From Seonamhaeicola sp. ML3 (GTDB lineage Bacteria > Bacteroidota > Bacteroidia > Flavobacteriales > Flavobacteriaceae): 64,000 nt of DNA. The stretch covers positions 2,108,001 through 2,172,000 of the forward strand of contig NZ_CP096884.1 in assembly GCF_023273855.1 (NCBI RefSeq), in the 5' to 3' direction. This document shows, one piece after another, positions 1 to 64,000 of the stretch. The first letter of the stretch is position 1, and every line of letters starts with the position of its first letter. A program made the translations under genes and the position numbers. The notes below the pieces were generated by a model. It was not told where the DNA came from and made no database searches. It saw only the letters and a list, made by a program, of their open reading frames with translations.

Positions 1-1
1 A

Positions 2-2065
2 GATAAGGATAAATTACTCGTTCAAATAATAACTTTTGTTTTGGAGCGTGGTCATTTTGATCCTATAGCTATGGATGATTCTTTTTCTGAAAATCTGTTT
101 CAGAATTATATAGATGTAATGGATCCGTTAAAGCGCTATTTCTACGAATCGGATATTAAGGATTTTGAAAAATACAAGTACACGTTAGATGATCAACTAA
201 AGGCAACCGATGTTACTTTTTTCAATATCACATACGATAGACTTGAAAAACGCATTGAAGAAGCTAAAGAAATTTACAGAGAAGTATTTTCTAAACCATT
301 CGATTATACTATCGATGAAACTGTAGATACAGATTACGATAAGCACAGTTTTGCCAAGAACAAAAAAGAGCTCAAAGACCGTTGGAGAAAGCATATGAAA
401 TTCGGTACCTTGTCTAATTACGATGACATCAAAATAGAGGAAAAGCAAAAGAAAGAAAAGGACCCTTCTTATGTGATGAAAAGTGATGAGGAAATTGAAA
501 AACAAGCAAGGGAAGCGGCTTTTGAGTCTATAGAAAGTATCTACAGTGATGTTATTGATGATTTAAAAAGAGAGGATAGATTTGGAATCTACATAAACAC
601 CATAGTTGAAGAGTTTGATCCTCACACCTACTATTTAGCTCCAAGAAACAAAGAGGCTTTCGATATGGATATGTCTGGGAAGTTAGAAGGTATTGGTGCC
701 AGACTTCAGAAACGAATGGATTACATTAAAATTGTGGAATTGATTTCTGGAGGGCCAGCATGGAGAAGTAAGGAGCTTGAAGTAGAAGATGTTATTCTTA
801 AGGTGAAGCAGGAGGATGAAGAATTCCCAATCGATATTGTTGGTATGCGCATTAATGATGCTATCAAATACATAAAAGGGCCTAAAGGCACAAAAGTAAC
901 CTTGACCATAAAAAAAGTAGACGGTACTATCAAAGACGTTACCATTGTTAGGGATGTTGTGGAGTTGGGTGAAACCTACGCTAAATCATCGGTGGTAGAA
1001 AAAGATGGGAAGACATTTGGGATTATTAATCTACCGAAATTTTATGTCGATTTTAATGACTACAAGAACATAAACGCAGCGCAAGATGTAAAAAGAGAAA
1101 TTGAGCGTTTAAAAGAAGAGGGCATGGAAGGTCTTATCCTCGATTTAAGAAACAACGGAGGAGGTTCTCTGCCAACCGTAGTTGATATGGCTGGTTTATT
1201 CATCAAAGATGGACCTATTGTTCAGGTGCGTTCTACGGGTGCCAATAAGGAAGTTTTAAAAGATAGAGACCAGTCCATAACATGGGATGGACCTTTGGTG
1301 ATTTTGGTTAACGAAATCTCGGCATCAGCATCCGAAATTATGGCCGCAGCCATGCAAGATTATAAAAGAGCTATTGTTATAGGCGGTGAACAGACTTACG
1401 GAAAAGGGACCGTTCAAAGTGTTTATAACTTAAACGAGTTGGTGAGAAGCAGTACTAACGGAGATTTAGGAGCCTTAGCCTTCACCATTCAAAAGTATTA
1501 CAGAATTAATGGTGGCTCTGTACAGTTAGAAGGTGTGAAAAGCGACGTGAAAGTGCCTGGTCGTTTCAGTTTTATTGAAGTGGGAGAGAAGGAAAAAGAC
1601 AATCCGCTACCTTACGATGAGATTACTGCTGCAGAGTACACACCATGGGAGTATTATTTCGATTACGATGCAACTATCAAGAAAAGTAAGGCACGTATGA
1701 GCCAAAACGAACAGTTAAAACTTATCGAGGAAAATGCAAAATGGGTAAAAAGTAAGATTGATGAAGCTAAAACGGTTTCCTTGAATTATAATACTTTTAA
1801 AAAGGAGCAGGAATTGGAAAAAGAAGAAGGTAAGCGTTTTGATGCCATTTCTAAATATACCACCAATTTAAGTTTTAGGTCTCATGCCTACGAAAAAAAT
1901 CTGTTTACTCAAGACACAACCGATTTACAAGAAAAGCGTGAGCGTTGGCATGAAAGTTTAGCAAAGGATGTTTATGTCGAAGAAGCCGTAAATGTATTAG
2001 AAGATTTAAAAACTTCTTACCCAATAGATAAAGTTGCATCCACAAAAGAAAAAATGAAAAAATAG
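2..2065 (+). CDS. prc: Carboxy-terminal processing protease (Prc/Tsp), 5' end outside window
   Basis: Periplasmic S41-family serine protease that degrades or trims proteins from their C-termini. The reading frame is open to the left edge with no in-frame stop, and the residues before the first possible start (TTG at 41) read like Prc sequence, so the gene begins outside the window. Visible in order: the N-terminal tail-protease region, a DPHTYYLAP segment, a PDZ domain, and the S41 core with NEISASASEI (catalytic Ser) and TYGKGTVQ (catalytic Lys), followed by the long C-terminal region typical of Tsp. The family assignment is firm. It ends 7 bp before the permease gene and may be cotranscribed with it. 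Confidence 0.93.
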   Translation, partial: DKDKLLVQIITFVLERGHFDPIAMDDSFSENLFQNYIDVMDPLKRYFYESDIKDFEKYKYTLDDQLKATDVTFFNITYDRLEKRIEEAKEIYREVFSKPFDYTIDETVDTDYDKHSFAKNKKELKDRWRKHMKFGTLSNYDDIKIEEKQKKEKDPSYVMKSDEEIEKQAREAAFESIESIYSDVIDDLKREDRFGIYINTIVEEFDPHTYYLAPRNKEAFDMDMSGKLEGIGARLQKRMDYIKIVELISGGPAWRSKELEVEDVILKVKQEDEEFPIDIVGMRINDAIKYIKGPKGTKVTLTIKKVDGTIKDVTIVRDVVELGETYAKSSVVEKDGKTFGIINLPKFYVDFNDYKNINAAQDVKREIERLKEEGMEGLILDLRNNGGGSLPTVVDMAGLFIKDGPIVQVRSTGANKEVLKDRDQSITWDGPLVILVNEISASASEIMAAAMQDYKRAIVIGGEQTYGKGTVQSVYNLNELVRSSTNGDLGALAFTIQKYYRINGGSVQLEGVKSDVKVPGRFSFIEVGEKEKDNPLPYDEITAAEYTPWEYYFDYDATIKKSKARMSQNEQLKLIEENAKWVKSKIDEAKTVSLNYNTFKKEQELEKEEGKRFDAISKYTTNLSFRSHAYEKNLFTQDTTDLQEKRERWHESLAKDVYVEEAVNVLEDLKTSYPIDKVASTKEKMKK

Positions 2066-2072
2066 TTGGTTT

Positions 2073-3164
2073 ATGTCTAAGCCAAACTCATTGAGATATT
2101 TAGCGCTCCAAAAGTTTAAAAAAAACTTTTGGGGCGTTTTCAGTTTTTACTTTCTGATTTTGGTAGGTTTTATTTCTGTATTTGCCTATGTGATTGCGCC
2201 AGATAGTTCCAGGCACGCTAACCAAATGCATTTGTCCATTCATTCTAAAAAGCCAGGGTTTACGGTAACTATGTTAACCATACCTTCGGGGTTGGAGGAA
2301 TCGCAAAGTTCATTTAATAAGTTTTTCTTTGGAAGGAAGAATGCCGACACCGAAGTACCTATTTCCAATTATACAGTTAAAAATAACACGTTATTATACA
2401 CCGAATACGCGGCCGATGGCCTTAAAGGTCTAGATAAGGTAGTAGCGCTCTATAGGTTTCCCGGTGAAAACGTAAACGACTTTGTAGAGGAGAAAACCTT
2501 CCTTTTTGGAACCGATAAATATGGTCGGGATTTGTTAAGTAGGGTGTTGGTTGGTGCTAGGATTTCATTCTTTATTGGATTTGTAGCTGTGTTTATTTCC
2601 TTGTTAATAGGTATTTTAATGGGGAGTCTTGCTGGTTATTTTGGTGGTAAGGTAGACGCCATAATCATGTGGCTTATAAACGTAACTTGGTCCATCCCAA
2701 CATTGTTATTGGTTATAGCCATAACATTAGCCCTAGGCAAAGGATTTTGGCAAGTATTTATTGCTGTTGGCTTAACCATGTGGGTTGAGGTTGCTAGGGT
2801 AGTCCGCGGACAAATAATAAGCACTAAAGAAATGCAATACGTTACCGCTGCAAGAGCATTAGGGTTTGGAGATTTTAGAATCATTACTAAGCATATTCTC
2901 CCCAACATTATGGCGCCGGTAATTGTAATATCGGCAGCGAATTTTGCTGCAGCTATTTTGATAGAAAGCGGACTCAGTTTTTTGGGTATTGGTGCCCAAC
3001 CACCCATGGCCAGTTGGGGCGCCATGATTAAAGATCACTACAATTATATCATTCTTGGGAAACCGTATTTAGCCATTATTCCTGGGCTTTGTATTATGAG
3101 TTTAGTTATGGCTTTTATGCTTATTGGTAATGCCCTTCGGGATGCGCTGGATGTTAAAAGCTAA
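2073..3164 (+). CDS. ABC transporter permease, OppC/DppC type
   Basis: Inner-membrane permease subunit of a peptide/nickel-type ABC importer, 363 aa. One N-terminal membrane helix (about residues 20-42) is followed by a roughly 110-residue periplasmic segment, then the five-helix permease domain. The cytoplasmic EAA loop is visible as AARALGFGDFRIITKHILPN, and SGLSFLGIGAQPP is a family hallmark. The partner OppB permease, ATPases and binding protein are not in the window, so the substrate cannot be assigned. The start ATG lies 7 bp after the prc stop. Confidence 0.9.
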   Translation: MSKPNSLRYLALQKFKKNFWGVFSFYFLILVGFISVFAYVIAPDSSRHANQMHLSIHSKKPGFTVTMLTIPSGLEESQSSFNKFFFGRKNADTEVPISNYTVKNNTLLYTEYAADGLKGLDKVVALYRFPGENVNDFVEEKTFLFGTDKYGRDLLSRVLVGARISFFIGFVAVFISLLIGILMGSLAGYFGGKVDAIIMWLINVTWSIPTLLLVIAITLALGKGFWQVFIAVGLTMWVEVARVVRGQIISTKEMQYVTAARALGFGDFRIITKHILPNIMAPVIVISAANFAAAILIESGLSFLGIGAQPPMASWGAMIKDHYNYIILGKPYLAIIPGLCIMSLVMAFMLIGNALRDALDVKS

Positions 3165-3195
3165 CACCATTCCTGCGAAAGCAGGAATGTGTTAA
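3162..3195. repeat. Palindromic ATTCCTGC hairpin repeat
   Basis: Arms ATTCCTGC (3169-3176) and GCAGGAAT (3181-3188) enclose a GAAA loop, and the stem extends outward, with one bulge, into the oppC stop codon. The same arms recur at 17741-17760 and, altered, at 7609-7654. There is no U-tract, so it is not a classic terminator, though it lies between converging genes and may shield mRNA 3' ends. Confidence 0.6.
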
Positions 3196-3411
3196 ACTTA
3201 ATGGAGGTTTTGGCTTATGATTTTCCTGATTTTAGGACACGCCTTTTGCTCTCGTCTTTTTAGAGGGGAAACTCAAATTCTATTGTAAGGTGACTTTTTT
3301 TCTCCTAGCGGGGAGGATGAACGAACTTAAGCAGATGGTTCAAGGTTTGCGATTCAATAATTTCCGAAGTCACGTCTTTGGGTTTACAGCGTTTTATAAT
3401 AAACTAAAGTG

Positions 3412-3972
3412 CTATTTTAGTTTTAGGGAAAACCCTATTGTAGCTATGCCTGTTTTTTGTTCCACATTAGGGTGGTAGTAGTAATTAAGTGCTAAATTTA
3501 TATTGTTCTTTGGGCCGAGTTCCACACCTACAGAGGCGGGAATGTGATAAAAGAGTCCTGTTTTTTTAATGGATAGCTTTGCGGAAATTGTTTTAAAGCT
3601 CCCATAAGAAGCTCCTATACCAATTTCGAAATAAGGAGCAAACCATTTGAGAGGGGCTTTTATTCTTGTTTTGCCACCAATTAATAAGGTTGTCATTGTG
3701 GCTGTTTCAATAGGGCCATCTTGTATAAGGTCATCAGAATTAGATTTAATAGCCATAAGAGAAAAGTACGGCCTAATGTCTATAAACTTATTTAATATGT
3801 GCTTGTATTCTAATTGAATATTTCCACCATGGTTATATTCCTCGCCTTCATAGGGTTGGCTAAATGCATACCCGATGTTGATACTGAAATTATTTTGTTT
3901 GTTAGGTGATTCGTCTTGAGCTTGGCTAAAGTTGGTAAAGATTAAAAGCAGGAGAGGTATAAAATATTTCAT
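3412..3972 (-). CDS. Outer-membrane beta-barrel protein, porin-like
   Basis: Protein of 186 aa with a clear signal peptide (cleavage after about residue 18, FSQAQ) and alternating hydrophobic/polar beta-strands, ending in a C-terminal strand (FSLKLK) typical of small outer-membrane barrels of the OmpA/OmpW kind. Nothing shows a ligand. It lies 15 bp downstream of the alpha/beta hydrolase on the same strand, so the two may be cotranscribed. Convergent with the permease gene. Confidence 0.7.
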   Translation of the reverse strand: MKYFIPLLLLIFTNFSQAQDESPNKQNNFSINIGYAFSQPYEGEEYNHGGNIQLEYKHILNKFIDIRPYFSLMAIKSNSDDLIQDGPIETATMTTLLIGGKTRIKAPLKWFAPYFEIGIGASYGSFKTISAKLSIKKTGLFYHIPASVGVELGPKNNINLALNYYYHPNVEQKTGIATIGFSLKLK

Positions 3973-3987
3973 TAAAAAAATAAGAGG

Positions 3988-4923
3988 TTAGTTGTTTATG
4001 AACTCAGTGATAGTTTCAATTAGTCCCTCCACCAAAGGCAGTTTTGGATTGCTATAGGTTTGTAAATTTTGGATTCTATCTATTTTGGCAGGTTTTAAAA
4101 TATGGTTCATGTCTTCAAAAATATGTTTTCTCGCCTTTTTATTGGCGTTTGCTAAGGCGTGGGCATGCGATGTGTCTACTTGAATATCGGTAGTGCCTTG
4201 AATAATTAGAATATCTTTATCTAGTTTAGAAATTTCATCCTGCGGATTGTATTTAAACCACGAGATTAAATAAGGTTGAACGCTAGGTCTAAAAATGGCA
4301 TGTAACATGGGCGGGACCTCAGTTACGTTTTCACCGTTTTCTATTTTTTTAATAATAGCTATGGTTTGTTCTAATAGCATAGGTGCTTGCGCTTTTATTT
4401 GGTCTTGAATAACCGTGCCCGCTGAAACACTAACTCCAGCAACAGAAATAAATTTATCTACAGCTTCTTTTTGGGAAGCAATCATACCAATCAAGGAGCC
4501 TTCACTATGGCCTATAACAGTGATGCTAGAAAACCGAGCGTCTTTTTTTAGTAGGTCAATCCATGCCTTAACATCGTCTACATAATGCTCAAAGCGTAAA
4601 TCACTTTCTTTTAATCCTGCGTTTTTGCTTTTAGCTATACCTCGTTTGTCAAACCTAAGGGAAGCAATGCCATTATCAAACAAGCCTTCGGCTAGCATTT
4701 TTAAGGAATTATTGCTCATCATGGGGTTGTTGCCATTTCTATCGGTAGGGCCAGAACCAGCAATAATTAATGCCACGGGAACTTTGGTGGTGCTATGTGG
4801 CGCCATGAGAGAACCTTCAATATTGCCTGTTTTTGTTTCAAGGGTAATAGGTGCTTCGGTGGTTTGCGCGAAAGCAAAGCTATTAAATATAAGTAGTGTA
4901 AGTAGTAGTGTTTTGGGTTTCAT
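3988..4923 (-). CDS. Secreted alpha/beta hydrolase (S33-like)
   Basis: Protein of 311 aa with an N-terminal signal peptide (ending FAFAQ, about residue 20). The nucleophile elbow is GHSEGS with Ser140. A likely acid Asp lies near residue 245 (IIQGTTDIQVD) and the catalytic His near residue 272 (DMNHILKP). An oxyanion segment IAGSGPTDRNGNN is seen near residue 55. This is the pattern of periplasmic esterase/peptidase-like hydrolases of Bacteroidota; the natural substrate is unknown. It is followed by the small barrel gene on the same strand. Confidence 0.8.
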   Translation of the reverse strand: MKPKTLLLTLLIFNSFAFAQTTEAPITLETKTGNIEGSLMAPHSTTKVPVALIIAGSGPTDRNGNNPMMSNNSLKMLAEGLFDNGIASLRFDKRGIAKSKNAGLKESDLRFEHYVDDVKAWIDLLKKDARFSSITVIGHSEGSLIGMIASQKEAVDKFISVAGVSVSAGTVIQDQIKAQAPMLLEQTIAIIKKIENGENVTEVPPMLHAIFRPSVQPYLISWFKYNPQDEISKLDKDILIIQGTTDIQVDTSHAHALANANKKARKHIFEDMNHILKPAKIDRIQNLQTYSNPKLPLVEGLIETITEFINN

Positions 4924-4956
4924 TTTTGTTTTTTCAAGTTTGTTGGCAAACGTTTT

Positions 4957-5826
4957 TTATTTCTTTAATTTACTCCATATTTCAATTTGTACTTTATTTC
5001 CTAAGTACAGTTCCTCATATTTCTTTTTTACTCCATCGAATTCGTCAGAAATTAATTTACAAAGGTTAGAAGTCAAGATTGTATTAATTGACAAAACAGT
5101 CATTGATTCCTCTAGTGTTGACTTTTTGTTTTTATAAATATAATTGTACTGTCTATCACTAATATGTTCTCCATGAGCATGGTTTGAATATAAATTCCAC
5201 ATGTCATTGATTCGGTTTGAGTCGATTCCACTTTTTATTAATATATCTTTAGTAGAATTGAGTTTAGCATGTCTTGGATTTAAGTATTCTTTTTGTTGTT
5301 TTTCAGTTGCATTTTGGAATACTTGATAGCTTTTTATCTTATCACCAAGAACTGAAATGTCACTTTGAATTTTTTTCTTTTTAACCTCGTTTTTTTTGAA
5401 AACAACCGGGAATTTATTTTGTTTTTGAAGACCATGTAATTTGTAAATGTCATATCTGAAATCCTTTTCTGTTTTTTCTAATTTATCAAAGAAGAGGTAG
5501 TACATGATAGAAAATGACTCTATTTGCATTCTGGTCAAAGCAAATACCGAAAACAAGTCTGTAATCTCTATTTGTTTATTAATTAAAAAAAACCGATTGC
5601 CCTCTAACAGTTTTTTAATACTTTGATTTGCTATGCTATAACGAAAAAATTTGTTTTCAATTTCTGCATGGTGATATTCAATTTGTACTTTATTATCGAA
5701 AAGGCCTTGTGTCAGGGTAAAAAGAGAATTTGTTAGAATATCAAAATGCTTCAAACGAGATTTGATATTATCTGTTTTAAAAGCTCGATAAATTTCTAAT
5801 AAATATGGTATTCTCTCTTTCATCAA
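4957..5826 (-). CDS. Hypothetical protein, unrecognised
   Basis: Protein of 289 aa with no signal peptide or membrane segment. It is Lys-, Asn- and Ile-rich and mostly predicted helical; residues about 140-180 look coiled-coil-like and strongly charged. A NLYSNHAHGEHIS segment near residue 220 resembles the His-containing helix seen in DUF5677-like proteins, but I cannot confirm this. The base composition is more AT-rich than the neighbouring housekeeping genes, and it interrupts an otherwise enzyme-rich minus-strand run, so recent acquisition is possible. No function is proposed. Confidence 0.6.
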   Translation of the reverse strand: MMKERIPYLLEIYRAFKTDNIKSRLKHFDILTNSLFTLTQGLFDNKVQIEYHHAEIENKFFRYSIANQSIKKLLEGNRFFLINKQIEITDLFSVFALTRMQIESFSIMYYLFFDKLEKTEKDFRYDIYKLHGLQKQNKFPVVFKKNEVKKKKIQSDISVLGDKIKSYQVFQNATEKQQKEYLNPRHAKLNSTKDILIKSGIDSNRINDMWNLYSNHAHGEHISDRQYNYIYKNKKSTLEESMTVLSINTILTSNLCKLISDEFDGVKKKYEELYLGNKVQIEIWSKLKK

Positions 5827-5972
5827 ATGTTTACCGACATGTTTATACGTAAACCAATTACCTCTTTAGATCTCCATATTGGTCGGATATACCTAATAAT
5901 CATGATGACGTTTGGATATAGTCAGCTTCTTCAAATGTATCAATTATTTCTTACTTTTCGCGTAGTAAAACC

Positions 5973-6965
5973 CTAAAACGAACTATTATAAATCTCCAAG
6001 ATAATCTCAGAAGCATTTTTAGCGCTTTCTCCAGAAATGATGGGGGCTTTTCCGGTAAGGATAGCATCGACAAAATCGTTAATTAAAAACTCGTGGTTGG
6101 TGGTGTCTTCAACCGTAGCAGTAGCGGCGCCGGTGTGGGTGTTGCCGTCTTGAGATTGTGTTGTTGGATTTTCTAATCCTTCCATATCCCAATGGGTAAT
6201 CACATCGTTTTCAAGAATTAAGTAGCCTTTACTGGTGTAGATTTCCATTTTGGCAGGGAAGCCAGGTTTGGTGGCGGTAGAGGCGGTAATGGTACTGATC
6301 ATGCCATTGTCATGGGTGCAAATAGCAACACCGTGGTCTTCGACTTCAATATCGTGGACAAATGTGCCAAGCTTGCTTACAATTTTAAAAGGTTTGCCAA
6401 AATACCAATAGTATAAATCTATGTAGTGGGAGGCCTGCTGCACAAAAGGGCCGCCGCCATCAATGGCTTTAGTGCCTCGATAAGGTGCAGCATTGTAGTA
6501 GCTATCGTCTCGGTAGTTTTTAACCGATAAATCCACAGAGAAAATTCTACCTAATGTGTTGTTTTCTATAAGTGCTTTCACTACGGGATTGTCTGAACTA
6601 TAACGACGTTGATAAGCTACACCTAAAAGCACTTGGTTTTCTTTACAGATGTTAATCATGTTATCCATAGCCGCAATAGTGACATCTAGGGGTTTTTCAC
6701 AAAAGATGTGCTTTCCTAATTTGGCCGCTTCAATAGCAGTTTCGTGATGCAGTCCTGGAGGTGTGCAAATTATAACGGCATCAAAGTCTGTGGTAACCTC
6801 GTTTAAGGATGCAAAGGCAGGTAGGTTTGGTTGTTTTGTAGGAGCTTTTAAACGTTTGGAAACAGCAGCTACAATTTCGGCATTAGCGATGTTTTGAATA
6901 GCAGAAACATAGGTGTTGGCAATGTTGCCCGAACCTATGATTACGAATTTAATTTTGCCTTGCAT
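5973..6965 (-). CDS. Gfo/Idh/MocA-family oxidoreductase
   Basis: NAD(P)-dependent dehydrogenase of 330 aa. The Rossmann motif GSGNIANTY is at residues 11-19, and the family-defining EKPLD motif (catalytic Lys) lies near residue 90, followed by the alpha/beta C-terminal domain with a GGGPFVQQASHYIDLYYW segment carrying the conserved His. Family members oxidise sugars, inositols or sugar acids, but the substrate cannot be read from the sequence. It begins 15 bp downstream of engB on the same strand. Confidence 0.88.
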   Translation of the reverse strand: MQGKIKFVIIGSGNIANTYVSAIQNIANAEIVAAVSKRLKAPTKQPNLPAFASLNEVTTDFDAVIICTPPGLHHETAIEAAKLGKHIFCEKPLDVTIAAMDNMINICKENQVLLGVAYQRRYSSDNPVVKALIENNTLGRIFSVDLSVKNYRDDSYYNAAPYRGTKAIDGGGPFVQQASHYIDLYYWYFGKPFKIVSKLGTFVHDIEVEDHGVAICTHDNGMISTITASTATKPGFPAKMEIYTSKGYLILENDVITHWDMEGLENPTTQSQDGNTHTGAATATVEDTTNHEFLINDFVDAILTGKAPIISGESAKNASEIILEIYNSSF

Positions 6966-6980
6966 ACTTTTTTGTGTTGC

Positions 6981-7601
6981 TTAATTGGTAGGATTGTTTT
7001 CTTGGTTCATGTCGTTGTTTAAACCATCTATAAACTCTAACAGCTCGTCCTTACCTATGCTCTTAGAAGATGAGGTGATAAAATAGGTGGGCATGTCCTC
7101 CCACGTTTCCAATAGAATGGATTTGTAAGCTTCCACATGGTTTTCTATAGCTTTGGGTTTTAATTTGTCGGCTTTTGTAAAAATAATGCAAAACGGAATA
7201 CCGTTTTCGCCCAGCCAAGTCATAAACTCTAAATCTATGGGTTGGGGTTTATGTCTAATATCAACTAGAACAAAGCCGCAAACCAATTGCTGGCGCTTGT
7301 TAAAATATTGCGTAATAAACTTTTGAAATACCTTTTTTGAGGATTTTGAGACCCTGGCATAACCATAACCGGGCAAATCAACCAAGTGCCAATTCTTGTT
7401 GATTAGAAAATGGTTAATGAGTTGGGTTTTTCCTGGTTTCCCCGAAGTTTTTGCCAAACTCTTTCTGCCTGTGAGCATATTTATAAGTGAGGACTTACCA
7501 ACATTACTTCTGCCAATAAAAGCGTATTCGGGTAACATGCTTTTAGGGCATTTAGCAACATCAGAATTACTTACTACAAATTCGGCGGACTTAATTTTCA
7601 T
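6981..7601 (-). CDS. engB: Ribosome-biogenesis GTP-binding protein EngB/YihA
   Basis: GTPase of 206 aa needed for assembly of the large ribosomal subunit. All G motifs are visible: G1 GRSNVGKSS (residues 30-38), the G2 region GKPGKTQ, G3 DLPGYG, G4 TKAD, and G5 TSSSK. Length is normal for the family. The intergenic space upstream carries a dispersed palindromic repeat (7609-7654). Confidence 0.96.
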   Translation of the reverse strand: MKIKSAEFVVSNSDVAKCPKSMLPEYAFIGRSNVGKSSLINMLTGRKSLAKTSGKPGKTQLINHFLINKNWHLVDLPGYGYARVSKSSKKVFQKFITQYFNKRQQLVCGFVLVDIRHKPQPIDLEFMTWLGENGIPFCIIFTKADKLKPKAIENHVEAYKSILLETWEDMPTYFITSSSKSIGKDELLEFIDGLNNDMNQENNPTN

Positions 7602-7608
7602 TGCTTTG

Positions 7609-7654
7609 TCATTCCTGCCTTTCGACTACGCTCAAGATAAACTGCGGCGGGAAT
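7609..7654. repeat. Composite dispersed extragenic repeat
   Basis: Contains a degenerate ATTCCTGC...GCGGGAAT inverted repeat whose interior holds TTTCGACTACGCTCAAGAT. That interior is a variant of the second repeat type found at 13925-13948 (reverse complement orientation). It therefore looks like a nested or composite unit, and it lies in the gap between two minus-strand genes. Confidence 0.55.
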
Positions 7655-7697
7655 CTCTTTTTTATGGGTTTACAGTTTTGTTTTTCGGACTTCTGTT

Positions 7698-8462
7698 TTA
7701 TAACCCTCTCTCGGTAAGCCACTTTTCCATGATAACATTGAACTCATCGGGGTGTTCCATCATAGCGGCATGTCCGCATTTGTCAATCCAAAATAAATTA
7801 GAGTCTGGTAACAGTTCATGGAATTCTTCGGCGACCTCTGGCGGTGTTACATTATCATTTTTTCCCCAAATAATGCAAGTTGGTGTATGCATTTTGGGTA
7901 AATCTTTGGCCATGTTGTGTCTAATGGCACTTTTGGCAATGGCTAATGTTTTTACCAATTTGTTACGGTCGTTTACAGTTTCGTAAACATCGTCGACAAT
8001 TTCTTTGGTAGCCACTTCTGGGTCGTAAAATACCTCTTGAGCCTTCTTTTTGATGACTTCGTAATCACTGCGTTTAGTATATCCGCCACCCATGGCACTT
8101 TCGTAAAGCCCTGAACTTCCGGTTATTATAAGTGCTTTTACTTTTTCAGAATATAGTTTAGTATGATATAAGCCTATGTGTCCGCCGAGTGAATTACCCA
8201 ATAAGATTACCTTGTTGAAACCTTTAAAATTAATGAAATCATAGAGGTATTTGGCAAAGCTTTTTACGTTGGTCTTGAGTAGAGACATGGTGTAAATAGG
8301 AAGTTCGGGTATAATTACTTGATACCCTTTTTGGCTAAAATGATTTATAACAGCATCGAAATTACTTAAACCGCCCATAAGTCCATGTAGAACAATGATT
8401 GGCGTGCCTTCTCCTGCTTCAATATAACTGTAATCGCCTTCTTTTCTTAACCTGTGCGTCAT
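7698..8462 (-). CDS. Cytoplasmic alpha/beta hydrolase
   Basis: Protein of 254 aa of the alpha/beta-hydrolase fold, without signal peptide. It has the oxyanion segment VLHGLMGG near residue 24, the nucleophile elbow GNSLGG near residue 90, a late Asp (WGKNDNVTPP) and a C-terminal His (CGHAAMMEHP), the complete triad. Such genes commonly neighbour engB and mraZ in Flavobacteriia. The substrate is unknown. Confidence 0.85.
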   Translation of the reverse strand: MTHRLRKEGDYSYIEAGEGTPIIVLHGLMGGLSNFDAVINHFSQKGYQVIIPELPIYTMSLLKTNVKSFAKYLYDFINFKGFNKVILLGNSLGGHIGLYHTKLYSEKVKALIITGSSGLYESAMGGGYTKRSDYEVIKKKAQEVFYDPEVATKEIVDDVYETVNDRNKLVKTLAIAKSAIRHNMAKDLPKMHTPTCIIWGKNDNVTPPEVAEEFHELLPDSNLFWIDKCGHAAMMEHPDEFNVIMEKWLTERGL

Positions 8463-8571
8463 TAAATAGTTAGTCGTTTGCTAAAAAACAAATATAGTTA
8501 TTTCATTCATATTTCTACAATCATATTCTCTTAGCTGAAAGATTTCTTAAAAACGGAAATGTTGATAACAA

Positions 8572-8602
8572 TTTGGGACGACTCTGTCTCATGGTAATGT
8601 TT
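8572..8602 (+). promoter_or_regulatory. Candidate promoter of the dcw cluster
   Basis: TTTG at 8572-8575, then exactly 19 bp, then TAATGTTT at 8595-8602, close to the Bacteroidota consensus TTTG-N19-TAnnTTTG. This would start transcription near 8610, about 70 bp before the MraZ boxes. Hand match only. Confidence 0.45.
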
Positions 8603-8677
8603 TGATTATTAGTGTTTACTGATGTTTTAAGGTCTCGATATGTGTCTGTGAATGCATTTAATCGAAAAATTATTAAC

Positions 8678-8704
8678 AAAGTGGTATAAAGTGGTAAAAT
8701 GTGG
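8678..8704 (+). promoter_or_regulatory. MraZ operator: three 10-bp-spaced AAAGTGG boxes
   Basis: Three direct repeats start at 8678 (AAAGTGGTAT), 8688 (AAAGTGGTAA) and 8698 (AATGTGGTAA), one helical turn apart. MraZ is known to bind short GTG-containing direct repeats in front of its own gene in several bacteria, and the form here resembles the mollicute-type AAAGTG box. This supports autoregulation and argues against a GTG start at 8701. Confidence 0.75.
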
Positions 8705-8757
8705 TAAATTTTTCAATATATTTGGATTTCATAAGAGGGAAACCTAACAACCAACGT

Positions 8758-9225
8758 TTGAGCTTTTTAACAGGAACATATGAATGTAAAGTGGATGCCA
8801 AAGGCAGGTTAATGATGCCGGCGCCACTTAAAAAACAAATGGCTGCATTACTAGCTGATGGTTTTGTGTTGCGTCGTTCGGTGTTTCAAAAATGTTTGGA
8901 GTTGTATCCCGTTGCAGAGTGGCAGGTGTTGATGCAGAAGATGAATAAGCTCAATAGATTCAAGAAAAAGAATAATGATTTTATAAGAAGGTTTACAGCG
9001 GGGGTGAAGATGGTAGAGGTCGATGTGAACGGTCGCTTATTAATTCCTAAAGACTTAACGGTATTTGCCAATATCTCGAAAAACATCGTGGTGGCTTCGG
9101 CTATCAATATTATTGAGATTTGGGACAAAGACCTGTACGAGCAAGCGATTGATGATGCTGCGCTCGACTTTGCCGACTTGGCAGAAGAGGTTATGGGGCA
9201 AGACGATGACGATGGAATATCATAA
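8758..9225 (+). CDS. mraZ: Transcriptional regulator MraZ
   Basis: AbrB-like DNA-binding protein that represses the dcw cluster by binding repeats upstream of its own gene. The two SpoVT/AbrB-type domains are seen as GTYECKVDAKGRLMMPAPLK and, later, VEVDVNGRLLIPKDL. The frame is open from a GTG at 8701, but that codon lies inside the operator repeats. TTG at 8758 (giving MSFLTGTYECK) fits the usual family N-terminus and gives 155 aa, a normal length, so I chose it. It overlaps rsmH by about 20 bp, implying translational coupling. Confidence 0.85.
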   Translation: MSFLTGTYECKVDAKGRLMMPAPLKKQMAALLADGFVLRRSVFQKCLELYPVAEWQVLMQKMNKLNRFKKKNNDFIRRFTAGVKMVEVDVNGRLLIPKDLTVFANISKNIVVASAINIIEIWDKDLYEQAIDDAALDFADLAEEVMGQDDDDGIS

Positions 9226-10108
9226 TCCGGTACTGCTAAAAGAAACGGTTGACGGTTTAAATATTAAGCCGGATGGTGTTTATGTGGATGTGACTTTTGG
9301 AGGGGGTGGTCATAGTAAAGAAATATTAAACAGGCTTGGTGAAAACGGAAAGTTGTTCGCTTTTGATCAAGATGAAGACGCTCTTAAAAATACGATTGAT
9401 GACTCAAGGTTTGCATTGATAAATGAAAATTTTAGGTATGTAAAACGCTTTTTACGCTTGCATGGCGTCAGGCAAGTGGATGGGGTGTTGGCCGATTTTG
9501 GTGTGTCCTCTCATCAGTTTGATGTTCCGGAACGTGGTTTTTCTACGCGTTTTGAGGCTAAGCTGGATATGCGTATGAATCAACAGAGCGATTTGTCTGC
9601 TTATCACGTGATGAATGAGTATGAGGAAGAGCAGTTGGGACAGGTTTTTGCTCAATATGGTGAATTACGACCAGCACCTGCTATGGCAAGGTTGATTGTT
9701 GCTCATAGGCAAAATGAACCAATTGAAACCAGCGAGCAATTGAAAGTCGTGCTTCGAAAGTTTTTACCGCCAAGGCACGAGAATAAAGTCTTAGCAAAAA
9801 TTTATCAGGCTATTAGAATTGAGGTGAATCAAGAAATAGAAGTGCTTAAAGAGTTTTTGTTGCAAATGCCAGAGCTCTTGGTGCAAGGAGGTAGGTTGAG
9901 TTTTATCTCTTATCACTCCTTAGAGGATCGATTGGTAAAACGTTTTATAAGAAACGGCATGTTTGAAGGGGAGCCAGAGCGTGATATGTTCGGGAATTTT
10001 GAGGTGCCACTGAAAAAAGTAAACGGACTTATAGTGCCTTCGGAAGAAGAGATAAGTGTCAACAATAGGGCGAGAAGTGCAAAGCTCAGAATAGCGGAGA
10101 AGTTATAG
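9206..10108 (+). CDS. rsmH: 16S rRNA (cytosine-1402-N4)-methyltransferase RsmH
   Basis: SAM-dependent methyltransferase acting on C1402 of 16S rRNA. It opens with the hallmark MEYHNPVLLKE and the SAM-binding segment VDVTFGGGGHSKEIL, then DFGVSSHQFD and the C-terminal ISYHSLEDRLVK. The frame is open further upstream inside mraZ, but the conserved N-terminus places the start at ATG 9206 or 9212; I give 9206. It overlaps mraZ and abuts ftsL without a gap. Confidence 0.95.
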   Translation: MTMEYHNPVLLKETVDGLNIKPDGVYVDVTFGGGGHSKEILNRLGENGKLFAFDQDEDALKNTIDDSRFALINENFRYVKRFLRLHGVRQVDGVLADFGVSSHQFDVPERGFSTRFEAKLDMRMNQQSDLSAYHVMNEYEEEQLGQVFAQYGELRPAPAMARLIVAHRQNEPIETSEQLKVVLRKFLPPRHENKVLAKIYQAIRIEVNQEIEVLKEFLLQMPELLVQGGRLSFISYHSLEDRLVKRFIRNGMFEGEPERDMFGNFEVPLKKVNGLIVPSEEEISVNNRARSAKLRIAEKL

Positions 10109-10426
10109 ATGAAAAAGCGGATATATAGCATATTAAAAGGTACGTTTTTGGTAAGTGATGATTCGTTTAAGAATTGGAGGTTCATCCTTTTTATTTCGGC
10201 TTTGTCAATAATCATGATAGCAAGTTCGCATAGCGCAGATAAAAAAGTATATGAAATCGCAAGATTAAAAAATGAAGTGAAAGAAATTCGGTCCATATTT
10301 TTAGAGGGGCGCACCAGATTGATGCGGCGCAAAATGGAATCGAATGTCATTAACATAATGAAAGAAAAAGGAATATCGCCATCGGTGATTCCACCAAAAA
10401 AAATAAAAGTAAAATCACAAAACTAA
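10109..10426 (+). CDS. ftsL: FtsL-like divisome protein
   Basis: Bitopic protein of 105 aa: a short cytoplasmic N-terminus, one membrane helix (about residues 25-42, FILFISALSIIMIASSH), then a charged periplasmic coiled coil. This topology, plus the position between rsmH and ftsI, identifies the FtsL-type protein of the dcw cluster; sequence conservation in this family is low, so the call rests mainly on context. Confidence 0.8.
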   Translation: MKKRIYSILKGTFLVSDDSFKNWRFILFISALSIIMIASSHSADKKVYEIARLKNEVKEIRSIFLEGRTRLMRRKMESNVINIMKEKGISPSVIPPKKIKVKSQN

Positions 10427-10435
10427 ACAGGGGCA

Positions 10436-12460
10436 TTGGCAGTTAACGAGAAAAGCATATTAAACCGACTCTACTTTATATCTGGCTGTATGTTTGTCTT
10501 CGGGCTTGCCGTAGTCTTCAAGCTTCTGAGTATCCAGTTTTTAGAGGGTGATAAATATAAAGCGCTAGCTGAAAAACGTGTTGTGAAAGACGTTGTGATT
10601 CCGGCTAACAGAGGTAATGTGTATTCGGTTAACGGTAATTTGTTAGCAACCTCTATTCCTAAGTATGATATTAGAATTGACGCCTTAACATCTTCAGAAA
10701 AGAATTTTAAGGAAAACTTAAAACCGTTGGCTGATTCGTTGTCAAAATTCACTGGAAAATCTTCAGGGTATTATCAAAAAGAATTGAGAAAAGCACGTGC
10801 TAATAAAAATAGGTACTACTTACTGGCAAGAGACATTGGCTATTTGGATTATGTGAGAATGCGACAGTTTCCGTTGTTGAGGCTTGGAGCTTTTAAGGGT
10901 GGGTTGATTGTTGAGCAAAATGAACAGCGAGAGCGCCCCATGGGAGGAATTGCGCAAAGAACCATAGGGTATGAGCGTTTTGATGATAAAGGAAATGTTA
11001 CGCGTCCTGGAATTGATGGTGCCTTTGGAGTGAAGTATTTGCGAGGGCTAAATGGTAAAAGGAAGATGCAGCGTATTGGCAAAGGACAATGGAAACCGTT
11101 AAGTGATGCTAATGAAATTGAGCCTAAAGATGGCTATGATATTTATACAACCATAGATGTTAATATACAAGATATAGCGCATCATGCACTTTTAAAACAG
11201 TTAGAAACTTATAAAGCTGAGCACGGGTGCGTGGTTGTTATGGAGGTTGAGACCGGTGAGATAAGAGCGATTTCAAATTTAGGAAGAACCAGTAAAGGAA
11301 CCTATTACGAAAAGCTGAATTATGCGGTTGGGGAATCGCATGAGCCAGGTTCAACATTCAAATTGATGGCGATTGCTGCTGCGCTTGAGGATAAGGTGAT
11401 CGATACCAGTGACGTCGTAGATACCGAGAAAGGTGTTTTGACTTTTTATGGTAAAAAGGTTAGGGATTCTAAATGGGGTGGTTACGGTAAAATTTCAATT
11501 TCTGAAGCTTTTGAAGTGTCTTCCAATACTGGCGTAGTGAAGGCTGTTTATAATGCTTACAAGAATAAGCCCGAGAAGTTTGTGGATAGGTTATATGCTA
11601 TGAATTTGAACGATACGCTTCAAATTCCAATTATAGGTGAGGGGAAACCAGTAATTCCTGATCCGAGAATTAAAAATGGAAAGTGGAGCGGAATTGCTTT
11701 GCAGTGGATGTCTTACGGGTATAATGTGAGGTTAACACCCTTACAATCGCTAACATTTTACAATGCCATAGCTAATGGTGGCGAAATGGTAAGGCCAAGG
11801 TTTTTAAAAGAGGTTAAAGAGTTTGGCAAAACTATAGAGTCTTTCGATAAGGAGGTTATTAATAAGCAGGTTTGTTCAAAAGAAACGGTTAGCAAATTGC
11901 AGAAGCTACTTAAAAATGTAGTGGATAAAAAGCATGGTACAGGTCATAGGTTATATTCAGAAAATTTCTCAATGGCTGGGAAAACCGGAACCGCTCAAAC
12001 TGAATATTGGATGCAGGATTGGGCTGAAAACAAGCGCTACGTGTCTTCCTTTACAGGATATTTTCCTGCTGAAAACCCAAAATATTCTTGTGTAGTTGTT
12101 ATTCATAAACCCGATACCAGTGTTGGGTATTACGGGGCAGATGTGTCTGGGCCTGTTTTCAAAAGAATCGCACAGAAGATTTATACCGATACCCCTATGA
12201 TAGATGCTGTCGAAACTTTGGAAATCAAAAAAGCTTCTGTAGAAAAGGAGTATGAAGGTTACTACGATTTAGCTCAAAAACACAAAACCATTATGCCAAA
12301 TGTGGTGGGGCTTCCTGCTATGGATGCACTTGCCCTGTTAGAGAATATGGATGTGAATTTAAATGTGAGGCTTCAGGGTAGCGGTACGGTAAAAAAGCAA
12401 TCAATCAACAAAAATATCAAGCTAAGTGATAATCAAACTATCGTGTTAATAGCATCGTGA
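10436..12460 (+). CDS. ftsI: Division transpeptidase FtsI (PBP3-type) with PASTA domain
   Basis: Septal class B penicillin-binding protein of 674 aa. One N-terminal membrane helix is followed by the dimerisation domain and the transpeptidase domain, with S306-T-F-K (SxxK), SSN (SxN) and AGKTGTAQ (KTG) all intact. A C-terminal PASTA domain (MPNVVGLPAMDALALLENM onward) is typical of Bacteroidota versions. TTG at 10436 is the only start between the upstream in-frame stop and the membrane helix. The stop overlaps the murE GTG. Confidence 0.95.
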   Translation: MAVNEKSILNRLYFISGCMFVFGLAVVFKLLSIQFLEGDKYKALAEKRVVKDVVIPANRGNVYSVNGNLLATSIPKYDIRIDALTSSEKNFKENLKPLADSLSKFTGKSSGYYQKELRKARANKNRYYLLARDIGYLDYVRMRQFPLLRLGAFKGGLIVEQNEQRERPMGGIAQRTIGYERFDDKGNVTRPGIDGAFGVKYLRGLNGKRKMQRIGKGQWKPLSDANEIEPKDGYDIYTTIDVNIQDIAHHALLKQLETYKAEHGCVVVMEVETGEIRAISNLGRTSKGTYYEKLNYAVGESHEPGSTFKLMAIAAALEDKVIDTSDVVDTEKGVLTFYGKKVRDSKWGGYGKISISEAFEVSSNTGVVKAVYNAYKNKPEKFVDRLYAMNLNDTLQIPIIGEGKPVIPDPRIKNGKWSGIALQWMSYGYNVRLTPLQSLTFYNAIANGGEMVRPRFLKEVKEFGKTIESFDKEVINKQVCSKETVSKLQKLLKNVVDKKHGTGHRLYSENFSMAGKTGTAQTEYWMQDWAENKRYVSSFTGYFPAENPKYSCVVVIHKPDTSVGYYGADVSGPVFKRIAQKIYTDTPMIDAVETLEIKKASVEKEYEGYYDLAQKHKTIMPNVVGLPAMDALALLENMDVNLNVRLQGSGTVKKQSINKNIKLSDNQTIVLIAS

Positions 12461-13920
12461 AAGTACTAAAAGACATATTGTACAAGGTTTCTATAAATGC
12501 AGTTGTTGGCGATACAAGTGTGTCCATAAACGCTGTTCATTTTGATTCTAGGCAGATTGCTGAGAATGACTTGTTTGTTGCAATTAGCGGAACCGTTGTA
12601 GATGGTCATGACTATATAGGAAAGGCGATTGAGCAAGGCGCTTCTGTTATTCTTTGCGAGACCATGCCTAGGGTTTTGGAGGAAGGTGTGACTTATGTTG
12701 AGGTTGATAATTCCAATAAAGCATTGGCAGTTTTAGCTTCTAATTATTATGGGTCTCCTTCTGAAAATTTAAGGTTGGTGGGTGTTACAGGGACTAATGG
12801 GAAAACCACTGTGGCAAGCCTGTTGTATCAGTTATTCAAAAATGCGGGCTACAAGGTTGGTTTATTGTCTACGGTTAAAATCTTGGTTGATAATAAGGAA
12901 TATAAGGCTACACATACAACACCAGATTCTTTGACTATCAATAAATATTTGAAGGACATGAACGCCGAAGGTGTGGAGTTCTGTTTTATGGAAGTGAGTT
13001 CTCATGGTATTCACCAATGTAGAACTGAGGGCTTGGTTTTTGAAGGTGGCATTTTTACAAATCTATCTCACGACCACTTAGATTATCATAAAACGTTTGC
13101 GGAATACAGGGATGTGAAAAAGGCTTTTTTTGATGGGCTTCCAAAAGGGGCGTTTGCTTTAACAAATGCCGATGACAAGAATGGTGCTATCATGTTGCAA
13201 AACACCAAGGCCAAAAAATATACATATGCTTTAAAGAGTTATGCGGATTATAAGGTTCAAATTTTAGAGAACCAATTGGGTGGCTTGCTTTTAAAGGTTG
13301 ATGATAATGAGGTTTGGACAAGGCTAATTGGGAATTTCAACGCTTATAATGTATTGGCAATTTATGCTACTGCGGAATTATTAGGCCTTGAGAAATTTGA
13401 AATATTAAGGTTGGTATCTGAATTGGAGAGTGTAAGTGGGCGTTTTCAGTATTTGATTTCAGATGAAAAAATCACGGCTATAGTCGATTATGCCCATACG
13501 CCAGATGCGCTTAAAAATGTGTTACAAACCATCAATAGTATTAGGACTAAAAATGAAGAGTTGATTACGGTTGTTGGTTGTGGTGGCGACCGTGATAAAA
13601 CCAAGCGTCCTAAAATGGGACATATCGCCACAGAACTAAGTACTAAAGTAATTTTTACTAGTGATAATCCGCGAAGCGAAGACCCTGAAGAAATCTTAAG
13701 AGATATAGAAAAAGGGGTTGAGCCACAAAATTTTAAAAAATCATTGACCATTTCAGATAGAGCGCAGGCTATTAAAACGGCCTGTCAGTTGGCGCAACCT
13801 AATGATATCATTTTGATAGCAGGTAAAGGACACGAAACCTATCAAGAAATTAAAGGGGAACGTTTTGATTTTGACGATTTTAAAACAGTACAGGAATATT
13901 TAAAACAATTGCAAAAATAA
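12457..13920 (+). CDS. murE: UDP-MurNAc-tripeptide synthetase MurE
   Basis: ATP-dependent ligase of 487 aa that adds the third amino acid of the peptidoglycan stem. The P-loop is [10 protein letters not shown] (about residue 110), and the substrate-specificity motif DNPR is at residues 403-406, which in this family marks meso-diaminopimelate as the added residue. The GTG start overlaps the ftsI stop (GTGA), indicating translational coupling. Confidence 0.96.
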
Positions 13921-13924
13921 AACA

Positions 13925-13948
13925 GTCACCCTGAGCGCAGTCGAAGGG
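13925..13948. repeat. Dispersed extragenic repeat (CCCTGAGCGCAGTCGAAGGG type)
   Basis: Twenty-four bases in the 37-bp gap between murE and mraY, with terminal CCCT/AGGG arms. This motif is, from general knowledge, abundant between genes in flavobacterial genomes. A diverged copy is buried in the repeat at 7609-7654. Here it sits inside an otherwise tightly packed operon. Confidence 0.6.
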
Positions 13949-13957
13949 CAAAACAAT

Positions 13958-15199
13958 ATGTTATACTACCTATTTGAATATTTAGAAAAACAATTTCAGT
14001 TTCCGGGAGCTACGCTATTTGGGTTTATAACCTTTAGAGCGGCTTTAGCCATGATATTGTCTTTGCTTATTTCAACCATATATGGTAAAAGAATCATACG
14101 TTTTCTTCAAAGAAAGCAAATGGGTGAGACCATTCGTGATTTAGGTTTGGCTGGTCAAGCTGAAAAGGCTGGTACACCTACTATGGGGGGAATCATCATC
14201 ATTCTAGCTACGCTTATTCCGGTCTTGTTGCTGTCTAAATTAGAGAATATTTACATCATTCTTTTGATTGTTACGACATTGTGGATGGGGGTTATAGGAT
14301 TCTTGGATGATTATATTAAAAAGTTTAAAAACAATAAGGAAGGGCTAAAAGGAAGGTTTAAGGTTATTGGGCAGGTTGGCTTAGGGTTGATTGTGGGTTT
14401 AACTATGTACTTCCATCAAGATGTTGTTATCAAAGAGAAGTTGCCAATTGCTGAGCAGCAACAAATAAGAGAAGCTAATCCGGATGCTAAAGAATCGGCG
14501 TTCTTTATGCCAGAAGCCAAATCAACAAAAACGACCATTCCTTTTGTAAAGAAAAATGAGTTTGATTATGCTGATTTAATTACCTGGATTCATCCAGATT
14601 TATCCAAGTATACTTGGATAATATTTATTATAGCAGCCATTTTTATTATTACCGCCGTTTCAAATGGCGCCAATCTCACCGATGGAATTGATGGTTTGGC
14701 AGCAGGAACGTCCGCAATCATTGTGCTTACTTTAGGAATTTTCGCTTGGGTTTCTGGTAATATCATTTTCTCAGATTACCTAAACATTATGTATATACCG
14801 AAAGTTGAAGAAATAACAATTTATATAGCGGCTTTTGTAGGAGCCTTAATTGGGTTTTTGTGGTACAACACTTTTCCAGCGCAAGTGTTTATGGGAGATA
14901 CGGGAAGTTTAACTATTGGGGGAATTATAGCTGTTATTGCTATAGCAGTTAGAAAGGAGTGGTTAATTCCGGTGTTATGCGGCATCTTTTTAGCAGAAAA
15001 TTTATCGGTTGTCATGCAAGTGAGCTGGTTTAAATACACCAAAAAGAAATATGGCGAAGGACGAAGAATTTTCAAAATGTCGCCATTGCATCACCATTAT
15101 CAGAAGTTAGGGTATCATGAAAGTAAGATTTCAACACGCTTTTGGATTATAGGAATATTGCTAGCCATACTCTCGATAGTAACATTGAAGATTAGATAA
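13958..15199 (+). CDS. mraY: Phospho-N-acetylmuramoyl-pentapeptide-transferase MraY
   Basis: Integral membrane enzyme of 413 aa that makes lipid I from UDP-MurNAc-pentapeptide and undecaprenyl phosphate. Family motifs are present: GTPTMGG, the Asp pair [18 protein letters not shown], and MGDTGSL, with a late HHHY segment. It has about ten membrane helices. A roughly 60-residue insertion (near residues 155-215) is usual in Bacteroidota MraY. Its stop overlaps the murD start by one base. Confidence 0.97.
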
Positions 15200-16530
15200 T
15201 GAAAAAGCTAGTAGTGCTAGGCGGAGGAGAAAGTGGTGTAGGTACGGCACTTTTAGCAAAGGAAAAAGGATATAAAGTATTTGTTTCCGATAAGGGGCCA
15301 ATTAAAGAAAAATATAAAGAGGTTCTTATACATAATGAGATTGAATGGGAAGATCAAACGCATTCTGAAGATAAAATTCTAGATGCTGATGTTGTGATGA
15401 AAAGCCCTGGAATCCCTGATAAAGTTGCTTTGATAAAGAAAATTAGGGCTAAGGGAATTACCGTGGTTTCAGAAATTGAATTTGCTTCTATGTTTACCAG
15501 TGCAACTGTAGTTGGGATTACTGGTAGTAACGGTAAAACCACAACGGCAAGTTTAACGCATCACATTTTAAAACAGGAAATAGAAGTAGGTCTTGCAGGT
15601 AATATTGGTGACAGTTTTGCAAAACAGGTTTTGGAAGAGAATCATCCAAACTATGTCCTAGAGATAAGTAGTTTTCAGTTAGATGATATCATCGATTTTA
15701 AACCGCATATCGCTGTTATTACTAACATCACTCCAGATCATTTGGATCGATATGATTATCAGTTTGAAAATTATATCAAGTCCAAATTCAGAATTGCAGA
15801 AAATCAAACCAAGGATGATTATTTGATTTATGATGCCGATGATGAGGTTGTTGTTAATCACTTAAAAAATCACCCGGTTCAATCTACATTATTGCCATTT
15901 TCATTAGAAAAAGTGATTGAAAACGGAGCCTATTTAGATAAGGATAATATAAAACTAACAATAGATAAGAAACAATTTATTATGCCAACAGCAAATTTAA
16001 CATTAGAGGGAAAGCACAACGTAAAAAATGCAATGGCTGCGTCAACTGTAGCGCATTTGCTTAAAATAAGAAAGCAAACTATTAGAGAGAGTTTAGAAAA
16101 CTTTCAAGGTGTAGAACATCGTTTAGAGCACGTGTTGAAAATAAATAAGGTACAGTACATAAATGATTCTAAGGCAACCAATGTGAATGCTACATATTTT
16201 GCTTTAGAGAGCATGGATGCGCCAACGGTTTGGATTGTTGGTGGCGTTGATAAAGGAAATAATTATGAAGAGTTATTTCCGTTTGTAAACGAAAAAGTAA
16301 AAGCCATAATCTGCTTGGGTGTTGATAATGAAAAGCTGATGAGTACGTTTGGAAATATGGTGGACGTAATCATTGAAACGCAGTATATGAGCGAAGCTGT
16401 GAAGATAGCTTACAAGGTGGCTGATTCAGGAGATAACGTATTATTGTCTCCAGCATGTGCAAGTTTCGATTTGTTTGAAAATTATGAAGACCGAGGACGT
16501 CAATTTAAAAACGCCGTACGTAATTTATAA
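15199..16530 (+). CDS. murD: UDP-MurNAc-L-alanine:D-glutamate ligase MurD
   Basis: Cytoplasmic Mur ligase of 443 aa adding D-glutamate. A Rossmann-like N-terminal domain (GGGESGVGTA) is followed by the ATP P-loop GITGSNGKTTT, the central domain with NITPDHLDR, and the C-terminal YINDSKATN and LLSPACASFDLFENYEDRG motifs. Length is normal. Start and stop are tightly packed with mraY and ftsW. Confidence 0.97.
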   Translation: MKKLVVLGGGESGVGTALLAKEKGYKVFVSDKGPIKEKYKEVLIHNEIEWEDQTHSEDKILDADVVMKSPGIPDKVALIKKIRAKGITVVSEIEFASMFTSATVVGITGSNGKTTTASLTHHILKQEIEVGLAGNIGDSFAKQVLEENHPNYVLEISSFQLDDIIDFKPHIAVITNITPDHLDRYDYQFENYIKSKFRIAENQTKDDYLIYDADDEVVVNHLKNHPVQSTLLPFSLEKVIENGAYLDKDNIKLTIDKKQFIMPTANLTLEGKHNVKNAMAASTVAHLLKIRKQTIRESLENFQGVEHRLEHVLKINKVQYINDSKATNVNATYFALESMDAPTVWIVGGVDKGNNYEELFPFVNEKVKAIICLGVDNEKLMSTFGNMVDVIIETQYMSEAVKIAYKVADSGDNVLLSPACASFDLFENYEDRGRQFKNAVRNL

Positions 16531-16534
16531 GTAA

Positions 16535-17728
16535 GTGCAAACACTGTTTAAAAACATAAAAGGGGACCGTTTAATTTGGGCAATTGTGGCGTTGTTGGCT
16601 ATATTATCATTTTTGCCCGTGTATAGTGCTGCCAGTAATTTGGCATATAAAGGCGGCGAGAGCAATACCTTTGCTTTCTTTGTGAAGCACTTTATGCACT
16701 TGTTTTTAGGGTTTGCTATTATGTACGGTGTACACAAAATTCCGTATAGGTATTTTAGAGGGCTTTCTTTGGTTATGATTCCGGTGGTCTTGGTGCTATT
16801 GGGGGTAACTATGATGCAAGGAACAGTAATTGAAGGAGCAAATGCAAGTAGATGGATACGAATTCCGTTTGTTGGGATGTCTTTCCAAACATCAACTCTA
16901 GCTTCAGTTGTTTTGATGGTTTATGTGGCAAGGTATATGTCTAAAGTGAAGGACAAGGCAATCACTTTTAAAGAATCTATACTACCGCTTTGGTTACCAG
17001 TGTTTTTAGTTCTGGGGCTAATATTGCCATCTAACTTTTCTACGGCGGCTATTATTTTCCTAATGGTGATTGTCTTGACTTTTCTAGGAGGTTACCCATT
17101 AAGATATTTGGCCTTAATTATTGGTTCAGGGTTGATCATGTTAACCATGTTTGTTTTGGTGGCAAGGGCTTTTCCGGAAGCTATGCCCAATAGGGTGGAT
17201 ACTTGGATGAGCAGGTTAGAAAATTTTTCCAACGGTGAAGACACTGAAGCCGATTACCAAATTGAAAAAGCTAAAATAGCTATTGCTTCAGGAGGAATTA
17301 ATGGCGTAGGACCTGGAAAGAGTATTCAAAAGAACTTTTTGCCGCAATCATCGTCAGATTTCATATTCGCTATCATTATAGAAGAGTACGGTTTATTAGG
17401 TGGAATCATTATTATGGTTTTATACATGTGGTTATTGTTTAGGATTGTAATCGCTGCACAAAAATCGGAAACCGTTTTTGGTAAGTTGTTGGTGTTGGGA
17501 GTTGGTATACCTATCGTTTTTCAGGCGTTGATTAATATGGCTGTTGCGGTGGAGTTATTTCCGGTGACAGGTCAAACTTTACCATTAATCAGTAGTGGTG
17601 GAACATCCATTTGGATGACTTGTCTAGCCATTGGAATTATATTAAGTGTGAGTGCTAAAAGAGAAGAAATAAAACAAAAAGAAAATATAGAGGAGAATCC
17701 GTTAGAAATTTTAAGTGAAACTATTTAA
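16535..17728 (+). CDS. ftsW: Septal peptidoglycan polymerase FtsW
   Basis: SEDS-family glycosyltransferase of 397 aa with about ten membrane helices, partner of FtsI. Visible hallmarks include GANASRWI in the first half and the C-terminal PVTGQTLPLISSGGTS motif. The GTG at 16535, four bases after the murD stop, gives MQTLFKNIKGD and is the best start; no ATG lies nearby in frame. Confidence 0.95.
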   Translation: MQTLFKNIKGDRLIWAIVALLAILSFLPVYSAASNLAYKGGESNTFAFFVKHFMHLFLGFAIMYGVHKIPYRYFRGLSLVMIPVVLVLLGVTMMQGTVIEGANASRWIRIPFVGMSFQTSTLASVVLMVYVARYMSKVKDKAITFKESILPLWLPVFLVLGLILPSNFSTAAIIFLMVIVLTFLGGYPLRYLALIIGSGLIMLTMFVLVARAFPEAMPNRVDTWMSRLENFSNGEDTEADYQIEKAKIAIASGGINGVGPGKSIQKNFLPQSSSDFIFAIIIEEYGLLGGIIIMVLYMWLLFRIVIAAQKSETVFGKLLVLGVGIPIVFQALINMAVAVELFPVTGQTLPLISSGGTSIWMTCLAIGIILSVSAKREEIKQKENIEENPLEILSETI

Positions 17729-17738
17729 AAATTAACTG

Positions 17739-17762
17739 TCATTCCTGCGGAGGCAGGAATCC
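17739..17762. repeat. Palindromic ATTCCTGC hairpin repeat
   Basis: ATTCCTGC (17741-17748), loop GGAG, GCAGGAAT (17753-17760): a perfect 8-bp stem in the ftsW-murG gap. It is the same unit as at 3169-3188, with a different loop. Confidence 0.65.
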
Positions 17763-17785
17763 AAAAAATGAAATAAGAGGTATTA

Positions 17786-18889
17786 TTGAATCGTAAATCA
17801 GGACATAGAATCATATTATCAGGAGGTGGAACAGGAGGTCATATCTATCCTGCCATTGCCATTGCTAATGAGTTAAAATCTCGTTATCCTGATGCTGAGT
17901 TTTTGTTTGTAGGGGCAAATGACAGAATGGAGATGGAGAAGGTGCCTCAGGCAGGATATGAGATTAAAGGGCTTTGGATTTCCGGGATTCAGCGCAAGTT
18001 AACACTAAAGAATTTGTCCTTTCCGTTTAAAGTAATTAGTAGCCTTTGGAAAGCTCGTAAAATCATAAAATCTTTTAAGCCAGATGTTGCAATTGGAACG
18101 GGTGGTTTTGCGAGTGGGCCATTGTTATATGTCGCTGCTTCTAAAAATATACCAAGTCTCATTCAAGAGCAGAATTCGTATCCAGGGATAACCAATAAAT
18201 TATTAGCTAAAAAGGCTAAAAAGATATGTGTTGCTTATGATAATTTGGAGCGTTTTTTTCCAAGTAATAAGACTATAAAAACTGGTAATCCGGTGCGCCA
18301 GGATTTGCTGGATGTGGATAGTAAAACTGTAGATGCAAAAAACCATTTCAATTTAAAACATGGGAAATATACCCTATTGGTTTTAGGGGGTAGTTTGGGG
18401 GCTAGAAGAATAAACGAACTAATTGAAAAAGAATTGGACTTTTTCGATACGCAGAATATTCAGATTATATGGCAGTGCGGTAAGTTATATTATCAGCAAT
18501 ACAAGATTTACAACAATACGAAAAATGTGCAGGTTTATGAGTTCTTGAATGATATGGCAAGTGCCTATGCAGCTGCCGACGTTGTGATATCTAGAGCTGG
18601 TGCTAGCTCAGTTTCAGAGTTGTGTATTGTGGGGAAGCCGGTGATTTTTATCCCTTCGCCCAATGTTGCTGAGGACCATCAAACTAAAAATGCTATGGCT
18701 ATCGTGGATAAAGATGCTGCGATGATTATCAAGGAAGAGGATTTAGAAGTTGATTTTGAAAATAAGTTTTCCCAATTATTGGCGTCTTCTGAAAAGCAAA
18801 AGGAGCTAGGTGAAAACATTAAAAAATTGGCTTTGGTTAATGCAACAAAAGAGATTGTAGACGAAGTTGAAAAACTGTTGAGGAATTAA
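17786..18889 (+). CDS. murG: Lipid II synthase MurG
   Basis: Peripheral membrane GT28 glycosyltransferase of 367 aa that adds GlcNAc to lipid I. It has the N-terminal [12 protein letters not shown] loop, [23 protein letters not shown], and the C-terminal [12 protein letters not shown] donor-binding motif. The start is TTG 17786; the only upstream in-frame ATG (17768) meets a stop after one codon. It abuts murC directly. Confidence 0.96.
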
Positions 18890-20242
18890 ATGAATTTAAA
18901 AAATATAAATAACATCTATTTTATCGGAATTGGAGGTATAGGGATGAGTGCCCTTGCAAGATATTTTAAAGCCAATAAAAAGCTGGTGGTGGGTTATGAC
19001 AAAACGCCTACTGAAATTACTGATGCTTTGATGGGTTTAGGAATAGATGTTCATTTTGATGATGCTGTCGAAAATATTCCGGTTGCCTTTTTAAAACCCG
19101 AAGACACCTTGGTGGTCTATACCCCTGCCATACCAAAAAGTCATTATGAGTTGAACTATTTTAAAAATAATCAGTTTAGAGTGTTGAAACGCTCACAGGT
19201 TTTAGGGTTAATTACCGAAAACACATTTTGTCTAGCTGTTGCTGGAACACATGGAAAAACTACAACGTCAAGTATTTTGGGACATCTGCTTTATGAATGT
19301 GATGTTGAGGTAACAGCATTTTTGGGTGGTGTGACAGAGAATTATAATTCCAACTTAATTCTAAACGGCAGCAAGGTGTCCGTTGTCGAGGCAGATGAAT
19401 TTGATAGGTCCTTTTTAACCTTGTCACCTAATTTAGCCTGCATAACCTCTATGGATGCGGATCACCTAGATATTTATGGGGAAGCCGAAGCTCTCAAAGA
19501 ATCCTTTGTAGAATTCACAAAGCGAATTAAACCCAAAGGGAAATTATTTGTAAAAAACGGTTTGCCTGTTAAGGGAATTACCTATGGCATTGAAGATGAT
19601 TCCGATTATTCGGTTCAGAATATAAAAATAGAAAACGGTACTTATGTTTTTGATGTTAAAACACCAAAAACAGTACTTGAAAATATACAATTTAACCTGC
19701 CCGGTAGACATAATTTGTCGAATGCATTAATAGCCTTGGCGATGGCTGTGGAATATGGTTGCCCTTACCAACAGCTCGCCAATGCTTTAGCATCTTTTAA
19801 AGGGGTTAAACGCAGATTTACATATCACATTAAAACGAATGATTTGGTGTTTATTGATGATTACGCTCATCATCCCGAGGAAATAAATGCGGTACATCAA
19901 GCGGTTAGGGAAATGTATCCTGATAAACAGGTTTTAGCCATTTTTCAACCACATTTGTTCAGTAGAACACTAGACTTTGCAGATGAATTTGCTAAAAGTT
20001 TGTCGCAATTTGATGAAGTGATTTTATTGGATATTTATCCAGCAAGAGAATTGCCCATTGAAGGGGTGACATCAGATTGGTTAATGGGTAAAGTAGATAA
20101 TAAAAATAAGCAGTTGGTAAGCAAGGAAAGTTTGCTTGATAAAGTACTGAAAAGCAAGGCTCAAATAATATTAACTATAGGGGCTGGTGACATAGGTGAA
20201 GAAGTTCAAAAAATTAAAAAAGGATTAAGCGTTGCGAGTTAA
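18890..20242 (+). CDS. murC: UDP-MurNAc:L-alanine ligase MurC
   Basis: First Mur ligase, 450 aa, adding L-alanine. N-terminal IGIGGIGMSALA, P-loop AGTHGKTTTSS, VEADEFDRSFL and SMDADHLDIYG in the central domain, and FIDDYAHHPEEI in the C-terminal domain are all family motifs. The 3' end overlaps ftsQ by 11 bp. Confidence 0.97.
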   Translation: MNLKNINNIYFIGIGGIGMSALARYFKANKKLVVGYDKTPTEITDALMGLGIDVHFDDAVENIPVAFLKPEDTLVVYTPAIPKSHYELNYFKNNQFRVLKRSQVLGLITENTFCLAVAGTHGKTTTSSILGHLLYECDVEVTAFLGGVTENYNSNLILNGSKVSVVEADEFDRSFLTLSPNLACITSMDADHLDIYGEAEALKESFVEFTKRIKPKGKLFVKNGLPVKGITYGIEDDSDYSVQNIKIENGTYVFDVKTPKTVLENIQFNLPGRHNLSNALIALAMAVEYGCPYQQLANALASFKGVKRRFTYHIKTNDLVFIDDYAHHPEEINAVHQAVREMYPDKQVLAIFQPHLFSRTLDFADEFAKSLSQFDEVILLDIYPARELPIEGVTSDWLMGKVDNKNKQLVSKESLLDKVLKSKAQIILTIGAGDIGEEVQKIKKGLSVAS

Positions 20243-20951
20243 TTGGAACTACATAAAAATGATTGTTTTGTTGGGGCTTATAGTCTTCCTGTATGCCTTC
20301 GCATCCCACAAAAATGCCCATAGAGAAATATCTCAACCAAACGTTGAATTTGTTGGTGAAAACAACCTTTATATCACCAATGAAAATGTTAGTAAATTGT
20401 TAATACAAAATTATAGGGGTGCTAAAAATGTGCCGAAAGAAACTTTAGCTTTGAATGAATTAGAGAATGCCCTGAAATCTAATCCATTAGTGAAATCTGC
20501 AGAGGTATATGTGGCTGTAAATGGTGAACTTAACGCCAAGGTTGAACAGAAAACACCAATTGCAAGAGTGAGTACAAATGCGTCATATTACATTGATGAT
20601 GAAGGTTTGTATATGCCGCTGTCAAGTAATTATTCGGCTAGAGTGCCACTTGTTACTGGTTATGTTGAGAAAAATAATTTGACAAACATCTTTACGGTGG
20701 CTCACAAAATCCAGAGAGATGACTTTTTAAAAAAGCATGTGATTGAGATACATCAAAACATCAATAAAGTCATTTATCTAAAACTCAGGCAATGCAAGTT
20801 TGTGGTGCAATTGGGAGATGTAAAATTATTAGATAAAAAAATAAATAATCTCAAAGCGTTTTATAAGAAGAGCTTAAAGGAGAATACGCTAAACGATTAT
20901 AAAAAAGTCAATTTACAATTTGACAACCAAGTAGTGTGTAGTAAAAAGTAA
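20232..20951 (+). CDS. ftsQ: Cell division protein FtsQ
   Basis: Bitopic divisome protein of 239 aa: short cytoplasmic N-terminus, one membrane helix (about residues 9-26), then a periplasmic region with a POTRA-like part and the beta domain (AEVYVAVNGELNAKVEQKTPIA, then YIDDEGLYMPLS). Its position between murC and ftsA confirms the call. It begins at a TTG inside the end of murC. Confidence 0.9.
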   Translation: MRVNWNYIKMIVLLGLIVFLYAFASHKNAHREISQPNVEFVGENNLYITNENVSKLLIQNYRGAKNVPKETLALNELENALKSNPLVKSAEVYVAVNGELNAKVEQKTPIARVSTNASYYIDDEGLYMPLSSNYSARVPLVTGYVEKNNLTNIFTVAHKIQRDDFLKKHVIEIHQNINKVIYLKLRQCKFVVQLGDVKLLDKKINNLKAFYKKSLKENTLNDYKKVNLQFDNQVVCSKK

Positions 20952-20967
20952 ACTTTGGAAGTAAACT

Positions 20968-22281
20968 ATGGAACATAATTTAGCAGTAGGATTAGACATA
21001 GGAACCACCAAGATTGTGGCCATGATAGGTCGTAAAAACGATTATGGCAAACTTGAAATTTTAGGTATAGGAAAATCTAAAAGTTTAGGGGTGCATCGTG
21101 GGGTGGTTAACAATATTACACAAACTATTCAGTCCATTCAGCAGGCAGTTCAAGAGGCGGAAGTTGCCGCAGATATTAAAATTGAAGATGTTACTGTTGG
21201 TATTGCTGGTCAGCACATTCGTAGTTTACAACATAGCGATTATATCACAAGGCCAAACTCTGAAACTGTAATTGATGAAGATGACATAGATAGGCTGATT
21301 AATCAAGTTCATAAATTGGTGATGTTGCCAGGTGAAGAGATTATTCATGTGTTACCGCAAGAATATAAAGTTGACGGACAGGCCGAAATAAAAGAACCGA
21401 TTGGCATGTATGGAGGAAGGTTGGAAGCTAACTTCCATGTGGTTGTAGGTCAAGTGTCTTCTATTAGAAATATAGGAAGGTGTGTTCAAAGTGCTGGATT
21501 AAATCTTGAAGGCATTACACTGGAACCGTTGGCATCTGCCAATGCTGTTTTAAGCCAAGAAGAAAAAGAAGCCGGAGTGGCATTGATTGATATCGGTGGT
21601 GGAACCACAGATTTAGCCATTTTTAGAGATGGTATCATTCGTCATACTGCCGTAATACCTTTCGGCGGAAATGTCATTACAGAAGATATTAAAGAAGGCT
21701 GCTCTATTATTGAAAAGCAAGCCGAACTTTTAAAAATAAAATTTGGATCAGCTTGGCCAGGAGAAAACAAGGATAACGAGATTGTTTCCATCCCTGGTTT
21801 AAGAGGAAGAGAACCAAAAGAGATTACTCTTAAGAACTTGTCTAAAATAATTCATGCCCGTGTGGTTGAAATTATTGAGCAGGTATATGTAGAGATTAAA
21901 AACTATGGCCACGAAGAGCAAAAGAAAAAGCTTATTGCTGGAATAGTGTTAACAGGTGGTGGTAGCCAATTAAAGCACTTAAAGCAGTTGGTAGAATACA
22001 TCACTGGAATGGATACCAGAATAGGATATCCAAACGAGCATTTAGCAGGGGATAGTGATGAGGATATCACAAGCCCGTTATTTGCTACAGCAGTAGGATT
22101 AGTGTTAGATGGTTTGCAACGCCAGGACAGAAAGAAAGTAGAAGCGAAAGTTATTGAGCAAGAAAGATCCGATGCTGAAAACCAACAAGAGGATGTTGTT
22201 GAAGAACCAAGAAGAGAACGTAAGTCGTTTCTAGATAAATTAACGGAAAGAGTTAAGGATTTTCTAGATAACGCAGAGTGA
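20968..22281 (+). CDS. ftsA: Cell division protein FtsA
   Basis: Actin-like membrane tether for FtsZ, 437 aa. The phosphate 1 loop is GLDIGTTKI, the phosphate 2 loop ALIDIGGGTTDLA, and the adenosine motif IVLTGGGSQL. The SHS2/1C domain lies between about residues 85 and 165. The C-terminus is a charged linker ending in an amphipathic-helix-like segment (RKSFLDKLTERVKDFLDNAE), the membrane anchor. Confidence 0.96.
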   Translation: MEHNLAVGLDIGTTKIVAMIGRKNDYGKLEILGIGKSKSLGVHRGVVNNITQTIQSIQQAVQEAEVAADIKIEDVTVGIAGQHIRSLQHSDYITRPNSETVIDEDDIDRLINQVHKLVMLPGEEIIHVLPQEYKVDGQAEIKEPIGMYGGRLEANFHVVVGQVSSIRNIGRCVQSAGLNLEGITLEPLASANAVLSQEEKEAGVALIDIGGGTTDLAIFRDGIIRHTAVIPFGGNVITEDIKEGCSIIEKQAELLKIKFGSAWPGENKDNEIVSIPGLRGREPKEITLKNLSKIIHARVVEIIEQVYVEIKNYGHEEQKKKLIAGIVLTGGGSQLKHLKQLVEYITGMDTRIGYPNEHLAGDSDEDITSPLFATAVGLVLDGLQRQDRKKVEAKVIEQERSDAENQQEDVVEEPRRERKSFLDKLTERVKDFLDNAE

Positions 22282-22335
22282 TAAAATATTTCATTGAATA
22301 AAAACTAAGTACAAAACCCCAGAAAAATAGAATTT

Positions 22336-24324
22336 ATGAGCAGCAACAAAGAATTCGAAAGTATAACATTTGATCTCCCTAAGAATCAGTCAAATGTAAT
22401 CAAGGTTATCGGCGTTGGTGGTGGTGGTAGTAATGCCATTAACCACATGTTCCAACAAGGTATAAAAGGCGTAGACTTCTATATCTGTAATACCGATGCC
22501 CAAGCATTACAAAACAGCGGTGTGCCTAATAAAATTCAGTTAGGCCTTAATTTAACTGAAGGATTAGGTGCAGGAGCAAACCCAGACATTGGGGAGCAAT
22601 CTGCTGTAGAAAGCTTTGAAGAGATTTCTAGAATGTTAGATTCTAATACAAAAATGGTATTTATTACAGCCGGAATGGGAGGGGGAACTGGTACTGGAGC
22701 TGCGCCAATAATAGCCAAAATGGCTAAAGACCTTGATATTTTAACGGTAGGTATTGTAACCATGCCTTTTCAATTTGAAGGTAGAATGCGTTTAGAGCAA
22801 TCTCAAAAGGGGATAGAAAAATTAAGAGAGGTTGTCGATTCTCTAATTGTAATAAATAATAACAAACTTCGTGAGGTTTATGGAAACCTTGGTTTTAAAG
22901 CTGGTTTCTCAAAAGCCGATGAAGTTTTATCTACAGCTGCTCGCGGAATTGCCGAGGTAATTACACATCACTATACGCAAAATATTGATTTAAGAGATGC
23001 CAAAACGGTATTGAGCAATAGTGGAACGGCCATAATGGGGTCTTCTGTAGCCTCAGGTCAAAACAGAGCTCAAGATGCCATTAGAAAGGCGTTGGATTCT
23101 CCGTTATTAAACGATAATAAAATTACTGGGGCTAAAAATGTATTGTTGCTTATCGTTTCTGGTATGCAGGAAATCACTATCGATGAGATTGGTGAAATCA
23201 ATGAGCATATCCAGGATGAAGCAGGTCACGGTGCTAATATCATTATGGGTGTTGGTGAAGATGAGTCTTTAGAGGAATCTATCGCAGTAACTATTATAGC
23301 CACAGGTTTCAATATAGAACAACAAGATGAGATCTCTAACACGGAGACCAAAAAGGTTATCCATGAGTTGAAATCTGAAGACCAGGATTTAAACACGGAA
23401 GAAAAAGAACCAGTAATAATTGCACCAGTTATTGAACTGGAAAAGAAAGAAGAACCTCCCGTTGTGCGTCATACTCTAGATTTTGATGTAGAAGAGGAGG
23501 AGGTTTCTGCTGTTAAAAATGAAGTAATCACAGAAGAGCCATCTAAAGCTGCAGATAATTTAGATTTAATACCAACCTCAGAAATCATAAAGAATATGAA
23601 TGTGGTTTATGAGGAGGTTAAAGCCAATGTAGAAGAAGATGAAGACTTCATAATAAAACCGGTAACCAAAATGGCTACTGATGTTGATGATATAAAAGAT
23701 ATTGAAGTTATTGCAGATACTATTGAAGAGGAGCAGCAAATCACATTGACATTCGATTTACCGCTTTCTAATAGTGTTGAAGAGGTTAAGGAAGACAATG
23801 CCCAAGAGGATGTTATTTCTTATGACTTAAACGAAGACATAAAAGATATCCCAGTTAATGATTACACAGAGCTAATTACTGTTACTGAAACTAATGAAGA
23901 AGGTGATGTAAGGTATGTGTTGGATGACTATACTGAGGTGGAATCTTCTATGAATAAAAAGCAGTCTTCTGAGGTGATGGAAGAAGTTGAAAATGATATT
24001 GTTTTCGAAAGGAAAGTGGTTCATGAAAATGTTGTTGAAGAAGAAGTTGCCGAAGAAATTGACCCAATGAATAGTCCAATTTCAGAATTATTAAAGGAAA
24101 GAGCAGAAGAGCGCAGACGTAAGATGAAAGATTTTAACTATAAGTTCAATAATGCAAAAATTGATGATATAGAGAAGGTTCCTGCTTATAAGCGTCAAGG
24201 TGTAGATATTAGTAATGACAAACCTTCTGAGAATGATATTTCCAGAACTAGTGTGGGATTAGACGATAATGATGATATTCAATTAAGAAGTAATAATTCA
24301 TTTCTACATGATAATGTAGATTAA
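22336..24324 (+). CDS. ftsZ: Cell division GTPase FtsZ, long C-terminal linker
   Basis: Tubulin-like GTPase forming the Z-ring, 662 aa. The GTPase core (about residues 20-330) has GVGGGGSNA, the tubulin signature GGGTGTGAAP, and the NIDLRD T7 region. It is followed by roughly 300 residues of acidic, disordered linker, far longer than in Proteobacteria but usual for Flavobacteriia, and a conserved-looking tail ending NSFLHDNVD that would recruit FtsA. A strong terminator follows (24345-24382), closing the cluster. Confidence 0.97.
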   Translation: MSSNKEFESITFDLPKNQSNVIKVIGVGGGGSNAINHMFQQGIKGVDFYICNTDAQALQNSGVPNKIQLGLNLTEGLGAGANPDIGEQSAVESFEEISRMLDSNTKMVFITAGMGGGTGTGAAPIIAKMAKDLDILTVGIVTMPFQFEGRMRLEQSQKGIEKLREVVDSLIVINNNKLREVYGNLGFKAGFSKADEVLSTAARGIAEVITHHYTQNIDLRDAKTVLSNSGTAIMGSSVASGQNRAQDAIRKALDSPLLNDNKITGAKNVLLLIVSGMQEITIDEIGEINEHIQDEAGHGANIIMGVGEDESLEESIAVTIIATGFNIEQQDEISNTETKKVIHELKSEDQDLNTEEKEPVIIAPVIELEKKEEPPVVRHTLDFDVEEEEVSAVKNEVITEEPSKAADNLDLIPTSEIIKNMNVVYEEVKANVEEDEDFIIKPVTKMATDVDDIKDIEVIADTIEEEQQITLTFDLPLSNSVEEVKEDNAQEDVISYDLNEDIKDIPVNDYTELITVTETNEEGDVRYVLDDYTEVESSMNKKQSSEVMEEVENDIVFERKVVHENVVEEEVAEEIDPMNSPISELLKERAEERRRKMKDFNYKFNNAKIDDIEKVPAYKRQGVDISNDKPSENDISRTSVGLDDNDDIQLRSNNSFLHDNVD

Positions 24325-24344
24325 GACTAATTCAAATAGTTATT

Positions 24345-24382
24345 AAACCCGAAAGGCTTTGCTAAGCTTTTCGGGTTTTTTA
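24345..24382. terminator. Intrinsic terminator after ftsZ
   Basis: AAACCCGAAAGGCTT (24345-24359) and AAGCTTTTCGGGTTT (24364-24378) form a long stem with one mismatch, followed by a T-run. Confidence 0.85.
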
Positions 24383-24383
24383 A

Positions 24384-24414
24384 TTTCAAAAGATAAGGTT
24401 CTTTCTTATCTTCG
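24384..24414 (+). promoter_or_regulatory. Candidate promoter of yqeY/tRNA-Arg
   Basis: TTTC (24384-24387), 19 bp, TATCTTCG (24407-24414): each box is one base away from the Bacteroidota consensus, with ideal spacing, 24 bp before the yqeY start. Confidence 0.5.
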
Positions 24415-24438
24415 CATTCCATTAATTTTTTTAGAACG

Positions 24439-24888
24439 ATGAGTTTACAACAAAATATCATGACGGCTTTAAAAACAGCTATGAAAGCCAAAGATCAAAC
24501 GGCTTTAACTGCTTTACGTGCGGTTAAATCGGCTATATTATTGGCCAAGACAGAAAGTGGTGCTGGCGATGATTTAACTGAAGATCAAGAGCTTAAGATA
24601 TTGCAAAAACAGGTAAAGCAACGTAAAGATAGCGCAGCTGTATTTTTAGAGCAGGGTAGAGAGGATCTAGCTGCTCCAGAATTAGCTGAGGCTGAAATAA
24701 TAAGTCAGTTTTTACCAGAGGCTTTATCTGAAGCCGAAATAGAAAAGACTGTTGTAGCTGTAATTGAGCAAGTAGGTGCAGAGGGTATGAAAGATATGGG
24801 TAAGGTCATGGGGATTGTTAGTAAGCAATTGGCTGGACAGGCTGATGGTAAAACCATTTCGGGAATTGTAAAAGCTAAATTAGTTTAA
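24439..24888 (+). CDS. yqeY: GatB/YqeY domain protein
   Basis: Protein of 149 aa of the YqeY family, a stand-alone version of the C-terminal tRNA-binding domain of GatB. The whole length is covered: helical N-terminus with RAVKSAILLAKTE, then ELKILQKQVKQRKDSA, ISQFLPEALSEAEIE, and the ending DMGKVMGIVSKQLAGQADGKTIS typical of the family. The gene ends 6 bp before tRNA-Arg, so both are probably transcribed together. The cellular role is not settled in the literature. Confidence 0.93.
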   Translation: MSLQQNIMTALKTAMKAKDQTALTALRAVKSAILLAKTESGAGDDLTEDQELKILQKQVKQRKDSAAVFLEQGREDLAAPELAEAEIISQFLPEALSEAEIEKTVVAVIEQVGAEGMKDMGKVMGIVSKQLAGQADGKTISGIVKAKLV

Positions 24889-24894
24889 AATAAT

Positions 24895-24968
24895 GGCCAC
24901 GTAGCTCAGCTGAATAGAGCACTGGATTTCGGCTCCAGCGGTCGGGGGTTTGAATCCCTCCGTGGTCA
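24895..24968 (+). tRNA. tRNA-Arg (anticodon UCG)
   Basis: Full cloverleaf of 74 nt. Acceptor arm GGCCACG/CGTGGTC with one G-U pair, D-arm GCTC/GAGC, anticodon arm CTGGA-TTTCGGC-TCCAG with TCG at positions 34-36, T-arm GGGGG/CCCTC, discriminator A. CCA is not encoded. Confidence 0.95.
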
Positions 24969-24980
24969 CGAATTAATAGA

Positions 24981-25031
24981 AAAACTCGGCGTCAAATCAA
25001 GCTAGCTTGAATTTGTAAGCCGAGTTTTTTT
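24981..25031 (+). terminator. Terminator of the yqeY/tRNA-Arg transcript
   Basis: AAAACTCGGC (24981-24990) pairs with GCCGAGTTTT (25019-25028), which runs into a T-tract. The loop holds the palindrome TCAAGCTAGCTTGA. Confidence 0.75.
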
Positions 25032-25066
25032 ATTTTCAAAGCGGAGCTTTGAGGGATATCTAATCC
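25005..25066. repeat. 62-bp direct repeat, copy 1
   Basis: Begins inside the tRNA terminator and matches 25106-25167 at 60 of 62 positions by hand alignment. It includes the right arm of the terminator and the inverted repeat TCAAAGC-GGA-GCTTTGA. Confidence 0.85.
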
Positions 25067-25105
25067 CCAACTAATCAGATAAGAGGAATAGTATCAAATA
25101 GACTC

Positions 25106-25167
25106 GCTTGAATTTGTAAGCCGAGTTTTTCTATTTTCAAAGCGGAGCTTTGAGGGATATGTAATCC
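25106..25167. repeat. 62-bp direct repeat, copy 2
   Basis: Second copy, offset by 101 bp. It keeps the GCCGAG-T-run half of the terminator but lacks the left arm, so it is unlikely to terminate on its own. The rest of the 310-bp stretch between the tRNA and the HMA gene (24969-25278) shows no gene. Confidence 0.85.
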
Positions 25168-25278
25168 AAAATATCCATAAAACATTTATTTGTAAATTGA
25201 AAATGCTCACCTGAATTTGTGTGCTCATATTTTTAGATGAGAGTATTTTTGAGTTAGAATGTACAGAGGTAGTTTAAA

Positions 25279-25548
25279 CTATTTGTTCATTCTGCCTATG
25301 GCGCAACTCACAAAAGATTTTGCTTTTGTTGTGAGCGCGTTTTTATCTCCAACTTCTGGATAGCCCAATTTATTAAGCAAGCTTTTTACAATATCTATTG
25401 TTTTTTCATTGTCGTGAGAAAATGAGATGGTGTTGTCCTCGTTATTGACCATGATGTCGTTAACTAATCCTATTTCAGATAATTTTGCGGTAATTGTATT
25501 TGCACAACCACCACATTTTAAGTTTTGAATTTCTAGGGTCGTTTTCAT
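25279..25548 (-). CDS. Heavy-metal-associated (HMA) domain protein
   Basis: Protein of 89 aa with a ferredoxin-like HMA domain and the metal-binding CxxC as LKCGGCANTI (residues 10-19). The last ~20 residues form a basic tail containing one more Cys. Such proteins carry Cu(I) or, as stand-alone CxxC carriers, may deal with thiol/persulfide chemistry; its place at the end of the sulfur operon leaves both open. It overlaps the DUF2892 gene by 4 bp (ATGA). Confidence 0.8.
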   Translation of the reverse strand: MKTTLEIQNLKCGGCANTITAKLSEIGLVNDIMVNNEDNTISFSHDNEKTIDIVKSLLNKLGYPEVGDKNALTTKAKSFVSCAIGRMNK

Positions 25549-25751
25549 TTTTTTATTCTACAGGAGTTAATGCCTATTATTCTGTATAATGGGCAGAAAT
25601 TAATTAGGCTGGTTACTAATAAAATTATACCTACCGTCATTAAAATGTAAGCAAGAGTCCCTTCAATTATATTATAATAATAGAGTATGGCTACGGCTAC
25701 AGCTATTAATACTCTTACGCCTTTGTCTAGATTTCCTAAGTTTTTTTTCAT
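25545..25751 (-). CDS. DUF2892 (YgaP-type) membrane protein
   Basis: Protein of 68 aa with the N-terminal NLGNLDKGVRVLIA motif and two membrane helices (about residues 13-28 and 33-51), then a CPLYRIIGINSC cysteine pair. This is the DUF2892 pattern, the membrane part of YgaP-type rhodaneses, and the gene is regularly found with rhodanese and persulfide genes. It lies 20 bp downstream of the CstB-like gene. Confidence 0.85.
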   Translation of the reverse strand: MKKNLGNLDKGVRVLIAVAVAILYYYNIIEGTLAYILMTVGIILLVTSLINFCPLYRIIGINSCRIKK

Positions 25752-25771
25752 ATTTATTTAAATTGAGTTGA

Positions 25772-27181
25772 CTATAATTTTGAAGGACATACGTAGTCCG
25801 TTTTTGGTAGGTCTGTGTTTTTTAGTGCGGCATATCCTCCAGCAATATCAATCACATCATAACCTCGGGCTTTTAAAATAGATGCAGCTATAACCGACCT
25901 GTAACCTCCAGCACAATGAATGTGGTAGCTTTGCTTCTGGTCTATGGTGTTCATATTGTCATTTAGATAATCTAAAGCAAAATGAACTACATTATCGCCT
26001 TCTAGGTGTTCCGATCTATATTCGCCATCTTTTCTAACATCAAGTACTGTAATAGTATCGTTTTTAAATCGGTTTGCTAATTCTTCCGCAGATATGGATT
26101 CGATAGATTCAATATCTTTACCTACACTTTTCCAAGATTCGATACCGCCTTCTAAATAACCTAAGGTATTATCGTAACCAACCCTTGACAGTCTGGTAAC
26201 GGTTTCTTGAGCTTTCCCTTCAGGAACAACCAAAAGTATGGGTTGTTGTAAATCGGTGATTAGAGCCCCAACCCAAGGAGCAAAACCACCATGGATACCT
26301 ATAAATATAGAATTAGGAATATGACCCTTTACGAATTCTTGTTCGGTTCTAACATCCAATACTAAAGCGCCTTCTTGATTAGCAATACGCTCAAAATCTT
26401 CAGGGGTTAAAGCGATATTACCTTTTTTAAGAACGGTGTCGAACTCTGTATATCCAAATTTGTTCATTTGGGCATTCTTTGCAAAATATTGAGGTGGGGG
26501 AGCAATACCATCAAGTACTTCCTTAATGAATTCAGCTTTGGTCATATCTGCTCTAAGCGCATAATTAGTTCGCTTTTGATCCCCTAAAACACCAACAGTT
26601 TCTTTACTTAAATTTTTTCCACAAGCAGAACCAGCTCCATGAGCAGGGTATACTATAACATCATCTGCTAAAGGCATAATCTTATTTCTTAAGGAGTCAT
26701 AGAGCTTACCAGCTAAATCTTCTTTGGTTAAATCAGATTTGATAGCTAAATCTGGTCTGCCTACGTCGCCCAGAAATAATGTGTCTCCAGAAAAAATAGC
26801 ATGGTCTTTGCCGTTTTCGTCAATTAAAAGGTATGTAGAAGACTCTAAAGTGTGGCCTGGAGTGTGAAGAACTTTGATAACAATGTCTCCAAGGTTAAAT
26901 TCTTCACCATCAGTTGCAATATGAGCTTCATAACTGGTTTGCGCTCCTGGTCCAAAAATAATAGACGCCCCGGTTTTCTTTGCTAAATCTACATGGCCTG
27001 AAACAAAATCGGCATGAAAATGCGTTTCAAAAATATACTTGATTTTAGCATTTTCATTTTTAGCTTTATCAACATATTGTTGCGTTTCCCGAAGAGGGTC
27101 GATAATGGCAACTTCGCCTTTAGATTCTATATAATAAGCGCCGTGAGCAAGACATCCTGTATATATTTGTTCTATTTTCAT
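25772..27181 (-). CDS. CstB/ETHE1-like MBL-fold protein with two rhodanese domains
   Basis: Likely persulfide dioxygenase-sulfurtransferase, 469 aa. The N-terminal metallo-beta-lactamase domain (about residues 1-240) has T53-H-F-H-A-D58 and the ETHE1-like SGHVD, with the later TPGHTLESS and GDTLFLGDVGRPD. A first rhodanese domain (about 265-355) lacks the catalytic Cys (PEGKAQE in the loop). The second (about 370-469) has it: HCAGGYRS, Cys423. This arrangement (MBL, inactive rhodanese, active rhodanese) is that of CstB, which oxidises persulfides to thiosulfate. The neighbouring permeases and Crp/Fnr protein support this role. Confidence 0.88.
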   Translation of the reverse strand: MKIEQIYTGCLAHGAYYIESKGEVAIIDPLRETQQYVDKAKNENAKIKYIFETHFHADFVSGHVDLAKKTGASIIFGPGAQTSYEAHIATDGEEFNLGDIVIKVLHTPGHTLESSTYLLIDENGKDHAIFSGDTLFLGDVGRPDLAIKSDLTKEDLAGKLYDSLRNKIMPLADDVIVYPAHGAGSACGKNLSKETVGVLGDQKRTNYALRADMTKAEFIKEVLDGIAPPPQYFAKNAQMNKFGYTEFDTVLKKGNIALTPEDFERIANQEGALVLDVRTEQEFVKGHIPNSIFIGIHGGFAPWVGALITDLQQPILLVVPEGKAQETVTRLSRVGYDNTLGYLEGGIESWKSVGKDIESIESISAEELANRFKNDTITVLDVRKDGEYRSEHLEGDNVVHFALDYLNDNMNTIDQKQSYHIHCAGGYRSVIAASILKARGYDVIDIAGGYAALKNTDLPKTDYVCPSKL

Positions 27182-27197
27182 AATTGTTTTGTTTTTT

Positions 27198-27241
27198 CAA
27201 ATTTACCAAACCAAAGCGTGTTTCTTTGTGACCTAGGTAAC
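27198..27241 (-). promoter_or_regulatory. Crp/Fnr-type operator and promoter of the CstB-like gene
   Basis: Palindrome GTGACCTAGGTAAC (27228-27241) lies upstream of a minus-strand -7 box TAAATTTG (27205 to 27198). The centres are 33 bp apart, placing the operator near -41 of the inferred start, the usual class II activator position. The same core and the same 33-bp spacing recur at 29041-29084. Confidence 0.65.
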
Positions 27242-27249
27242 ATAACCAA

Positions 27250-28044
27250 TCATAGGTTTATTTCCCTATAAACAATATAAATCGCCATGATTAAAGTAAA
27301 AACTCCGAAGCTCTTTTTTAATTTATTGCCGTCTATAAATTTAGAAAGGTAAACACCAACTAGTATTCCTAAGATAGATATGAAAGAGAAAGAAAGGAGG
27401 AATACCCAATCAATATCTATGGTTTGCATGTCGCCTGTAAATCCAATTAATGAATTGATGGTGACTATGATTAATGATGTGCCTACCGCTTTTTTCATAG
27501 GAATTTTAGCCCAAAGTACTAAGGCTGGAACGTAAAGGAATCCACCGCCAGCACCTATTATTCCTGTTATAGTTCCTATGATTAAACCCTGAATGAATGT
27601 TTTGTAATAAGCTTGCTTATAATCGGGAGCATTGCCATTTTTCTTGTTTTTAATCATGGAGATGGAAGAAATAAGCATGATGATTGAAAAGAAAATCATG
27701 ATTCCCATTTCTTTGGTGAATGATAAGCTTCCTAAAGTAAGTAATGTGTCTGGTATATTAGGAACTAAATAGCGTCTTGAAAGATAGACCGCAACAAACG
27801 AGGGGAACGAAAAGGCTAGCCCTGTTGTTATGTCTAACAGTCCTTTTTTGTATTTCTGGAATGTACCTATTAACGAAGTGATGCCGACAACAAACAACGA
27901 ATATGCTGTTGCGATAATAGGGTTATAACCTAAAAGGTAAACTAAAAGCGGTACAGTTAAAATAGAACCACCACCACCAATAAGCCCCAGAACTAAGCCA
28001 ACAACCAGTGCTCCTAAATAGCCTAAGATTTGGGTGTTGTCCAT
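27250..28044 (-). CDS. TauE/SafE-family anion permease
   Basis: Membrane protein of 264 aa with about eight helices. The two family repeats are visible: GLVLGLIGGGGSILTVPLLVYLLGY near the N-terminus and GTITGIIGAGGGFLYVPALV in the middle. TauE/SafE proteins move sulfite, sulfoacetate or related anions; in this context export of sulfite or thiosulfate is the likely role. It abuts the downstream gene in the YeeE pair with no gap. Confidence 0.88.
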   Translation of the reverse strand: MDNTQILGYLGALVVGLVLGLIGGGGSILTVPLLVYLLGYNPIIATAYSLFVVGITSLIGTFQKYKKGLLDITTGLAFSFPSFVAVYLSRRYLVPNIPDTLLTLGSLSFTKEMGIMIFFSIIMLISSISMIKNKKNGNAPDYKQAYYKTFIQGLIIGTITGIIGAGGGFLYVPALVLWAKIPMKKAVGTSLIIVTINSLIGFTGDMQTIDIDWVFLLSFSFISILGILVGVYLSKFIDGNKLKKSFGVFTLIMAIYIVYREINL

Positions 28045-28461
28045 TTAGTGAGGTAGCTTGTTTTTTAAAATACCATATATAAAAGTGCCAATTAATGCTG
28101 CAGCGATGACAATTAGCATGCTGTAAACACCAGTGCCCAATAAAATATACATAGGACCTGGACATGCACCTATTAAAGCCCATCCAAATCCAAAAATGGT
28201 ACCTCCAATAATATATCTTAAAAACCCTTTGTCTTTTTTAGGTACAACGATTTCTTTGCCTTGTATCGTTTTTATATAACCCTTTTTGGATAAGCTCAGG
28301 AAAAGAATGCCTGCAGCTATTGCTGTACCTATAATACCATACATGTGAAAGGATTGAAATCTGAACATTTCGTAAATCCTATACCATGAAACGGCTTCAG
28401 ACTTTACTAAAATGATTCCGAAGATGACGCCAACTAATAAAAACTTTAAAAATTTCAACAT
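28045..28461 (-). CDS. DUF6691/YeeE-YedE half protein
   Basis: Membrane protein of 138 aa with four predicted helices and the motif FGWALIGACPGPMYILLG, the second half of a split YeeE/YedE transporter. With the preceding gene (GGCTSGHA motif) it makes a two-subunit version of the thiosulfate/sulfur carrier. Cys in GACPGP is the conserved thiol of this half. Two bases separate it from its partner. Confidence 0.87.
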   Translation of the reverse strand: MLKFLKFLLVGVIFGIILVKSEAVSWYRIYEMFRFQSFHMYGIIGTAIAAGILFLSLSKKGYIKTIQGKEIVVPKKDKGFLRYIIGGTIFGFGWALIGACPGPMYILLGTGVYSMLIVIAAALIGTFIYGILKNKLPH

Positions 28462-28463
28462 AA

Positions 28464-29021
28464 CTAAAAAATTAAGGGTAAAAGGATATTGGTCATAATT
28501 AGGCCTCCGATAAAAAAGCCAATTACAGCTATTAAAGAAGGTCTTTGTAAACTGCTTAAACCTGTAATAGCGTGACCTGAAGTACAGCCTCCGGCGTACC
28601 TAGTGCCAAATCCAACCAGTAATCCGCCAATAATTAACAACAATAAACCTTTAATAGACATAACGGCTTCTAAGTTGTAAAGTTCGTTTGGAACCAATGT
28701 CTTGCCAGCATTTTCAAACCCCATGGATTGAAGTTCTGCAACCGTTATTGGATTCAAAGCTGTAATAGAATCATTGGATAAATAATTAATGGCAATAAAA
28801 CCACCAAATATAGCACCTGCTACCACGGTAAGATTCCAAATTTGAGCTTTCCAGTCAAACCTAAAGAAATCAGCAAATCTATCGGCACCAAATGCAGAAC
28901 ACATAGTTCTCAAGTTTGATGACATACCAAATGTCTTTCCAAAGAAAAGTAGTAAAGCCATAATCAAGGCTATCAATGGGCCTGACACATACCAAGGCCA
29001 TGGATTTAAAATTGTTTCCAT
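28464..29021 (-). CDS. YeeE/YedE family thiosulfate-transport protein
   Basis: Membrane protein of 185 aa with about five helices. The YGGCTSGHAITG motif carries the conserved Cys that handles thiosulfate or persulfide sulfur in characterised YeeE proteins. It is the first gene behind the operator at 29041-29084, and the order YeeE-DUF6691-TauE-CstB is a known grouping in Bacteroidota. Confidence 0.88.
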   Translation of the reverse strand: METILNPWPWYVSGPLIALIMALLLFFGKTFGMSSNLRTMCSAFGADRFADFFRFDWKAQIWNLTVVAGAIFGGFIAINYLSNDSITALNPITVAELQSMGFENAGKTLVPNELYNLEAVMSIKGLLLLIIGGLLVGFGTRYAGGCTSGHAITGLSSLQRPSLIAVIGFFIGGLIMTNILLPLIF

Positions 29022-29040
29022 TTTTAATACGTTTAGAGTG

Positions 29041-29084
29041 TAAAATTAATTAGTAAAGTGTAAGAAAGGTGTAACCTAGGTTAC
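29041..29084 (-). promoter_or_regulatory. Crp/Fnr-type operator and promoter of the YeeE operon
   Basis: Perfect palindrome GTAACCTAGGTTAC (29071-29084), overlapping the crp stop codon, with a minus-strand -7-like box TAATTTTA (29048 to 29041). Centre-to-centre distance is 33 bp, identical to the site at 27198-27241. Confidence 0.65.
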
Positions 29085-29719
29085 TTAAAGTTTAAAACTT
29101 CAATTTTATTTCTTCCCAGAATAATTCTGTTTTCTTTTTCTAATTGTTTGAGCAGTCTAGATATAACGACTCTACTCGTGTGCAAATCTTCTGCTATTTC
29201 TTGATGTTTAATAGAGATTGTGTTAGAATTGTTCAAGATGGTTTTATTAGCTAAATATTTAATCAAGCGTTCATCCATCTTCAAGAAGGCTAAACTATCT
29301 ATTGCCTCGAGCATTTCGTCAAATCTGGTTTGATAGCTCTCCAAAATAAAATTCCGCCAAGTTTCATTGCTGTGAAACCATTCATGCATTTTTTGGGCAG
29401 GAATCATGATTAAGGAGGAGTCCTGCTCTGCAACAGCCCTAATTTTACTTTTTGAAGTGCCCATGCAACACGTTAAAGACATTGTGCAGGTTTCACCAGC
29501 TTCAAGGAAATATATAAGCAAGTCATTACCTTCGTTGTCTTCTCTTAAGATTTTGATATTTCCGCTTAAGAGTAATGGGATAAATCTTATGGGCTGATTT
29601 ATATCAATGATAATATCATCTTTAATAAAAGACTTAAAAACGCCTACAGATAAAATCTCATTAATGATTTTATTGTCTAGTGTATAACCAAATTTTTGCT
29701 TTACTATTTCCTCTGTCAT
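29081..29719 (-). CDS. Crp/Fnr-family transcriptional regulator with clustered cysteines
   Basis: Regulator of 212 aa. A cyclic-nucleotide-binding-like beta-barrel (about residues 20-125) is followed by a dimer helix and a winged helix (HQEIAEDLHTSRVVISRLLKQL, about residues 165-187). Inside the sensor domain lie Cys78, Cys84 and Cys85 (ETCTMSLTCCMG); no N-terminal FNR iron-sulfur cysteines are present. Since the target genes handle reactive sulfur, thiol-based sensing by this cluster is an attractive inference. It heads the module and probably activates it through the CCTAGG palindromes. Confidence 0.9.
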   Translation of the reverse strand: MTEEIVKQKFGYTLDNKIINEILSVGVFKSFIKDDIIIDINQPIRFIPLLLSGNIKILREDNEGNDLLIYFLEAGETCTMSLTCCMGTSKSKIRAVAEQDSSLIMIPAQKMHEWFHSNETWRNFILESYQTRFDEMLEAIDSLAFLKMDERLIKYLANKTILNNSNTISIKHQEIAEDLHTSRVVISRLLKQLEKENRIILGRNKIEVLNFK

Positions 29720-29757
29720 GACTCAAAAATACGGATTTATAAAATTGAAATAAATTG

Positions 29758-29788
29758 TTTGGTATAGTTTTAATAAATAGTATATTTG
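29758..29788 (+). promoter_or_regulatory. Promoter of tRNA-Arg(ACG)
   Basis: TTTG (29758-29761), 19 bp, TATATTTG (29781-29788): a full match to the Bacteroidota primary-sigma promoter, 13 bp before the tRNA. Confidence 0.8.
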
Positions 29789-29801
29789 CACGCACAAAAT
29801 C

Positions 29802-29875
29802 GGCCGCGTGGCGCAACTGAATAGCGCACTTGATTACGGCTCAAGAGGTTGCAGGTTTGAATCCTGCCGCGGTCA
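29802..29875 (+). tRNA. tRNA-Arg (anticodon ACG)
   Basis: Cloverleaf of 74 nt: acceptor GGCCGCG/CGCGGTC with one G-U pair, D-arm GCGC/GCGC, anticodon arm CTTGA-TTACGGC-TCAAG with ACG at positions 34-36, T-arm GCAGG/CCTGC, discriminator A, no encoded CCA. The A34 would normally be read as inosine. Confidence 0.95.
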
Positions 29876-29876
29876 C

Positions 29877-29914
29877 AAAAAGCAAGTTCTAAATATGAGA
29901 GCTTGCTTTTTTTT
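29877..29914 (+). terminator. Terminator of tRNA-Arg(ACG)
   Basis: AAAAAGCAAG (29877-29886) pairs with CTTGCTTTTT (from 29902) and is followed by a T-run, directly after the tRNA. Confidence 0.85.
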
Positions 29915-29981
29915 CTTATTATAAGTTTCTTTTTTAATTAAAACAGTCATTTTTTTTTCATGAACTTGTTTGTTTTAGAAC

Positions 29982-30026
29982 AAGGATAGTGCAGGATAGG
30001 TTATTTTCAATATTTCCTTTTATTTG
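29982..30026 (+). promoter_or_regulatory. CAGGAYA tandem-repeat promoter, site 1 (GntR gene)
   Basis: AAGGATAGTGCAGGATA (29982-29998) with the -7-like box TTTATTTG at 30019-30026. The second repeat starts 27 bp before the box, as at all six sites. The -33 element is replaced by the repeat, so an activator is expected here. Confidence 0.65.
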
Positions 30027-30110
30027 GTAAATTCACGATACATTCTTTGAGAGGTGTTTTTTTAATGTCGTGAGTTTTACTCTTAAAGTTGTTTTTGCAT
30101 TATATTTAAC

Positions 30111-31112
30111 ATGGTCGAGACTCGAATAAAAATTAAGAATTTAAACAATAACGATTCACCTAAATACATTAAAATAGTTAACGCCATTAAGGAAGCTATA
30201 GATGTTAATGAATTAAGGATAGGGGACCGTATTCCCTCTATAAACGAATTTAGCAAAGACTACAAGGTTTCTAGAGACACCGTATACAAGGCTTATGTTT
30301 TATTGAAGGAGGAAGGCTATGTTAATTCTACACCAAATAAGGGGTATTATATTACGGAGAGCAGAAAAAAAGTACTGTTGTTAATAAGTACATTTAAGGC
30401 TTACAAAGAGGTTTTTTACCATTCCTTTATGAGTTGTTTGCCAAACAATGTTATTGTGGATTTACAGTTTCATCACTACAACATCAAGAACTTCAAGTCG
30501 ATGTTAAATGCGGATAATGGTAAGTACTTTAAGTATATTGTTATGGGATTTGATCATCCCGAAGTTAAATCATCATTATCTAAAATAGACAATAATAAAC
30601 TGCTTCTTATAGATTGGAAAGCTAACCTGGGAGTTTCAGGAAACTATGTGTTTCAGGACTTTGGTGAGTCATTTTATTCCTGTTTAAAAGACGCCAAAGA
30701 AGCCTTTAGTAAGTATACTAAACTTGTTTTTATTTACCCAGAATTCACATATCATCCTTATGAAAGTGTTAGGTATTTCGAGAAGTTTTGTGAATCAAAC
30801 AATTTTGAATATAGTATTTGCAAGAAATCCTCTAAGCTGAAGGTTGAGAAAGGAACAGCATATATTAGTGTGAACGATCGTATCCTTTACGAGTTGTTAA
30901 GTCAATCAAGCACTGCTGGTTTAGAAGTTGGAAAGGAAGTTGGTATATTGTCATATAACGACACCCCGTTAAAGAAATTTACATATAAGGGGATATCGGT
31001 AATTTCAATTGATTTTAAGGAATTTGGAGCAGAAGTTGCCGAGTTTATTTCTTCTACACAGCCACTACAAAGATACTTAACAACAAGACTTATTCTCAGA
31101 GATTCTTTGTAG
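30111..31112 (+). CDS. GntR-type regulator with LacI-like sugar-sensing domain
   Basis: Regulator of 333 aa. The N-terminal winged helix (about residues 12-82: YIKIVNAIKEAI, GDRIPSINEFSKDYKVSRDTVYKAYVLL) is GntR-type. Residues about 85-330 resemble a LacI/periplasmic-binding-protein sensor (VGILSYNDTPLKKFTYKGISVISID). This combination is common in Bacteroidota sugar regulators. It stands directly upstream of the uronate operon, so a uronate or pathway intermediate is the likely signal. Its own promoter carries the locus-wide tandem repeat, so it is part of the regulon, whether or not it binds that repeat. Confidence 0.85.
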   Translation: MVETRIKIKNLNNNDSPKYIKIVNAIKEAIDVNELRIGDRIPSINEFSKDYKVSRDTVYKAYVLLKEEGYVNSTPNKGYYITESRKKVLLLISTFKAYKEVFYHSFMSCLPNNVIVDLQFHHYNIKNFKSMLNADNGKYFKYIVMGFDHPEVKSSLSKIDNNKLLLIDWKANLGVSGNYVFQDFGESFYSCLKDAKEAFSKYTKLVFIYPEFTYHPYESVRYFEKFCESNNFEYSICKKSSKLKVEKGTAYISVNDRILYELLSQSSTAGLEVGKEVGILSYNDTPLKKFTYKGISVISIDFKEFGAEVAEFISSTQPLQRYLTTRLILRDSL

Positions 31113-31449
31113 TAACTGGGTTGCTGTAAGTTGTTTTTTTAAAAGTTGCCCCTACACATCTTATCAGGACAGAGCAGGACACTTTAGAGGAGTGTGTTAT
31201 TTAGCTTTGTTAGGACTTCAATCACAGTGTTGGTTTTTTAAAATAGTGAAGTTGAGAGATCAGTAAATCGACCTTTTGAAGTACAATTTAGGTGTGTTTA
31301 TAGTACAAAGCATCTGTTTTTCTTTGCACCGCCTAAGCTAAATGCATTGTTTTGTAAAGTCGAAGAGTCTTCTTTAGGAAGACTGATTTGAGAAAACTTC
31401 GTAAAAACAGGTTTTAAGTAAAAACTAAAAATTAAACAATTATAAGAGA
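31113..31449 (+). other. Gene-free region with promoter and long leader of the uronate operon
   Basis: Holds promoter site 2 (31165-31209). From the inferred start near 31215 the leader is about 235 nt, much longer than at the other sites. It contains a perfect 7-bp hairpin AGTCTTC-TTTAG-GAAGACT (31366-31384). No open reading frame of note. Confidence 0.6.
31165..31209 (+). promoter_or_regulatory. CAGGAYA tandem-repeat promoter, site 2 (uronate operon)
   Basis: CAGGACAGAGCAGGACA (31165-31181) and a perfect -7 box TAGCTTTG (31202-31209), 27 bp after the start of the second repeat. Confidence 0.75.
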
Positions 31450-32277
31450 ATGAGTAAAACTATTGTAATAACAGGAGCAGGAGGCGTGCTATGTAGTACT
31501 TTGGCAGAGGCTTTGGCCAAACAAGGTCATAATATAGCCTTATTGGATTTAAATAAAGAAGCCGCTACAGCAGCAGCTGAAAAAATTAACAAAGAAGGAG
31601 GTTCGGCAATTGGTGTCGAAGCTAATGTTTTAGAAAAAGACTCATTAATATCCGCAAAAAAAGAGGTTAATGATGCTTATGGTGAATGTGATATTTTAAT
31701 TAACGGTGCTGGAGGGAACCATCCTCTAGGGACAACAAGTAATCCTTTTTTAGAAATGGAGGATTTAAAAAATACCACAGAAGGTTTTAAAACGTTTTTT
31801 GATTTAGACCCAAAAGGTATCCAATTTGTATTCAACCTAAATTTTATTGGGACCTTATTACCAACTCAAATTTTTGCTGAGGATATGGTTGGAAGAGAAG
31901 GATGTAGTATCTTAAACATTTCTTCAATGAATGCATTTACGCCATTGACCAAGATTCCGGCTTATAGTGGAGCTAAGGCAGCTGTTTCCAATTTCACTCA
32001 ATGGTTAGCAGTTCATTTTTCTAAAGTTGGAATAAGGGTAAATGCGCTTGCGCCTGGATTCTTCTTAACAGAACAAAACAGAACCTTGTTAACTAATCCT
32101 GATGGAAGTTTAACACCAAGAGGAAACCAAATTATTGAACAAACACCTATGGGGAAATTTGGAGAGCCAGAGCATTTGGTGGGTACCACCTTATGGTTAT
32201 GTGGAGAAGGATCCTCATTTGTAACTGGTGTTGTAGTGCCTATCGATGGTGGGTTTAGTGCTTATAGCGGTGTTTAA
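31450..32277 (+). CDS. SDR-type D-mannonate oxidoreductase (fructuronate reductase)
   Basis: Short-chain dehydrogenase of 275 aa. The cofactor motif is TGAGGVLCSTLA (about residue 8), INGAGGN follows near residue 87, and the catalytic Ser and YxxxK are seen as NISSMNA and YSGAKAA. The insertion between these (NPFLEMEDLKNTTEGFKTFFDLDPKG) is characteristic of the SDR enzymes that stand in for UxuB. It would reduce D-fructuronate to D-mannonate with NAD(P)H. Being followed by the mannonate dehydratase gene supports this. First gene of the operon. Confidence 0.82.
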   Translation: MSKTIVITGAGGVLCSTLAEALAKQGHNIALLDLNKEAATAAAEKINKEGGSAIGVEANVLEKDSLISAKKEVNDAYGECDILINGAGGNHPLGTTSNPFLEMEDLKNTTEGFKTFFDLDPKGIQFVFNLNFIGTLLPTQIFAEDMVGREGCSILNISSMNAFTPLTKIPAYSGAKAAVSNFTQWLAVHFSKVGIRVNALAPGFFLTEQNRTLLTNPDGSLTPRGNQIIEQTPMGKFGEPEHLVGTTLWLCGEGSSFVTGVVVPIDGGFSAYSGV

Positions 32278-32382
32278 AATAAAATAGTTAACCGAATGGC
32301 CTGATGTATTGATTTCAATAAATACTCTGATCATGCTAATATTAACTGTAGAAAACAAAAAATTAAAATAATAATTATATAA

Positions 32383-33558
32383 ATGGAGCAAACATGGAGA
32401 TGGTACGGACCAAACGATCCAGTATCTTTATCAGATGTTAAACAAGCAGGAGCTACAGGAGTAGTTTCGGCATTACATCACATTCCTAATGGAGAAGTGT
32501 GGACCGTAGAAGAAATACAAAAGCGAAAAGATATTATAGAAAATGCAGGATTGACTTGGAGTGTTGTAGAAAGTATACCTGTTCATGAAAACATAAAAAC
32601 GCGCTCAGGGAATTTTAAAGCTTATATAGAAACCTATAAGCAAAGCATAGAAAACTTGGCCAAATGCGGAATACATATTGTGTGTTACAACTTTATGCCT
32701 GTACTGGATTGGACAAGGACCGATTTAGCGTTTAAGGTAGAAGATGGGTCTGAAGCACTACGTTTTGATGTTACTGCATTTGCAGCTTTCGAATTATATC
32801 TCCTTAAACGACCGGGTGCAGAGAGCGCATATACCAAAGCTCAAAAAGAGTCTGCAAAGACTTATCTTGAAGGACTTTCTGAAGATGAAAAGAGTAAACT
32901 CGTAAATAATATAATTGCTGGTTTACCAGGTGCAGAAGAAGGATACACCCTTGAGCAATTTCAAGGTATTTTAGATACTTATAAAGATATTGATGCCCAA
33001 ACTTTGCGGGATAATTTGGTTGAATTTTTAAAAGAGATCATACCAGTGGCCTCTCAAAATAATGTGCTAATGTGTATACATCCAGATGATCCACCGTATC
33101 CAATTTTAGGCTTGCCTAGGGTCGTTAGTACAGAGTCCGATTATGCATACCTGTTCGATAATGTTCCAGATAGAGCCAATGGTATAACATTTTGTACAGG
33201 TTCACTGGGAGTTAGGGAGGACAACGATCTAGTGAATATATTTAGACGATTTGCGGATCGCGCTCATTTTTTACACTTACGTAGTACAAAGCGAGATGAA
33301 GCTGGTAATTTTTATGAGGCTAATCATTTAGATGGCGATGTTGATATGTATGCTGTGGTAAAAGAAATTTTAGTTGAAGAAAAAAGACGTAAAGCAGAGG
33401 GTAGAGCAGATGCTGCAATACCAGTTCGACCAGATCACGGACATCAAATGCTAGATGATTTAAATAAAAAAACAAATCCAGGGTATTCGGGGATTGGTAG
33501 ATTACGAGGTCTTGCGGAATTACGCGGACTAGAATACGGTTTAAAACAAACAATATAA
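32383..33558 (+). CDS. uxuA: Mannonate dehydratase UxuA
   Basis: Metal-dependent TIM-barrel dehydratase of 391 aa converting D-mannonate to 2-keto-3-deoxygluconate. The N-terminus [16 protein letters not shown] is diagnostic, and the metal/substrate residues lie in [27 protein letters not shown] and the final RPDHGHQM. Length matches the family. It sits in the middle of the uronate operon. Confidence 0.95.
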
Positions 33559-33578
33559 AACAAACATAACTTTTTGCC

Positions 33579-34421
33579 ATGAGCACACATTACGAAACAA
33601 GATATGCGTCAAGTCCACAAGCAGTGAAGGCTTACGACACTAAGCAATTAAGAGACGAGTTTTTAATTGATAATCTAATGCAAGAAGATCAATTAATTTT
33701 GGTGTACACACACTATGATAGATATATGGCTGGTTCTGCAGTGCCTGTTGCTGGACCTGTTGTTCTTGAAACCATAGATCCATTAAAATCCAGTTATTTC
33801 CTAGAAAGAAGAGAGTTGGGAATAATAAATGTAGGGGGAGATGGAACTGTTGAGGTAGATGGAGATGTTTATGAACTAACCTTAAAGGATGCGCTTTATG
33901 TTGGTAGTGGAAATGAAAGTGTTGTGTTTAAAAGCAATGATGCCAGTAACCCAGCTAAATTTTACTTAAACTCTGCACCAGCTCACCAAAGCTTCCCAAC
34001 AAAGAAGGTAAGTAAGGCAGAAGCTAATAAAATTGAGTTAGGGTCTTTAGAAACAGCAAATCACCGCACGGTAAATCAGCAGATTATTGGTGGGATAGTT
34101 GAGACATGCCAATTGCAAATGGGAATGACAGAGCTTAAAACAGGAAGTGTTTGGAATACCATGCCTGCTCATGTTCACGATCGTAGAATGGAAATCTATT
34201 ATTACTTAGACCTTCCTGAAGATCAAGCAGTTTGTCACTTTATGGGGCAGCCACAAGAGACCAGACATATATGGATGCAAAACCACCAAGCTGTGATTTC
34301 ACCACCATGGTCTATTCACTCTGGTTCGGGAACTTCAAATTATACCTTTATCTGGGGAATGGCAGGTGAGAATTTAGATTACGGCGATATGGATGTTGCT
34401 AAAATTACAGAATTGAGATAG
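33579..34421 (+). CDS. kduI: 5-keto-4-deoxyuronate isomerase KduI
   Basis: Cupin isomerase of 280 aa converting 5-keto-4-deoxyuronate (4-deoxy-L-threo-5-hexosulose uronate) to 2,5-diketo-3-deoxygluconate. Zinc ligands lie in PAHVHDRRMEIYYYLDL (about residues 195-211), and a further His in the C-terminal SPPWSIHSGSG. The full family length is present. Together with the next gene it gives the branch for the unsaturated uronate released by lyases and GH88. Confidence 0.95.
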   Translation: MSTHYETRYASSPQAVKAYDTKQLRDEFLIDNLMQEDQLILVYTHYDRYMAGSAVPVAGPVVLETIDPLKSSYFLERRELGIINVGGDGTVEVDGDVYELTLKDALYVGSGNESVVFKSNDASNPAKFYLNSAPAHQSFPTKKVSKAEANKIELGSLETANHRTVNQQIIGGIVETCQLQMGMTELKTGSVWNTMPAHVHDRRMEIYYYLDLPEDQAVCHFMGQPQETRHIWMQNHQAVISPPWSIHSGSGTSNYTFIWGMAGENLDYGDMDVAKITELR

Positions 34422-34424
34422 GTT

Positions 34425-35219
34425 ATGAGTACTACGTTATTCGATATAAAAGGAAAAATTGCCTTGGTTACGGGTAGTACCCATGGTCTTGGTATGGCTA
34501 TGGCCAGAGGTTTAGGTTTAGCAGGAGCAACTATAGTTGTTAATGGGAACTCTTCTCAAGAAAAGATAGATAAAGCAGTAGCAGAATACAAAAGCGAAGG
34601 CATTAATGCTGTTGGTTATAAGTTTAATGTTACAGATGAAGCTGAAGTAATTTCGGCAATTGCAAAAATTCAAGAAGAAGTAGGGCATATTGATATATTA
34701 ATCAATAATGCTGGTATCATCAAACGAACACCTCTTATTGAAATGGAAGTGGCCGACTTCAAACAAGTTATAGATGTAGATTTGGTAAGCCCTTTTATTG
34801 TGTCAAAACACGTGGTACCGGCAATGATAGAACGAAAAGAAGGCAAGGTTATAAATATATGCTCTATGATGAGTGAATTGGGGCGCAATAGTGTGGGTGC
34901 ATATGCAGCAGCAAAAGGCGGCTTAAAAATGCTTACGCAAAATATGGCTACAGAGTGGGCAAAACACAATATCCAAGTAAATGGTATAGGACCAGGGTAT
35001 TTTGCAACATCTCAAACAGCGCCTATTCGTGTAGATGGACATCCTTTTAACGATTTTATTGTAAATAGAACACCTGCAGCCAAATGGGGAGACCCAGACG
35101 ATTTAGCGGGTGCTGCTATATTCTTATCCTCTAAAGCCAGTGACTTTGTAAACGGTCAAGTGGTTTATGTCGATGGTGGTATTTTAGCAACAATTGGAAA
35201 ACCTTCAAACGAAGATTAG
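34425..35219 (+). CDS. kduD: 2-deoxy-D-gluconate 3-dehydrogenase KduD
   Basis: SDR enzyme of 264 aa reducing 2,5-diketo-3-deoxygluconate to KDG. Cofactor motif TGSTHGLGMA (about residue 17), INNAGIIKR near residue 90, catalytic YAAAKGG, and GIGPGYFAT after the active site, all typical of KduD. It starts 3 bp after kduI and ends 2 bp before the DUF4861 gene. Confidence 0.92.
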   Translation: MSTTLFDIKGKIALVTGSTHGLGMAMARGLGLAGATIVVNGNSSQEKIDKAVAEYKSEGINAVGYKFNVTDEAEVISAIAKIQEEVGHIDILINNAGIIKRTPLIEMEVADFKQVIDVDLVSPFIVSKHVVPAMIERKEGKVINICSMMSELGRNSVGAYAAAKGGLKMLTQNMATEWAKHNIQVNGIGPGYFATSQTAPIRVDGHPFNDFIVNRTPAAKWGDPDDLAGAAIFLSSKASDFVNGQVVYVDGGILATIGKPSNED

Positions 35220-35221
35220 GT

Positions 35222-36400
35222 ATGAAGACCACTTCAATATTTATCTTGATATCAAGTGTATCTATATTCTTAGGTTGCGGAGGTAAGGCATCACAAATTA
35301 TTACCGTTAAAAACCCCTTGGATATTTCGAGAAGTCATGAGACAATTGAAATAAATGTAGCTGATATTCTCTTGGAGAAAGATAAGAATATTAACGATGT
35401 AGGTGTTATTGATGCCGAAACGGGCAAAGTTTTAATTACACAACTTGTCGATGAAAACCAAGATGGTAAATACGATATTTTATTATTTCAAGCAGAGGTT
35501 AATGCAAATTCTGAAAAGCAATACAAATTAACTGTAGTTAATTCTGATGAAAAGAAAACATCTATAGATTATTGTTTTTCTCGATTTGTTCCTGAGAGAA
35601 CCGATGATTACGCTTGGGAAAATAATAGAGTAGCCTTTAGAACGTTTGGGCCTGTTGCTCAAAAAATGGTAGAAGATGGCGTTAAGGGAGGTACATTATC
35701 TAGTGGAATAGATGCTTGGTTAAAACGAGTAGAATTTCCCATAATAGACCTATGGTACAAAAGAAATGACGCTAAGAAAGGTGCTTACCATAAAGACCAC
35801 GGTGAAGGTTTAGATAATTTTCACGTTGGTATTAGTAGAGGCGTTGGAGGTGTAGCGGTTAAGATAGATACTGCGTTCTATGTGTCTCGAAACTTTACTA
35901 AATGGAAAACCATTACTACCGGACCTATTAGAACAAGTTTTGTCCTAGAGTATGCCAATTGGAATGCTGGAGAAAATTCAATTTCAGAAGTAAAACATGT
36001 TTCCTTAGATTATGGAAGTAATTTATCTAGATATGAAGTAGAAATAACTGGTACCGATAATATTTATTCAGGGTTAACGCTTCATGAAAAAGATGGGAAA
36101 GATAGCCAGAATAAGGAGTTTGGTTATGTTTCTTACTGGGAGCCTCATGGTGATTCCGAATTGGGTACGGGTATAGTTGTGCCAAATGGTAATATGTTGT
36201 CTAGCGAATTATTCGATACACCCGTAAAGGACTGGAGTAATTTATATGCTCAAATTAAATTGGATGAAGGTAAGGCGCTGTATTATGCAGGATTTGGTTG
36301 GAAGAAATCCAATCAGTTTTCTTCGCAGGAGGAATGGGAGAACTATCTTAAAACATTTTCATTAAAAGTAAACAATCCACTTATTGTTTCAGTTAATTGA
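35222..36400 (+). CDS. DUF4861 lipoprotein
   Basis: Protein of 392 aa with a lipoprotein signal peptide (lipobox FLGC, Cys at about residue 19). The rest is beta-rich and matches my memory of DUF4861, found in many Bacteroidota loci for uronic-acid polysaccharides. Conserved-looking segments include ENNRVAFRTFGP and KDHGEGLDNFHVG, the latter with possible metal or catalytic His residues. The lipid anchor places it outside the cytoplasm although its neighbours are cytoplasmic enzymes. Its reaction is unknown to me. Confidence 0.72.
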   Translation: MKTTSIFILISSVSIFLGCGGKASQIITVKNPLDISRSHETIEINVADILLEKDKNINDVGVIDAETGKVLITQLVDENQDGKYDILLFQAEVNANSEKQYKLTVVNSDEKKTSIDYCFSRFVPERTDDYAWENNRVAFRTFGPVAQKMVEDGVKGGTLSSGIDAWLKRVEFPIIDLWYKRNDAKKGAYHKDHGEGLDNFHVGISRGVGGVAVKIDTAFYVSRNFTKWKTITTGPIRTSFVLEYANWNAGENSISEVKHVSLDYGSNLSRYEVEITGTDNIYSGLTLHEKDGKDSQNKEFGYVSYWEPHGDSELGTGIVVPNGNMLSSELFDTPVKDWSNLYAQIKLDEGKALYYAGFGWKKSNQFSSQEEWENYLKTFSLKVNNPLIVSVN

Positions 36401-36408
36401 TTTCGAAT

Positions 36409-37815
36409 ATGAAAATTAGTAATTTTATTACAGATAATTTTGTGTTACAGACTGAAGTTGCCCAAACTTTATATCATGATTACGCAAAAGATTTACCAAT
36501 AATAGATTATCACAACCACTTATCACCTAAAGAGATTGCCGAAAACCAACCCATGAAAAATATCACTGAGGCTTGGTTAAAAGGGGATCATTATAAGTGG
36601 AGGGCTATGAGAGCTAACGGTATCGATGAGCTTTATATCACTGGTTCGGCCATATCACACAAAGAGAAATTTTTAAAATGGGCTGAAACGGTTCCGTACA
36701 CGTTAAGGAACCCTTTATTTCACTGGACACAGTTGGAGCTTAAAAGGTATTTTGACATTGATGTTATTTTACAGCCGGATACAGCTGAGGAAATATATAA
36801 AAAAGCCAATGCAATACTCTTCGATAAAACCCCTGCTCAGTTGTTGGAGCACATGAAGGTAGAGGTTGTTTGTACCACAGATGATCCTACCGATAACTTA
36901 GCTTATCATAAAGAAATTGCACAGCAAGACTTTTACACAAAGGTATTTCCAACCTTCAGGCCAGATGAACTGTTCTTTATTGGAGAAGATAAATTCTCTA
37001 AATATCTAAAAAAATTAGGTTCTAGTGTAGGTTATGAAGTTAATAACTATGAGCACTTAATAAAGGCCATAGACGAACGCATAGAATATTTTCATGATAC
37101 AGGCTGTCGTTTGTCAGATTACGGTATAAGTGGCGCATTTACATATGTAGAACATACCCAAGACGAAGTAGCGGGTATCTTTAACAATTACCTTAAAGGT
37201 AACAGCCTTTCTGAAGATGATATAAAAAAATACCGTTCTAGCTTGCTTCTGCATTTAGGTAAAAAATACCATGAAAAGGGTTGGGCCCAGCAATATCATC
37301 TAGGGGTTATTAGAAACAATAACAGCAGACTCAATGAAATGGTAGGAGCAGATGCAGGTTGTGATTCTATTGCAGATTATCCGATTATTGAAGGTCTTTC
37401 CAAATTCTTTAATGAACTAAGTAGAACTAACCAATTGGCCAAAACTATTGCTTACAATTTAAATCCTGCACAAAATGAAACCTTTGCAACAATGATGGGG
37501 AACTTTCAAAGTTCAGACTGTCCTGGGAAGATGCAGTGGGGTTCTGCTTGGTGGTTCTTAGACCAAAAAGATGGTATGGAAAAGCAAATAAATTGTCTGT
37601 CCAATATGGGATTACTTAGCCGATTTGTAGGTATGTTGACCGACAGTAGAAGCTTTTTGTCATTCCCAAGACACGAGTACTTCAGGCGTGTTTTATGTAA
37701 TATCATTGGAGAGGATGTTAAGCAGGGTTTAATTCCTAACGACATTGAATTTTTAGGTAAGATGGTACAGGATATTTGTTATTACAACGCCAAGAACTAT
37801 TTCAATTTTGAATAG
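36409..37815 (+). CDS. uxaC: Uronate isomerase UxaC
   Basis: Amidohydrolase-fold isomerase of 468 aa converting D-glucuronate to D-fructuronate (and galacturonate to tagaturonate). The metal motif IDYHNHLSP is near residue 33, with later GADAGCDS and LTDSRSFLSFPRHEYFRR, both diagnostic. An in-frame TTG at 36397 overlaps the upstream gene; ATG 36409 gives the usual N-terminus. No altronate enzymes (uxaA/uxaB) are nearby, so glucuronate is the likelier substrate here. Confidence 0.95.
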   Translation: MKISNFITDNFVLQTEVAQTLYHDYAKDLPIIDYHNHLSPKEIAENQPMKNITEAWLKGDHYKWRAMRANGIDELYITGSAISHKEKFLKWAETVPYTLRNPLFHWTQLELKRYFDIDVILQPDTAEEIYKKANAILFDKTPAQLLEHMKVEVVCTTDDPTDNLAYHKEIAQQDFYTKVFPTFRPDELFFIGEDKFSKYLKKLGSSVGYEVNNYEHLIKAIDERIEYFHDTGCRLSDYGISGAFTYVEHTQDEVAGIFNNYLKGNSLSEDDIKKYRSSLLLHLGKKYHEKGWAQQYHLGVIRNNNSRLNEMVGADAGCDSIADYPIIEGLSKFFNELSRTNQLAKTIAYNLNPAQNETFATMMGNFQSSDCPGKMQWGSAWWFLDQKDGMEKQINCLSNMGLLSRFVGMLTDSRSFLSFPRHEYFRRVLCNIIGEDVKQGLIPNDIEFLGKMVQDICYYNAKNYFNFE

Positions 37816-37859
37816 CCTCGAATCAAAAAAAATTAATAAACACTTAAACTAAAATAAGT

Positions 37860-39182
37860 ATGACTGAAACAAAAAAAATCGGGAATTATCGCTACAGGAT
37901 ATTAGCCTTGCTGATGTTTGCAACCACCATCAACTATTTTGATAGGAGTTTGATGGGGATTATGTCTCCGGATCTCATCGAGTGGTTTGGTTGGACCAAA
38001 AAAGACTACGCTTACATAGTTATGATATTCCAGGCCTTTTATGCCATTGGATTAATTTCTATGGGAGGTATAATTGACAAATTGGGAACCAAAAAAGGAT
38101 ATATTCTTGCCATTGGTACTTGGAGTGTTTTCGGTATGCTTCATGCCGCAGTTGGAAGAGGATTCAGTTTTATTGGTTTTGCAATAGCTAGAGCTGGTCT
38201 AGGTTTTGGTGAAGCAGGAAACTTTCCTGCTGCGATTAAAACTACAGCAGAATGGTTTCCTAAAAAGGATAGGGCATTTGCTACTGGGCTGTTTAATGCT
38301 GCCACAAGTCTTGGTGCCATTGCTGCGCCTTTCGTAATAGGGGGCATTGTGTTTTGGACTGGAGGAGACAAAGGTATGGGAGAACTTAAAAACTGGCAAA
38401 TTCCTTTTCTTATCACTGGTGGATTAAGTGCTTTATGGGTTTTCCTTTGGTTGAGAACTTACAAAAAACCGGAAAAACATCCCAAACTATCCAAAGAGGA
38501 GTTAGAGTATATCAATAGCGATTCTACAGAAGAATCTGACGCTAAGCTTTCTTGGGCTAAAGTATTTCCAAAAAGACAAACTTGGGCCTTTTCTCTTGCT
38601 AAGATAACAGATGCGGTTTGGTGGTTTTACCTATTCTGGGGAGCTATATTCCTTTCAGAGAATTTCGGTGTAAAAATTAAAGAAATGGGATTACCATTTT
38701 TGGTTATTTACCTTATAGCGGATGCGGGAAGTATTTTTGGAGGTTGGTTGTCGGGTAGCTTTATGAGAAAGGGTTGGCCTGTTAATAAAGCAAGGAAACT
38801 AACCTTATTAATCTGTGCTATCATCATATTACCAGTTTGTTTTGTTGCGTTTACAGAGAGTAAATGGGTAGCGATAGTACTAATTTCACTTGGAGCAGCA
38901 GGACATCAAGCATGGTCGGCTAATATTTTCACCTTGGTTTCAGATGTATTTCCTAAAAAAGCAACAGCATCGGTTGTGGGTATTGGAGGAATGGTTGGAG
39001 CTTTAGCAGGTTTAGTCAGTAACCTAATTTTAGGTTCTGTTCTTGATGAAGCCAGTAAAACAGGTTTTTTCTGGGCTTTCTTGGTGGCAGGGTCACTATA
39101 CATCATAATACTAGGTTTGGTTCATTTATTGATGCCTAAAATGACACCTATGGATGAAAACCTAAACCTGATTAAAGAGTAA
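37860..39182 (+). CDS. MFS hexuronate transporter, ExuT-like
   Basis: Major-facilitator protein of 440 aa with about twelve membrane helices, of the anion:cation symporter group. The first helix carries TINYFDRSLMG, a hallmark of ExuT/DgoT-type carriers, and GFGEAGNFPAAIK in helix 4 is also typical. Being last in the uronate operon, it most likely brings free hexuronate or unsaturated uronate into the cytoplasm. A terminator follows directly. Confidence 0.88.
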   Translation: MTETKKIGNYRYRILALLMFATTINYFDRSLMGIMSPDLIEWFGWTKKDYAYIVMIFQAFYAIGLISMGGIIDKLGTKKGYILAIGTWSVFGMLHAAVGRGFSFIGFAIARAGLGFGEAGNFPAAIKTTAEWFPKKDRAFATGLFNAATSLGAIAAPFVIGGIVFWTGGDKGMGELKNWQIPFLITGGLSALWVFLWLRTYKKPEKHPKLSKEELEYINSDSTEESDAKLSWAKVFPKRQTWAFSLAKITDAVWWFYLFWGAIFLSENFGVKIKEMGLPFLVIYLIADAGSIFGGWLSGSFMRKGWPVNKARKLTLLICAIIILPVCFVAFTESKWVAIVLISLGAAGHQAWSANIFTLVSDVFPKKATASVVGIGGMVGALAGLVSNLILGSVLDEASKTGFFWAFLVAGSLYIIILGLVHLLMPKMTPMDENLNLIKE

Positions 39183-39206
39183 ATCTTAATTTTAAAATAA
39201 TAATTA

Positions 39207-39239
39207 AAAGCTGCAGTTGTTTAGAACTGCGGCTTTTTC
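39207..39239 (+). terminator. Terminator of the uronate operon
   Basis: AAAAGCTGCAGTT (39207-39218 region) pairs with AACTGCGGCTTTTT (39225-39238) around a GTTTAG loop, ending in T's. Confidence 0.8.
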
Positions 39240-39322
39240 TATTTAAACTTGCTTTTACTTCAGTTTTTAATGTTGCTAGTTTTTCATTTCTCAATGCATT
39301 AAATTTATCAACTGTATTCAGT

Positions 39323-39330
39323 TACTTTTG
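39323..39330 (+). promoter_or_regulatory. -7 box candidate for the hybrid regulator gene
   Basis: TACTTTTG fits TAnnTTTG fully, 69 bp before the chosen start. No CAGGAYA repeat is seen 27 bp upstream, so this gene is outside that promoter class. Confidence 0.4.
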
Positions 39331-39398
39331 AGCATTAAAATATTCATCTTGATATTTAATTATTGCTTTTTTTAATCTTAAAGTCCTTATATTTCAGA

Positions 39399-42300
39399 AT
39401 GCGGAAGATTTTTATATTCCTTTTAATTTTTTGCTCAGGTTTTGTTGGAAGTGGACAAAATGGCGTTTCCTATCAATTTAATCATTTATCTACAGCTGAT
39501 GGGCTTTCGCAAAGCTCAGCAATTGCCATTCATCAAGACAGATTAGGACAAATGTGGATTGGAACTCGTGACGGTCTTAATAAATACGACGGTACTAAGT
39601 TTTCTATTTACAGAAATCAAGAAAATAATCCATACTCCATAAGCAATAACGATATTTTATCTATTCAAGAAGATGATAGCGGAAACCTGTGGGTTGGTAC
39701 ATATAATGGTTTAAATAGATACAACCCTAAAACAGATCAGTTTGAAAGCTATTTTCACGATGAATTTAACAGTTCCCTATCAAACAACACGGTATGGTCC
39801 ATAAGAAAACTTTCTAATGGTGCTATTTGGGTTGGTACATGGAGGGGGTTGTCTGTATATGATGAAAAAACGAATAGTTTTCATAATTATTTAGATAACC
39901 AAGGCAGGCCTGCAAAGATGAAAGTAATGGCCATTTTAGAAACTAAATCTGGTCGAATTTTTATAGGTACAGGCGCCGGTGTTTTCGAGGCAAATTATGA
40001 AGAGGGTAAGCTACTTGGGTTAGAGATTCTTCCCGGAAGTGAAAGTTATCATGTTCAAGATTTAGCTGAAGATGAAAGTGCTAATTTATTGTTAGGTACC
40101 AAAGATGACGGGCTTATAAGGTACAGTCTCAAGAGTAAAGCCTACAGTCCTTTTTTTAAAAAAGAGACAACGTTAAAGAGTATAAAAAGTATTAGAAAGC
40201 TTCTTTTTGATAATCAAGGCGTACTTTGGATTGGGACTTATGAAGGGCTCATAACAGTTAATAAGAATGGGGCAATCGAGTTGTTACAAGCCGATTTAGA
40301 TAACAAAAAGGGATTAAGTAAAAATTCGATTAAATCCCTATTTAAGGATAACAAAGGTTCTGTATGGATAGGTACTTATTACGGAGGTGTTAATATTTGG
40401 GATACTTCAAATAGTAACTTTGAAAACATCATACAAAATCAAAAGGGCAAAGGGCTGAATTACACTGTGGTAAGTTCTATAGAGTCTTACGGTGATTATG
40501 TGTTTTTTGGAACAGAAGGTGGTGGTTTAAATATTTGGAATAAAACAAATAATTCCTATAAATATCTCACAGAGACTAATTCTCGTTTAATAGATAACAA
40601 TATAAAAGCATTAGAAATATTAGATTCTACCAAACTGTGGATAGGTACCTTTAAAACAGGCTTGCAAATTTATGATGCTGATAAAAGAAGATTTGAGTCT
40701 ATAACACTGCCAAAAGAACTAGCTGATTTATTAAAAAATGCTGGAGTATATACCATAAAAAAAGATACAGAAAACAATCTATGGATAGGAACTTTTGGTA
40801 AGGGTTTGATAAAATATAATCATGGTTTACAGGAATTTAGTCATTTTCAGTCCTCAAATGAAGGAGTAAATGACCTGTCGAACAACCTAATAAGAACAAT
40901 TCTAATCGACAAAAAAAGTAACGTTTGGGTAGGAACAGAAAATGGATTGAATAAAATTACTGAATCAAGTCAAATTACAAATTTCTTTTACGATAAGACC
41001 TTGCAATATGGTGATGATATCCTGTCAATTCACCAGGATTTAAACGAGACTATTTGGGTTGGAACAAAGTCGAAAGGCTTATTTAAATACAATGGAGAAG
41101 GATTCGATGCTGTTTCATTCAATTTAGAAGACACTAAAATATCTGCAATTCGAAGTATACAAGAAGATAACCAGAAGCAGCTTTGGATTGGGACCAATCA
41201 AGGTATTCTTAAATACAACCCTAAGATAGGAGATGTTAAGATTTATAATGAGACAGACGGCGTTATTAGTAACGAGTTTAACGACAATGCTATTTTAAAG
41301 TTGAATGATACCGAGTTTTATTTTGGTGGTCCCAATGGAGTAACACGCCTTAATACGGAAAGAATTACTATAAACGAACATGCGCCACAAGTTATTCTAA
41401 CCGATTTTCTCATAAGGGAAAGTGATTCTAAAAAAAACAGCTCTATTGATGTGCTAAAATACACATTACCTTTTACAGAGAGTGTAGAGCTCGATTATGA
41501 TCAAGGAAACTTTAGTATATCGTTTTCTATTCCAAGTTTTGTAAACTCTAGTAACAATAGTTACAGGTATAGATTAAGAGGTTTAGAGAAGGAATGGAAT
41601 TCTACAAGTAATAATTCGGCATCATACACTATTCAAAATCCTGGCGATTACGTTTTTGAAGTTATGGGTGCTAATAATGATAAAGTATGGAACGGTACCA
41701 CTACAAGTTTAAGGATATGTGTAGCACCAGCACCTTGGAGAACATGGTGGGCATTCACTATTTATGGCCTATTAATACTGGTATCACTATTTTTTCTATT
41801 TCGAATTCTTAAATCGAGAACACGATTACTGCATGAATTGGAATTAGAGCACTTGGAGACAGAAAGAACTAAAGAAGTTAACCAAACCAAATTGGAGTTT
41901 TTCACCAATATTTCTCATGAATTTCGAACACCATTGGCCTTGATTTTGGGACCTTTAGGACAAATAATAGAAGATTACCGAGGTAGTAGCAAAATGTACA
42001 AAAAGCTCTTGGTCATTGAAAATAGTGCAAATCACCTCTTACAGCTCATAAATAGGTTAATGGATTTTAGAAAGTTTGAAAAGAAGCTTTTCACTCTTGA
42101 GGCCGCAGAAGGTAATATTGTCAAGTTTTTAAGGGAAATTTATCTTTCTTTTACCGAGCATGCTAAAACCGGTGGCTATAATTTCAATTTCATCACCGAT
42201 GAAGATGAAATTTTAGTGTATTACGACAGGAATAAATTAGAACGTGTATTTTATAATCTTATTTCTAATGCATTTAGATATACTCCAAAAGGTGGGGATA

Positions 42301-43463
42301 TTAATATTCGGATTCTTCGTAAAGAACATCAAATTATAATAAACGTAGAGGATAGCGGGGTTGGTATTGCCGAAGAATTTCAAGATAAAATCTTCGAAAG
42401 ATTTTTTGAGGTAGCTGTTAATAACAAGCCAGACCAAAGTTACAATAAGGGTACGGGTATTGGTCTGTCTATTGCTAAGAATATTGTGGAGTTACATAAA
42501 GGGGAAATAGCATTAAATAAAAATGAAAATAATATTGGCTCTGTTTTTTCGGTTATGCTTAAATTAGGGAAGAGCCATTTAACTGAAGACGAAATTTTAC
42601 AGGACTATAAGTTTAGCGATGATCTTTCTCAATACGTTAAGCAACTAGAGGAATCTCCCGAAGTCGTTCTAAACGATGATTTAGACTCGGTTGATGAGAC
42701 CGATAAAAGTACAATTCTGTTAGTAGAGGACAACAAGCCCCTTAGAAAGTTCATTAAAAGTACACTGTTGCCTTACTATAAAGTTTTGGAGGCAGAAAAT
42801 GGAAAAGTTGCGTTCAAGGTAGCTAAAAAAGAATCTCCCGATCTTATAGTTAGTGATGTTATCATGCCCGAAATGACCGGTACAGAGCTTTGTGCCGCTG
42901 TAAAAGGCGATTTAAAAACAAGTCATATTCCAATAATACTGTTAACTTCCAGAACGTCTTTAATCTATAAGTTAAATGGTCTAGAAAGTGGAGCTGATGA
43001 CTACATTAATAAACCGTTCGATGTAAAAGAATTTAAGTTAAGAATTAAAAATATACTTCATAATAGGGAAAAGTTAAAGCAGAAGTTTGCTAACAGCGAA
43101 GGTGTATTGCCAGATGAGGTTTTGGTATCATCATTTGACGAGAAACTGTATCAAAAGGCGCTCAACATTGTAAAAGAAAATGTGGGCAATGAAGACTTTG
43201 ATATAGCTATGTTTTGTTCAGAGCTGGGGGTAAGTAGAACAATGCTATTCACAAAAATAAAAGCTTGGTCTAATTTTACACCAAACGAGTTCATTTTGCA
43301 TTTTAGGATGAAACGTGCCGCACAGTATTTAGAACAAGGAAAACTTAATATTTCACAAATTTGTTATAAAGTAGGGTATAAAAACCCTAAATACTTCAGT
43401 AAAACTTTTCAAAAGAAGTTTGGAGAGACACCATCTCAGTACGCTTCTAAATTTTCAGATTAG
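39399..43463 (+). CDS. Hybrid two-component system regulator (HTCS)
   Basis: One-protein sensor-regulator of 1354 aa that detects oligosaccharides in the periplasm and activates PUL genes. Order: signal peptide; two-component propeller repeats (many WIGT/WVGT units, to about residue 680); Y_Y_Y domain; membrane helix near 785; histidine kinase with His840 in NISHEFRTP and ATPase motifs NLISNAFRYTPKGG and GTGIGLSIAKN; receiver with Asp1153 in IVSDVIMPEMTG; C-terminal AraC-type DNA-binding domain. The frame is open from TTG 39363, but ATG 39399 starts the signal peptide. All phospho-relay residues are intact. Confidence 0.95.
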   Translation: MRKIFIFLLIFCSGFVGSGQNGVSYQFNHLSTADGLSQSSAIAIHQDRLGQMWIGTRDGLNKYDGTKFSIYRNQENNPYSISNNDILSIQEDDSGNLWVGTYNGLNRYNPKTDQFESYFHDEFNSSLSNNTVWSIRKLSNGAIWVGTWRGLSVYDEKTNSFHNYLDNQGRPAKMKVMAILETKSGRIFIGTGAGVFEANYEEGKLLGLEILPGSESYHVQDLAEDESANLLLGTKDDGLIRYSLKSKAYSPFFKKETTLKSIKSIRKLLFDNQGVLWIGTYEGLITVNKNGAIELLQADLDNKKGLSKNSIKSLFKDNKGSVWIGTYYGGVNIWDTSNSNFENIIQNQKGKGLNYTVVSSIESYGDYVFFGTEGGGLNIWNKTNNSYKYLTETNSRLIDNNIKALEILDSTKLWIGTFKTGLQIYDADKRRFESITLPKELADLLKNAGVYTIKKDTENNLWIGTFGKGLIKYNHGLQEFSHFQSSNEGVNDLSNNLIRTILIDKKSNVWVGTENGLNKITESSQITNFFYDKTLQYGDDILSIHQDLNETIWVGTKSKGLFKYNGEGFDAVSFNLEDTKISAIRSIQEDNQKQLWIGTNQGILKYNPKIGDVKIYNETDGVISNEFNDNAILKLNDTEFYFGGPNGVTRLNTERITINEHAPQVILTDFLIRESDSKKNSSIDVLKYTLPFTESVELDYDQGNFSISFSIPSFVNSSNNSYRYRLRGLEKEWNSTSNNSASYTIQNPGDYVFEVMGANNDKVWNGTTTSLRICVAPAPWRTWWAFTIYGLLILVSLFFLFRILKSRTRLLHELELEHLETERTKEVNQTKLEFFTNISHEFRTPLALILGPLGQIIEDYRGSSKMYKKLLVIENSANHLLQLINRLMDFRKFEKKLFTLEAAEGNIVKFLREIYLSFTEHAKTGGYNFNFITDEDEILVYYDRNKLERVFYNLISNAFRYTPKGGDINIRILRKEHQIIINVEDSGVGIAEEFQDKIFERFFEVAVNNKPDQSYNKGTGIGLSIAKNIVELHKGEIALNKNENNIGSVFSVMLKLGKSHLTEDEILQDYKFSDDLSQYVKQLEESPEVVLNDDLDSVDETDKSTILLVEDNKPLRKFIKSTLLPYYKVLEAENGKVAFKVAKKESPDLIVSDVIMPEMTGTELCAAVKGDLKTSHIPIILLTSRTSLIYKLNGLESGADDYINKPFDVKEFKLRIKNILHNREKLKQKFANSEGVLPDEVLVSSFDEKLYQKALNIVKENVGNEDFDIAMFCSELGVSRTMLFTKIKAWSNFTPNEFILHFRMKRAAQYLEQGKLNISQICYKVGYKNPKYFSKTFQKKFGETPSQYASKFSD

Positions 43464-43477
43464 CATTTTTTTGTAAT

Positions 43478-43493
43478 GTAAACATCTGTTTAC
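43478..43493. promoter_or_regulatory. Palindromic operator candidate before the first susC
   Basis: GTAAACA-TC-TGTTTAC, a perfect 7-bp inverted repeat just upstream of a possible promoter (TTG at 43497-43499, TATTCTG from 43519). This transcription unit lacks the CAGGAYA repeat, so a different regulator is likely. Confidence 0.45.
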
Positions 43494-43561
43494 TAGTTGA
43501 TTGTATTATTTTATACCCTATTCTGTATTTTGGTTTTTATGATTTCATTTAGTTTTAAGCG

Positions 43562-43654
43562 ATGAAAAAAAATAAACCAAAATACGGCTATGTGGAAATT
43601 ATCCTTGTCTTGATAATACTAGGCTGTAGTTTAATGATTATTTATCTCATCTAA
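43562..43654 (+). CDS. Possible 30-aa single-helix membrane protein
   Basis: ATG at 43562 opens a frame of 30 codons: basic N-terminus MKKNKPKYGY, then a hydrophobic stretch of about 18 residues (VEIILVLIILGCSLMIIYLI). It lies alone between the HTCS gene and susC, 31 bp before the susC ATG and on the same strand. Composition fits a small membrane protein, but the frame is short enough to be chance; no homologue is recognised. Confidence 0.35.
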   Translation: MKKNKPKYGYVEIILVLIILGCSLMIIYLI

Positions 43655-43684
43655 ACTTAAATATTTGCTAAAACTAATTTAACA

Positions 43685-46600
43685 ATGAAAAAAATGAAAC
43701 AATTAAAAGGAACACTTTTTCTGGTTTTTTGCTTTTGTTTTATTCTTGGCGCAAGCGCCCAGGAAAAAACAATTTCAGGAAAAGTAACATCCAGTTCGGA
43801 TGGCATGACACTACCGGGTGTTAATGTTGTAGTAAAAGGTACCACTACTGGAGCTGCAACAGATTTTGATGGTAATTATTCCATTAATGTACCCGATGCA
43901 AATGCTACCCTTGTATTTAGTTACGTAGGGTACGTAACTCAAGAAATTCCGGTAGGTTCTAAATCGGAAATCGATGTGGCTCTTGTTGAGGATGCTGCTA
44001 GTCTTGATGAAGTAGTAGTGGTGGGTTACGGTGCTAGGAAAAAGAGTGATATCACCGGTTCGGTATCTTCAGTTAAATCTGAAGAAGTAACCGCCTTTCC
44101 TGTTTTAGATGCACAACAAGCTTTACAGGGGCGTGCAGCAGGTGTGGCTGTACAGTCAAATAATGGTGGTGAACCTGGAACACCAATTAATGTAACCATT
44201 CGTGGTAATACTTCAATCAATGCAAGTAGTGCTGCTCTAGTAGTAGTCGATGGTTTTGTAGGAGCTACATACCCGCAACCAGGAGATATTGAGTCTGTAG
44301 AAGTGTTAAAAGATGCTTCTGCAACCGCTATTTATGGTTCAAGAGGTGCCAATGGTGTTATATTGGTAACCACAAAAAAAGGTAAAAAAGGGAAAATGAC
44401 CATAGAACTTAACAGCAACTATGCTGTACAAAGTACTTCTAATCGTTTAGATCTTTTAAATGCAGATCAATTTGCCACATATACAAGAGCAATTAATCCT
44501 TCTTATACACAAGCAGATGCTAATACAGATTGGCAGGATTTAATTTATACATCAGGACATACAACAAATCACCAATTATCTTTTTCTGGTGGGTCTGATA
44601 ATATGAATTATTACGTTTCTGGAAACTATTTTGATCAGAAGGGTGTGGTTATTAACTCAGGGTTCGAACGTTTTTCTTTCCTGAGTAATATTGATGCACA
44701 AATTAACGATAAATTAAAGTTAGGCTTTAATGCATTTGGTAGCAGAAGTAACAAAGAAGGAGTTTCTACGCAAGCTAACAGTGGAGGTAGAGGTAGTGGA
44801 GATGTTATTTCTATTGCTTATCGTTTTGCACCAGACTTAGGTATTTTAGATGCTAATGGGAATAATACATTTAATTCAGTTGGAGATGATATTGATAACC
44901 CATTTGCGGTTGCCACAGAGAATGTTGATGAAACAACAGAGGATATCTACAGAGCGAATTTTTATGGTCAATATGAAATCATTGAAGGTTTGAGTTTTAA
45001 ATCTACATTTGGATTTAGCTCTAGAAATCGAACAAGAGGTCGTTTTACACCATCTACACTCATTACATCAGCAGGTGACCAAGGAGGAATTGCAGGAATA
45101 TCTAACTTAAAAAATACAAATATTTTAAGTGAGAATTACTTGACCTATACTAAAGAATTAGGTAAAGGAAATTTAACAGTGTTAGCGGGTTATTCTTATC
45201 AGAAAGACAGAACTGTAAGCAATGCTTCAGGAGCTGAAGGGTTTGTAACAAACAGTGTGTCCTATTTCAACTTGGGTACAGCTTCAACACCACTGTTCCC
45301 ATCATCATTTTTAAATGAGTTTGAAATCCAGTCTCAATATGGACGTATTAATTACGATTATGACGATAAATACCTGTTAACATTAACAGCAAGGCGAGAT
45401 GGAGCTTCAAACTTTGCAAAAAACAACAAGTATGCTTTTTTCCCATCGGGAGCTTTTGGATGGAAAATCTCAAACGAAGATTTTTTACAGGATAATAATA
45501 CTATCTCAAATTTAAAATTAAGAGTAAGTTATGGTGTTACTGGTAATCCTTCTATAGCACCATACCAGTCGTTAGCTACTTTAGAGTCAATTTATGCAGT
45601 AACTGGAGACCAAACCGTAAATGCTGTAGTTTCCGGAAGACCTGCTAACCCAAATTTAAAATGGGAATCTTCTTATCAAACAAACTTTGGTATCGATTTA
45701 GGCTTATGGCAGAACAGGGTTTCTCTTAGTTTAGACATTTACAATATTGACACTAAAGATCTAATTGTTGGTAACAGTAACACACCAGAGTATACAGGTT
45801 TCTTAAGACCTAATTTCTTGGATAACATTGGGGAGATAAATAACAGAGGTGTTGAGATTACTTTAGCAACACGTAACGTGAGAACAGATAACTTTTCTTG
45901 GTCTACAGATATTAACTGGTCTAGAAATAGAAACACTGTAGAAAAACTATTTGGTAGTGATGTTGATTTCTTCTTACCATCCGCAGCACCAGGACATTTT
46001 TTACAAGATGAAACTCATATTTTAAGAGAAGGTGAGCCTTTAGGACAGTTTTTCGGTTATGAATACCGAGGAGTGTATCAAGGTGGAGCTTTACCTGCCG
46101 GTACTGCCACATTTAGTGGTGCTGTAGCTGGAGATGAATTGTTTACCGATGTTGATGGCAGTGGAGAAATAAACTCTGCAGATAGACAAATTATTGGAGA
46201 TCCGACACAGGATTGGACCTTTGGTTTCAATAACAGATTCGAATACAAAGATTTCGATTTAGGGATATTCTTCCAAGGTGCTATGGGTGGAGATATTTAT
46301 AGTTTTACGTTATCTGAATTAGCCTCGGGAGGTTCTAATGCAACTACAGAAGCAGTTAATGCATGGACACCTAGTAACACCGATACAAATGTGCCTTCTC
46401 CGGCAACTCGTGAGAAACGTATGAATTCAAGATTTATTTACGATGGTAGTTATGTGCGTCTAAAAAACATAGTGTTAGGATATACATTACCAAGTGATGT
46501 AGCAGAAAAATTAGGAATGGATAATGTTAGACTATCCTTAAGTGGACAAAACCTGTTAACAATTACAGATTATCCTGGAACAGACCCAGAGGTGAGCTAC

Positions 46601-46702
46601 CGTGCATCGGGATCTCAAAACGGGAATGTTAATCAAGGGTTCGATTATGGTAACTACCCTAATATAGAATCGGTAACCTTTAGTTTAAACCTTAAGTTCT
46701 AA
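43685..46702 (+). CDS. SusC-family TonB-dependent oligosaccharide importer (first)
   Basis: Outer-membrane importer of 1005 aa. Signal peptide (ending GASAQ), carboxypeptidase-like regulatory domain (ISGKVTSSSDGMTLPGVNVVVKGTT), the family motif DEVVVVGYGARKKSDITGS, a plug domain with LKDASATAIYGSRGANGVILVTTKKG, and a 22-strand barrel ending VTFSLNLKF. Pairs with the susD gene 9 bp downstream and with GH88; the three likely form one operon. The signal for its induction is probably read by the upstream HTCS. Confidence 0.95.
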   Translation: MKKMKQLKGTLFLVFCFCFILGASAQEKTISGKVTSSSDGMTLPGVNVVVKGTTTGAATDFDGNYSINVPDANATLVFSYVGYVTQEIPVGSKSEIDVALVEDAASLDEVVVVGYGARKKSDITGSVSSVKSEEVTAFPVLDAQQALQGRAAGVAVQSNNGGEPGTPINVTIRGNTSINASSAALVVVDGFVGATYPQPGDIESVEVLKDASATAIYGSRGANGVILVTTKKGKKGKMTIELNSNYAVQSTSNRLDLLNADQFATYTRAINPSYTQADANTDWQDLIYTSGHTTNHQLSFSGGSDNMNYYVSGNYFDQKGVVINSGFERFSFLSNIDAQINDKLKLGFNAFGSRSNKEGVSTQANSGGRGSGDVISIAYRFAPDLGILDANGNNTFNSVGDDIDNPFAVATENVDETTEDIYRANFYGQYEIIEGLSFKSTFGFSSRNRTRGRFTPSTLITSAGDQGGIAGISNLKNTNILSENYLTYTKELGKGNLTVLAGYSYQKDRTVSNASGAEGFVTNSVSYFNLGTASTPLFPSSFLNEFEIQSQYGRINYDYDDKYLLTLTARRDGASNFAKNNKYAFFPSGAFGWKISNEDFLQDNNTISNLKLRVSYGVTGNPSIAPYQSLATLESIYAVTGDQTVNAVVSGRPANPNLKWESSYQTNFGIDLGLWQNRVSLSLDIYNIDTKDLIVGNSNTPEYTGFLRPNFLDNIGEINNRGVEITLATRNVRTDNFSWSTDINWSRNRNTVEKLFGSDVDFFLPSAAPGHFLQDETHILREGEPLGQFFGYEYRGVYQGGALPAGTATFSGAVAGDELFTDVDGSGEINSADRQIIGDPTQDWTFGFNNRFEYKDFDLGIFFQGAMGGDIYSFTLSELASGGSNATTEAVNAWTPSNTDTNVPSPATREKRMNSRFIYDGSYVRLKNIVLGYTLPSDVAEKLGMDNVRLSLSGQNLLTITDYPGTDPEVSYRASGSQNGNVNQGFDYGNYPNIESVTFSLNLKF

Positions 46703-46711
46703 AAAAATAAA

Positions 46712-48229
46712 ATGATGAAAAATTTAAAATATTTATTTCTATTGTTGGTATTACCAATTATAGGCTGTTCTGACCTAGAAGAAGAACCGGTTTCGGTTTT
46801 ATCTCCTGATGGATTTTTCAAGTCCATAAACGATGTACAAACTGCAATAAATGGTAGTTATGGTAACATGGCTACCGAGGCGTTTTGGGGCAGAAAGTTC
46901 TCCCTGCCATTATTGTTAAGAAGTGATATGGTAGGTATAGGTGATCAAGGTACTGCTGGAAGACGTAAAGATCATGACAACTTTGCTGTGGCAGATGATA
47001 ACGGCATGATTACCGCGTTTTGGCCAAGAGTTTATCAAATCATTGCAGGAGCTAATGAAGCTATTGCTGGTGGAAACGGACTGGGTCTTCCAGAGGAAAC
47101 ATTAAACCCAGTTGTTGCACAAGCACATTTTGTTAGAGCATATACCTACTTTCATATGGTGAGGCTTTTTGGGGATATACCTTATTTTGATAGTCCTGTA
47201 CAGGATATTGCATCGGCTTCTGAGATATCTAAGACATCTGAAGCTCAGGTATACGCCAATATCATAGCAGATTTAGAGTTTGCTAAGCAATGGTTGCCAG
47301 AAACACAGTCTTCTTCGGCATTACCCACTAAAGCTACAGCGGCAGGATATTTGGCCTTAGTGCACTTAACGCTTCAGGATTTTCAAAATGCTTATAACGA
47401 AGCCAAATTTGTAATTGATAACGAAGCTACATTTGGTTTAGAACTGGCTGCAGATTTTCAAGATCTTTTCGATGGAACTAAGCAAGGTGGTTTAAAAGAA
47501 GCTTTATTTAGCATAGATCATAACGGATTCAGAAACGGTAACTATGGGCAAGATTATATGCCAGCACTTACAGGGATTCGCGGAAACCAGTTTGGAGATA
47601 TTGGTGGCGGATGGTCTGTTGCCGTACCAAGTATAGAAGTATATAACCGTTGGGATGGTAGAGATTACCGTAAAGCAGTGAGTTTAGATACTACAGGTGT
47701 TTTTAACGGCTCTGTCGATAATTTTATGAATTTCCCAACGTATGATGCCAGAAACATTCAAAGTGCTTACATCGCTAAGTATGCGAGGTTTACAGGGCAA
47801 ACATCAAATGGTAACGGTCGTGGTTCTGAACACAACTATGCACAGTTGCGTTATGCAGAAGTATTGCTAATCGCTGCTGAGGCGCTTAATGAAGTATCTC
47901 CTGGAAGTACCGAAGCTGATGGTTATGTAAATAGAGTAAGAGCTCGTGCTAGAAATGGAAATGGTTCTAGTTTTCCTGCAGATGTTACACCAGGAATGTC
48001 TCAAGCAGATTTTAGAAACATGGTTATGGAAGAACGTAGATGGGAGTTAGCTTTCGAATTTAAGCGTTGGTACGATATTAAGAGACGTGATTTAGGAGCT
48101 ACAGCATTTGGTACTGGTGGCTTTGAAGAAAGACCAAACTTCTCAGCTGCAAGAGATTATCTGTATCCGCTACCTAACGATGAGTTACAGAGAAATCCAA
48201 ACTTAGAACCACAGAATCCAGGATACTAA
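46712..48229 (+). CDS. SusD-family glycan-binding lipoprotein (first)
   Basis: Surface lipoprotein of 505 aa that covers the SusC barrel and captures oligosaccharides. Lipobox IIGC (Cys20), TPR-rich SusD fold with AQAHFVRAYTYFHMVRLFGDIPY in the N-terminal half and the C-terminal RRWELAFEFKRWYDIKRRDLG, both family signatures. Located between susC and GH88. Confidence 0.94.
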   Translation: MMKNLKYLFLLLVLPIIGCSDLEEEPVSVLSPDGFFKSINDVQTAINGSYGNMATEAFWGRKFSLPLLLRSDMVGIGDQGTAGRRKDHDNFAVADDNGMITAFWPRVYQIIAGANEAIAGGNGLGLPEETLNPVVAQAHFVRAYTYFHMVRLFGDIPYFDSPVQDIASASEISKTSEAQVYANIIADLEFAKQWLPETQSSSALPTKATAAGYLALVHLTLQDFQNAYNEAKFVIDNEATFGLELAADFQDLFDGTKQGGLKEALFSIDHNGFRNGNYGQDYMPALTGIRGNQFGDIGGGWSVAVPSIEVYNRWDGRDYRKAVSLDTTGVFNGSVDNFMNFPTYDARNIQSAYIAKYARFTGQTSNGNGRGSEHNYAQLRYAEVLLIAAEALNEVSPGSTEADGYVNRVRARARNGNGSSFPADVTPGMSQADFRNMVMEERRWELAFEFKRWYDIKRRDLGATAFGTGGFEERPNFSAARDYLYPLPNDELQRNPNLEPQNPGY

Positions 48230-48244
48230 TATTATAGTTTTTAT

Positions 48245-49435
48245 ATGATTAGAGTTAGTTTTTTCATTATGGGGTTTACATTGCTTTTTATAGCGTGTAA
48301 GCCCGGTGATGAAAAGAAGAAAGATAGTGTTTCAAATGAAGATGAGATAAACAATCTAATTAAAAAGAGGTATTCTAAATTTTTGGATTATGAACTTGAT
48401 TCCACAGCATTTGCTAGAAGTTACAATCCAAAGACCAATACCATTAAAAAAGTACCCTCAAGTAATTGGACCAGTGGTTTTTTTGCGGGTAATTTTTGGC
48501 AGATTTATAGGCTTACTGGTGATGACTCTTTCAAGGAAAGCGCCAAAGCATGGACTGCCTTTGTTGAAAGAGAGAAGTACAATGACAGAACACATGATAT
48601 GGGATTCAAGATATTCTGTAGTTATGGTAATGGTTTAAAAGTTGAAGCTAACAAAGCGTACGAAGATATCATAGTTAAAAGCGCTAAAACTTTAGCAACT
48701 CGATTCGATGAGAATATAGGTAGTATTCGATCTTGGGATTGGAATGAAGATGTTTGGCAATTTCCTGTCATTATCGACAATATGATGAACTTAGAGTTGT
48801 TGTTTGAAGCTACTAAAATATCAGGAGACAGTACCTTTCATAAAATAGCAGAACGACATGCCGTTACAACATTAAAAAATCATTTTAGAGAGGATGGAAG
48901 CACGTGGCACGTATTGGATTATGATACTATCTCAGGAAATGTTAGAGCACGAGTAACCCATCAGGGCATTCATGATGATTCTGCTTGGGCTAGAGGACAG
49001 GCTTGGGCCATAAACGGCTTTACAACAACGTACAGATATACAAAGGATAAGAGATTTTTAAATCGTGCAGTAGCTACGGCAAATTACTTTATAAATCATA
49101 AGAATTTACCAGAAGATGGTATTCCATATTGGGATTTTGATCATCCAGATATTCCAAACACCTCAAGAGATGTTTCGGCTGCTGCCATAGTTGCTTCAGG
49201 ATTAACTGAGCTCTATCAATATACTAAAGATGATACTTTTATAAATTACAGTAAAAAAGTAGCTGAAAGTCTAAAATCAACAGGCTATATATTGCCTGAA
49301 GATTTGGATGTACCTTTTATTTTGGATCACAGCTTTGGAGATTGGTCACATAAGGTAGAGATGGATGAACCTATAGTTTATGGAGACTATTATTTTCTAG
49401 AGCTCCTTATTAGGTTGAAAGCGTTGGGTTTTTAA
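48245..49435 (+). CDS. GH88 unsaturated glucuronyl hydrolase (lipoprotein)
   Basis: Removes 4,5-unsaturated uronate from the non-reducing end of lyase-made oligosaccharides; 396 aa. Lipoprotein signal (FIAC, Cys18). The alpha6/alpha6-barrel motifs are seen: SNWTSGFFAG, THDMGF with Asp118, VIIDNMMNLELL with Asp178 (the two Asp of GH88 catalysis), HQGIHDDSAWARGQAWAING, and RDVSAAAIVASGL. It ends the first susC operon, and promoter site 3 follows immediately. Substrate class (glycosaminoglycan-, ulvan- or gellan-like) cannot be read from the sequence. Confidence 0.9.
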   Translation: MIRVSFFIMGFTLLFIACKPGDEKKKDSVSNEDEINNLIKKRYSKFLDYELDSTAFARSYNPKTNTIKKVPSSNWTSGFFAGNFWQIYRLTGDDSFKESAKAWTAFVEREKYNDRTHDMGFKIFCSYGNGLKVEANKAYEDIIVKSAKTLATRFDENIGSIRSWDWNEDVWQFPVIIDNMMNLELLFEATKISGDSTFHKIAERHAVTTLKNHFREDGSTWHVLDYDTISGNVRARVTHQGIHDDSAWARGQAWAINGFTTTYRYTKDKRFLNRAVATANYFINHKNLPEDGIPYWDFDHPDIPNTSRDVSAAAIVASGLTELYQYTKDDTFINYSKKVAESLKSTGYILPEDLDVPFILDHSFGDWSHKVEMDEPIVYGDYYFLELLIRLKALGF

Positions 49436-49480
49436 CAGGACGGAGCAGGACATTTAGCCTTGCGCACTTTAATACATTTA
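49436..49480 (+). promoter_or_regulatory. CAGGAYA tandem-repeat promoter, site 3 (GH2 gene)
   Basis: CAGGACGGAGCAGGACA (49436-49452), beginning at the base after the GH88 stop, and -7 box TACATTTA (49473-49480), again 27 bp after the second repeat start. The leader holds an imperfect hairpin (49499-49532). Confidence 0.7.
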
Positions 49481-49560
49481 CAACTAAGATTAACAATTAA
49501 AGGTTTCCAGAAAATCAGTTTTGGAACCCTTTGGTTGTTTCAATAATAGAACACTTTAAA

Positions 49561-51975
49561 ATGAGGTTAATAAAATCAGTTTATCAGTTTATTACTGCTA
49601 TTGCTATTGTTTTGGTAACGTCGTGTGTCTCAAATTCTAATGAGCAGGCGGTACGAAGTAAAACTAACATCAATGATAATTGGTTTTATTTAGAGAATAA
49701 TACGGAGTCTATAAACGATGCGCTTAAGTATGAAAATTGGGAAACTATTAATTTGCCTCATAGCTGGAATGCATTAGATGCCACTGATGTAACACCTGGT
49801 TACAGAAGAAGTGCAAGTTGGTACAAAAAAGAATTAGAGCTATCAAGCATAGTTTCAGGGCAGTTGTATGAATTGTATTTTGAAGGTGTAAATATTGAAA
49901 GTGAGGTTTATGTAAACGGCACAAAAGTAGGAGGACACACCGGAGGATATATCGGTTTCCATGTTGATATAACTGATGCGATTTCTTCAGGAAAAAATGA
50001 AATATTAGTTAGGGTAGATAATAGTTTCAATCCCGAGGTTATACCTTCACAAAAAAGTGACTTTGTTATTTTTGGAGGCATTACTAGAGATGTATGGTTG
50101 GAAACGGTTCCAAAAAAGCACTTATATGATTTAAAAATCACAACACCCAATCTTTCAGAAGACCAAGCTAATCTAATAGCTACTTTTAACATAAACAACG
50201 TTGGTGCCAATAGCAAAGTTAAGGCTACACTATTAAGTAAGGAGGGTGAAGAGATAAAAACCCAAACTATAAATGCGTCAGATTCAGAACTTGCTTTCAG
50301 TTTCAATGCGCTAAAGGATATAAAGTTGTGGGATACCGAAAATCCAAACCTATATACATTTAATTTACAGCTTTTAGAAAACGGGGAAATTCAGGATGAA
50401 ATATCAGAACAGATAGGTTTTAGATGGTTCGAATTTAAAGATCACGGGGCCTTCTATTTAAATGGTAAACGCTTGTTATTAAGAGGTACGCACCGTCACG
50501 AAGAACACGCAGGTGTTGGAGCTGCAATGAGTAATGCCCAACATCGAGCCGATATGGAGCTTATTAAAGATATGGGAGCCAACTTCGTGAGATTAGCTCA
50601 TTATCCTCAAGACCCTGAAATCTATAAAACTTGTAATGAACTAGGCTTACTGGTTTGGGACGAGTTGCCCTGGTGTAGAGGTGGTTTAGGAAACGATGCA
50701 TGGCAAAAGAATACCAAAACCATGCTAAAGGAAATTATCGAACAAAATTACAACCACCCAAGTATTATATTATGGTCGTTAGGTAATGAGATATATTGGT
50801 TACCAGATTTTGAAAATGGTGATGATACTTCAAAAATTAATCAGTTCTTAAAAGAGCTACATGTTTACGCACATGAATTAGATCCTTCAAGAAAGACAGC
50901 CATTAGAAAATATTACGAAGGCGCAGATATTGTAGATGTGTTCTCCCCGTCAATATGGTCTGGATGGTATTCGGGGAGCTATAAAAGCTATCAAAAAGCA
51001 ATAGATCAGTACAAGGCACAATATCCGCATTTCCTTCATGCAGAGTATGGTGGTTCTAGTCATGTGGGAAGACACACCGAGAACCCTATAACTGGAGAAG
51101 GCAAAATACAATCAGACGGATGGGAAGAGGCTATTGTGCAAACAGATGTTGCCAATATAGCCCAAATAGGAGATTGGAGTGAAAATTATATAGTTGATTT
51201 ATTCGATTGGCATTTAAGGATTTCAGAAAACGATTCCACTTTTGTAGGGAACATTCAGTGGGCGTTCAAAGATTTTGCTACGCCTCTGAGACCAGAAAAT
51301 GCCATACCTTATATGAATCAAAAAGGATTAGTTGACCGAACCGGTAACCCTAAAGATGCGTTTTATGTATTTAAGAGTTATTGGGGCGATAAACCTTTTA
51401 CATATATAGAGTCTCATACCTGGACCGAAAGACAGGGACCTAAAGGAAAATCAAGAACAGTAAGTGTCTATAGTAATTGTCCTGAGGTAGAACTGTTCCT
51501 AAATGGTAAAAGTCTTGGGGTAAAGAAAAGGAATACCCTAGAATTTCCGGCGTCTGGTTTAAATTGGGAGTTGAATTTTTCTGAAGGTGAAAATAAATTG
51601 GTTTCTAAAGGAAAGTCTAAGTTAGGAAAAGAAGTTCAGGACGAACTAACTGTAAACTATAGATTTGAAAAGAATAAAAAGGCAAGGTCTTTAAAATTAA
51701 ACTACACAAAACTCGATAATGGAAATTATCTGGTTACTGCAACTGCACTAGATAAAAAAGGGCTTCGCTGTTTGGATTACGAGGAGTGTGTCTATTTTCA
51801 ATGTTTAAATGGAGGAAAGGCACTTGTAAGTCAAGGTACACCTACTGGTAGTGAAATCATTGAGATGGCCAACGGAAGCGCATCCATAGAAGTCATTAAA
51901 CACTCAGAAAACTCACCTCTAGAGGTTATGGTACTTAATCAAAGTTTTAAAGGGACTTATTTAACTATAGAGTAA
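49561..51975 (+). CDS. GH2 glycoside hydrolase (lipoprotein)
   Basis: Exo-acting beta-glycosidase of 804 aa. Lipobox LVTSC (Cys22) indicates a lipid anchor. Sugar-binding, Ig-like and TIM-barrel domains follow in the usual GH2 order. The acid/base is Glu410 in NHPSIILWSLGNE and the nucleophile Glu495 in FLHAEYGGSS. A C-terminal Ig-like region ends the protein. GH2 covers beta-galactosidases, beta-glucuronidases and others, and the motifs do not decide between them. The frame opens at TTG 49531, but ATG 49561 begins the signal peptide. It has its own promoter (site 3). Confidence 0.9.
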   Translation: MRLIKSVYQFITAIAIVLVTSCVSNSNEQAVRSKTNINDNWFYLENNTESINDALKYENWETINLPHSWNALDATDVTPGYRRSASWYKKELELSSIVSGQLYELYFEGVNIESEVYVNGTKVGGHTGGYIGFHVDITDAISSGKNEILVRVDNSFNPEVIPSQKSDFVIFGGITRDVWLETVPKKHLYDLKITTPNLSEDQANLIATFNINNVGANSKVKATLLSKEGEEIKTQTINASDSELAFSFNALKDIKLWDTENPNLYTFNLQLLENGEIQDEISEQIGFRWFEFKDHGAFYLNGKRLLLRGTHRHEEHAGVGAAMSNAQHRADMELIKDMGANFVRLAHYPQDPEIYKTCNELGLLVWDELPWCRGGLGNDAWQKNTKTMLKEIIEQNYNHPSIILWSLGNEIYWLPDFENGDDTSKINQFLKELHVYAHELDPSRKTAIRKYYEGADIVDVFSPSIWSGWYSGSYKSYQKAIDQYKAQYPHFLHAEYGGSSHVGRHTENPITGEGKIQSDGWEEAIVQTDVANIAQIGDWSENYIVDLFDWHLRISENDSTFVGNIQWAFKDFATPLRPENAIPYMNQKGLVDRTGNPKDAFYVFKSYWGDKPFTYIESHTWTERQGPKGKSRTVSVYSNCPEVELFLNGKSLGVKKRNTLEFPASGLNWELNFSEGENKLVSKGKSKLGKEVQDELTVNYRFEKNKKARSLKLNYTKLDNGNYLVTATALDKKGLRCLDYEECVYFQCLNGGKALVSQGTPTGSEIIEMANGSASIEVIKHSENSPLEVMVLNQSFKGTYLTIE

Positions 51976-52611
51976 TTACAAAAGAACTCATTACTCTTAC
52001 CAAAAACCACCTAGAGTAGAAAATCATAAATAATAAATCTACAAGGTTTTACAGAGTGAACTGAATAATAGTTTGCCCAGGAGATTAAAATATAATTAGA
52101 TTAGTTTTTTAGTTGTGATAAAAAGGGTTAGTTCAAAACTCAAAGTTTATCTCCGAGGTTACACTTGTATTCTGAGAAATAAGCTCTGTTTGCCTTTCTA
52201 TTTTGCAATATCTATTATTGCCAATTAAATATTTTGTCCTAACATTATTTTCTGTCCATATTCAACTGAGTAAACAATTTCTTCATAATTGTCCTCTTCC
52301 ATAATATACTTATCATAAGTCTAATTGGTTGAAAAATCAATTTTTCAACGACATTAACTAGCTTAAAAAAGATTTTATACTTCTAAAAAAACTGATTTAA
52401 TTATCATTGAGTTTATAATAGTAATGGATTTCAAGGTATTATAAAAAAAGAAATAGCTTTTTTGTTAAAACAGGACAGTCGACAGGATAGAGCAGGATAC
52501 GAACTTTAACAGTTATTAGTAAAATTGTTACTTAATTATTATGTCATTAAGTTAAACTTACGTTAAATTGGGCTTACTTAATGCATTCTAAACTAAGTAA
52601 AACTATAATTT
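51976..52611 (+). other. Gene-free region before the second Sus block
   Basis: In these 636 bp I see no credible gene. It holds a perfect inverted repeat with 10-bp arms (GTTGAAAAAT, spacer CA, its complement; 52328-52349), and promoter site 4 with three repeat units (52471-52527). The rest is AT-rich and unassigned; an antisense RNA cannot be excluded. Confidence 0.6.
52471..52527 (+). promoter_or_regulatory. CAGGAYA tandem-repeat promoter, site 4 (second Sus block)
   Basis: Three units: CAGGACA at 52471, then CAGGATAGAGCAGGATA at 52483-52499. The -7 box TAAAATTG (52520-52527) is 27 bp after the start of the last unit. The extra unit is offset 12 bp instead of 10. Confidence 0.7.
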
Positions 52612-55600
52612 ATGTTAAAACTAAAACTCAAAATGAAACAAAATTTAACAAGAAAATTTCCTGTTTCTTTCTTGACGTTGCTATTGGTATTGATACTTTG
52701 CGGTTTCTCTACGGGTAGCCTACAGGCTCAAGAAAAAGTCTCTGGTGTTGTAAAAGATGTTAGTGGGGTCCCATTGCCGGGTGTAAGTGTTCTGCAAAAA
52801 GGAACCACTCGAGGAGCTTCTACAGATTTTGACGGGAACTATTCGCTTGAATTAACCTCGGGCGAAAAAACTTTAGTGTTTTCTTACCTTGGATTTCAAA
52901 ATGTGGAAATCAAAGTAAATGGTAGAACAACCATCAATGTAACTTTAGAAGAAGACGTTGAGAGTCTCGATGAAGTGGTTATTGTTGGTTATGGTACTCA
53001 GAAGAAAGAAAGTGTAGTTGGGGCGATTTCCCAAATTAAGGGTGATGAATTACAAGAGTTAAACTCAGGTATTACTAACGTAGAGCAAGCCTTACAAGGT
53101 AATTTACCAGGTGTGGTTGCTATACAAGGTAGTGGTGTTCCTGGTAGAAATGATATGCAGATCTTTATTCGTGGTCAAGCATCATGGAATGGTTCAGGGC
53201 AGCCTTTAATACTTGTTGATGGTGCGCCAAGGGATATTGATAATATCGATTTTAACGATATTGAAAACCTATCTGTACTTAAAGATGCCTCTGCTACAGC
53301 GGTTTATGGTGTTCAGGGTGCTAATGGTGTTATTTTAATTACTACTAAAAGAGGACAAAAAGGAAAGGCACAACTGTCCTTACAGACCAACCTTACTACA
53401 AAATTTGTTTCTAAGTTACCAGAAAAACTAGATGTTTTCGATGCTATTATGGAAGCGAATTCATCTATCCTGCGTGAGCTTCCTCATAGTGAAGATTCTT
53501 GGAATAATTACCGACCTATAGCCATTGCAGATAGATTTCGTAATCCGGCAAGTCCAGAAGAAGCTTTGGTTTTTCCTAATGTAGATTGGCGTGATGTACT
53601 TGTAAAAGATTTTGCTCAAGACTATCGTGTTAATTTATCTGTACGTGGTGGTGGAAACAACGCTAGGTATTTTGGAAGTTTAGCTTACCAAAAGGTGTCC
53701 GATATTTTTGATGGTAATAGTTATGATACAGGTAAAAGCTATGAGAGTGGTTTTGCTTATGATAGATTTAACTACCGAAGTAATATTGACTTTGATATCA
53801 CTAAAACGACTCAGTTTTCTGTAAGACTTGGTGGGTTTTATGGTATTCAAAAAACGCCTGGAAATATAAACTTGGTAACCAATTCGATTTACGAGTTGGC
53901 TCCAAATGCTTACACACCGCTTTTTCCTGATGGTGCATTTGGTAGAGACGACAGAGATATTTTTGCAAATTCTAACCCTTTAGTTGTTTTAACAAATACA
54001 GGATACACTACTACCAATACCTTTAGTATAAATACAGACTTTGTTTTAAAACAGAAATTAGACTTTATAACTAAGGGCTTATCGTTTCAAGGACGTCTTT
54101 CTTTAGATAACCAATCTCAAAGTAGACAGGTTTTGAGTGATCCAGGAGGAGATGGTCAAGAAAATGTTAGGTATCGTGTATATAACGAAGATTTTGAAGA
54201 GCGTATTGAATCGCCAAATGGTGTGAATGATTTTGGTTTTGTACCATTTCCATGGACATTGGGCGCTACAAACATTCAAGATGGTACTATTAGACGTAAC
54301 TTACTATACGATTTTTCATTTAACTATAACAAAACCTTTGCAGATAAACATGCTGTAACAGGATTGGTTTTATTAAGACGTCAACAACGTGCTACTGGTA
54401 ATGGTTTCCCTGTTTTTCGTGAAGACTGGGTTAGTAGGGTAACTTACGATTACGATAAAAGATATTTCTTAGATATTAGTGGTGCTTACAACGGGTCTGA
54501 AAAATATGGTCCAGGCTTCCGTTTTGAGCTCTTCCCTGCCGTAGCTGCTGGTTGGACAGTATCTAATGAGGCATTCATGGAAGACGTAGATTGGATAAAT
54601 CTATTAAAATTTAGAGGGTCTTATGGTTTAATTGGTGATGATAGTGGTGGAGGTAGATTTGAATACCAAAAAACTTGGAACATTGGTGGTGGAGCTTTTA
54701 TAAATCCAAATGCTTCCAACACACGTTCAGATTATGAGTTTTATAGAGAAGCTAATGTTGGTAACCCTAACCTACAATGGGAAACAGCTGTAAAATATAA
54801 CATTGCTGCAGAGCTAGGGTTATTTAATAACGCAATAAAAGCAGAAGTAGACTTTTTTGGTGAAGATCGTAGTGATATCTTAATACCAAGTAGTCAAAGA
54901 GCTGTTCCAGAATGGTTTGGAGCTAACCCACCTGCATTTAATAGAGGTAAAGTTGAAGTGCGTGGTTATGAAATTGTGTTAAGAGCTAACCATACCTTTG
55001 CTAATGGACTTAACATTTTTAGTAATTTTAACTTCACACAAGCCAAAGATGTAGTAATCGACAGAGAAGATCCAGAATTACGTCCGTTTTACCAAAAAGC
55101 GGCAGGCTATCCTATTGGTCAGCAAAGAGGCGCTATTCCTGGAGAGATTTTGGGAAGTTTAGATGATTTATATAGTTCAACGCCTTTAGTAAATGGGCAA
55201 GAATTTCTTCGTACAGGGTATTATAACGTAGTTGATTATGATGGAGATGGTGTATACAATGGGGCTTTCGATAATGTGCCATTTGGTTTTCCAACGCGTC
55301 CACAAAGAACTTGGGCTGCTACTGTTGGGGCGAAATACAAAGGATTGAGTCTTACGTTACAATTCTATGGTACACAAAATGCTAGTAGACAATATACTAG
55401 TAGAACGTTCTCAAATCGAATAGATACATTTTTTGAGCACGAAAGAAATTATTGGACAAAAGATAATCCTACGGCAACAAGAACACAACCGCAGTTTGCT
55501 TTTGGTCAAGGAGCAAACGATCCAAGAGAGCAGTGGTTTGACGGTTCTTTAACAAGATTAAGAGCTATAGCATTAAACTACAGAGTTCCAAAAAAGACTT

Positions 55601-55776
55601 GTGAAAAATTAGGAGTTAAAGCACTAAGTATCTTTGCTAATGGTAATAACTTGTTCTTATGGACAGATTTACCAGACGATAGGGAGTTTAACAGTAGTCA
55701 AACTCAAGATTCGAGATTTAGAGGAGATTATCCTACTATGGCACAATTTAATGTCGGTTTTAATTTAGATTTTTAA
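52612..55776 (+). CDS. SusC-family TonB-dependent importer (second)
   Basis: Outer-membrane importer of 1054 aa: signal peptide (ending SLQAQ), regulatory domain VSGVVKDVSGVPLPGVSVLQKGTT, DEVVIVGYGTQKKESVVGA, plug with LKDASATAVYGVQGANGVILITTKRG, barrel ending FNVGFNLDF. A second in-frame ATG (52633) would also leave a signal peptide. It is followed 10 bp later by its susD partner. First gene behind promoter site 4. Confidence 0.95.
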   Translation: MLKLKLKMKQNLTRKFPVSFLTLLLVLILCGFSTGSLQAQEKVSGVVKDVSGVPLPGVSVLQKGTTRGASTDFDGNYSLELTSGEKTLVFSYLGFQNVEIKVNGRTTINVTLEEDVESLDEVVIVGYGTQKKESVVGAISQIKGDELQELNSGITNVEQALQGNLPGVVAIQGSGVPGRNDMQIFIRGQASWNGSGQPLILVDGAPRDIDNIDFNDIENLSVLKDASATAVYGVQGANGVILITTKRGQKGKAQLSLQTNLTTKFVSKLPEKLDVFDAIMEANSSILRELPHSEDSWNNYRPIAIADRFRNPASPEEALVFPNVDWRDVLVKDFAQDYRVNLSVRGGGNNARYFGSLAYQKVSDIFDGNSYDTGKSYESGFAYDRFNYRSNIDFDITKTTQFSVRLGGFYGIQKTPGNINLVTNSIYELAPNAYTPLFPDGAFGRDDRDIFANSNPLVVLTNTGYTTTNTFSINTDFVLKQKLDFITKGLSFQGRLSLDNQSQSRQVLSDPGGDGQENVRYRVYNEDFEERIESPNGVNDFGFVPFPWTLGATNIQDGTIRRNLLYDFSFNYNKTFADKHAVTGLVLLRRQQRATGNGFPVFREDWVSRVTYDYDKRYFLDISGAYNGSEKYGPGFRFELFPAVAAGWTVSNEAFMEDVDWINLLKFRGSYGLIGDDSGGGRFEYQKTWNIGGGAFINPNASNTRSDYEFYREANVGNPNLQWETAVKYNIAAELGLFNNAIKAEVDFFGEDRSDILIPSSQRAVPEWFGANPPAFNRGKVEVRGYEIVLRANHTFANGLNIFSNFNFTQAKDVVIDREDPELRPFYQKAAGYPIGQQRGAIPGEILGSLDDLYSSTPLVNGQEFLRTGYYNVVDYDGDGVYNGAFDNVPFGFPTRPQRTWAATVGAKYKGLSLTLQFYGTQNASRQYTSRTFSNRIDTFFEHERNYWTKDNPTATRTQPQFAFGQGANDPREQWFDGSLTRLRAIALNYRVPKKTCEKLGVKALSIFANGNNLFLWTDLPDDREFNSSQTQDSRFRGDYPTMAQFNVGFNLDF

Positions 55777-55786
55777 AAAAAGAGAT

Positions 55787-57661
55787 ATGAAAAATTTTAA
55801 GATAAAAATAGTATTGCTTCTAGGTTTGCTTTTTGCATTTTCCTGTGAAGAATATTTAGATATCGCACCGGAAGCAGAGATAGATATAACAGATGTATTT
55901 GCGACTTTCCGTACCTCTCAAGGTTTTGTAGAGGAGATGTACAACTTGGTAGTGGAGTACGGTACTTCCGGACATTCATTCCAGGACTATACCTTTGGTG
56001 ATGACACCTTCAGGACTGGCCAGTTCAGTGGTGCCGTGGACCGTGGACAGCTCAACAATTGGGTAACCCAGCGATTTGCTTATTTTGGTAAGAATACGCA
56101 CCAAAACAGACCTGGAGATTCCAATAACAACCAGGCCAGACGTAGACCAAGGATATGGAGAGGTAGTATGACAGGTATCCGTAAGGCCAATATCGTGCTT
56201 GCCAACCAAGATTTAATGGAAGGCCTTAGCACCGAGGAAAAGAACGTAATATTAGGACAGGCCTACTTTTTCAGGGCTTTCTTCCACAACGAGATCATGA
56301 AGTTCTGGGGGCGTTTCCCACACATCACAGAAGTATTCGAGGGTGCGATCACCATACAACGTCCGGAGACCTATAAAGAGGTTGCATTATCCGTTAACGA
56401 GGATTACAAAAAGGCCATCGAGCTATTGCCCGTAAACTGGGACAACGAGACTTACGGACAGGCAACATTGGGCAACAATGCCGGTAGGGTGACAAAAGGA
56501 GCTGCTTACGCATTTCAGGGGAAGAACCTGTTATGGGCTGCCAGCCCGCTGATGTTCTTTAACAACCAGCCGGGAATCGACACCTATACCTATGATACGG
56601 AACTGGCCTCAATGGCCGCCGAGGCTTTTGCAGAAGTGCTCAAGTTGGCACAGGCCGGCGAATATTCACTGGCACAGAACATGGAAGATTACAAGAAAGT
56701 ATTATGGGAAGTACCGAGAAACAGGTGGCCCGGTCTTGCTCCAGAAGCTAGGGAGCTTATCTTTGCAGGTTCGGGAGGTTCATCCGTTGGGCAGACGATA
56801 GCCTTCATGGCAGCCGGTATCCCAAGACCTATCGGTCAATCTGCATCAGGGAACGATGCGGCCACGCATAATTTTATATACAACAATTTTGGAATGGCCA
56901 ATGGGCTATCCATAGAGGACGATTTGAGCGGTGCCTATGGCCCTACGCTATACGACCCGACCAAGCCGTTCGATAACCGTGACCCACGTTTCGATGCATG
57001 GATTTTTTCCGATAGGGACGTTATCTCTACCAGAGGGGGCGTACAACCACAGAATAGAGTTGCCCAGTTATGGGACGACGGAAGCGGTAATTCCGGTTCA
57101 CACCGTGGTGCTGGTAATGTATCACGAACAGGGTATATGTTCAAGAAGTTCTATCCGGAGATCAATGGCCAGTACCATGTACAGCGCGGGAACAATATCA
57201 TTAGAAGGTTTACGGGAATGCGCATCCACATGAGGTTGACCGATGTTTACCTAATGTATGCAGAGGCCCTTCATGTAGCCAAGGGAGCAACTACACCGTC
57301 CAATGGTTTTGCATTGACTGCGGAACAGGCGATAAACACGCTAAGGGACAGAGCGGGGATACCCAATGTACACCCTGCAATTGTTGCAGACAACATCAAG
57401 TTCATGGACGAGCTGAGACGAGAGAGAGCAGTAGAGCTGTCTTATGAGGCACACAGATGGATGGATATCCGTCGTTGGGGAGTTGCCCATGAGGACAAGT
57501 ACAAAATGAAGACGGGATTAAACTTTGATAAGGACTGGACATTCTTTGAAGAATTCCTGCTTGTAGAGAGAGTTTGTGAGTATCCAAAACATTACTGGTT
57601 ACCGTTCGAAGCTAACCAAACACAGTTTTATGAAGGTTTCCCTCAAAATCCGGGTTGGTAA
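55787..57661 (+). CDS. SusD-family lipoprotein (second), GC-rich interior
   Basis: Lipoprotein of 624 aa (lipobox AFSC, Cys20) with SusD signatures ILGQAYFFRAFFHNEIMKFW and the C-terminal RRERAVELSYEAHRWMDIRRWG. From about 55,970 to 57,540 the base composition jumps: lines I counted are 53-57% GC with C- and G-ending codons, against about 30-35% in most neighbouring Sus gene lines. The first ~180 bp and the end look native. The frame is intact and the protein looks functional, so this seems to be a recombined gene rather than a damaged one. Confidence 0.92.
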   Translation: MKNFKIKIVLLLGLLFAFSCEEYLDIAPEAEIDITDVFATFRTSQGFVEEMYNLVVEYGTSGHSFQDYTFGDDTFRTGQFSGAVDRGQLNNWVTQRFAYFGKNTHQNRPGDSNNNQARRRPRIWRGSMTGIRKANIVLANQDLMEGLSTEEKNVILGQAYFFRAFFHNEIMKFWGRFPHITEVFEGAITIQRPETYKEVALSVNEDYKKAIELLPVNWDNETYGQATLGNNAGRVTKGAAYAFQGKNLLWAASPLMFFNNQPGIDTYTYDTELASMAAEAFAEVLKLAQAGEYSLAQNMEDYKKVLWEVPRNRWPGLAPEARELIFAGSGGSSVGQTIAFMAAGIPRPIGQSASGNDAATHNFIYNNFGMANGLSIEDDLSGAYGPTLYDPTKPFDNRDPRFDAWIFSDRDVISTRGGVQPQNRVAQLWDDGSGNSGSHRGAGNVSRTGYMFKKFYPEINGQYHVQRGNNIIRRFTGMRIHMRLTDVYLMYAEALHVAKGATTPSNGFALTAEQAINTLRDRAGIPNVHPAIVADNIKFMDELRRERAVELSYEAHRWMDIRRWGVAHEDKYKMKTGLNFDKDWTFFEEFLLVERVCEYPKHYWLPFEANQTQFYEGFPQNPGW

Positions 57662-57704
57662 TAAATTTGTACAAACTAAATACTAAAATACTAAAGAAAA
57701 TAAA

Positions 57705-60700
57705 ATGAAGATAAATAAAATATATAGGTTGTTTGCCCTCGTATGCTTCACCATGTTGAGCTTTGGTGGTATTGCCACTGCTCAATCGGCGGGCGTAGAA
57801 ATATCGGCAACCGTGGTTGATGAACAAGGGAATCCTTTAGGTGATGTCAACGTTTACGGTCCCAACGGTATTAAAACGTCTACCGATGCCAACGGGGTAT
57901 TCAGTATAGCATTACCTAATGACGAAACTGTTGTTATACAGAAAAAAGGTTATGAATCAGAGCTTGTTAGCTTAACTACTATAGCTGGTAAGGTAACTCT
58001 AGAAAAATCTGATTTCCTTGCTTCAGAAGACGATGAGGTTAATATGGGAGTTGTTAAAAAAGACAGACGCGAGATAGTTGGTTCTGTAACGTCAATTAAT
58101 ACTAAGGATCGTTTAACATACGATAATACCCAGTTTGTTAGAGATTACATAGCTGGTTTAGTGGTAGGTGTTAGAGCTACTAATAATACAGGTCTTGGTG
58201 TATCATCCAACATTAGAGGTATTGGAAATGCACTTTTTGTAATTGATGGAGTTTTTGGTCGTGACCCCAATGTATTGAACATGGAAGAGGTAGAGCAAAT
58301 AACGGTATTAAAAGATGCCAATGCTGTGGCCTTATATGGTAGCCAAGGTAGAAATGGTGTTATAATAATAAACACAAAGCGCGGTAAAATAAATAAAAAA
58401 GAAGTCAATGTTAACGTACGTTCAGGTATTAGATCACCTTTAGCTTTGCCTAATTATTTAGATGCTGCTACTTTTATGGAAATGCGTAACGAGGCTTTTG
58501 CAAATGATGGTCAAGATGTTTCAGTTGTTGGATTTCCGCAAGAACAAATTCAAAACACACGAAGTGGTTTAAACCCAATTGAGTATCCAGATGCTAATTT
58601 ATTGGATTTCATGCAGCCATTTATTTCTACTCATAATGTTATTGCTGAATTTTCAGGAGGTAATGATAAATCGCAGTATTACGTAAATACTGGTTGGCTT
58701 TATAATGAAGATTGGATCAATATAAATGAAGATGTTAACGCTGGTACTAACCGCTTTAATGTTAGAGGGAATATTGATTTTAAGGTAAACGACTGGATTA
58801 CAAGTAGTATTGATGGTGTGGCAATTATAAGTAGCGATAAAAGTTCTAGATCAAACTTACTTAATGCCTCTACTACATTCATACCATTTGATTATGCACC
58901 TTTAATTCCTGTAAGTGCCTTAGATACAGAAAATAACCCAGATTTAGCTACGCTATTATCTGGAGCTAATATTTTTGAGGGTAATTTACTTGGTACGGCT
59001 CAGCAAATCGGAGTTAATGCTCCTGTTGCACGAGCTATTGCTGGTGGTTATCAAAATAGGGTGTTTCGTGTAACGCAGTTGAATAATGCTATTAATTTTG
59101 ATTTGTCTAAGGTTACAGATGGACTATCAGCTAAAACCTATATAAGTTTCGATTTCTTTGATACTTATACCACTTCTATAGCGAATCAGTATAGAACGTA
59201 TGCTATTACTGGCTGGGAAGATGGAAAAATAACAGGTTTACAAGATTTTGGTCAAGATAGAAGAGATTTATCTGAGAATGTAGCTTCTAATGGATTTGTT
59301 ACTAGAATAGGTATGTATGCATTAGTTAATTATGACAAAACTTTTGCTACAGACCACTCAATAAACACAACGATATTGGGGTATTACAATTCGCAAAGGA
59401 GAGACGGAGCCAGACAAACTGATAGAGATTCTCATTTAGGGTTCCAGTTAACTTACGATTTCAAGAAAAAATTATTTGTTGATTTTTCTGGAGCTTATGC
59501 GCACTCAATTAAATTACCTGAAGGTAACAGAGGTGGGTTTTCACCAACAGTTGGTTTAGGCTATATCGTAAGTGAGGAATCATTTTTAAAGGATAGTGAT
59601 TTTGTGAATTACTTGAAATTAAAAGCTTCTGGAGGAATCATTAGTTCAGATACTGGAATTAATGGGTACTACTTGTACGATGAGAATTATACAGATGGAG
59701 CTTCTTTTGGATGGGCAGATGGTTTATTTTCTAATAGAAGACAGAACATTACTCAAGGGGCTAATCCCAATTTAGGATATGAAGAGCGTATAGATTTAAA
59801 CGTTGGTTTTGAAGCGTATTTAATGAACTCACTTTGGATTGAAGGTAATTATTTCAGAACAGAGTTAGATAAACAATTAGTATTCTTAGCCGATCAATAT
59901 CCTTCTTATTATGGAACCTTTAGACCAAGAGATAATTTCAACGCCAATTTATATACAGGTTTTGACTTAGGAATTAATTTTAATAAAACATTTAATGACT
60001 TTTCAATAGGGTTAGGAGCGAATGTTTTATACAGCCAAACTGAAGCTTCAAAAAGATCTGAAACGAATGAGTTTGAATATCAGAACAGACAAGGCCTAGA
60101 GTTGTCAGAAGTTTTTGGTTTTGAAGATTTAGGATTCTATACACCAGCAGACTTTACTACAGATAACGAAGGTAACTTAGTTTTAAATGGTAATTTACCT
60201 GTGCCTGACTTCGGAGCAGTACAACCAGGAGATTTAAGATATGCCGATCAAAATGGTGATGGTATTATCGATCAAGACGACCGGGTTGCAATTGGTCAGA
60301 CGGCTAGTCCATGGACTTATGGTGTTAACCTTAACTTAAAATACAAGAGATTTAATTTATTTGTTTTAGGTACCGGTCAAACAGGAGGTCAAGATAGTAG
60401 ATTAAACAACAGGTTTAATAATTATTATGCTCCTGATGGTACGGATAAATACTCTGAGGAAGTGTTAGGTCGTTGGACTCCACAAACAGCGAATACGGCT
60501 ACTTTTCCTAGGTTATCAGCTCAGGAAAATCAAAATAACTTCAGAACATCAACGTTCTGGTTATATGATAATGCATTCTTTAGAATTAATAGAGCTCAGT
60601 TAACTTATGAGTTTACTGATACCTTGTGTGATAAAATTGGTGTTGAAGATTTCAGTTTAAATTTCCAAGGAACCAATATATTCGAAGTAGCTGAAAATAA

Positions 60701-60776
60701 AGATATTAGACAGCTTAATATAGGTAGTGGACCTCAGTCTAGTACATATACGCTTGGTGTAAGAGTGTCATTTTAA
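57705..60776 (+). CDS. Divergent SusC-like TonB-dependent importer (third)
   Basis: Protein of 1023 aa with a signal peptide (ending IATAQS), a regulatory beta-domain (EISATVVDEQGNPLGDVNVYG), a plug (VIDGVFG, ITVLKDANAVALYGSQGRNGVIIINTKRG) and a barrel ending YTLGVRVSF. The usual DEVVVVGYG motif is replaced by DDEVNMGVVKKDRREIVGS, so the N-terminal coupling region is atypical. The first ~200 bp are GC-richer (45-50% in counted lines) than the rest, continuing the anomalous block of the upstream susD. It pairs with the susD 24 bp downstream. Confidence 0.9.
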   Translation: MKINKIYRLFALVCFTMLSFGGIATAQSAGVEISATVVDEQGNPLGDVNVYGPNGIKTSTDANGVFSIALPNDETVVIQKKGYESELVSLTTIAGKVTLEKSDFLASEDDEVNMGVVKKDRREIVGSVTSINTKDRLTYDNTQFVRDYIAGLVVGVRATNNTGLGVSSNIRGIGNALFVIDGVFGRDPNVLNMEEVEQITVLKDANAVALYGSQGRNGVIIINTKRGKINKKEVNVNVRSGIRSPLALPNYLDAATFMEMRNEAFANDGQDVSVVGFPQEQIQNTRSGLNPIEYPDANLLDFMQPFISTHNVIAEFSGGNDKSQYYVNTGWLYNEDWININEDVNAGTNRFNVRGNIDFKVNDWITSSIDGVAIISSDKSSRSNLLNASTTFIPFDYAPLIPVSALDTENNPDLATLLSGANIFEGNLLGTAQQIGVNAPVARAIAGGYQNRVFRVTQLNNAINFDLSKVTDGLSAKTYISFDFFDTYTTSIANQYRTYAITGWEDGKITGLQDFGQDRRDLSENVASNGFVTRIGMYALVNYDKTFATDHSINTTILGYYNSQRRDGARQTDRDSHLGFQLTYDFKKKLFVDFSGAYAHSIKLPEGNRGGFSPTVGLGYIVSEESFLKDSDFVNYLKLKASGGIISSDTGINGYYLYDENYTDGASFGWADGLFSNRRQNITQGANPNLGYEERIDLNVGFEAYLMNSLWIEGNYFRTELDKQLVFLADQYPSYYGTFRPRDNFNANLYTGFDLGINFNKTFNDFSIGLGANVLYSQTEASKRSETNEFEYQNRQGLELSEVFGFEDLGFYTPADFTTDNEGNLVLNGNLPVPDFGAVQPGDLRYADQNGDGIIDQDDRVAIGQTASPWTYGVNLNLKYKRFNLFVLGTGQTGGQDSRLNNRFNNYYAPDGTDKYSEEVLGRWTPQTANTATFPRLSAQENQNNFRTSTFWLYDNAFFRINRAQLTYEFTDTLCDKIGVEDFSLNFQGTNIFEVAENKDIRQLNIGSGPQSSTYTLGVRVSF

Positions 60777-60800
60777 TAAAATAAAAATTAGATATATAAA

Positions 60801-62522
60801 ATGAAAAATTTAACAAAATATATAATAATTATATCTGTCTTTACAGCTATAGTTAGTTGTGATACCATCTTCGAGCCTATTGATGAAAATAGATTGGACT
60901 TTGAGTTTGTTAGTACCGATCCAGCATCTGCAGAAGGTATATTATTAAATGGGTACTCCCGTTTAGTAGACCAGTTTGGTTTTACTGAAGTAGCAACAGA
61001 TGATGCTGTTCACAACCAATTAAATAATGACTTAAAAAATATAGCTCAAGGAGGTTTAAACGCTCAGTCTAATCCTGCTGCTACTTCACGTTGGAATAAT
61101 TTTGAAAGTATATTGTGGATAAATAAATTTTTAGAAATTATCAACGCTGGTGAGATTGCATGGTCTCCTAACGAAGAAATAAACGAAATGTTTTACATGC
61201 GTATGGAAGGTGAAGCCCTAGCGTTAAGAGCGTTGCATCACTATTACATATTACAGGCTCATGCAGGTATTGGTACTTCAGGACAATTATTGGGAGTTCC
61301 TTATTTAACTGAGTTTATTGAGTCTTCCGGTAATTTTAACACACCACGTTTATCTTTTGAGGCCACTGTTCAAGCAATCATGGCTGATTTTGATGCAGCG
61401 TTAGCGTTATTACCAACCGATTATTCTGATGACCCAGGAGCTGTTGATCCAGTATACCAACAGTATGATTTTGATAACTATCAGGTAGTTAACGGTTCTT
61501 TTTACAACCTAAGAATTTCTGGTAGAATAGTAAGAGCATTAAAAGCGCGTGTAGCGCTTTTCGCAGCCAGCCCATCATTTTTAAATGATCAAGGGTATTA
61601 CAATATGGCGGCAACTGATGCCAGTGAATTATTAAATACTATAGGAGGTGTTTCTGGTTTAGTTGCTAATGGTGCAGAATATTACAAAACCTATAATGAA
61701 GATGATGATGCAGAAATGATTTGGAGAGGTAACATACAAGGTAGCCCAAGTTCAGCTGTAGAGAGACGTCAATTCCCTCCCTCTGTAAATGGTGATGGTG
61801 ATGTTAATCCTACACAGAATTTCGTAGATGCTTTCCCAATGCAAAGCGGATTCCCTGCAACTACAGCTAATGGTTACGATCCACAAGACCCTTACAGTAA
61901 TAGAGATCCTAGACTGACTGAATATGTGGTAGTAAATGGAAGCTCTTATGGAGGAGGAACTATCAACACTGGTGTTGGTGGAGGAATTGATAGATTAGAT
62001 TCTATTCCTGAATTTTCTACAACAACAGGGTATTACCTTAAAAAGACATTACACCCTGGTGTAAGGTTAAATGATGATGGTTCTAGTGTTGGTCAAAGAC
62101 ATTATGATGTTTATTTTAGATATACAGAATTATTCTTGATATTTGCTGAAGCTGCTAATGAAGTTGGTGGACCAGATCAGGCCATTAATGGGATGTCTGC
62201 TCGTGATGTTATAGCTGCTATAAGAGAAAGAGCAGGTCTTGACCAGCCAGATAGTTATTTAGCATCTATTACAACAAAAGAGGCAATGCGTGAATTAATT
62301 AGAAATGAGCGTAGATTAGAGCTTAGTTTTGAAGGACATAGATTCTGGGATTTAAGACGTTGGGGGGTATCTTTAAATGAAACTGCCTCTGGTTATTTCT
62401 TTAATGGAACCGAATACATAGATATACCATCTGTGGAGTCCAGAAGTTTTCCAACATTGTATATGCCAATTCCTAATAATGAGGTTTTGAGATTTGACAT
62501 AGAACAAAATGCAGGCTATTAA
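60801..62522 (+). CDS. SusD-family lipoprotein (third)
   Basis: Surface lipoprotein of 573 aa: lipobox AIVSC (Cys20), EGEALALRALHHYYILQAHAG in the N-terminal half, IRNERRLELSFEGHRFWDLRRWG and a final MPIPNNEVLRFDIEQNAGY, all SusD features. Partner of the divergent SusC-like protein; base composition is native (AT-rich). Confidence 0.93.
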   Translation: MKNLTKYIIIISVFTAIVSCDTIFEPIDENRLDFEFVSTDPASAEGILLNGYSRLVDQFGFTEVATDDAVHNQLNNDLKNIAQGGLNAQSNPAATSRWNNFESILWINKFLEIINAGEIAWSPNEEINEMFYMRMEGEALALRALHHYYILQAHAGIGTSGQLLGVPYLTEFIESSGNFNTPRLSFEATVQAIMADFDAALALLPTDYSDDPGAVDPVYQQYDFDNYQVVNGSFYNLRISGRIVRALKARVALFAASPSFLNDQGYYNMAATDASELLNTIGGVSGLVANGAEYYKTYNEDDDAEMIWRGNIQGSPSSAVERRQFPPSVNGDGDVNPTQNFVDAFPMQSGFPATTANGYDPQDPYSNRDPRLTEYVVVNGSSYGGGTINTGVGGGIDRLDSIPEFSTTTGYYLKKTLHPGVRLNDDGSSVGQRHYDVYFRYTELFLIFAEAANEVGGPDQAINGMSARDVIAAIRERAGLDQPDSYLASITTKEAMRELIRNERRLELSFEGHRFWDLRRWGVSLNETASGYFFNGTEYIDIPSVESRSFPTLYMPIPNNEVLRFDIEQNAGY

Positions 62523-62557
62523 GGCTAAATTTTAAAAGAATTAAAACATATTTAAAC

Positions 62558-63613
62558 ATGAAAATAAAATTAATTATAATTTTCGCAGTGCTTCTAAGTA
62601 TCATGGCTTGTGAAAATCAAGATAATATAGTTGCAGATTTCGGCTCAACTTCAGTCTTTTTTCCATTCCAAAGACCTGCTAGAACTTTAGTTCAAGGTAA
62701 CTACGATCTGGGATTTAATGACAACGATAACAATGGTAGATTTGAAATTGGTGTTGTAATGTCTGGAGTTGTTGAAAATGGTATGGACAGAAGAGTGTTT
62801 TTTGAACTGGCTCCAGACTTAATAGATGCAAATACATTGGGAGTAGATTCTGTTAATGTGCAATTATTACCAGCTTCTTACTATACTATAGAACAGTCAA
62901 GTCCAGTTACTATTCCTGCAGGTTCTATAAATGGACGTATTCCTGTTCAGTTAGAAGATGCATTCTTTGATGACCCTTTAGCTTTTGCAGCAGAAAATGA
63001 AACACATTATGTAATTCCTTTAAGAATAACTGATTTTGAAGGACTAGACTCTTTATTAACAGGAGTTCCTCTTGTAGACAACCCTGTTAAAGTAGTAGAT
63101 GAAGATTGGAATCCTGCTCCAAAAGATTACACGCTTTTTGGTATAAAGTTCATGAACAAATACCAAGGTATATATTTACGTCGTGGAGCTGATGTTATGA
63201 CAAATGGTCTTGGCGAGGTAACTACCTCTGAATATAGAGCTGAGTTTGTTGTAGACGATGAGTTGACCGATTTAATGACTAGTGGAAGGTCTAGTGTAAA
63301 TTACGATAATCGTGTACGTAGAGGAGAACTTACAAGTCCAGGAAATGTTAATATCCAATTACTATTCAATAGTGATGAAACATGTACTATAACTAGTGCT
63401 GAAGACGATCCTTATAATGTATCTGGATCTGGAAGATTTGTTGAAGATGGTGATGCTTTTGGAGGAGAACAACGTGATGTTATTTATTTAGATTATTCTT
63501 ATACCGATGCAGTAAATAATGAAACGCATGCAGTAAAGGATACTCTTGTTATTAGAAACAGAAATGTGAAATTTGAGCAGTTTGTTTTAGAACTTACTGA
63601 ATCTGATGATTAA
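62558..63613 (+). CDS. DUF1735-like surface lipoprotein
   Basis: Protein of 351 aa with lipobox IMAC (Cys18). The N-terminal part (about residues 30-170) has the beta-sandwich pattern of DUF1735 domains: VFFELAPDLIDANTL, LLPASYYTIEQSSPVTIPAGS, ETHYVIPLRITDFEGLDS. The C-terminal part is beta-rich and unassigned. Proteins of this layout, coded after susD, usually serve as surface glycan-binding proteins; binding to the same polysaccharide is inferred from position. Last gene before the terminator. Confidence 0.75.
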   Translation: MKIKLIIIFAVLLSIMACENQDNIVADFGSTSVFFPFQRPARTLVQGNYDLGFNDNDNNGRFEIGVVMSGVVENGMDRRVFFELAPDLIDANTLGVDSVNVQLLPASYYTIEQSSPVTIPAGSINGRIPVQLEDAFFDDPLAFAAENETHYVIPLRITDFEGLDSLLTGVPLVDNPVKVVDEDWNPAPKDYTLFGIKFMNKYQGIYLRRGADVMTNGLGEVTTSEYRAEFVVDDELTDLMTSGRSSVNYDNRVRRGELTSPGNVNIQLLFNSDETCTITSAEDDPYNVSGSGRFVEDGDAFGGEQRDVIYLDYSYTDAVNNETHAVKDTLVIRNRNVKFEQFVLELTESDD

Positions 63614-63651
63614 TAGTTTCAGTTTCTCTAACAAAATCCGTTAGATATATA

Positions 63652-63683
63652 AAAAAGCGAGACATTTAAGTCTCGCTTTTTTT
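63652..63683 (+). terminator. Terminator of the second Sus block
   Basis: AAAAAGCGAGAC, loop ATTTAA, GTCTCGCTTTTTTT: a perfect stem with a long T-run, about 40 bp after the DUF1735 gene. Confidence 0.92.
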
Positions 63684-63710
63684 ATTGAATTTTAGGTTTT
63701 GTTTAATATT

Positions 63711-63755
63711 CAGGATACAACAGGATAGATAATATTTTTTATCATAATATATTAG
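63711..63755 (+). promoter_or_regulatory. CAGGAYA tandem-repeat promoter, site 5 (candidate small RNA)
   Basis: CAGGATACAACAGGATA (63711-63727) and -7 box TATATTAG (63748-63755), spacing 27 bp as at the other sites. Nothing but the terminated segment to 63851 lies downstream before site 6. Confidence 0.6.
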
Positions 63756-63759
63756 AACA

Positions 63760-63851
63760 ATATTCAAGTTTTTAGTTTAGAGTAAGTTATAATTATTTGA
63801 GTTAGTCACTACTCTCCATTGTATGTGTTGTTTACGATGGAGAGTTTTTTT
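63760..63851 (+). ncRNA. Candidate small RNA, about 90 nt
   Basis: Bounded by promoter site 5 (start inferred near 63760) and an intrinsic terminator at 63811-63851. No reading frame of useful length. The 5' half is AU-rich and unstructured by eye; the 3' half is the terminator hairpin. It could act as a trans-acting RNA of the locus, or be merely a terminated leader. Prediction only. Confidence 0.4.
63811..63851 (+). terminator. Intrinsic terminator of the candidate small RNA
   Basis: ACTCTCCATTGTA pairs with TACGATGGGAGAGT (one bulged G, one G-U pair), loop about 9 nt, followed by six T's. Confidence 0.8.
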
Positions 63852-63872
63852 ATGTGATATGCATAAAATATT

Positions 63873-63917
63873 CAGGACAGTGCAGGATAAAGTAAGGCAA
63901 TAAATAAGTTAGTTTTA
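63873..63917 (+). promoter_or_regulatory. CAGGAYA tandem-repeat promoter, site 6 (gene at right edge)
   Basis: CAGGACAGTGCAGGATA (63873-63889) and -7 box TAGTTTTA (63910-63917), 27 bp after the second repeat start and 37 bp before the next ATG. Confidence 0.7.
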
Positions 63918-63954
63918 TACACTATTATAATATTTAACAGTTAACTAAACTTTA

Positions 63955-64000
63955 ATGTCTAAAATCAAAATTTTATTCGGACTTACATTGGCAATTGGAT
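63955..64000 (+). CDS. Start of an exported protein, 3' end outside window
   Basis: ATG 63955 opens a frame running off the right edge: MSKIKILFGLTLAIG, a basic then hydrophobic start typical of a signal peptide. It is placed directly behind promoter site 6, so it belongs to the regulon. A polysaccharide lyase, glycosidase or sulfatase would fit the locus, but the 15 codons visible cannot tell. Confidence 0.55.
   Translation, partial: MSKIKILFGLTLAIG

Follow-up and report, generated by a model that had tools for sequence, protein, structure and literature searches.

The window, that is, the whole 64-kb stretch of Seonamhaeicola sp. ML3 DNA analysed here, holds a GntR-type regulator gene, a uronate operon, an HTCS gene and several promoters that share a tandem CAGGAYA repeat followed by a −7 box. 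The features are, in window coordinates:

29982–30026, plus strand: site 1, AAGGATAGTGCAGGATA with −7 box TTTATTTG (30019–30026), promoter of GntR_A
30111–31112, plus strand: GntR_A, 333 aa, GntR winged helix and Peripla_BP_3 (LacI-type) domain (Pfam)
31165–31209, plus strand: site 2, CAGGACAGAGCAGGACA with −7 box TAGCTTTG (31202, 6/6), promoter of the uronate operon
31450–39182, plus strand: uronate operon (profile matches, one SDR by eye)
39399–43463, plus strand: HTCS_A, with Reg_prop, Y_Y_Y, HisKA, HATPase, receiver and AraC HTH domains (Pfam)
49436–49480, plus strand: site 3, CAGGACGGAGCAGGACA with −7 box TACATTTA (49473), before the GH2 gene (ATG 49561)
52471–52527, plus strand: site 4, CAGGATAGAGCAGGATA at 52483 with −7 box at 52520, before the second susC/susD block
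63711–63755, plus strand: site 5, CAGGATACAACAGGATA with −7 box TATATTAG (63748), promoter of the candidate small RNA
63762–63852, plus strand: candidate RNA of about 90 nt (predicted ends), from the site 5 promoter, terminator, fold and conservation
63873–63917, plus strand: site 6, CAGGACAGTGCAGGATA with −7 box TAGTTTTA (63910), before the sulfatase/alpha-L-rhamnosidase gene

The uronate operon comprises a D-mannonate oxidoreductase-type SDR, UxuA, a KduI-type isomerase, the SDR assigned by eye, a DUF4861 protein, glucuronate isomerase and an MFS transporter whose best model scores below its cut-off. The GH2 label is likewise a by-eye reading of the sequence, and the sulfatase/alpha-L-rhamnosidase gene (ATG 63955, 1172 aa) extends beyond the window end.

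The CAGGAYA tandem repeat, with its 10-bp period, is present at all six positions given by the initial annotation, with 1, 0, 1, 0, 2 and 0 mismatches to the consensus CAGGAYAGNGCAGGAYA, and every one of them has a TAnnTTTG-like −7 box that agrees with the element at 5 or all 6 of its fixed positions and starts exactly 27 bp downstream of the second repeat's first base (30019, 31202, 49473, 52520, 63748 and 63910), so that both the sites and the spacing described there are confirmed. Site 4 has a third CAGGACA at 52471, 12 bp further upstream. Allowing up to three mismatches, a scan of the window gave eight tandem-repeat matches where 0.76 are expected, a count reached by 0 of 100 shuffles; the two additional matches (23212 and 39534) lie inside long ORFs. 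Upstream of the HTCS gene and of the first susC in the window no tandem site was found, as had also been noted. The CAGGAYA tandem with a −7 box at 27 bp is a real promoter class.

Across the whole genome the composite pattern of repeat and box yields 23 matches at up to three mismatches, whereas its reversed control yields none. They fall without exception within 2137982–2412812 of the 3467789-bp contig, in one 275-kb ulvan-utilisation island; the refuting outcome named in the initial annotation, many matches at random positions outside carbohydrate loci, did not occur. The initial annotation had called the class locus-wide; the class itself stands, and its extent is island-wide and family-wide. 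The repeat alone is not selective (66 matches genome-wide at up to two mismatches vs 38 in the reversed control). For the spacing, sites were picked by the repeat only in 360 kb around the island, which gave 28 intergenic matches. A box of at least 4/6 stands at offset 27 in 26 of these and one of at least 5/6 in 21; the remaining offsets between 12 and 41 give at most 7 and 2, respectively. The box at 27 is lacking at 2207540 and at 2366031, the latter repeating site 2366041 in another register. Each of the 26 boxed sites is followed by a same-strand ORF start 26–248 bp after the box start, and among the genes served are two PL28 ulvan lyases, sulfatases, rhamnosidases of GH78 and GH106 type and one GH2.

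Three GntR paralogs are encoded in the island, GntR_A (2138111), GntR_B (2360655) and GntR_C (2402920), and in each of them the N-terminal GntR winged helix (PF00392) and the C-terminal LacI-type effector domain (PF13377) score above the Pfam cut-offs. The structure model of the regulator (pLDDT 88) has LacI-family regulators as its best PDB matches, the top Foldseek matches of the GntR_C model being LacI, RbsR, CcpA and PurR; the DNA-binding domain of AraR is among the nearest PDB relatives. GntR_A is a paralog of the rhamnose-type regulator GntR_C. Its orthologs in nine other genomes are 65–74% identical, and in five of the nine loci they adjoin a gene homologous to the one that opens the uronate operon; those in loci L136, L137, L141 and L144 are also preceded by a tandem site, and site 1 probably serves autoregulation of GntR_A. 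A site before GntR_A itself is compatible with positive feedback and autorepression alike.

Sites, spacing, gene adjacency and domains are outcomes of computation, and so is the co-occurrence of site and regulator across genomes. The site class is found in 89 of 397 genomes of the bacterial family, plus a few other families. Where a close homolog of GntR_C is present (E<1e-100), 75 of 79 genomes carry sites, and where it is absent 14 of 318 do, a contrast whose Fisher p is too small because the genomes are related. Of those 14 genomes, 13 have one site; a search at E<=1e-15 covering 10 single-site genomes of the family that lack a close homolog found a homolog in 1. Where there are at least two sites, the regulator is present in 67 of 68 genomes as a GntR at least 50% identical. 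Genus-matched contrasts, assembled by eye from the listed genomes, show site and regulator agreeing in 21 of 21 genera found with both states, of which there are at least 21. In other families a search at E<=1e-15 found the homolog in 13 of 17 site-bearing genomes vs 6 of 21 siteless ones, the latter drawn from some of the families that hold site-bearing genomes. Genomes of other families with a homolog and no site are G659, G669, G691, G594, G711 and G480. Four family genomes (G173, G215, G256 and G348) have the close homolog and no site at up to two mismatches; G256 has a site with three mismatches upstream of rhaEW (locus L101).

The association also holds at the level of loci. GntR_C-type loci occur in Algibacter, Polaribacter, Hyunsoonleella and Nonlabens ulvanivorans, among others. 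Among GntR_C loci, 20 of 30 have the site beside both regulator and rhaEW, and in the named loci the site occurs in 75 of 80 (reversed control 3), 50 of these sites lying 65–91 bp before rhaEW. The repeat period there is exactly 10 bp, and 65 of the 106 sites in these 80 loci have a box of at least 5/6 at 27, the next best offset having 10. The sites are not palindromes: columns 1–7 and 11–17 repeat head-to-tail in the 27 own sites and, among the matches listed, in 146 sites of other genomes (150 sites listed, at most 10 per genome and from part of the genomes, minus the single entries of G219, G306, G158 and G190). From these patterns we infer that the CAGGAYA tandem is the operator of GntR regulators. 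The initial annotation had noted that short direct repeats do not obviously suit a GntR dimer; this doubt is not supported, as the sites track the GntR gene in 397 genomes and some GntR regulators have direct-repeat sites (PMC4494728, excerpt). For site variants specific to each of the three paralogs the AG spacer is only suggestive, with p 0.06 when the own sites are excluded and 0.005 when all 27 are counted.

A xylose-type clade of paralogs has a different but related direct repeat next to its own gene: CAGAAC-N4-CAGAAC, which again has a 10-bp period, is present there in 17 of 20 loci at up to one mismatch, just downstream of the −7 box. The CAGGAYA site was not found in 19 of the 20 xylose-type loci, and scanning these loci for 10-bp repeats of whatever sequence revealed none with the box at offset 27.

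We consider it probable that the CAGGAYA sites are bound by the GntR/LacI-sensor clade as class-II activators in place of the −33 element. The site overlaps the −33/−35 region at a fixed distance from the −7 box (27 bp in 26 of 28), a spacing that supports the earlier proposal that the repeat replaces the −33 element, as for an activator touching polymerase. Under the mechanism that we infer, from binding and activation to inducers, ancestry and the separate roles of the three paralogs, CAGGAYA-N3-CAGGAYA would be the binding site of the clade that joins a GntR winged helix to a LacI-type sugar-binding domain, and its DNA-binding domains, arranged head-to-tail at a distance of one helical turn, would cover about −50 to −33. 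Target promoters would be of the housekeeping type, keeping only the TAnnTTTG −7 box, and an ulvan-derived sugar would enable class-II activation, in which the protein recruits polymerase, the inducers being perhaps L-rhamnose for GntR_C and a uronate-pathway sugar for GntR_A. The ancestral role of the clade may have been the control of L-rhamnose catabolism (the rhaEW operon), and in ulvan degraders the same site would have multiplied to about 26 copies within a single 275-kb island.

The same GntR proteins could instead be repressors that block polymerase at −33 until sugar releases them; activator and repressor are told apart here by position, and a repressor seated at −33 would be hard to distinguish from an activator. 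Among studied regulators AraR is the closest in architecture, and it is a repressor that sugar releases (PMC4218819, excerpt); the repeats of the xylose-type paralogs, just past the −7 box, occupy a repressor position. We nevertheless regard repression as unlikely, because the 27-bp spacing is invariant over the 26 island sites and recurs in the named loci, which is unusual for repressors, proteins that tolerate varied operator positions. A TTTG at gaps 16–25 is kept in 0 of 26 island promoters, which should therefore be weak without help, although the missing −33 TTTG is weak evidence for an activator because it is rare in xylose-type promoters too (at gaps 14–25, 2 of 15 vs 1 of 26 in the island).

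Binding by another protein fits the data less well. The initial annotation had put forward the AraC-type HTCS, and there are three HTCS genes in the island, AraC-type proteins bind direct repeats and ten genomes have an HTCS gene next to a GntR of the clade. Yet homologs of HTCS_A at E<=1e-150, a threshold that leaves more distant HTCSs uncounted, occur in 63 of 73 site-bearing genomes, often at about 32% identity as against at least 50% for the GntR, and were not found in 10; when eight island regulators were compared on 30 stretches of roughly 3 kb surrounding the best site, 8 stretches contained a GntR_A/B/C homolog and 2 an HTCS stretch. Published HTCS motifs have long units and a period of about 21 bp (PMC3878776, excerpt), a period also given for AraC-type sites (PMC3870299, excerpt), against exactly 10 here. 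It is very improbable that one of the three binds the site, and HTCS_A is unlikely to be more than a context gene. A stand-alone AraC, OmpR/PhoB-type or DeoR-type regulator is hardly credible as the binder, and would leave the GntR co-occurrence unexplained. PhoB sites are direct repeats of 10–11 bp. The same is described for the sites of DeoR-family RhaR (PMC3870299, excerpt). AraC_A homologs (E<=1e-30) occur, however, in only 30 of 73 site-bearing genomes, and AraC_A and HTCS_A, the two AraC-type candidates searched genome by genome, were rejected for their incomplete co-occurrence with the sites. The Pho-box/OmpR reading was also set aside, both Trans_reg_C matches in the genome lying outside the island, and no DeoR-type N-terminus turned up when 150 island ORFs were scanned, crudely, with a regular expression.

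Site 5, at 63711, probably drives an RNA of about 90 nt that may base-pair at the beginning of a SusC-like mRNA. The candidate consists of a segment at 63787–63808 (TTATAATTATTTGAGTTAGTCA) followed by a terminator-like hairpin and a T-run, has a fold z of −3.7, and is kept in 4 of 28 other genomes searched (L246–L249); terminator and conservation support the small RNA proposed earlier. With the start region of a SusC-like gene elsewhere in the genome (1932394 region), recognised as such by eye, the segment can form a gapless duplex of 22 pairs, one of them G-U, that stops 1 nt short of the ATG. The duplex energy of −36.7 is reached by 1 of 500 shuffled targets; the corresponding count for a shorter target is 0 of 100. 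Rfam gave no match at 63740–63852, in a set from which FopS may be absent, and eight sub-threshold matches to other families at 63634–63739.

The class-II activator reading can be extended, tentatively and with less than even confidence, to a Bacteroidota-wide class of GntR/LacI-sensor regulators that act on 10-bp-period tandem repeats as fixed-position class-II activators, or as repressors when the repeat follows the −7 box (xylose type). In this organism sugar sensing might then switch on ulvan use from about 26 places of the island and, through the small RNA pairing with a SusC-like mRNA outside it, silence a competing transporter. For the use of ulvan and L-rhamnose by marine Flavobacteriaceae the result names a regulator, a site and a promoter geometry that can be put to the test, and the motif is usable as a marker predicting rhamnose and ulvan genes in unannotated genomes. 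If the reading is true, one type of intracellular monosaccharide sensor links the entire mega-PUL, in place of a separate HTCS for each locus. The small RNA would bring a transcript-level layer to the same regulon. A limited literature search found no described regulator with a CAGGAYA tandem site, in line with the initial annotation, nor such a regulator of ulvan or L-rhamnose use in marine Flavobacteriaceae.

Among known GntR regulators, GabR also activates, and the sensor domains of NanR, FarR, NagQ, GabR, TauR and PdxR differ from the LacI-type one. Direct repeats are described for NanR, FarR and NagQ and for the MocR types GabR, TauR and PdxR, in an analysis that includes one regulator from Bacteroidetes; the repeats given (TGGTATAW, TGTATTAWTT, TGGTATT and ATACCA) differ from CAGGAYA (PMC4494728, excerpt). 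AraR of Bacillus subtilis resembles the present regulators in joining a GntR-type DNA-binding domain to a LacI/GalR-type sensor and in controlling a sugar-catabolism regulon with polysaccharide genes. It represses, however, from palindromic boxes At(T/A)tGTaCGTAcaa(A/T)T (PMC4218819, excerpt), whereas the sites here are direct repeats with a 10-bp period, fixed in place at −33. The RhaR regulators of L-rhamnose catabolism also control rhamnose genes including rhaEW, but belong to the AraC, LacI and DeoR families, whereas the protein here is of the GntR family, and PMC3870299 mentions neither GntR nor Flavobacter. Bacteroides HTCS and SusR regulators share the control of PULs in Bacteroidota through direct-repeat sites, with HTCS units of 12–16 bp and 5–9-bp spacers and SusR sites 67 or 77 bp apart, and their regulons cover one or a few loci as against about 26 sites here (PMC3878776, excerpt). 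Finally, the FopS sRNAs of Bacteroides thetaiotaomicron repress SusC-like transporters by pairing (PMC11697453, excerpt), and the candidate is alike in being a short RNA whose 5' segment is single-stranded and precedes a terminator, and which is predicted to pair at a SusC-like transporter mRNA; unlike FopS, its gene has a promoter of the GntR regulon.

The six CAGGAYA sites of the window, tandem repeats of 17 bp with a 10-bp period, were recovered at exactly the positions of the initial annotation (29982, 31165, 49436, 52483, 63711, and 63873), and in all six a TAnnTTTG-like -7 box, matching at 5 or 6 of the 6 fixed positions, begins 27 bp downstream of where the second repeat starts. With up to three mismatches the repeat matches the window eight times against 0.76 expected, a number reached in none of 100 shuffles. 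The genome of Seonamhaeicola sp. ML3 (G000) is a single contig of 3467789 bp, of which the window covers 2108001-2172000 and in which a composite pattern of repeat, N20 and box (≤3 mismatches) has 23 matches against 0 for the reversed control. All 23 matches of this whole-genome scan lie within 2137982-2412812 (seven-digit numbers are contig positions); thus, instead of being scattered outside carbohydrate loci, the possibility raised earlier, they are all inside one island. Without the box, the repeat discriminates less well (66 genome matches vs. 38 reversed, ≤2 mismatches). When 360 kb around the island were scanned for the repeat only, 28 of the 31 matches were intergenic, and 26 of these 28 have a box (≥4/6) at offset 27, with no more than seven at each of the remaining offsets between 12 and 41. 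The exceptions are 2366031, a shifted register of a triple repeat, and 2207540. All 26 boxed sites are followed by a same-strand ORF start 26–248 bp after the box start, and a spacing of exactly 10 between CAGGAYA copies is far commoner than any other distance. Three or four repeat units occur at some promoters (G000 2366031-2366057; window 52471; G184:C6:208935, with four tandem units), in which the extra units step by 10 bp and once by 12 bp. At 49436 the site adjoins the stop codon of the preceding GH88-type gene (ending at 49435), which leaves a very tight gap for the promoter.

The island spans 275 kb, from the GntR gene of the window to past the L-rhamnose operon, and is rich in sulfatases, rhamnosidases, and SusC/SusD genes (most recognized by eye). 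A Pfam scan of 18 first genes behind sites gave no family match in four; the principal assignments and operons are as follows.

Sites 2211138 and 2312700: followed by two PL28 ulvan lyases (Pfam)
Site 63873 (window): followed by a sulfatase/GH78 fusion (Pfam)
31450-39182 (window): uronate operon with UxuA, glucuronate isomerase, KduI-type isomerase, and D-mannonate oxidoreductase-type SDR
2404300: operon with first gene RhaEW, a bifunctional rhamnulose-phosphate aldolase/dehydrogenase

Other Pfam-matched first genes encode two further sulfatases, another GH78-type and one GH106-type rhamnosidase, GH2, and GH5, and several proteins encoded behind sites carry a secretion tail. RhaEW is followed by L-rhamnose isomerase-like and rhamnulokinase-like proteins, both below curated cut-offs. 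Because rhamnose, uronate, sulfate, and PL28 functions are combined, these genes point to ulvan as the substrate. A further site, with a 4/6 box, lies at G000 2309814 (-) before an ECF sigma/anti-sigma-like pair and a SusC/SusD operon (by eye), and the regulon may thus feed a sigma cascade. The stretch 2276697-2285353 inside the island, with kinase, NtrC-type regulator, and efflux/ABC genes (by eye), is without any site.

In the same family, 89 of 397 genomes have the composite site (≤2 mismatches), with a maximum of 18 per genome, and ten match the reversed control, once each (both counted by eye). A class-wide draw of 395 genomes gave 22 with a match, those outside the family with at least two being G427 (6), G431 (5), G749 (3), and G504, G767, and G754 (2 each). 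The usual form in other genomes, among the 146 sites listed, is CAG[GTC]AYA[GC]N[AG]CAGGAYA.

The island encodes three GntR-type, three HTCS (AraC-type hybrid two-component), and two AraC regulators as potential binders. The initial annotation had named the HTCS as only a candidate, and this candidate is disfavored by the genomes: no homolog of HTCS_A (E≤1e-150) was found in 10 of 73 site-bearing genomes. For AraC_A, no homolog (E≤1e-30) was found in 43 of the 73. HTCS and AraC-type motifs are given a period of ~21 bp in passages of PMC3878776 and PMC3870299, and a passage of PMC4494728 describes direct repeats bound by some GntR regulators. The GntR protein near the rhamnose operon, GntR_C (P0001, 2402920), was searched in the same 397 genomes; a close homolog (E<1e-100) occurs in 79, and sites were found in 75 of these 79 vs. 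14 of the 318 others (Fisher p 5e-61, kinship ignored). It is present in 67 of 68 genomes with at least two sites, the exception, G020, having a more distant one. As a control for kinship, members with and without the regulator were compared within genera; 21 genera were found with both states, and in all 21 the regulator-bearing members have more sites. In the own genus, G000 (14 sites) and G374 (18) have the regulator, and G213, without a close homolog, has 0. At GntR_C loci a site lies at the 5′ end of rhaEW in 20 of 30; a site was found at 75 of 80 named loci (reversed control, 3), and 50 of these have it 65–91 bp before rhaEW, with the distance exceeding 1 kb in another group, mostly Flavobacterium. 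At L104 and L106 the site precedes a gene resembling island ORF 2275577, by eye a rhamnose transporter. In nine of the ten loci that hold GntR_A itself (2138111) or an ortholog (65–74% identical), a site lies no more than 1.5 kb away. The link is looser outside the close set, with E≤1e-15 homologs in 13 of 17 site-bearing other-family genomes vs. 6 of 21 siteless ones.

Next to GntR_A, most uronate-operon sites have AG as spacer and a second repeat with CAGGAC (CAGGACAGAGCAGGACA), and rhaEW sites are mostly C[AG]GTAYAGTACAGGATA. The uronate site of G265 is CATGACAGGACAGGATA, and no GntR_A was found there at E≤1e-80. The AG spacer is weakly linked to GntR_A (6/48 vs. 3/98 listed sites, p 0.06; 12/75 with all 27 own sites added, p 0.005). 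In ten genomes (listed by eye), including G000 2360697-2365936, a GntR gene of the same clade lies 116–279 bp from an HTCS gene, thereby pairing intracellular and periplasmic sensors.

A sister clade of GntR_A (51–58% identical; 20 loci, L145-L164) offers an independent line. The gene after its regulator, scanned in L145, best matches xylulokinase below cut-off, and L151 and L155 have the same protein start. The CAGGAYA site is absent from 19 of these 20 xylose-type loci, and in 17 CAGAAC-N4-CAGAAC, also of 10-bp period, lies right before the regulator gene (≤1 mismatch). Paralogs beside related direct repeats are what one expects if the GntR family is the binder. In these promoters CAGAACAGAACAGAACGG or a close form stands just downstream of the TAnnTTTG box, whose start is 13 bp upstream of the repeat in 15 of the 20 loci; with the box on this side, a bound protein would lie over the transcription start, as expected of a repressor.

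GntR_A, GntR_B (2360655), and GntR_C each combine a GntR winged helix with a LacI-type sensor, and an AlphaFold model of GntR_C, built from a 27-sequence alignment (mean pLDDT 88), matches LacI-family structures. Their sugar specificity is assigned from gene context. A gap of 20 bp separates the second CAGGAYA repeat from the -7 box and puts the end of this repeat at the place expected for the Bacteroidota -33 TTTG, and TTTG at gaps of 16–25 is absent from all 26 promoters and rare in the xylose-type ones too. Since the distance is strictly fixed, the -33 element absent, and the -7 box of housekeeping type, the arrangement has the hallmarks of a class-II activator and not those of an alternative sigma factor. 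Given GntR binding, we consider activation clearly probable.

The site at 63711 precedes a candidate small RNA. A stem-loop with a T-run follows its box at 63748, before the next site at 63873, and the transcript would end at ~63852, at this predicted stem-loop. No Rfam match was obtained within 63740-63852. A search of 29 genomes gave clear matches to the element in five (own, G374, G132, G378, and G070), other matches being short pieces, and a CAGGAYA site precedes it in four of these, being missing in G378. Its 19-mer TAATTATTTGAGTTAGTCA or close forms recur in many family genomes. In sense orientation, in several genomes, it often follows the stop codon of another gene and precedes that gene's terminator-like hairpin (by eye; L251-L255, L257, L262, L266, L267, L271, L274, L276, L281, and L283), as if further RNAs had the same segment. 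Eight genomes have it in antisense, immediately upstream of the ATG of a gene judged SusC-like by eye (MKTKFSGILT...). The conserved RNA segment 63787-63808 is complementary to the pre-ATG stretch at L265 (G000 1932394 region), a possible sRNA-target pair. In the own genome 22 uninterrupted pairs are predicted, reaching to 1 nt before the ATG, against a mean of 9.5 and a maximum of 17 over 200 shuffled targets; the corresponding runs are 18 pairs in G374 (shuffle maximum 15) and 20 in G070 (shuffle maximum 16). The duplex energy stands out less, being reached by 1 of 500 shuffled targets. RNA and pairing are predictions, and the predicted layout is like that of Bacteroides FopS, which represses SusC-like transporters (PMC11697453).

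In agreement with the earlier statement that no described regulator is known to have this site, the motif was not found in the literature among the matches listed, nor did these include a publication that describes a Bacteroidota GntR protein regulating rhamnose or ulvan use. Rhamnose regulators described in passages of PMC3870299 belong to the AraC, LacI, and DeoR families, the DeoR type having direct repeats of 10–11 bp. The GntR-type proteins of the island fall among the known GntR-family sugar regulators, within which their probable operator and promoter geometry is unusual and their predicted single-substrate regulon unusually large.
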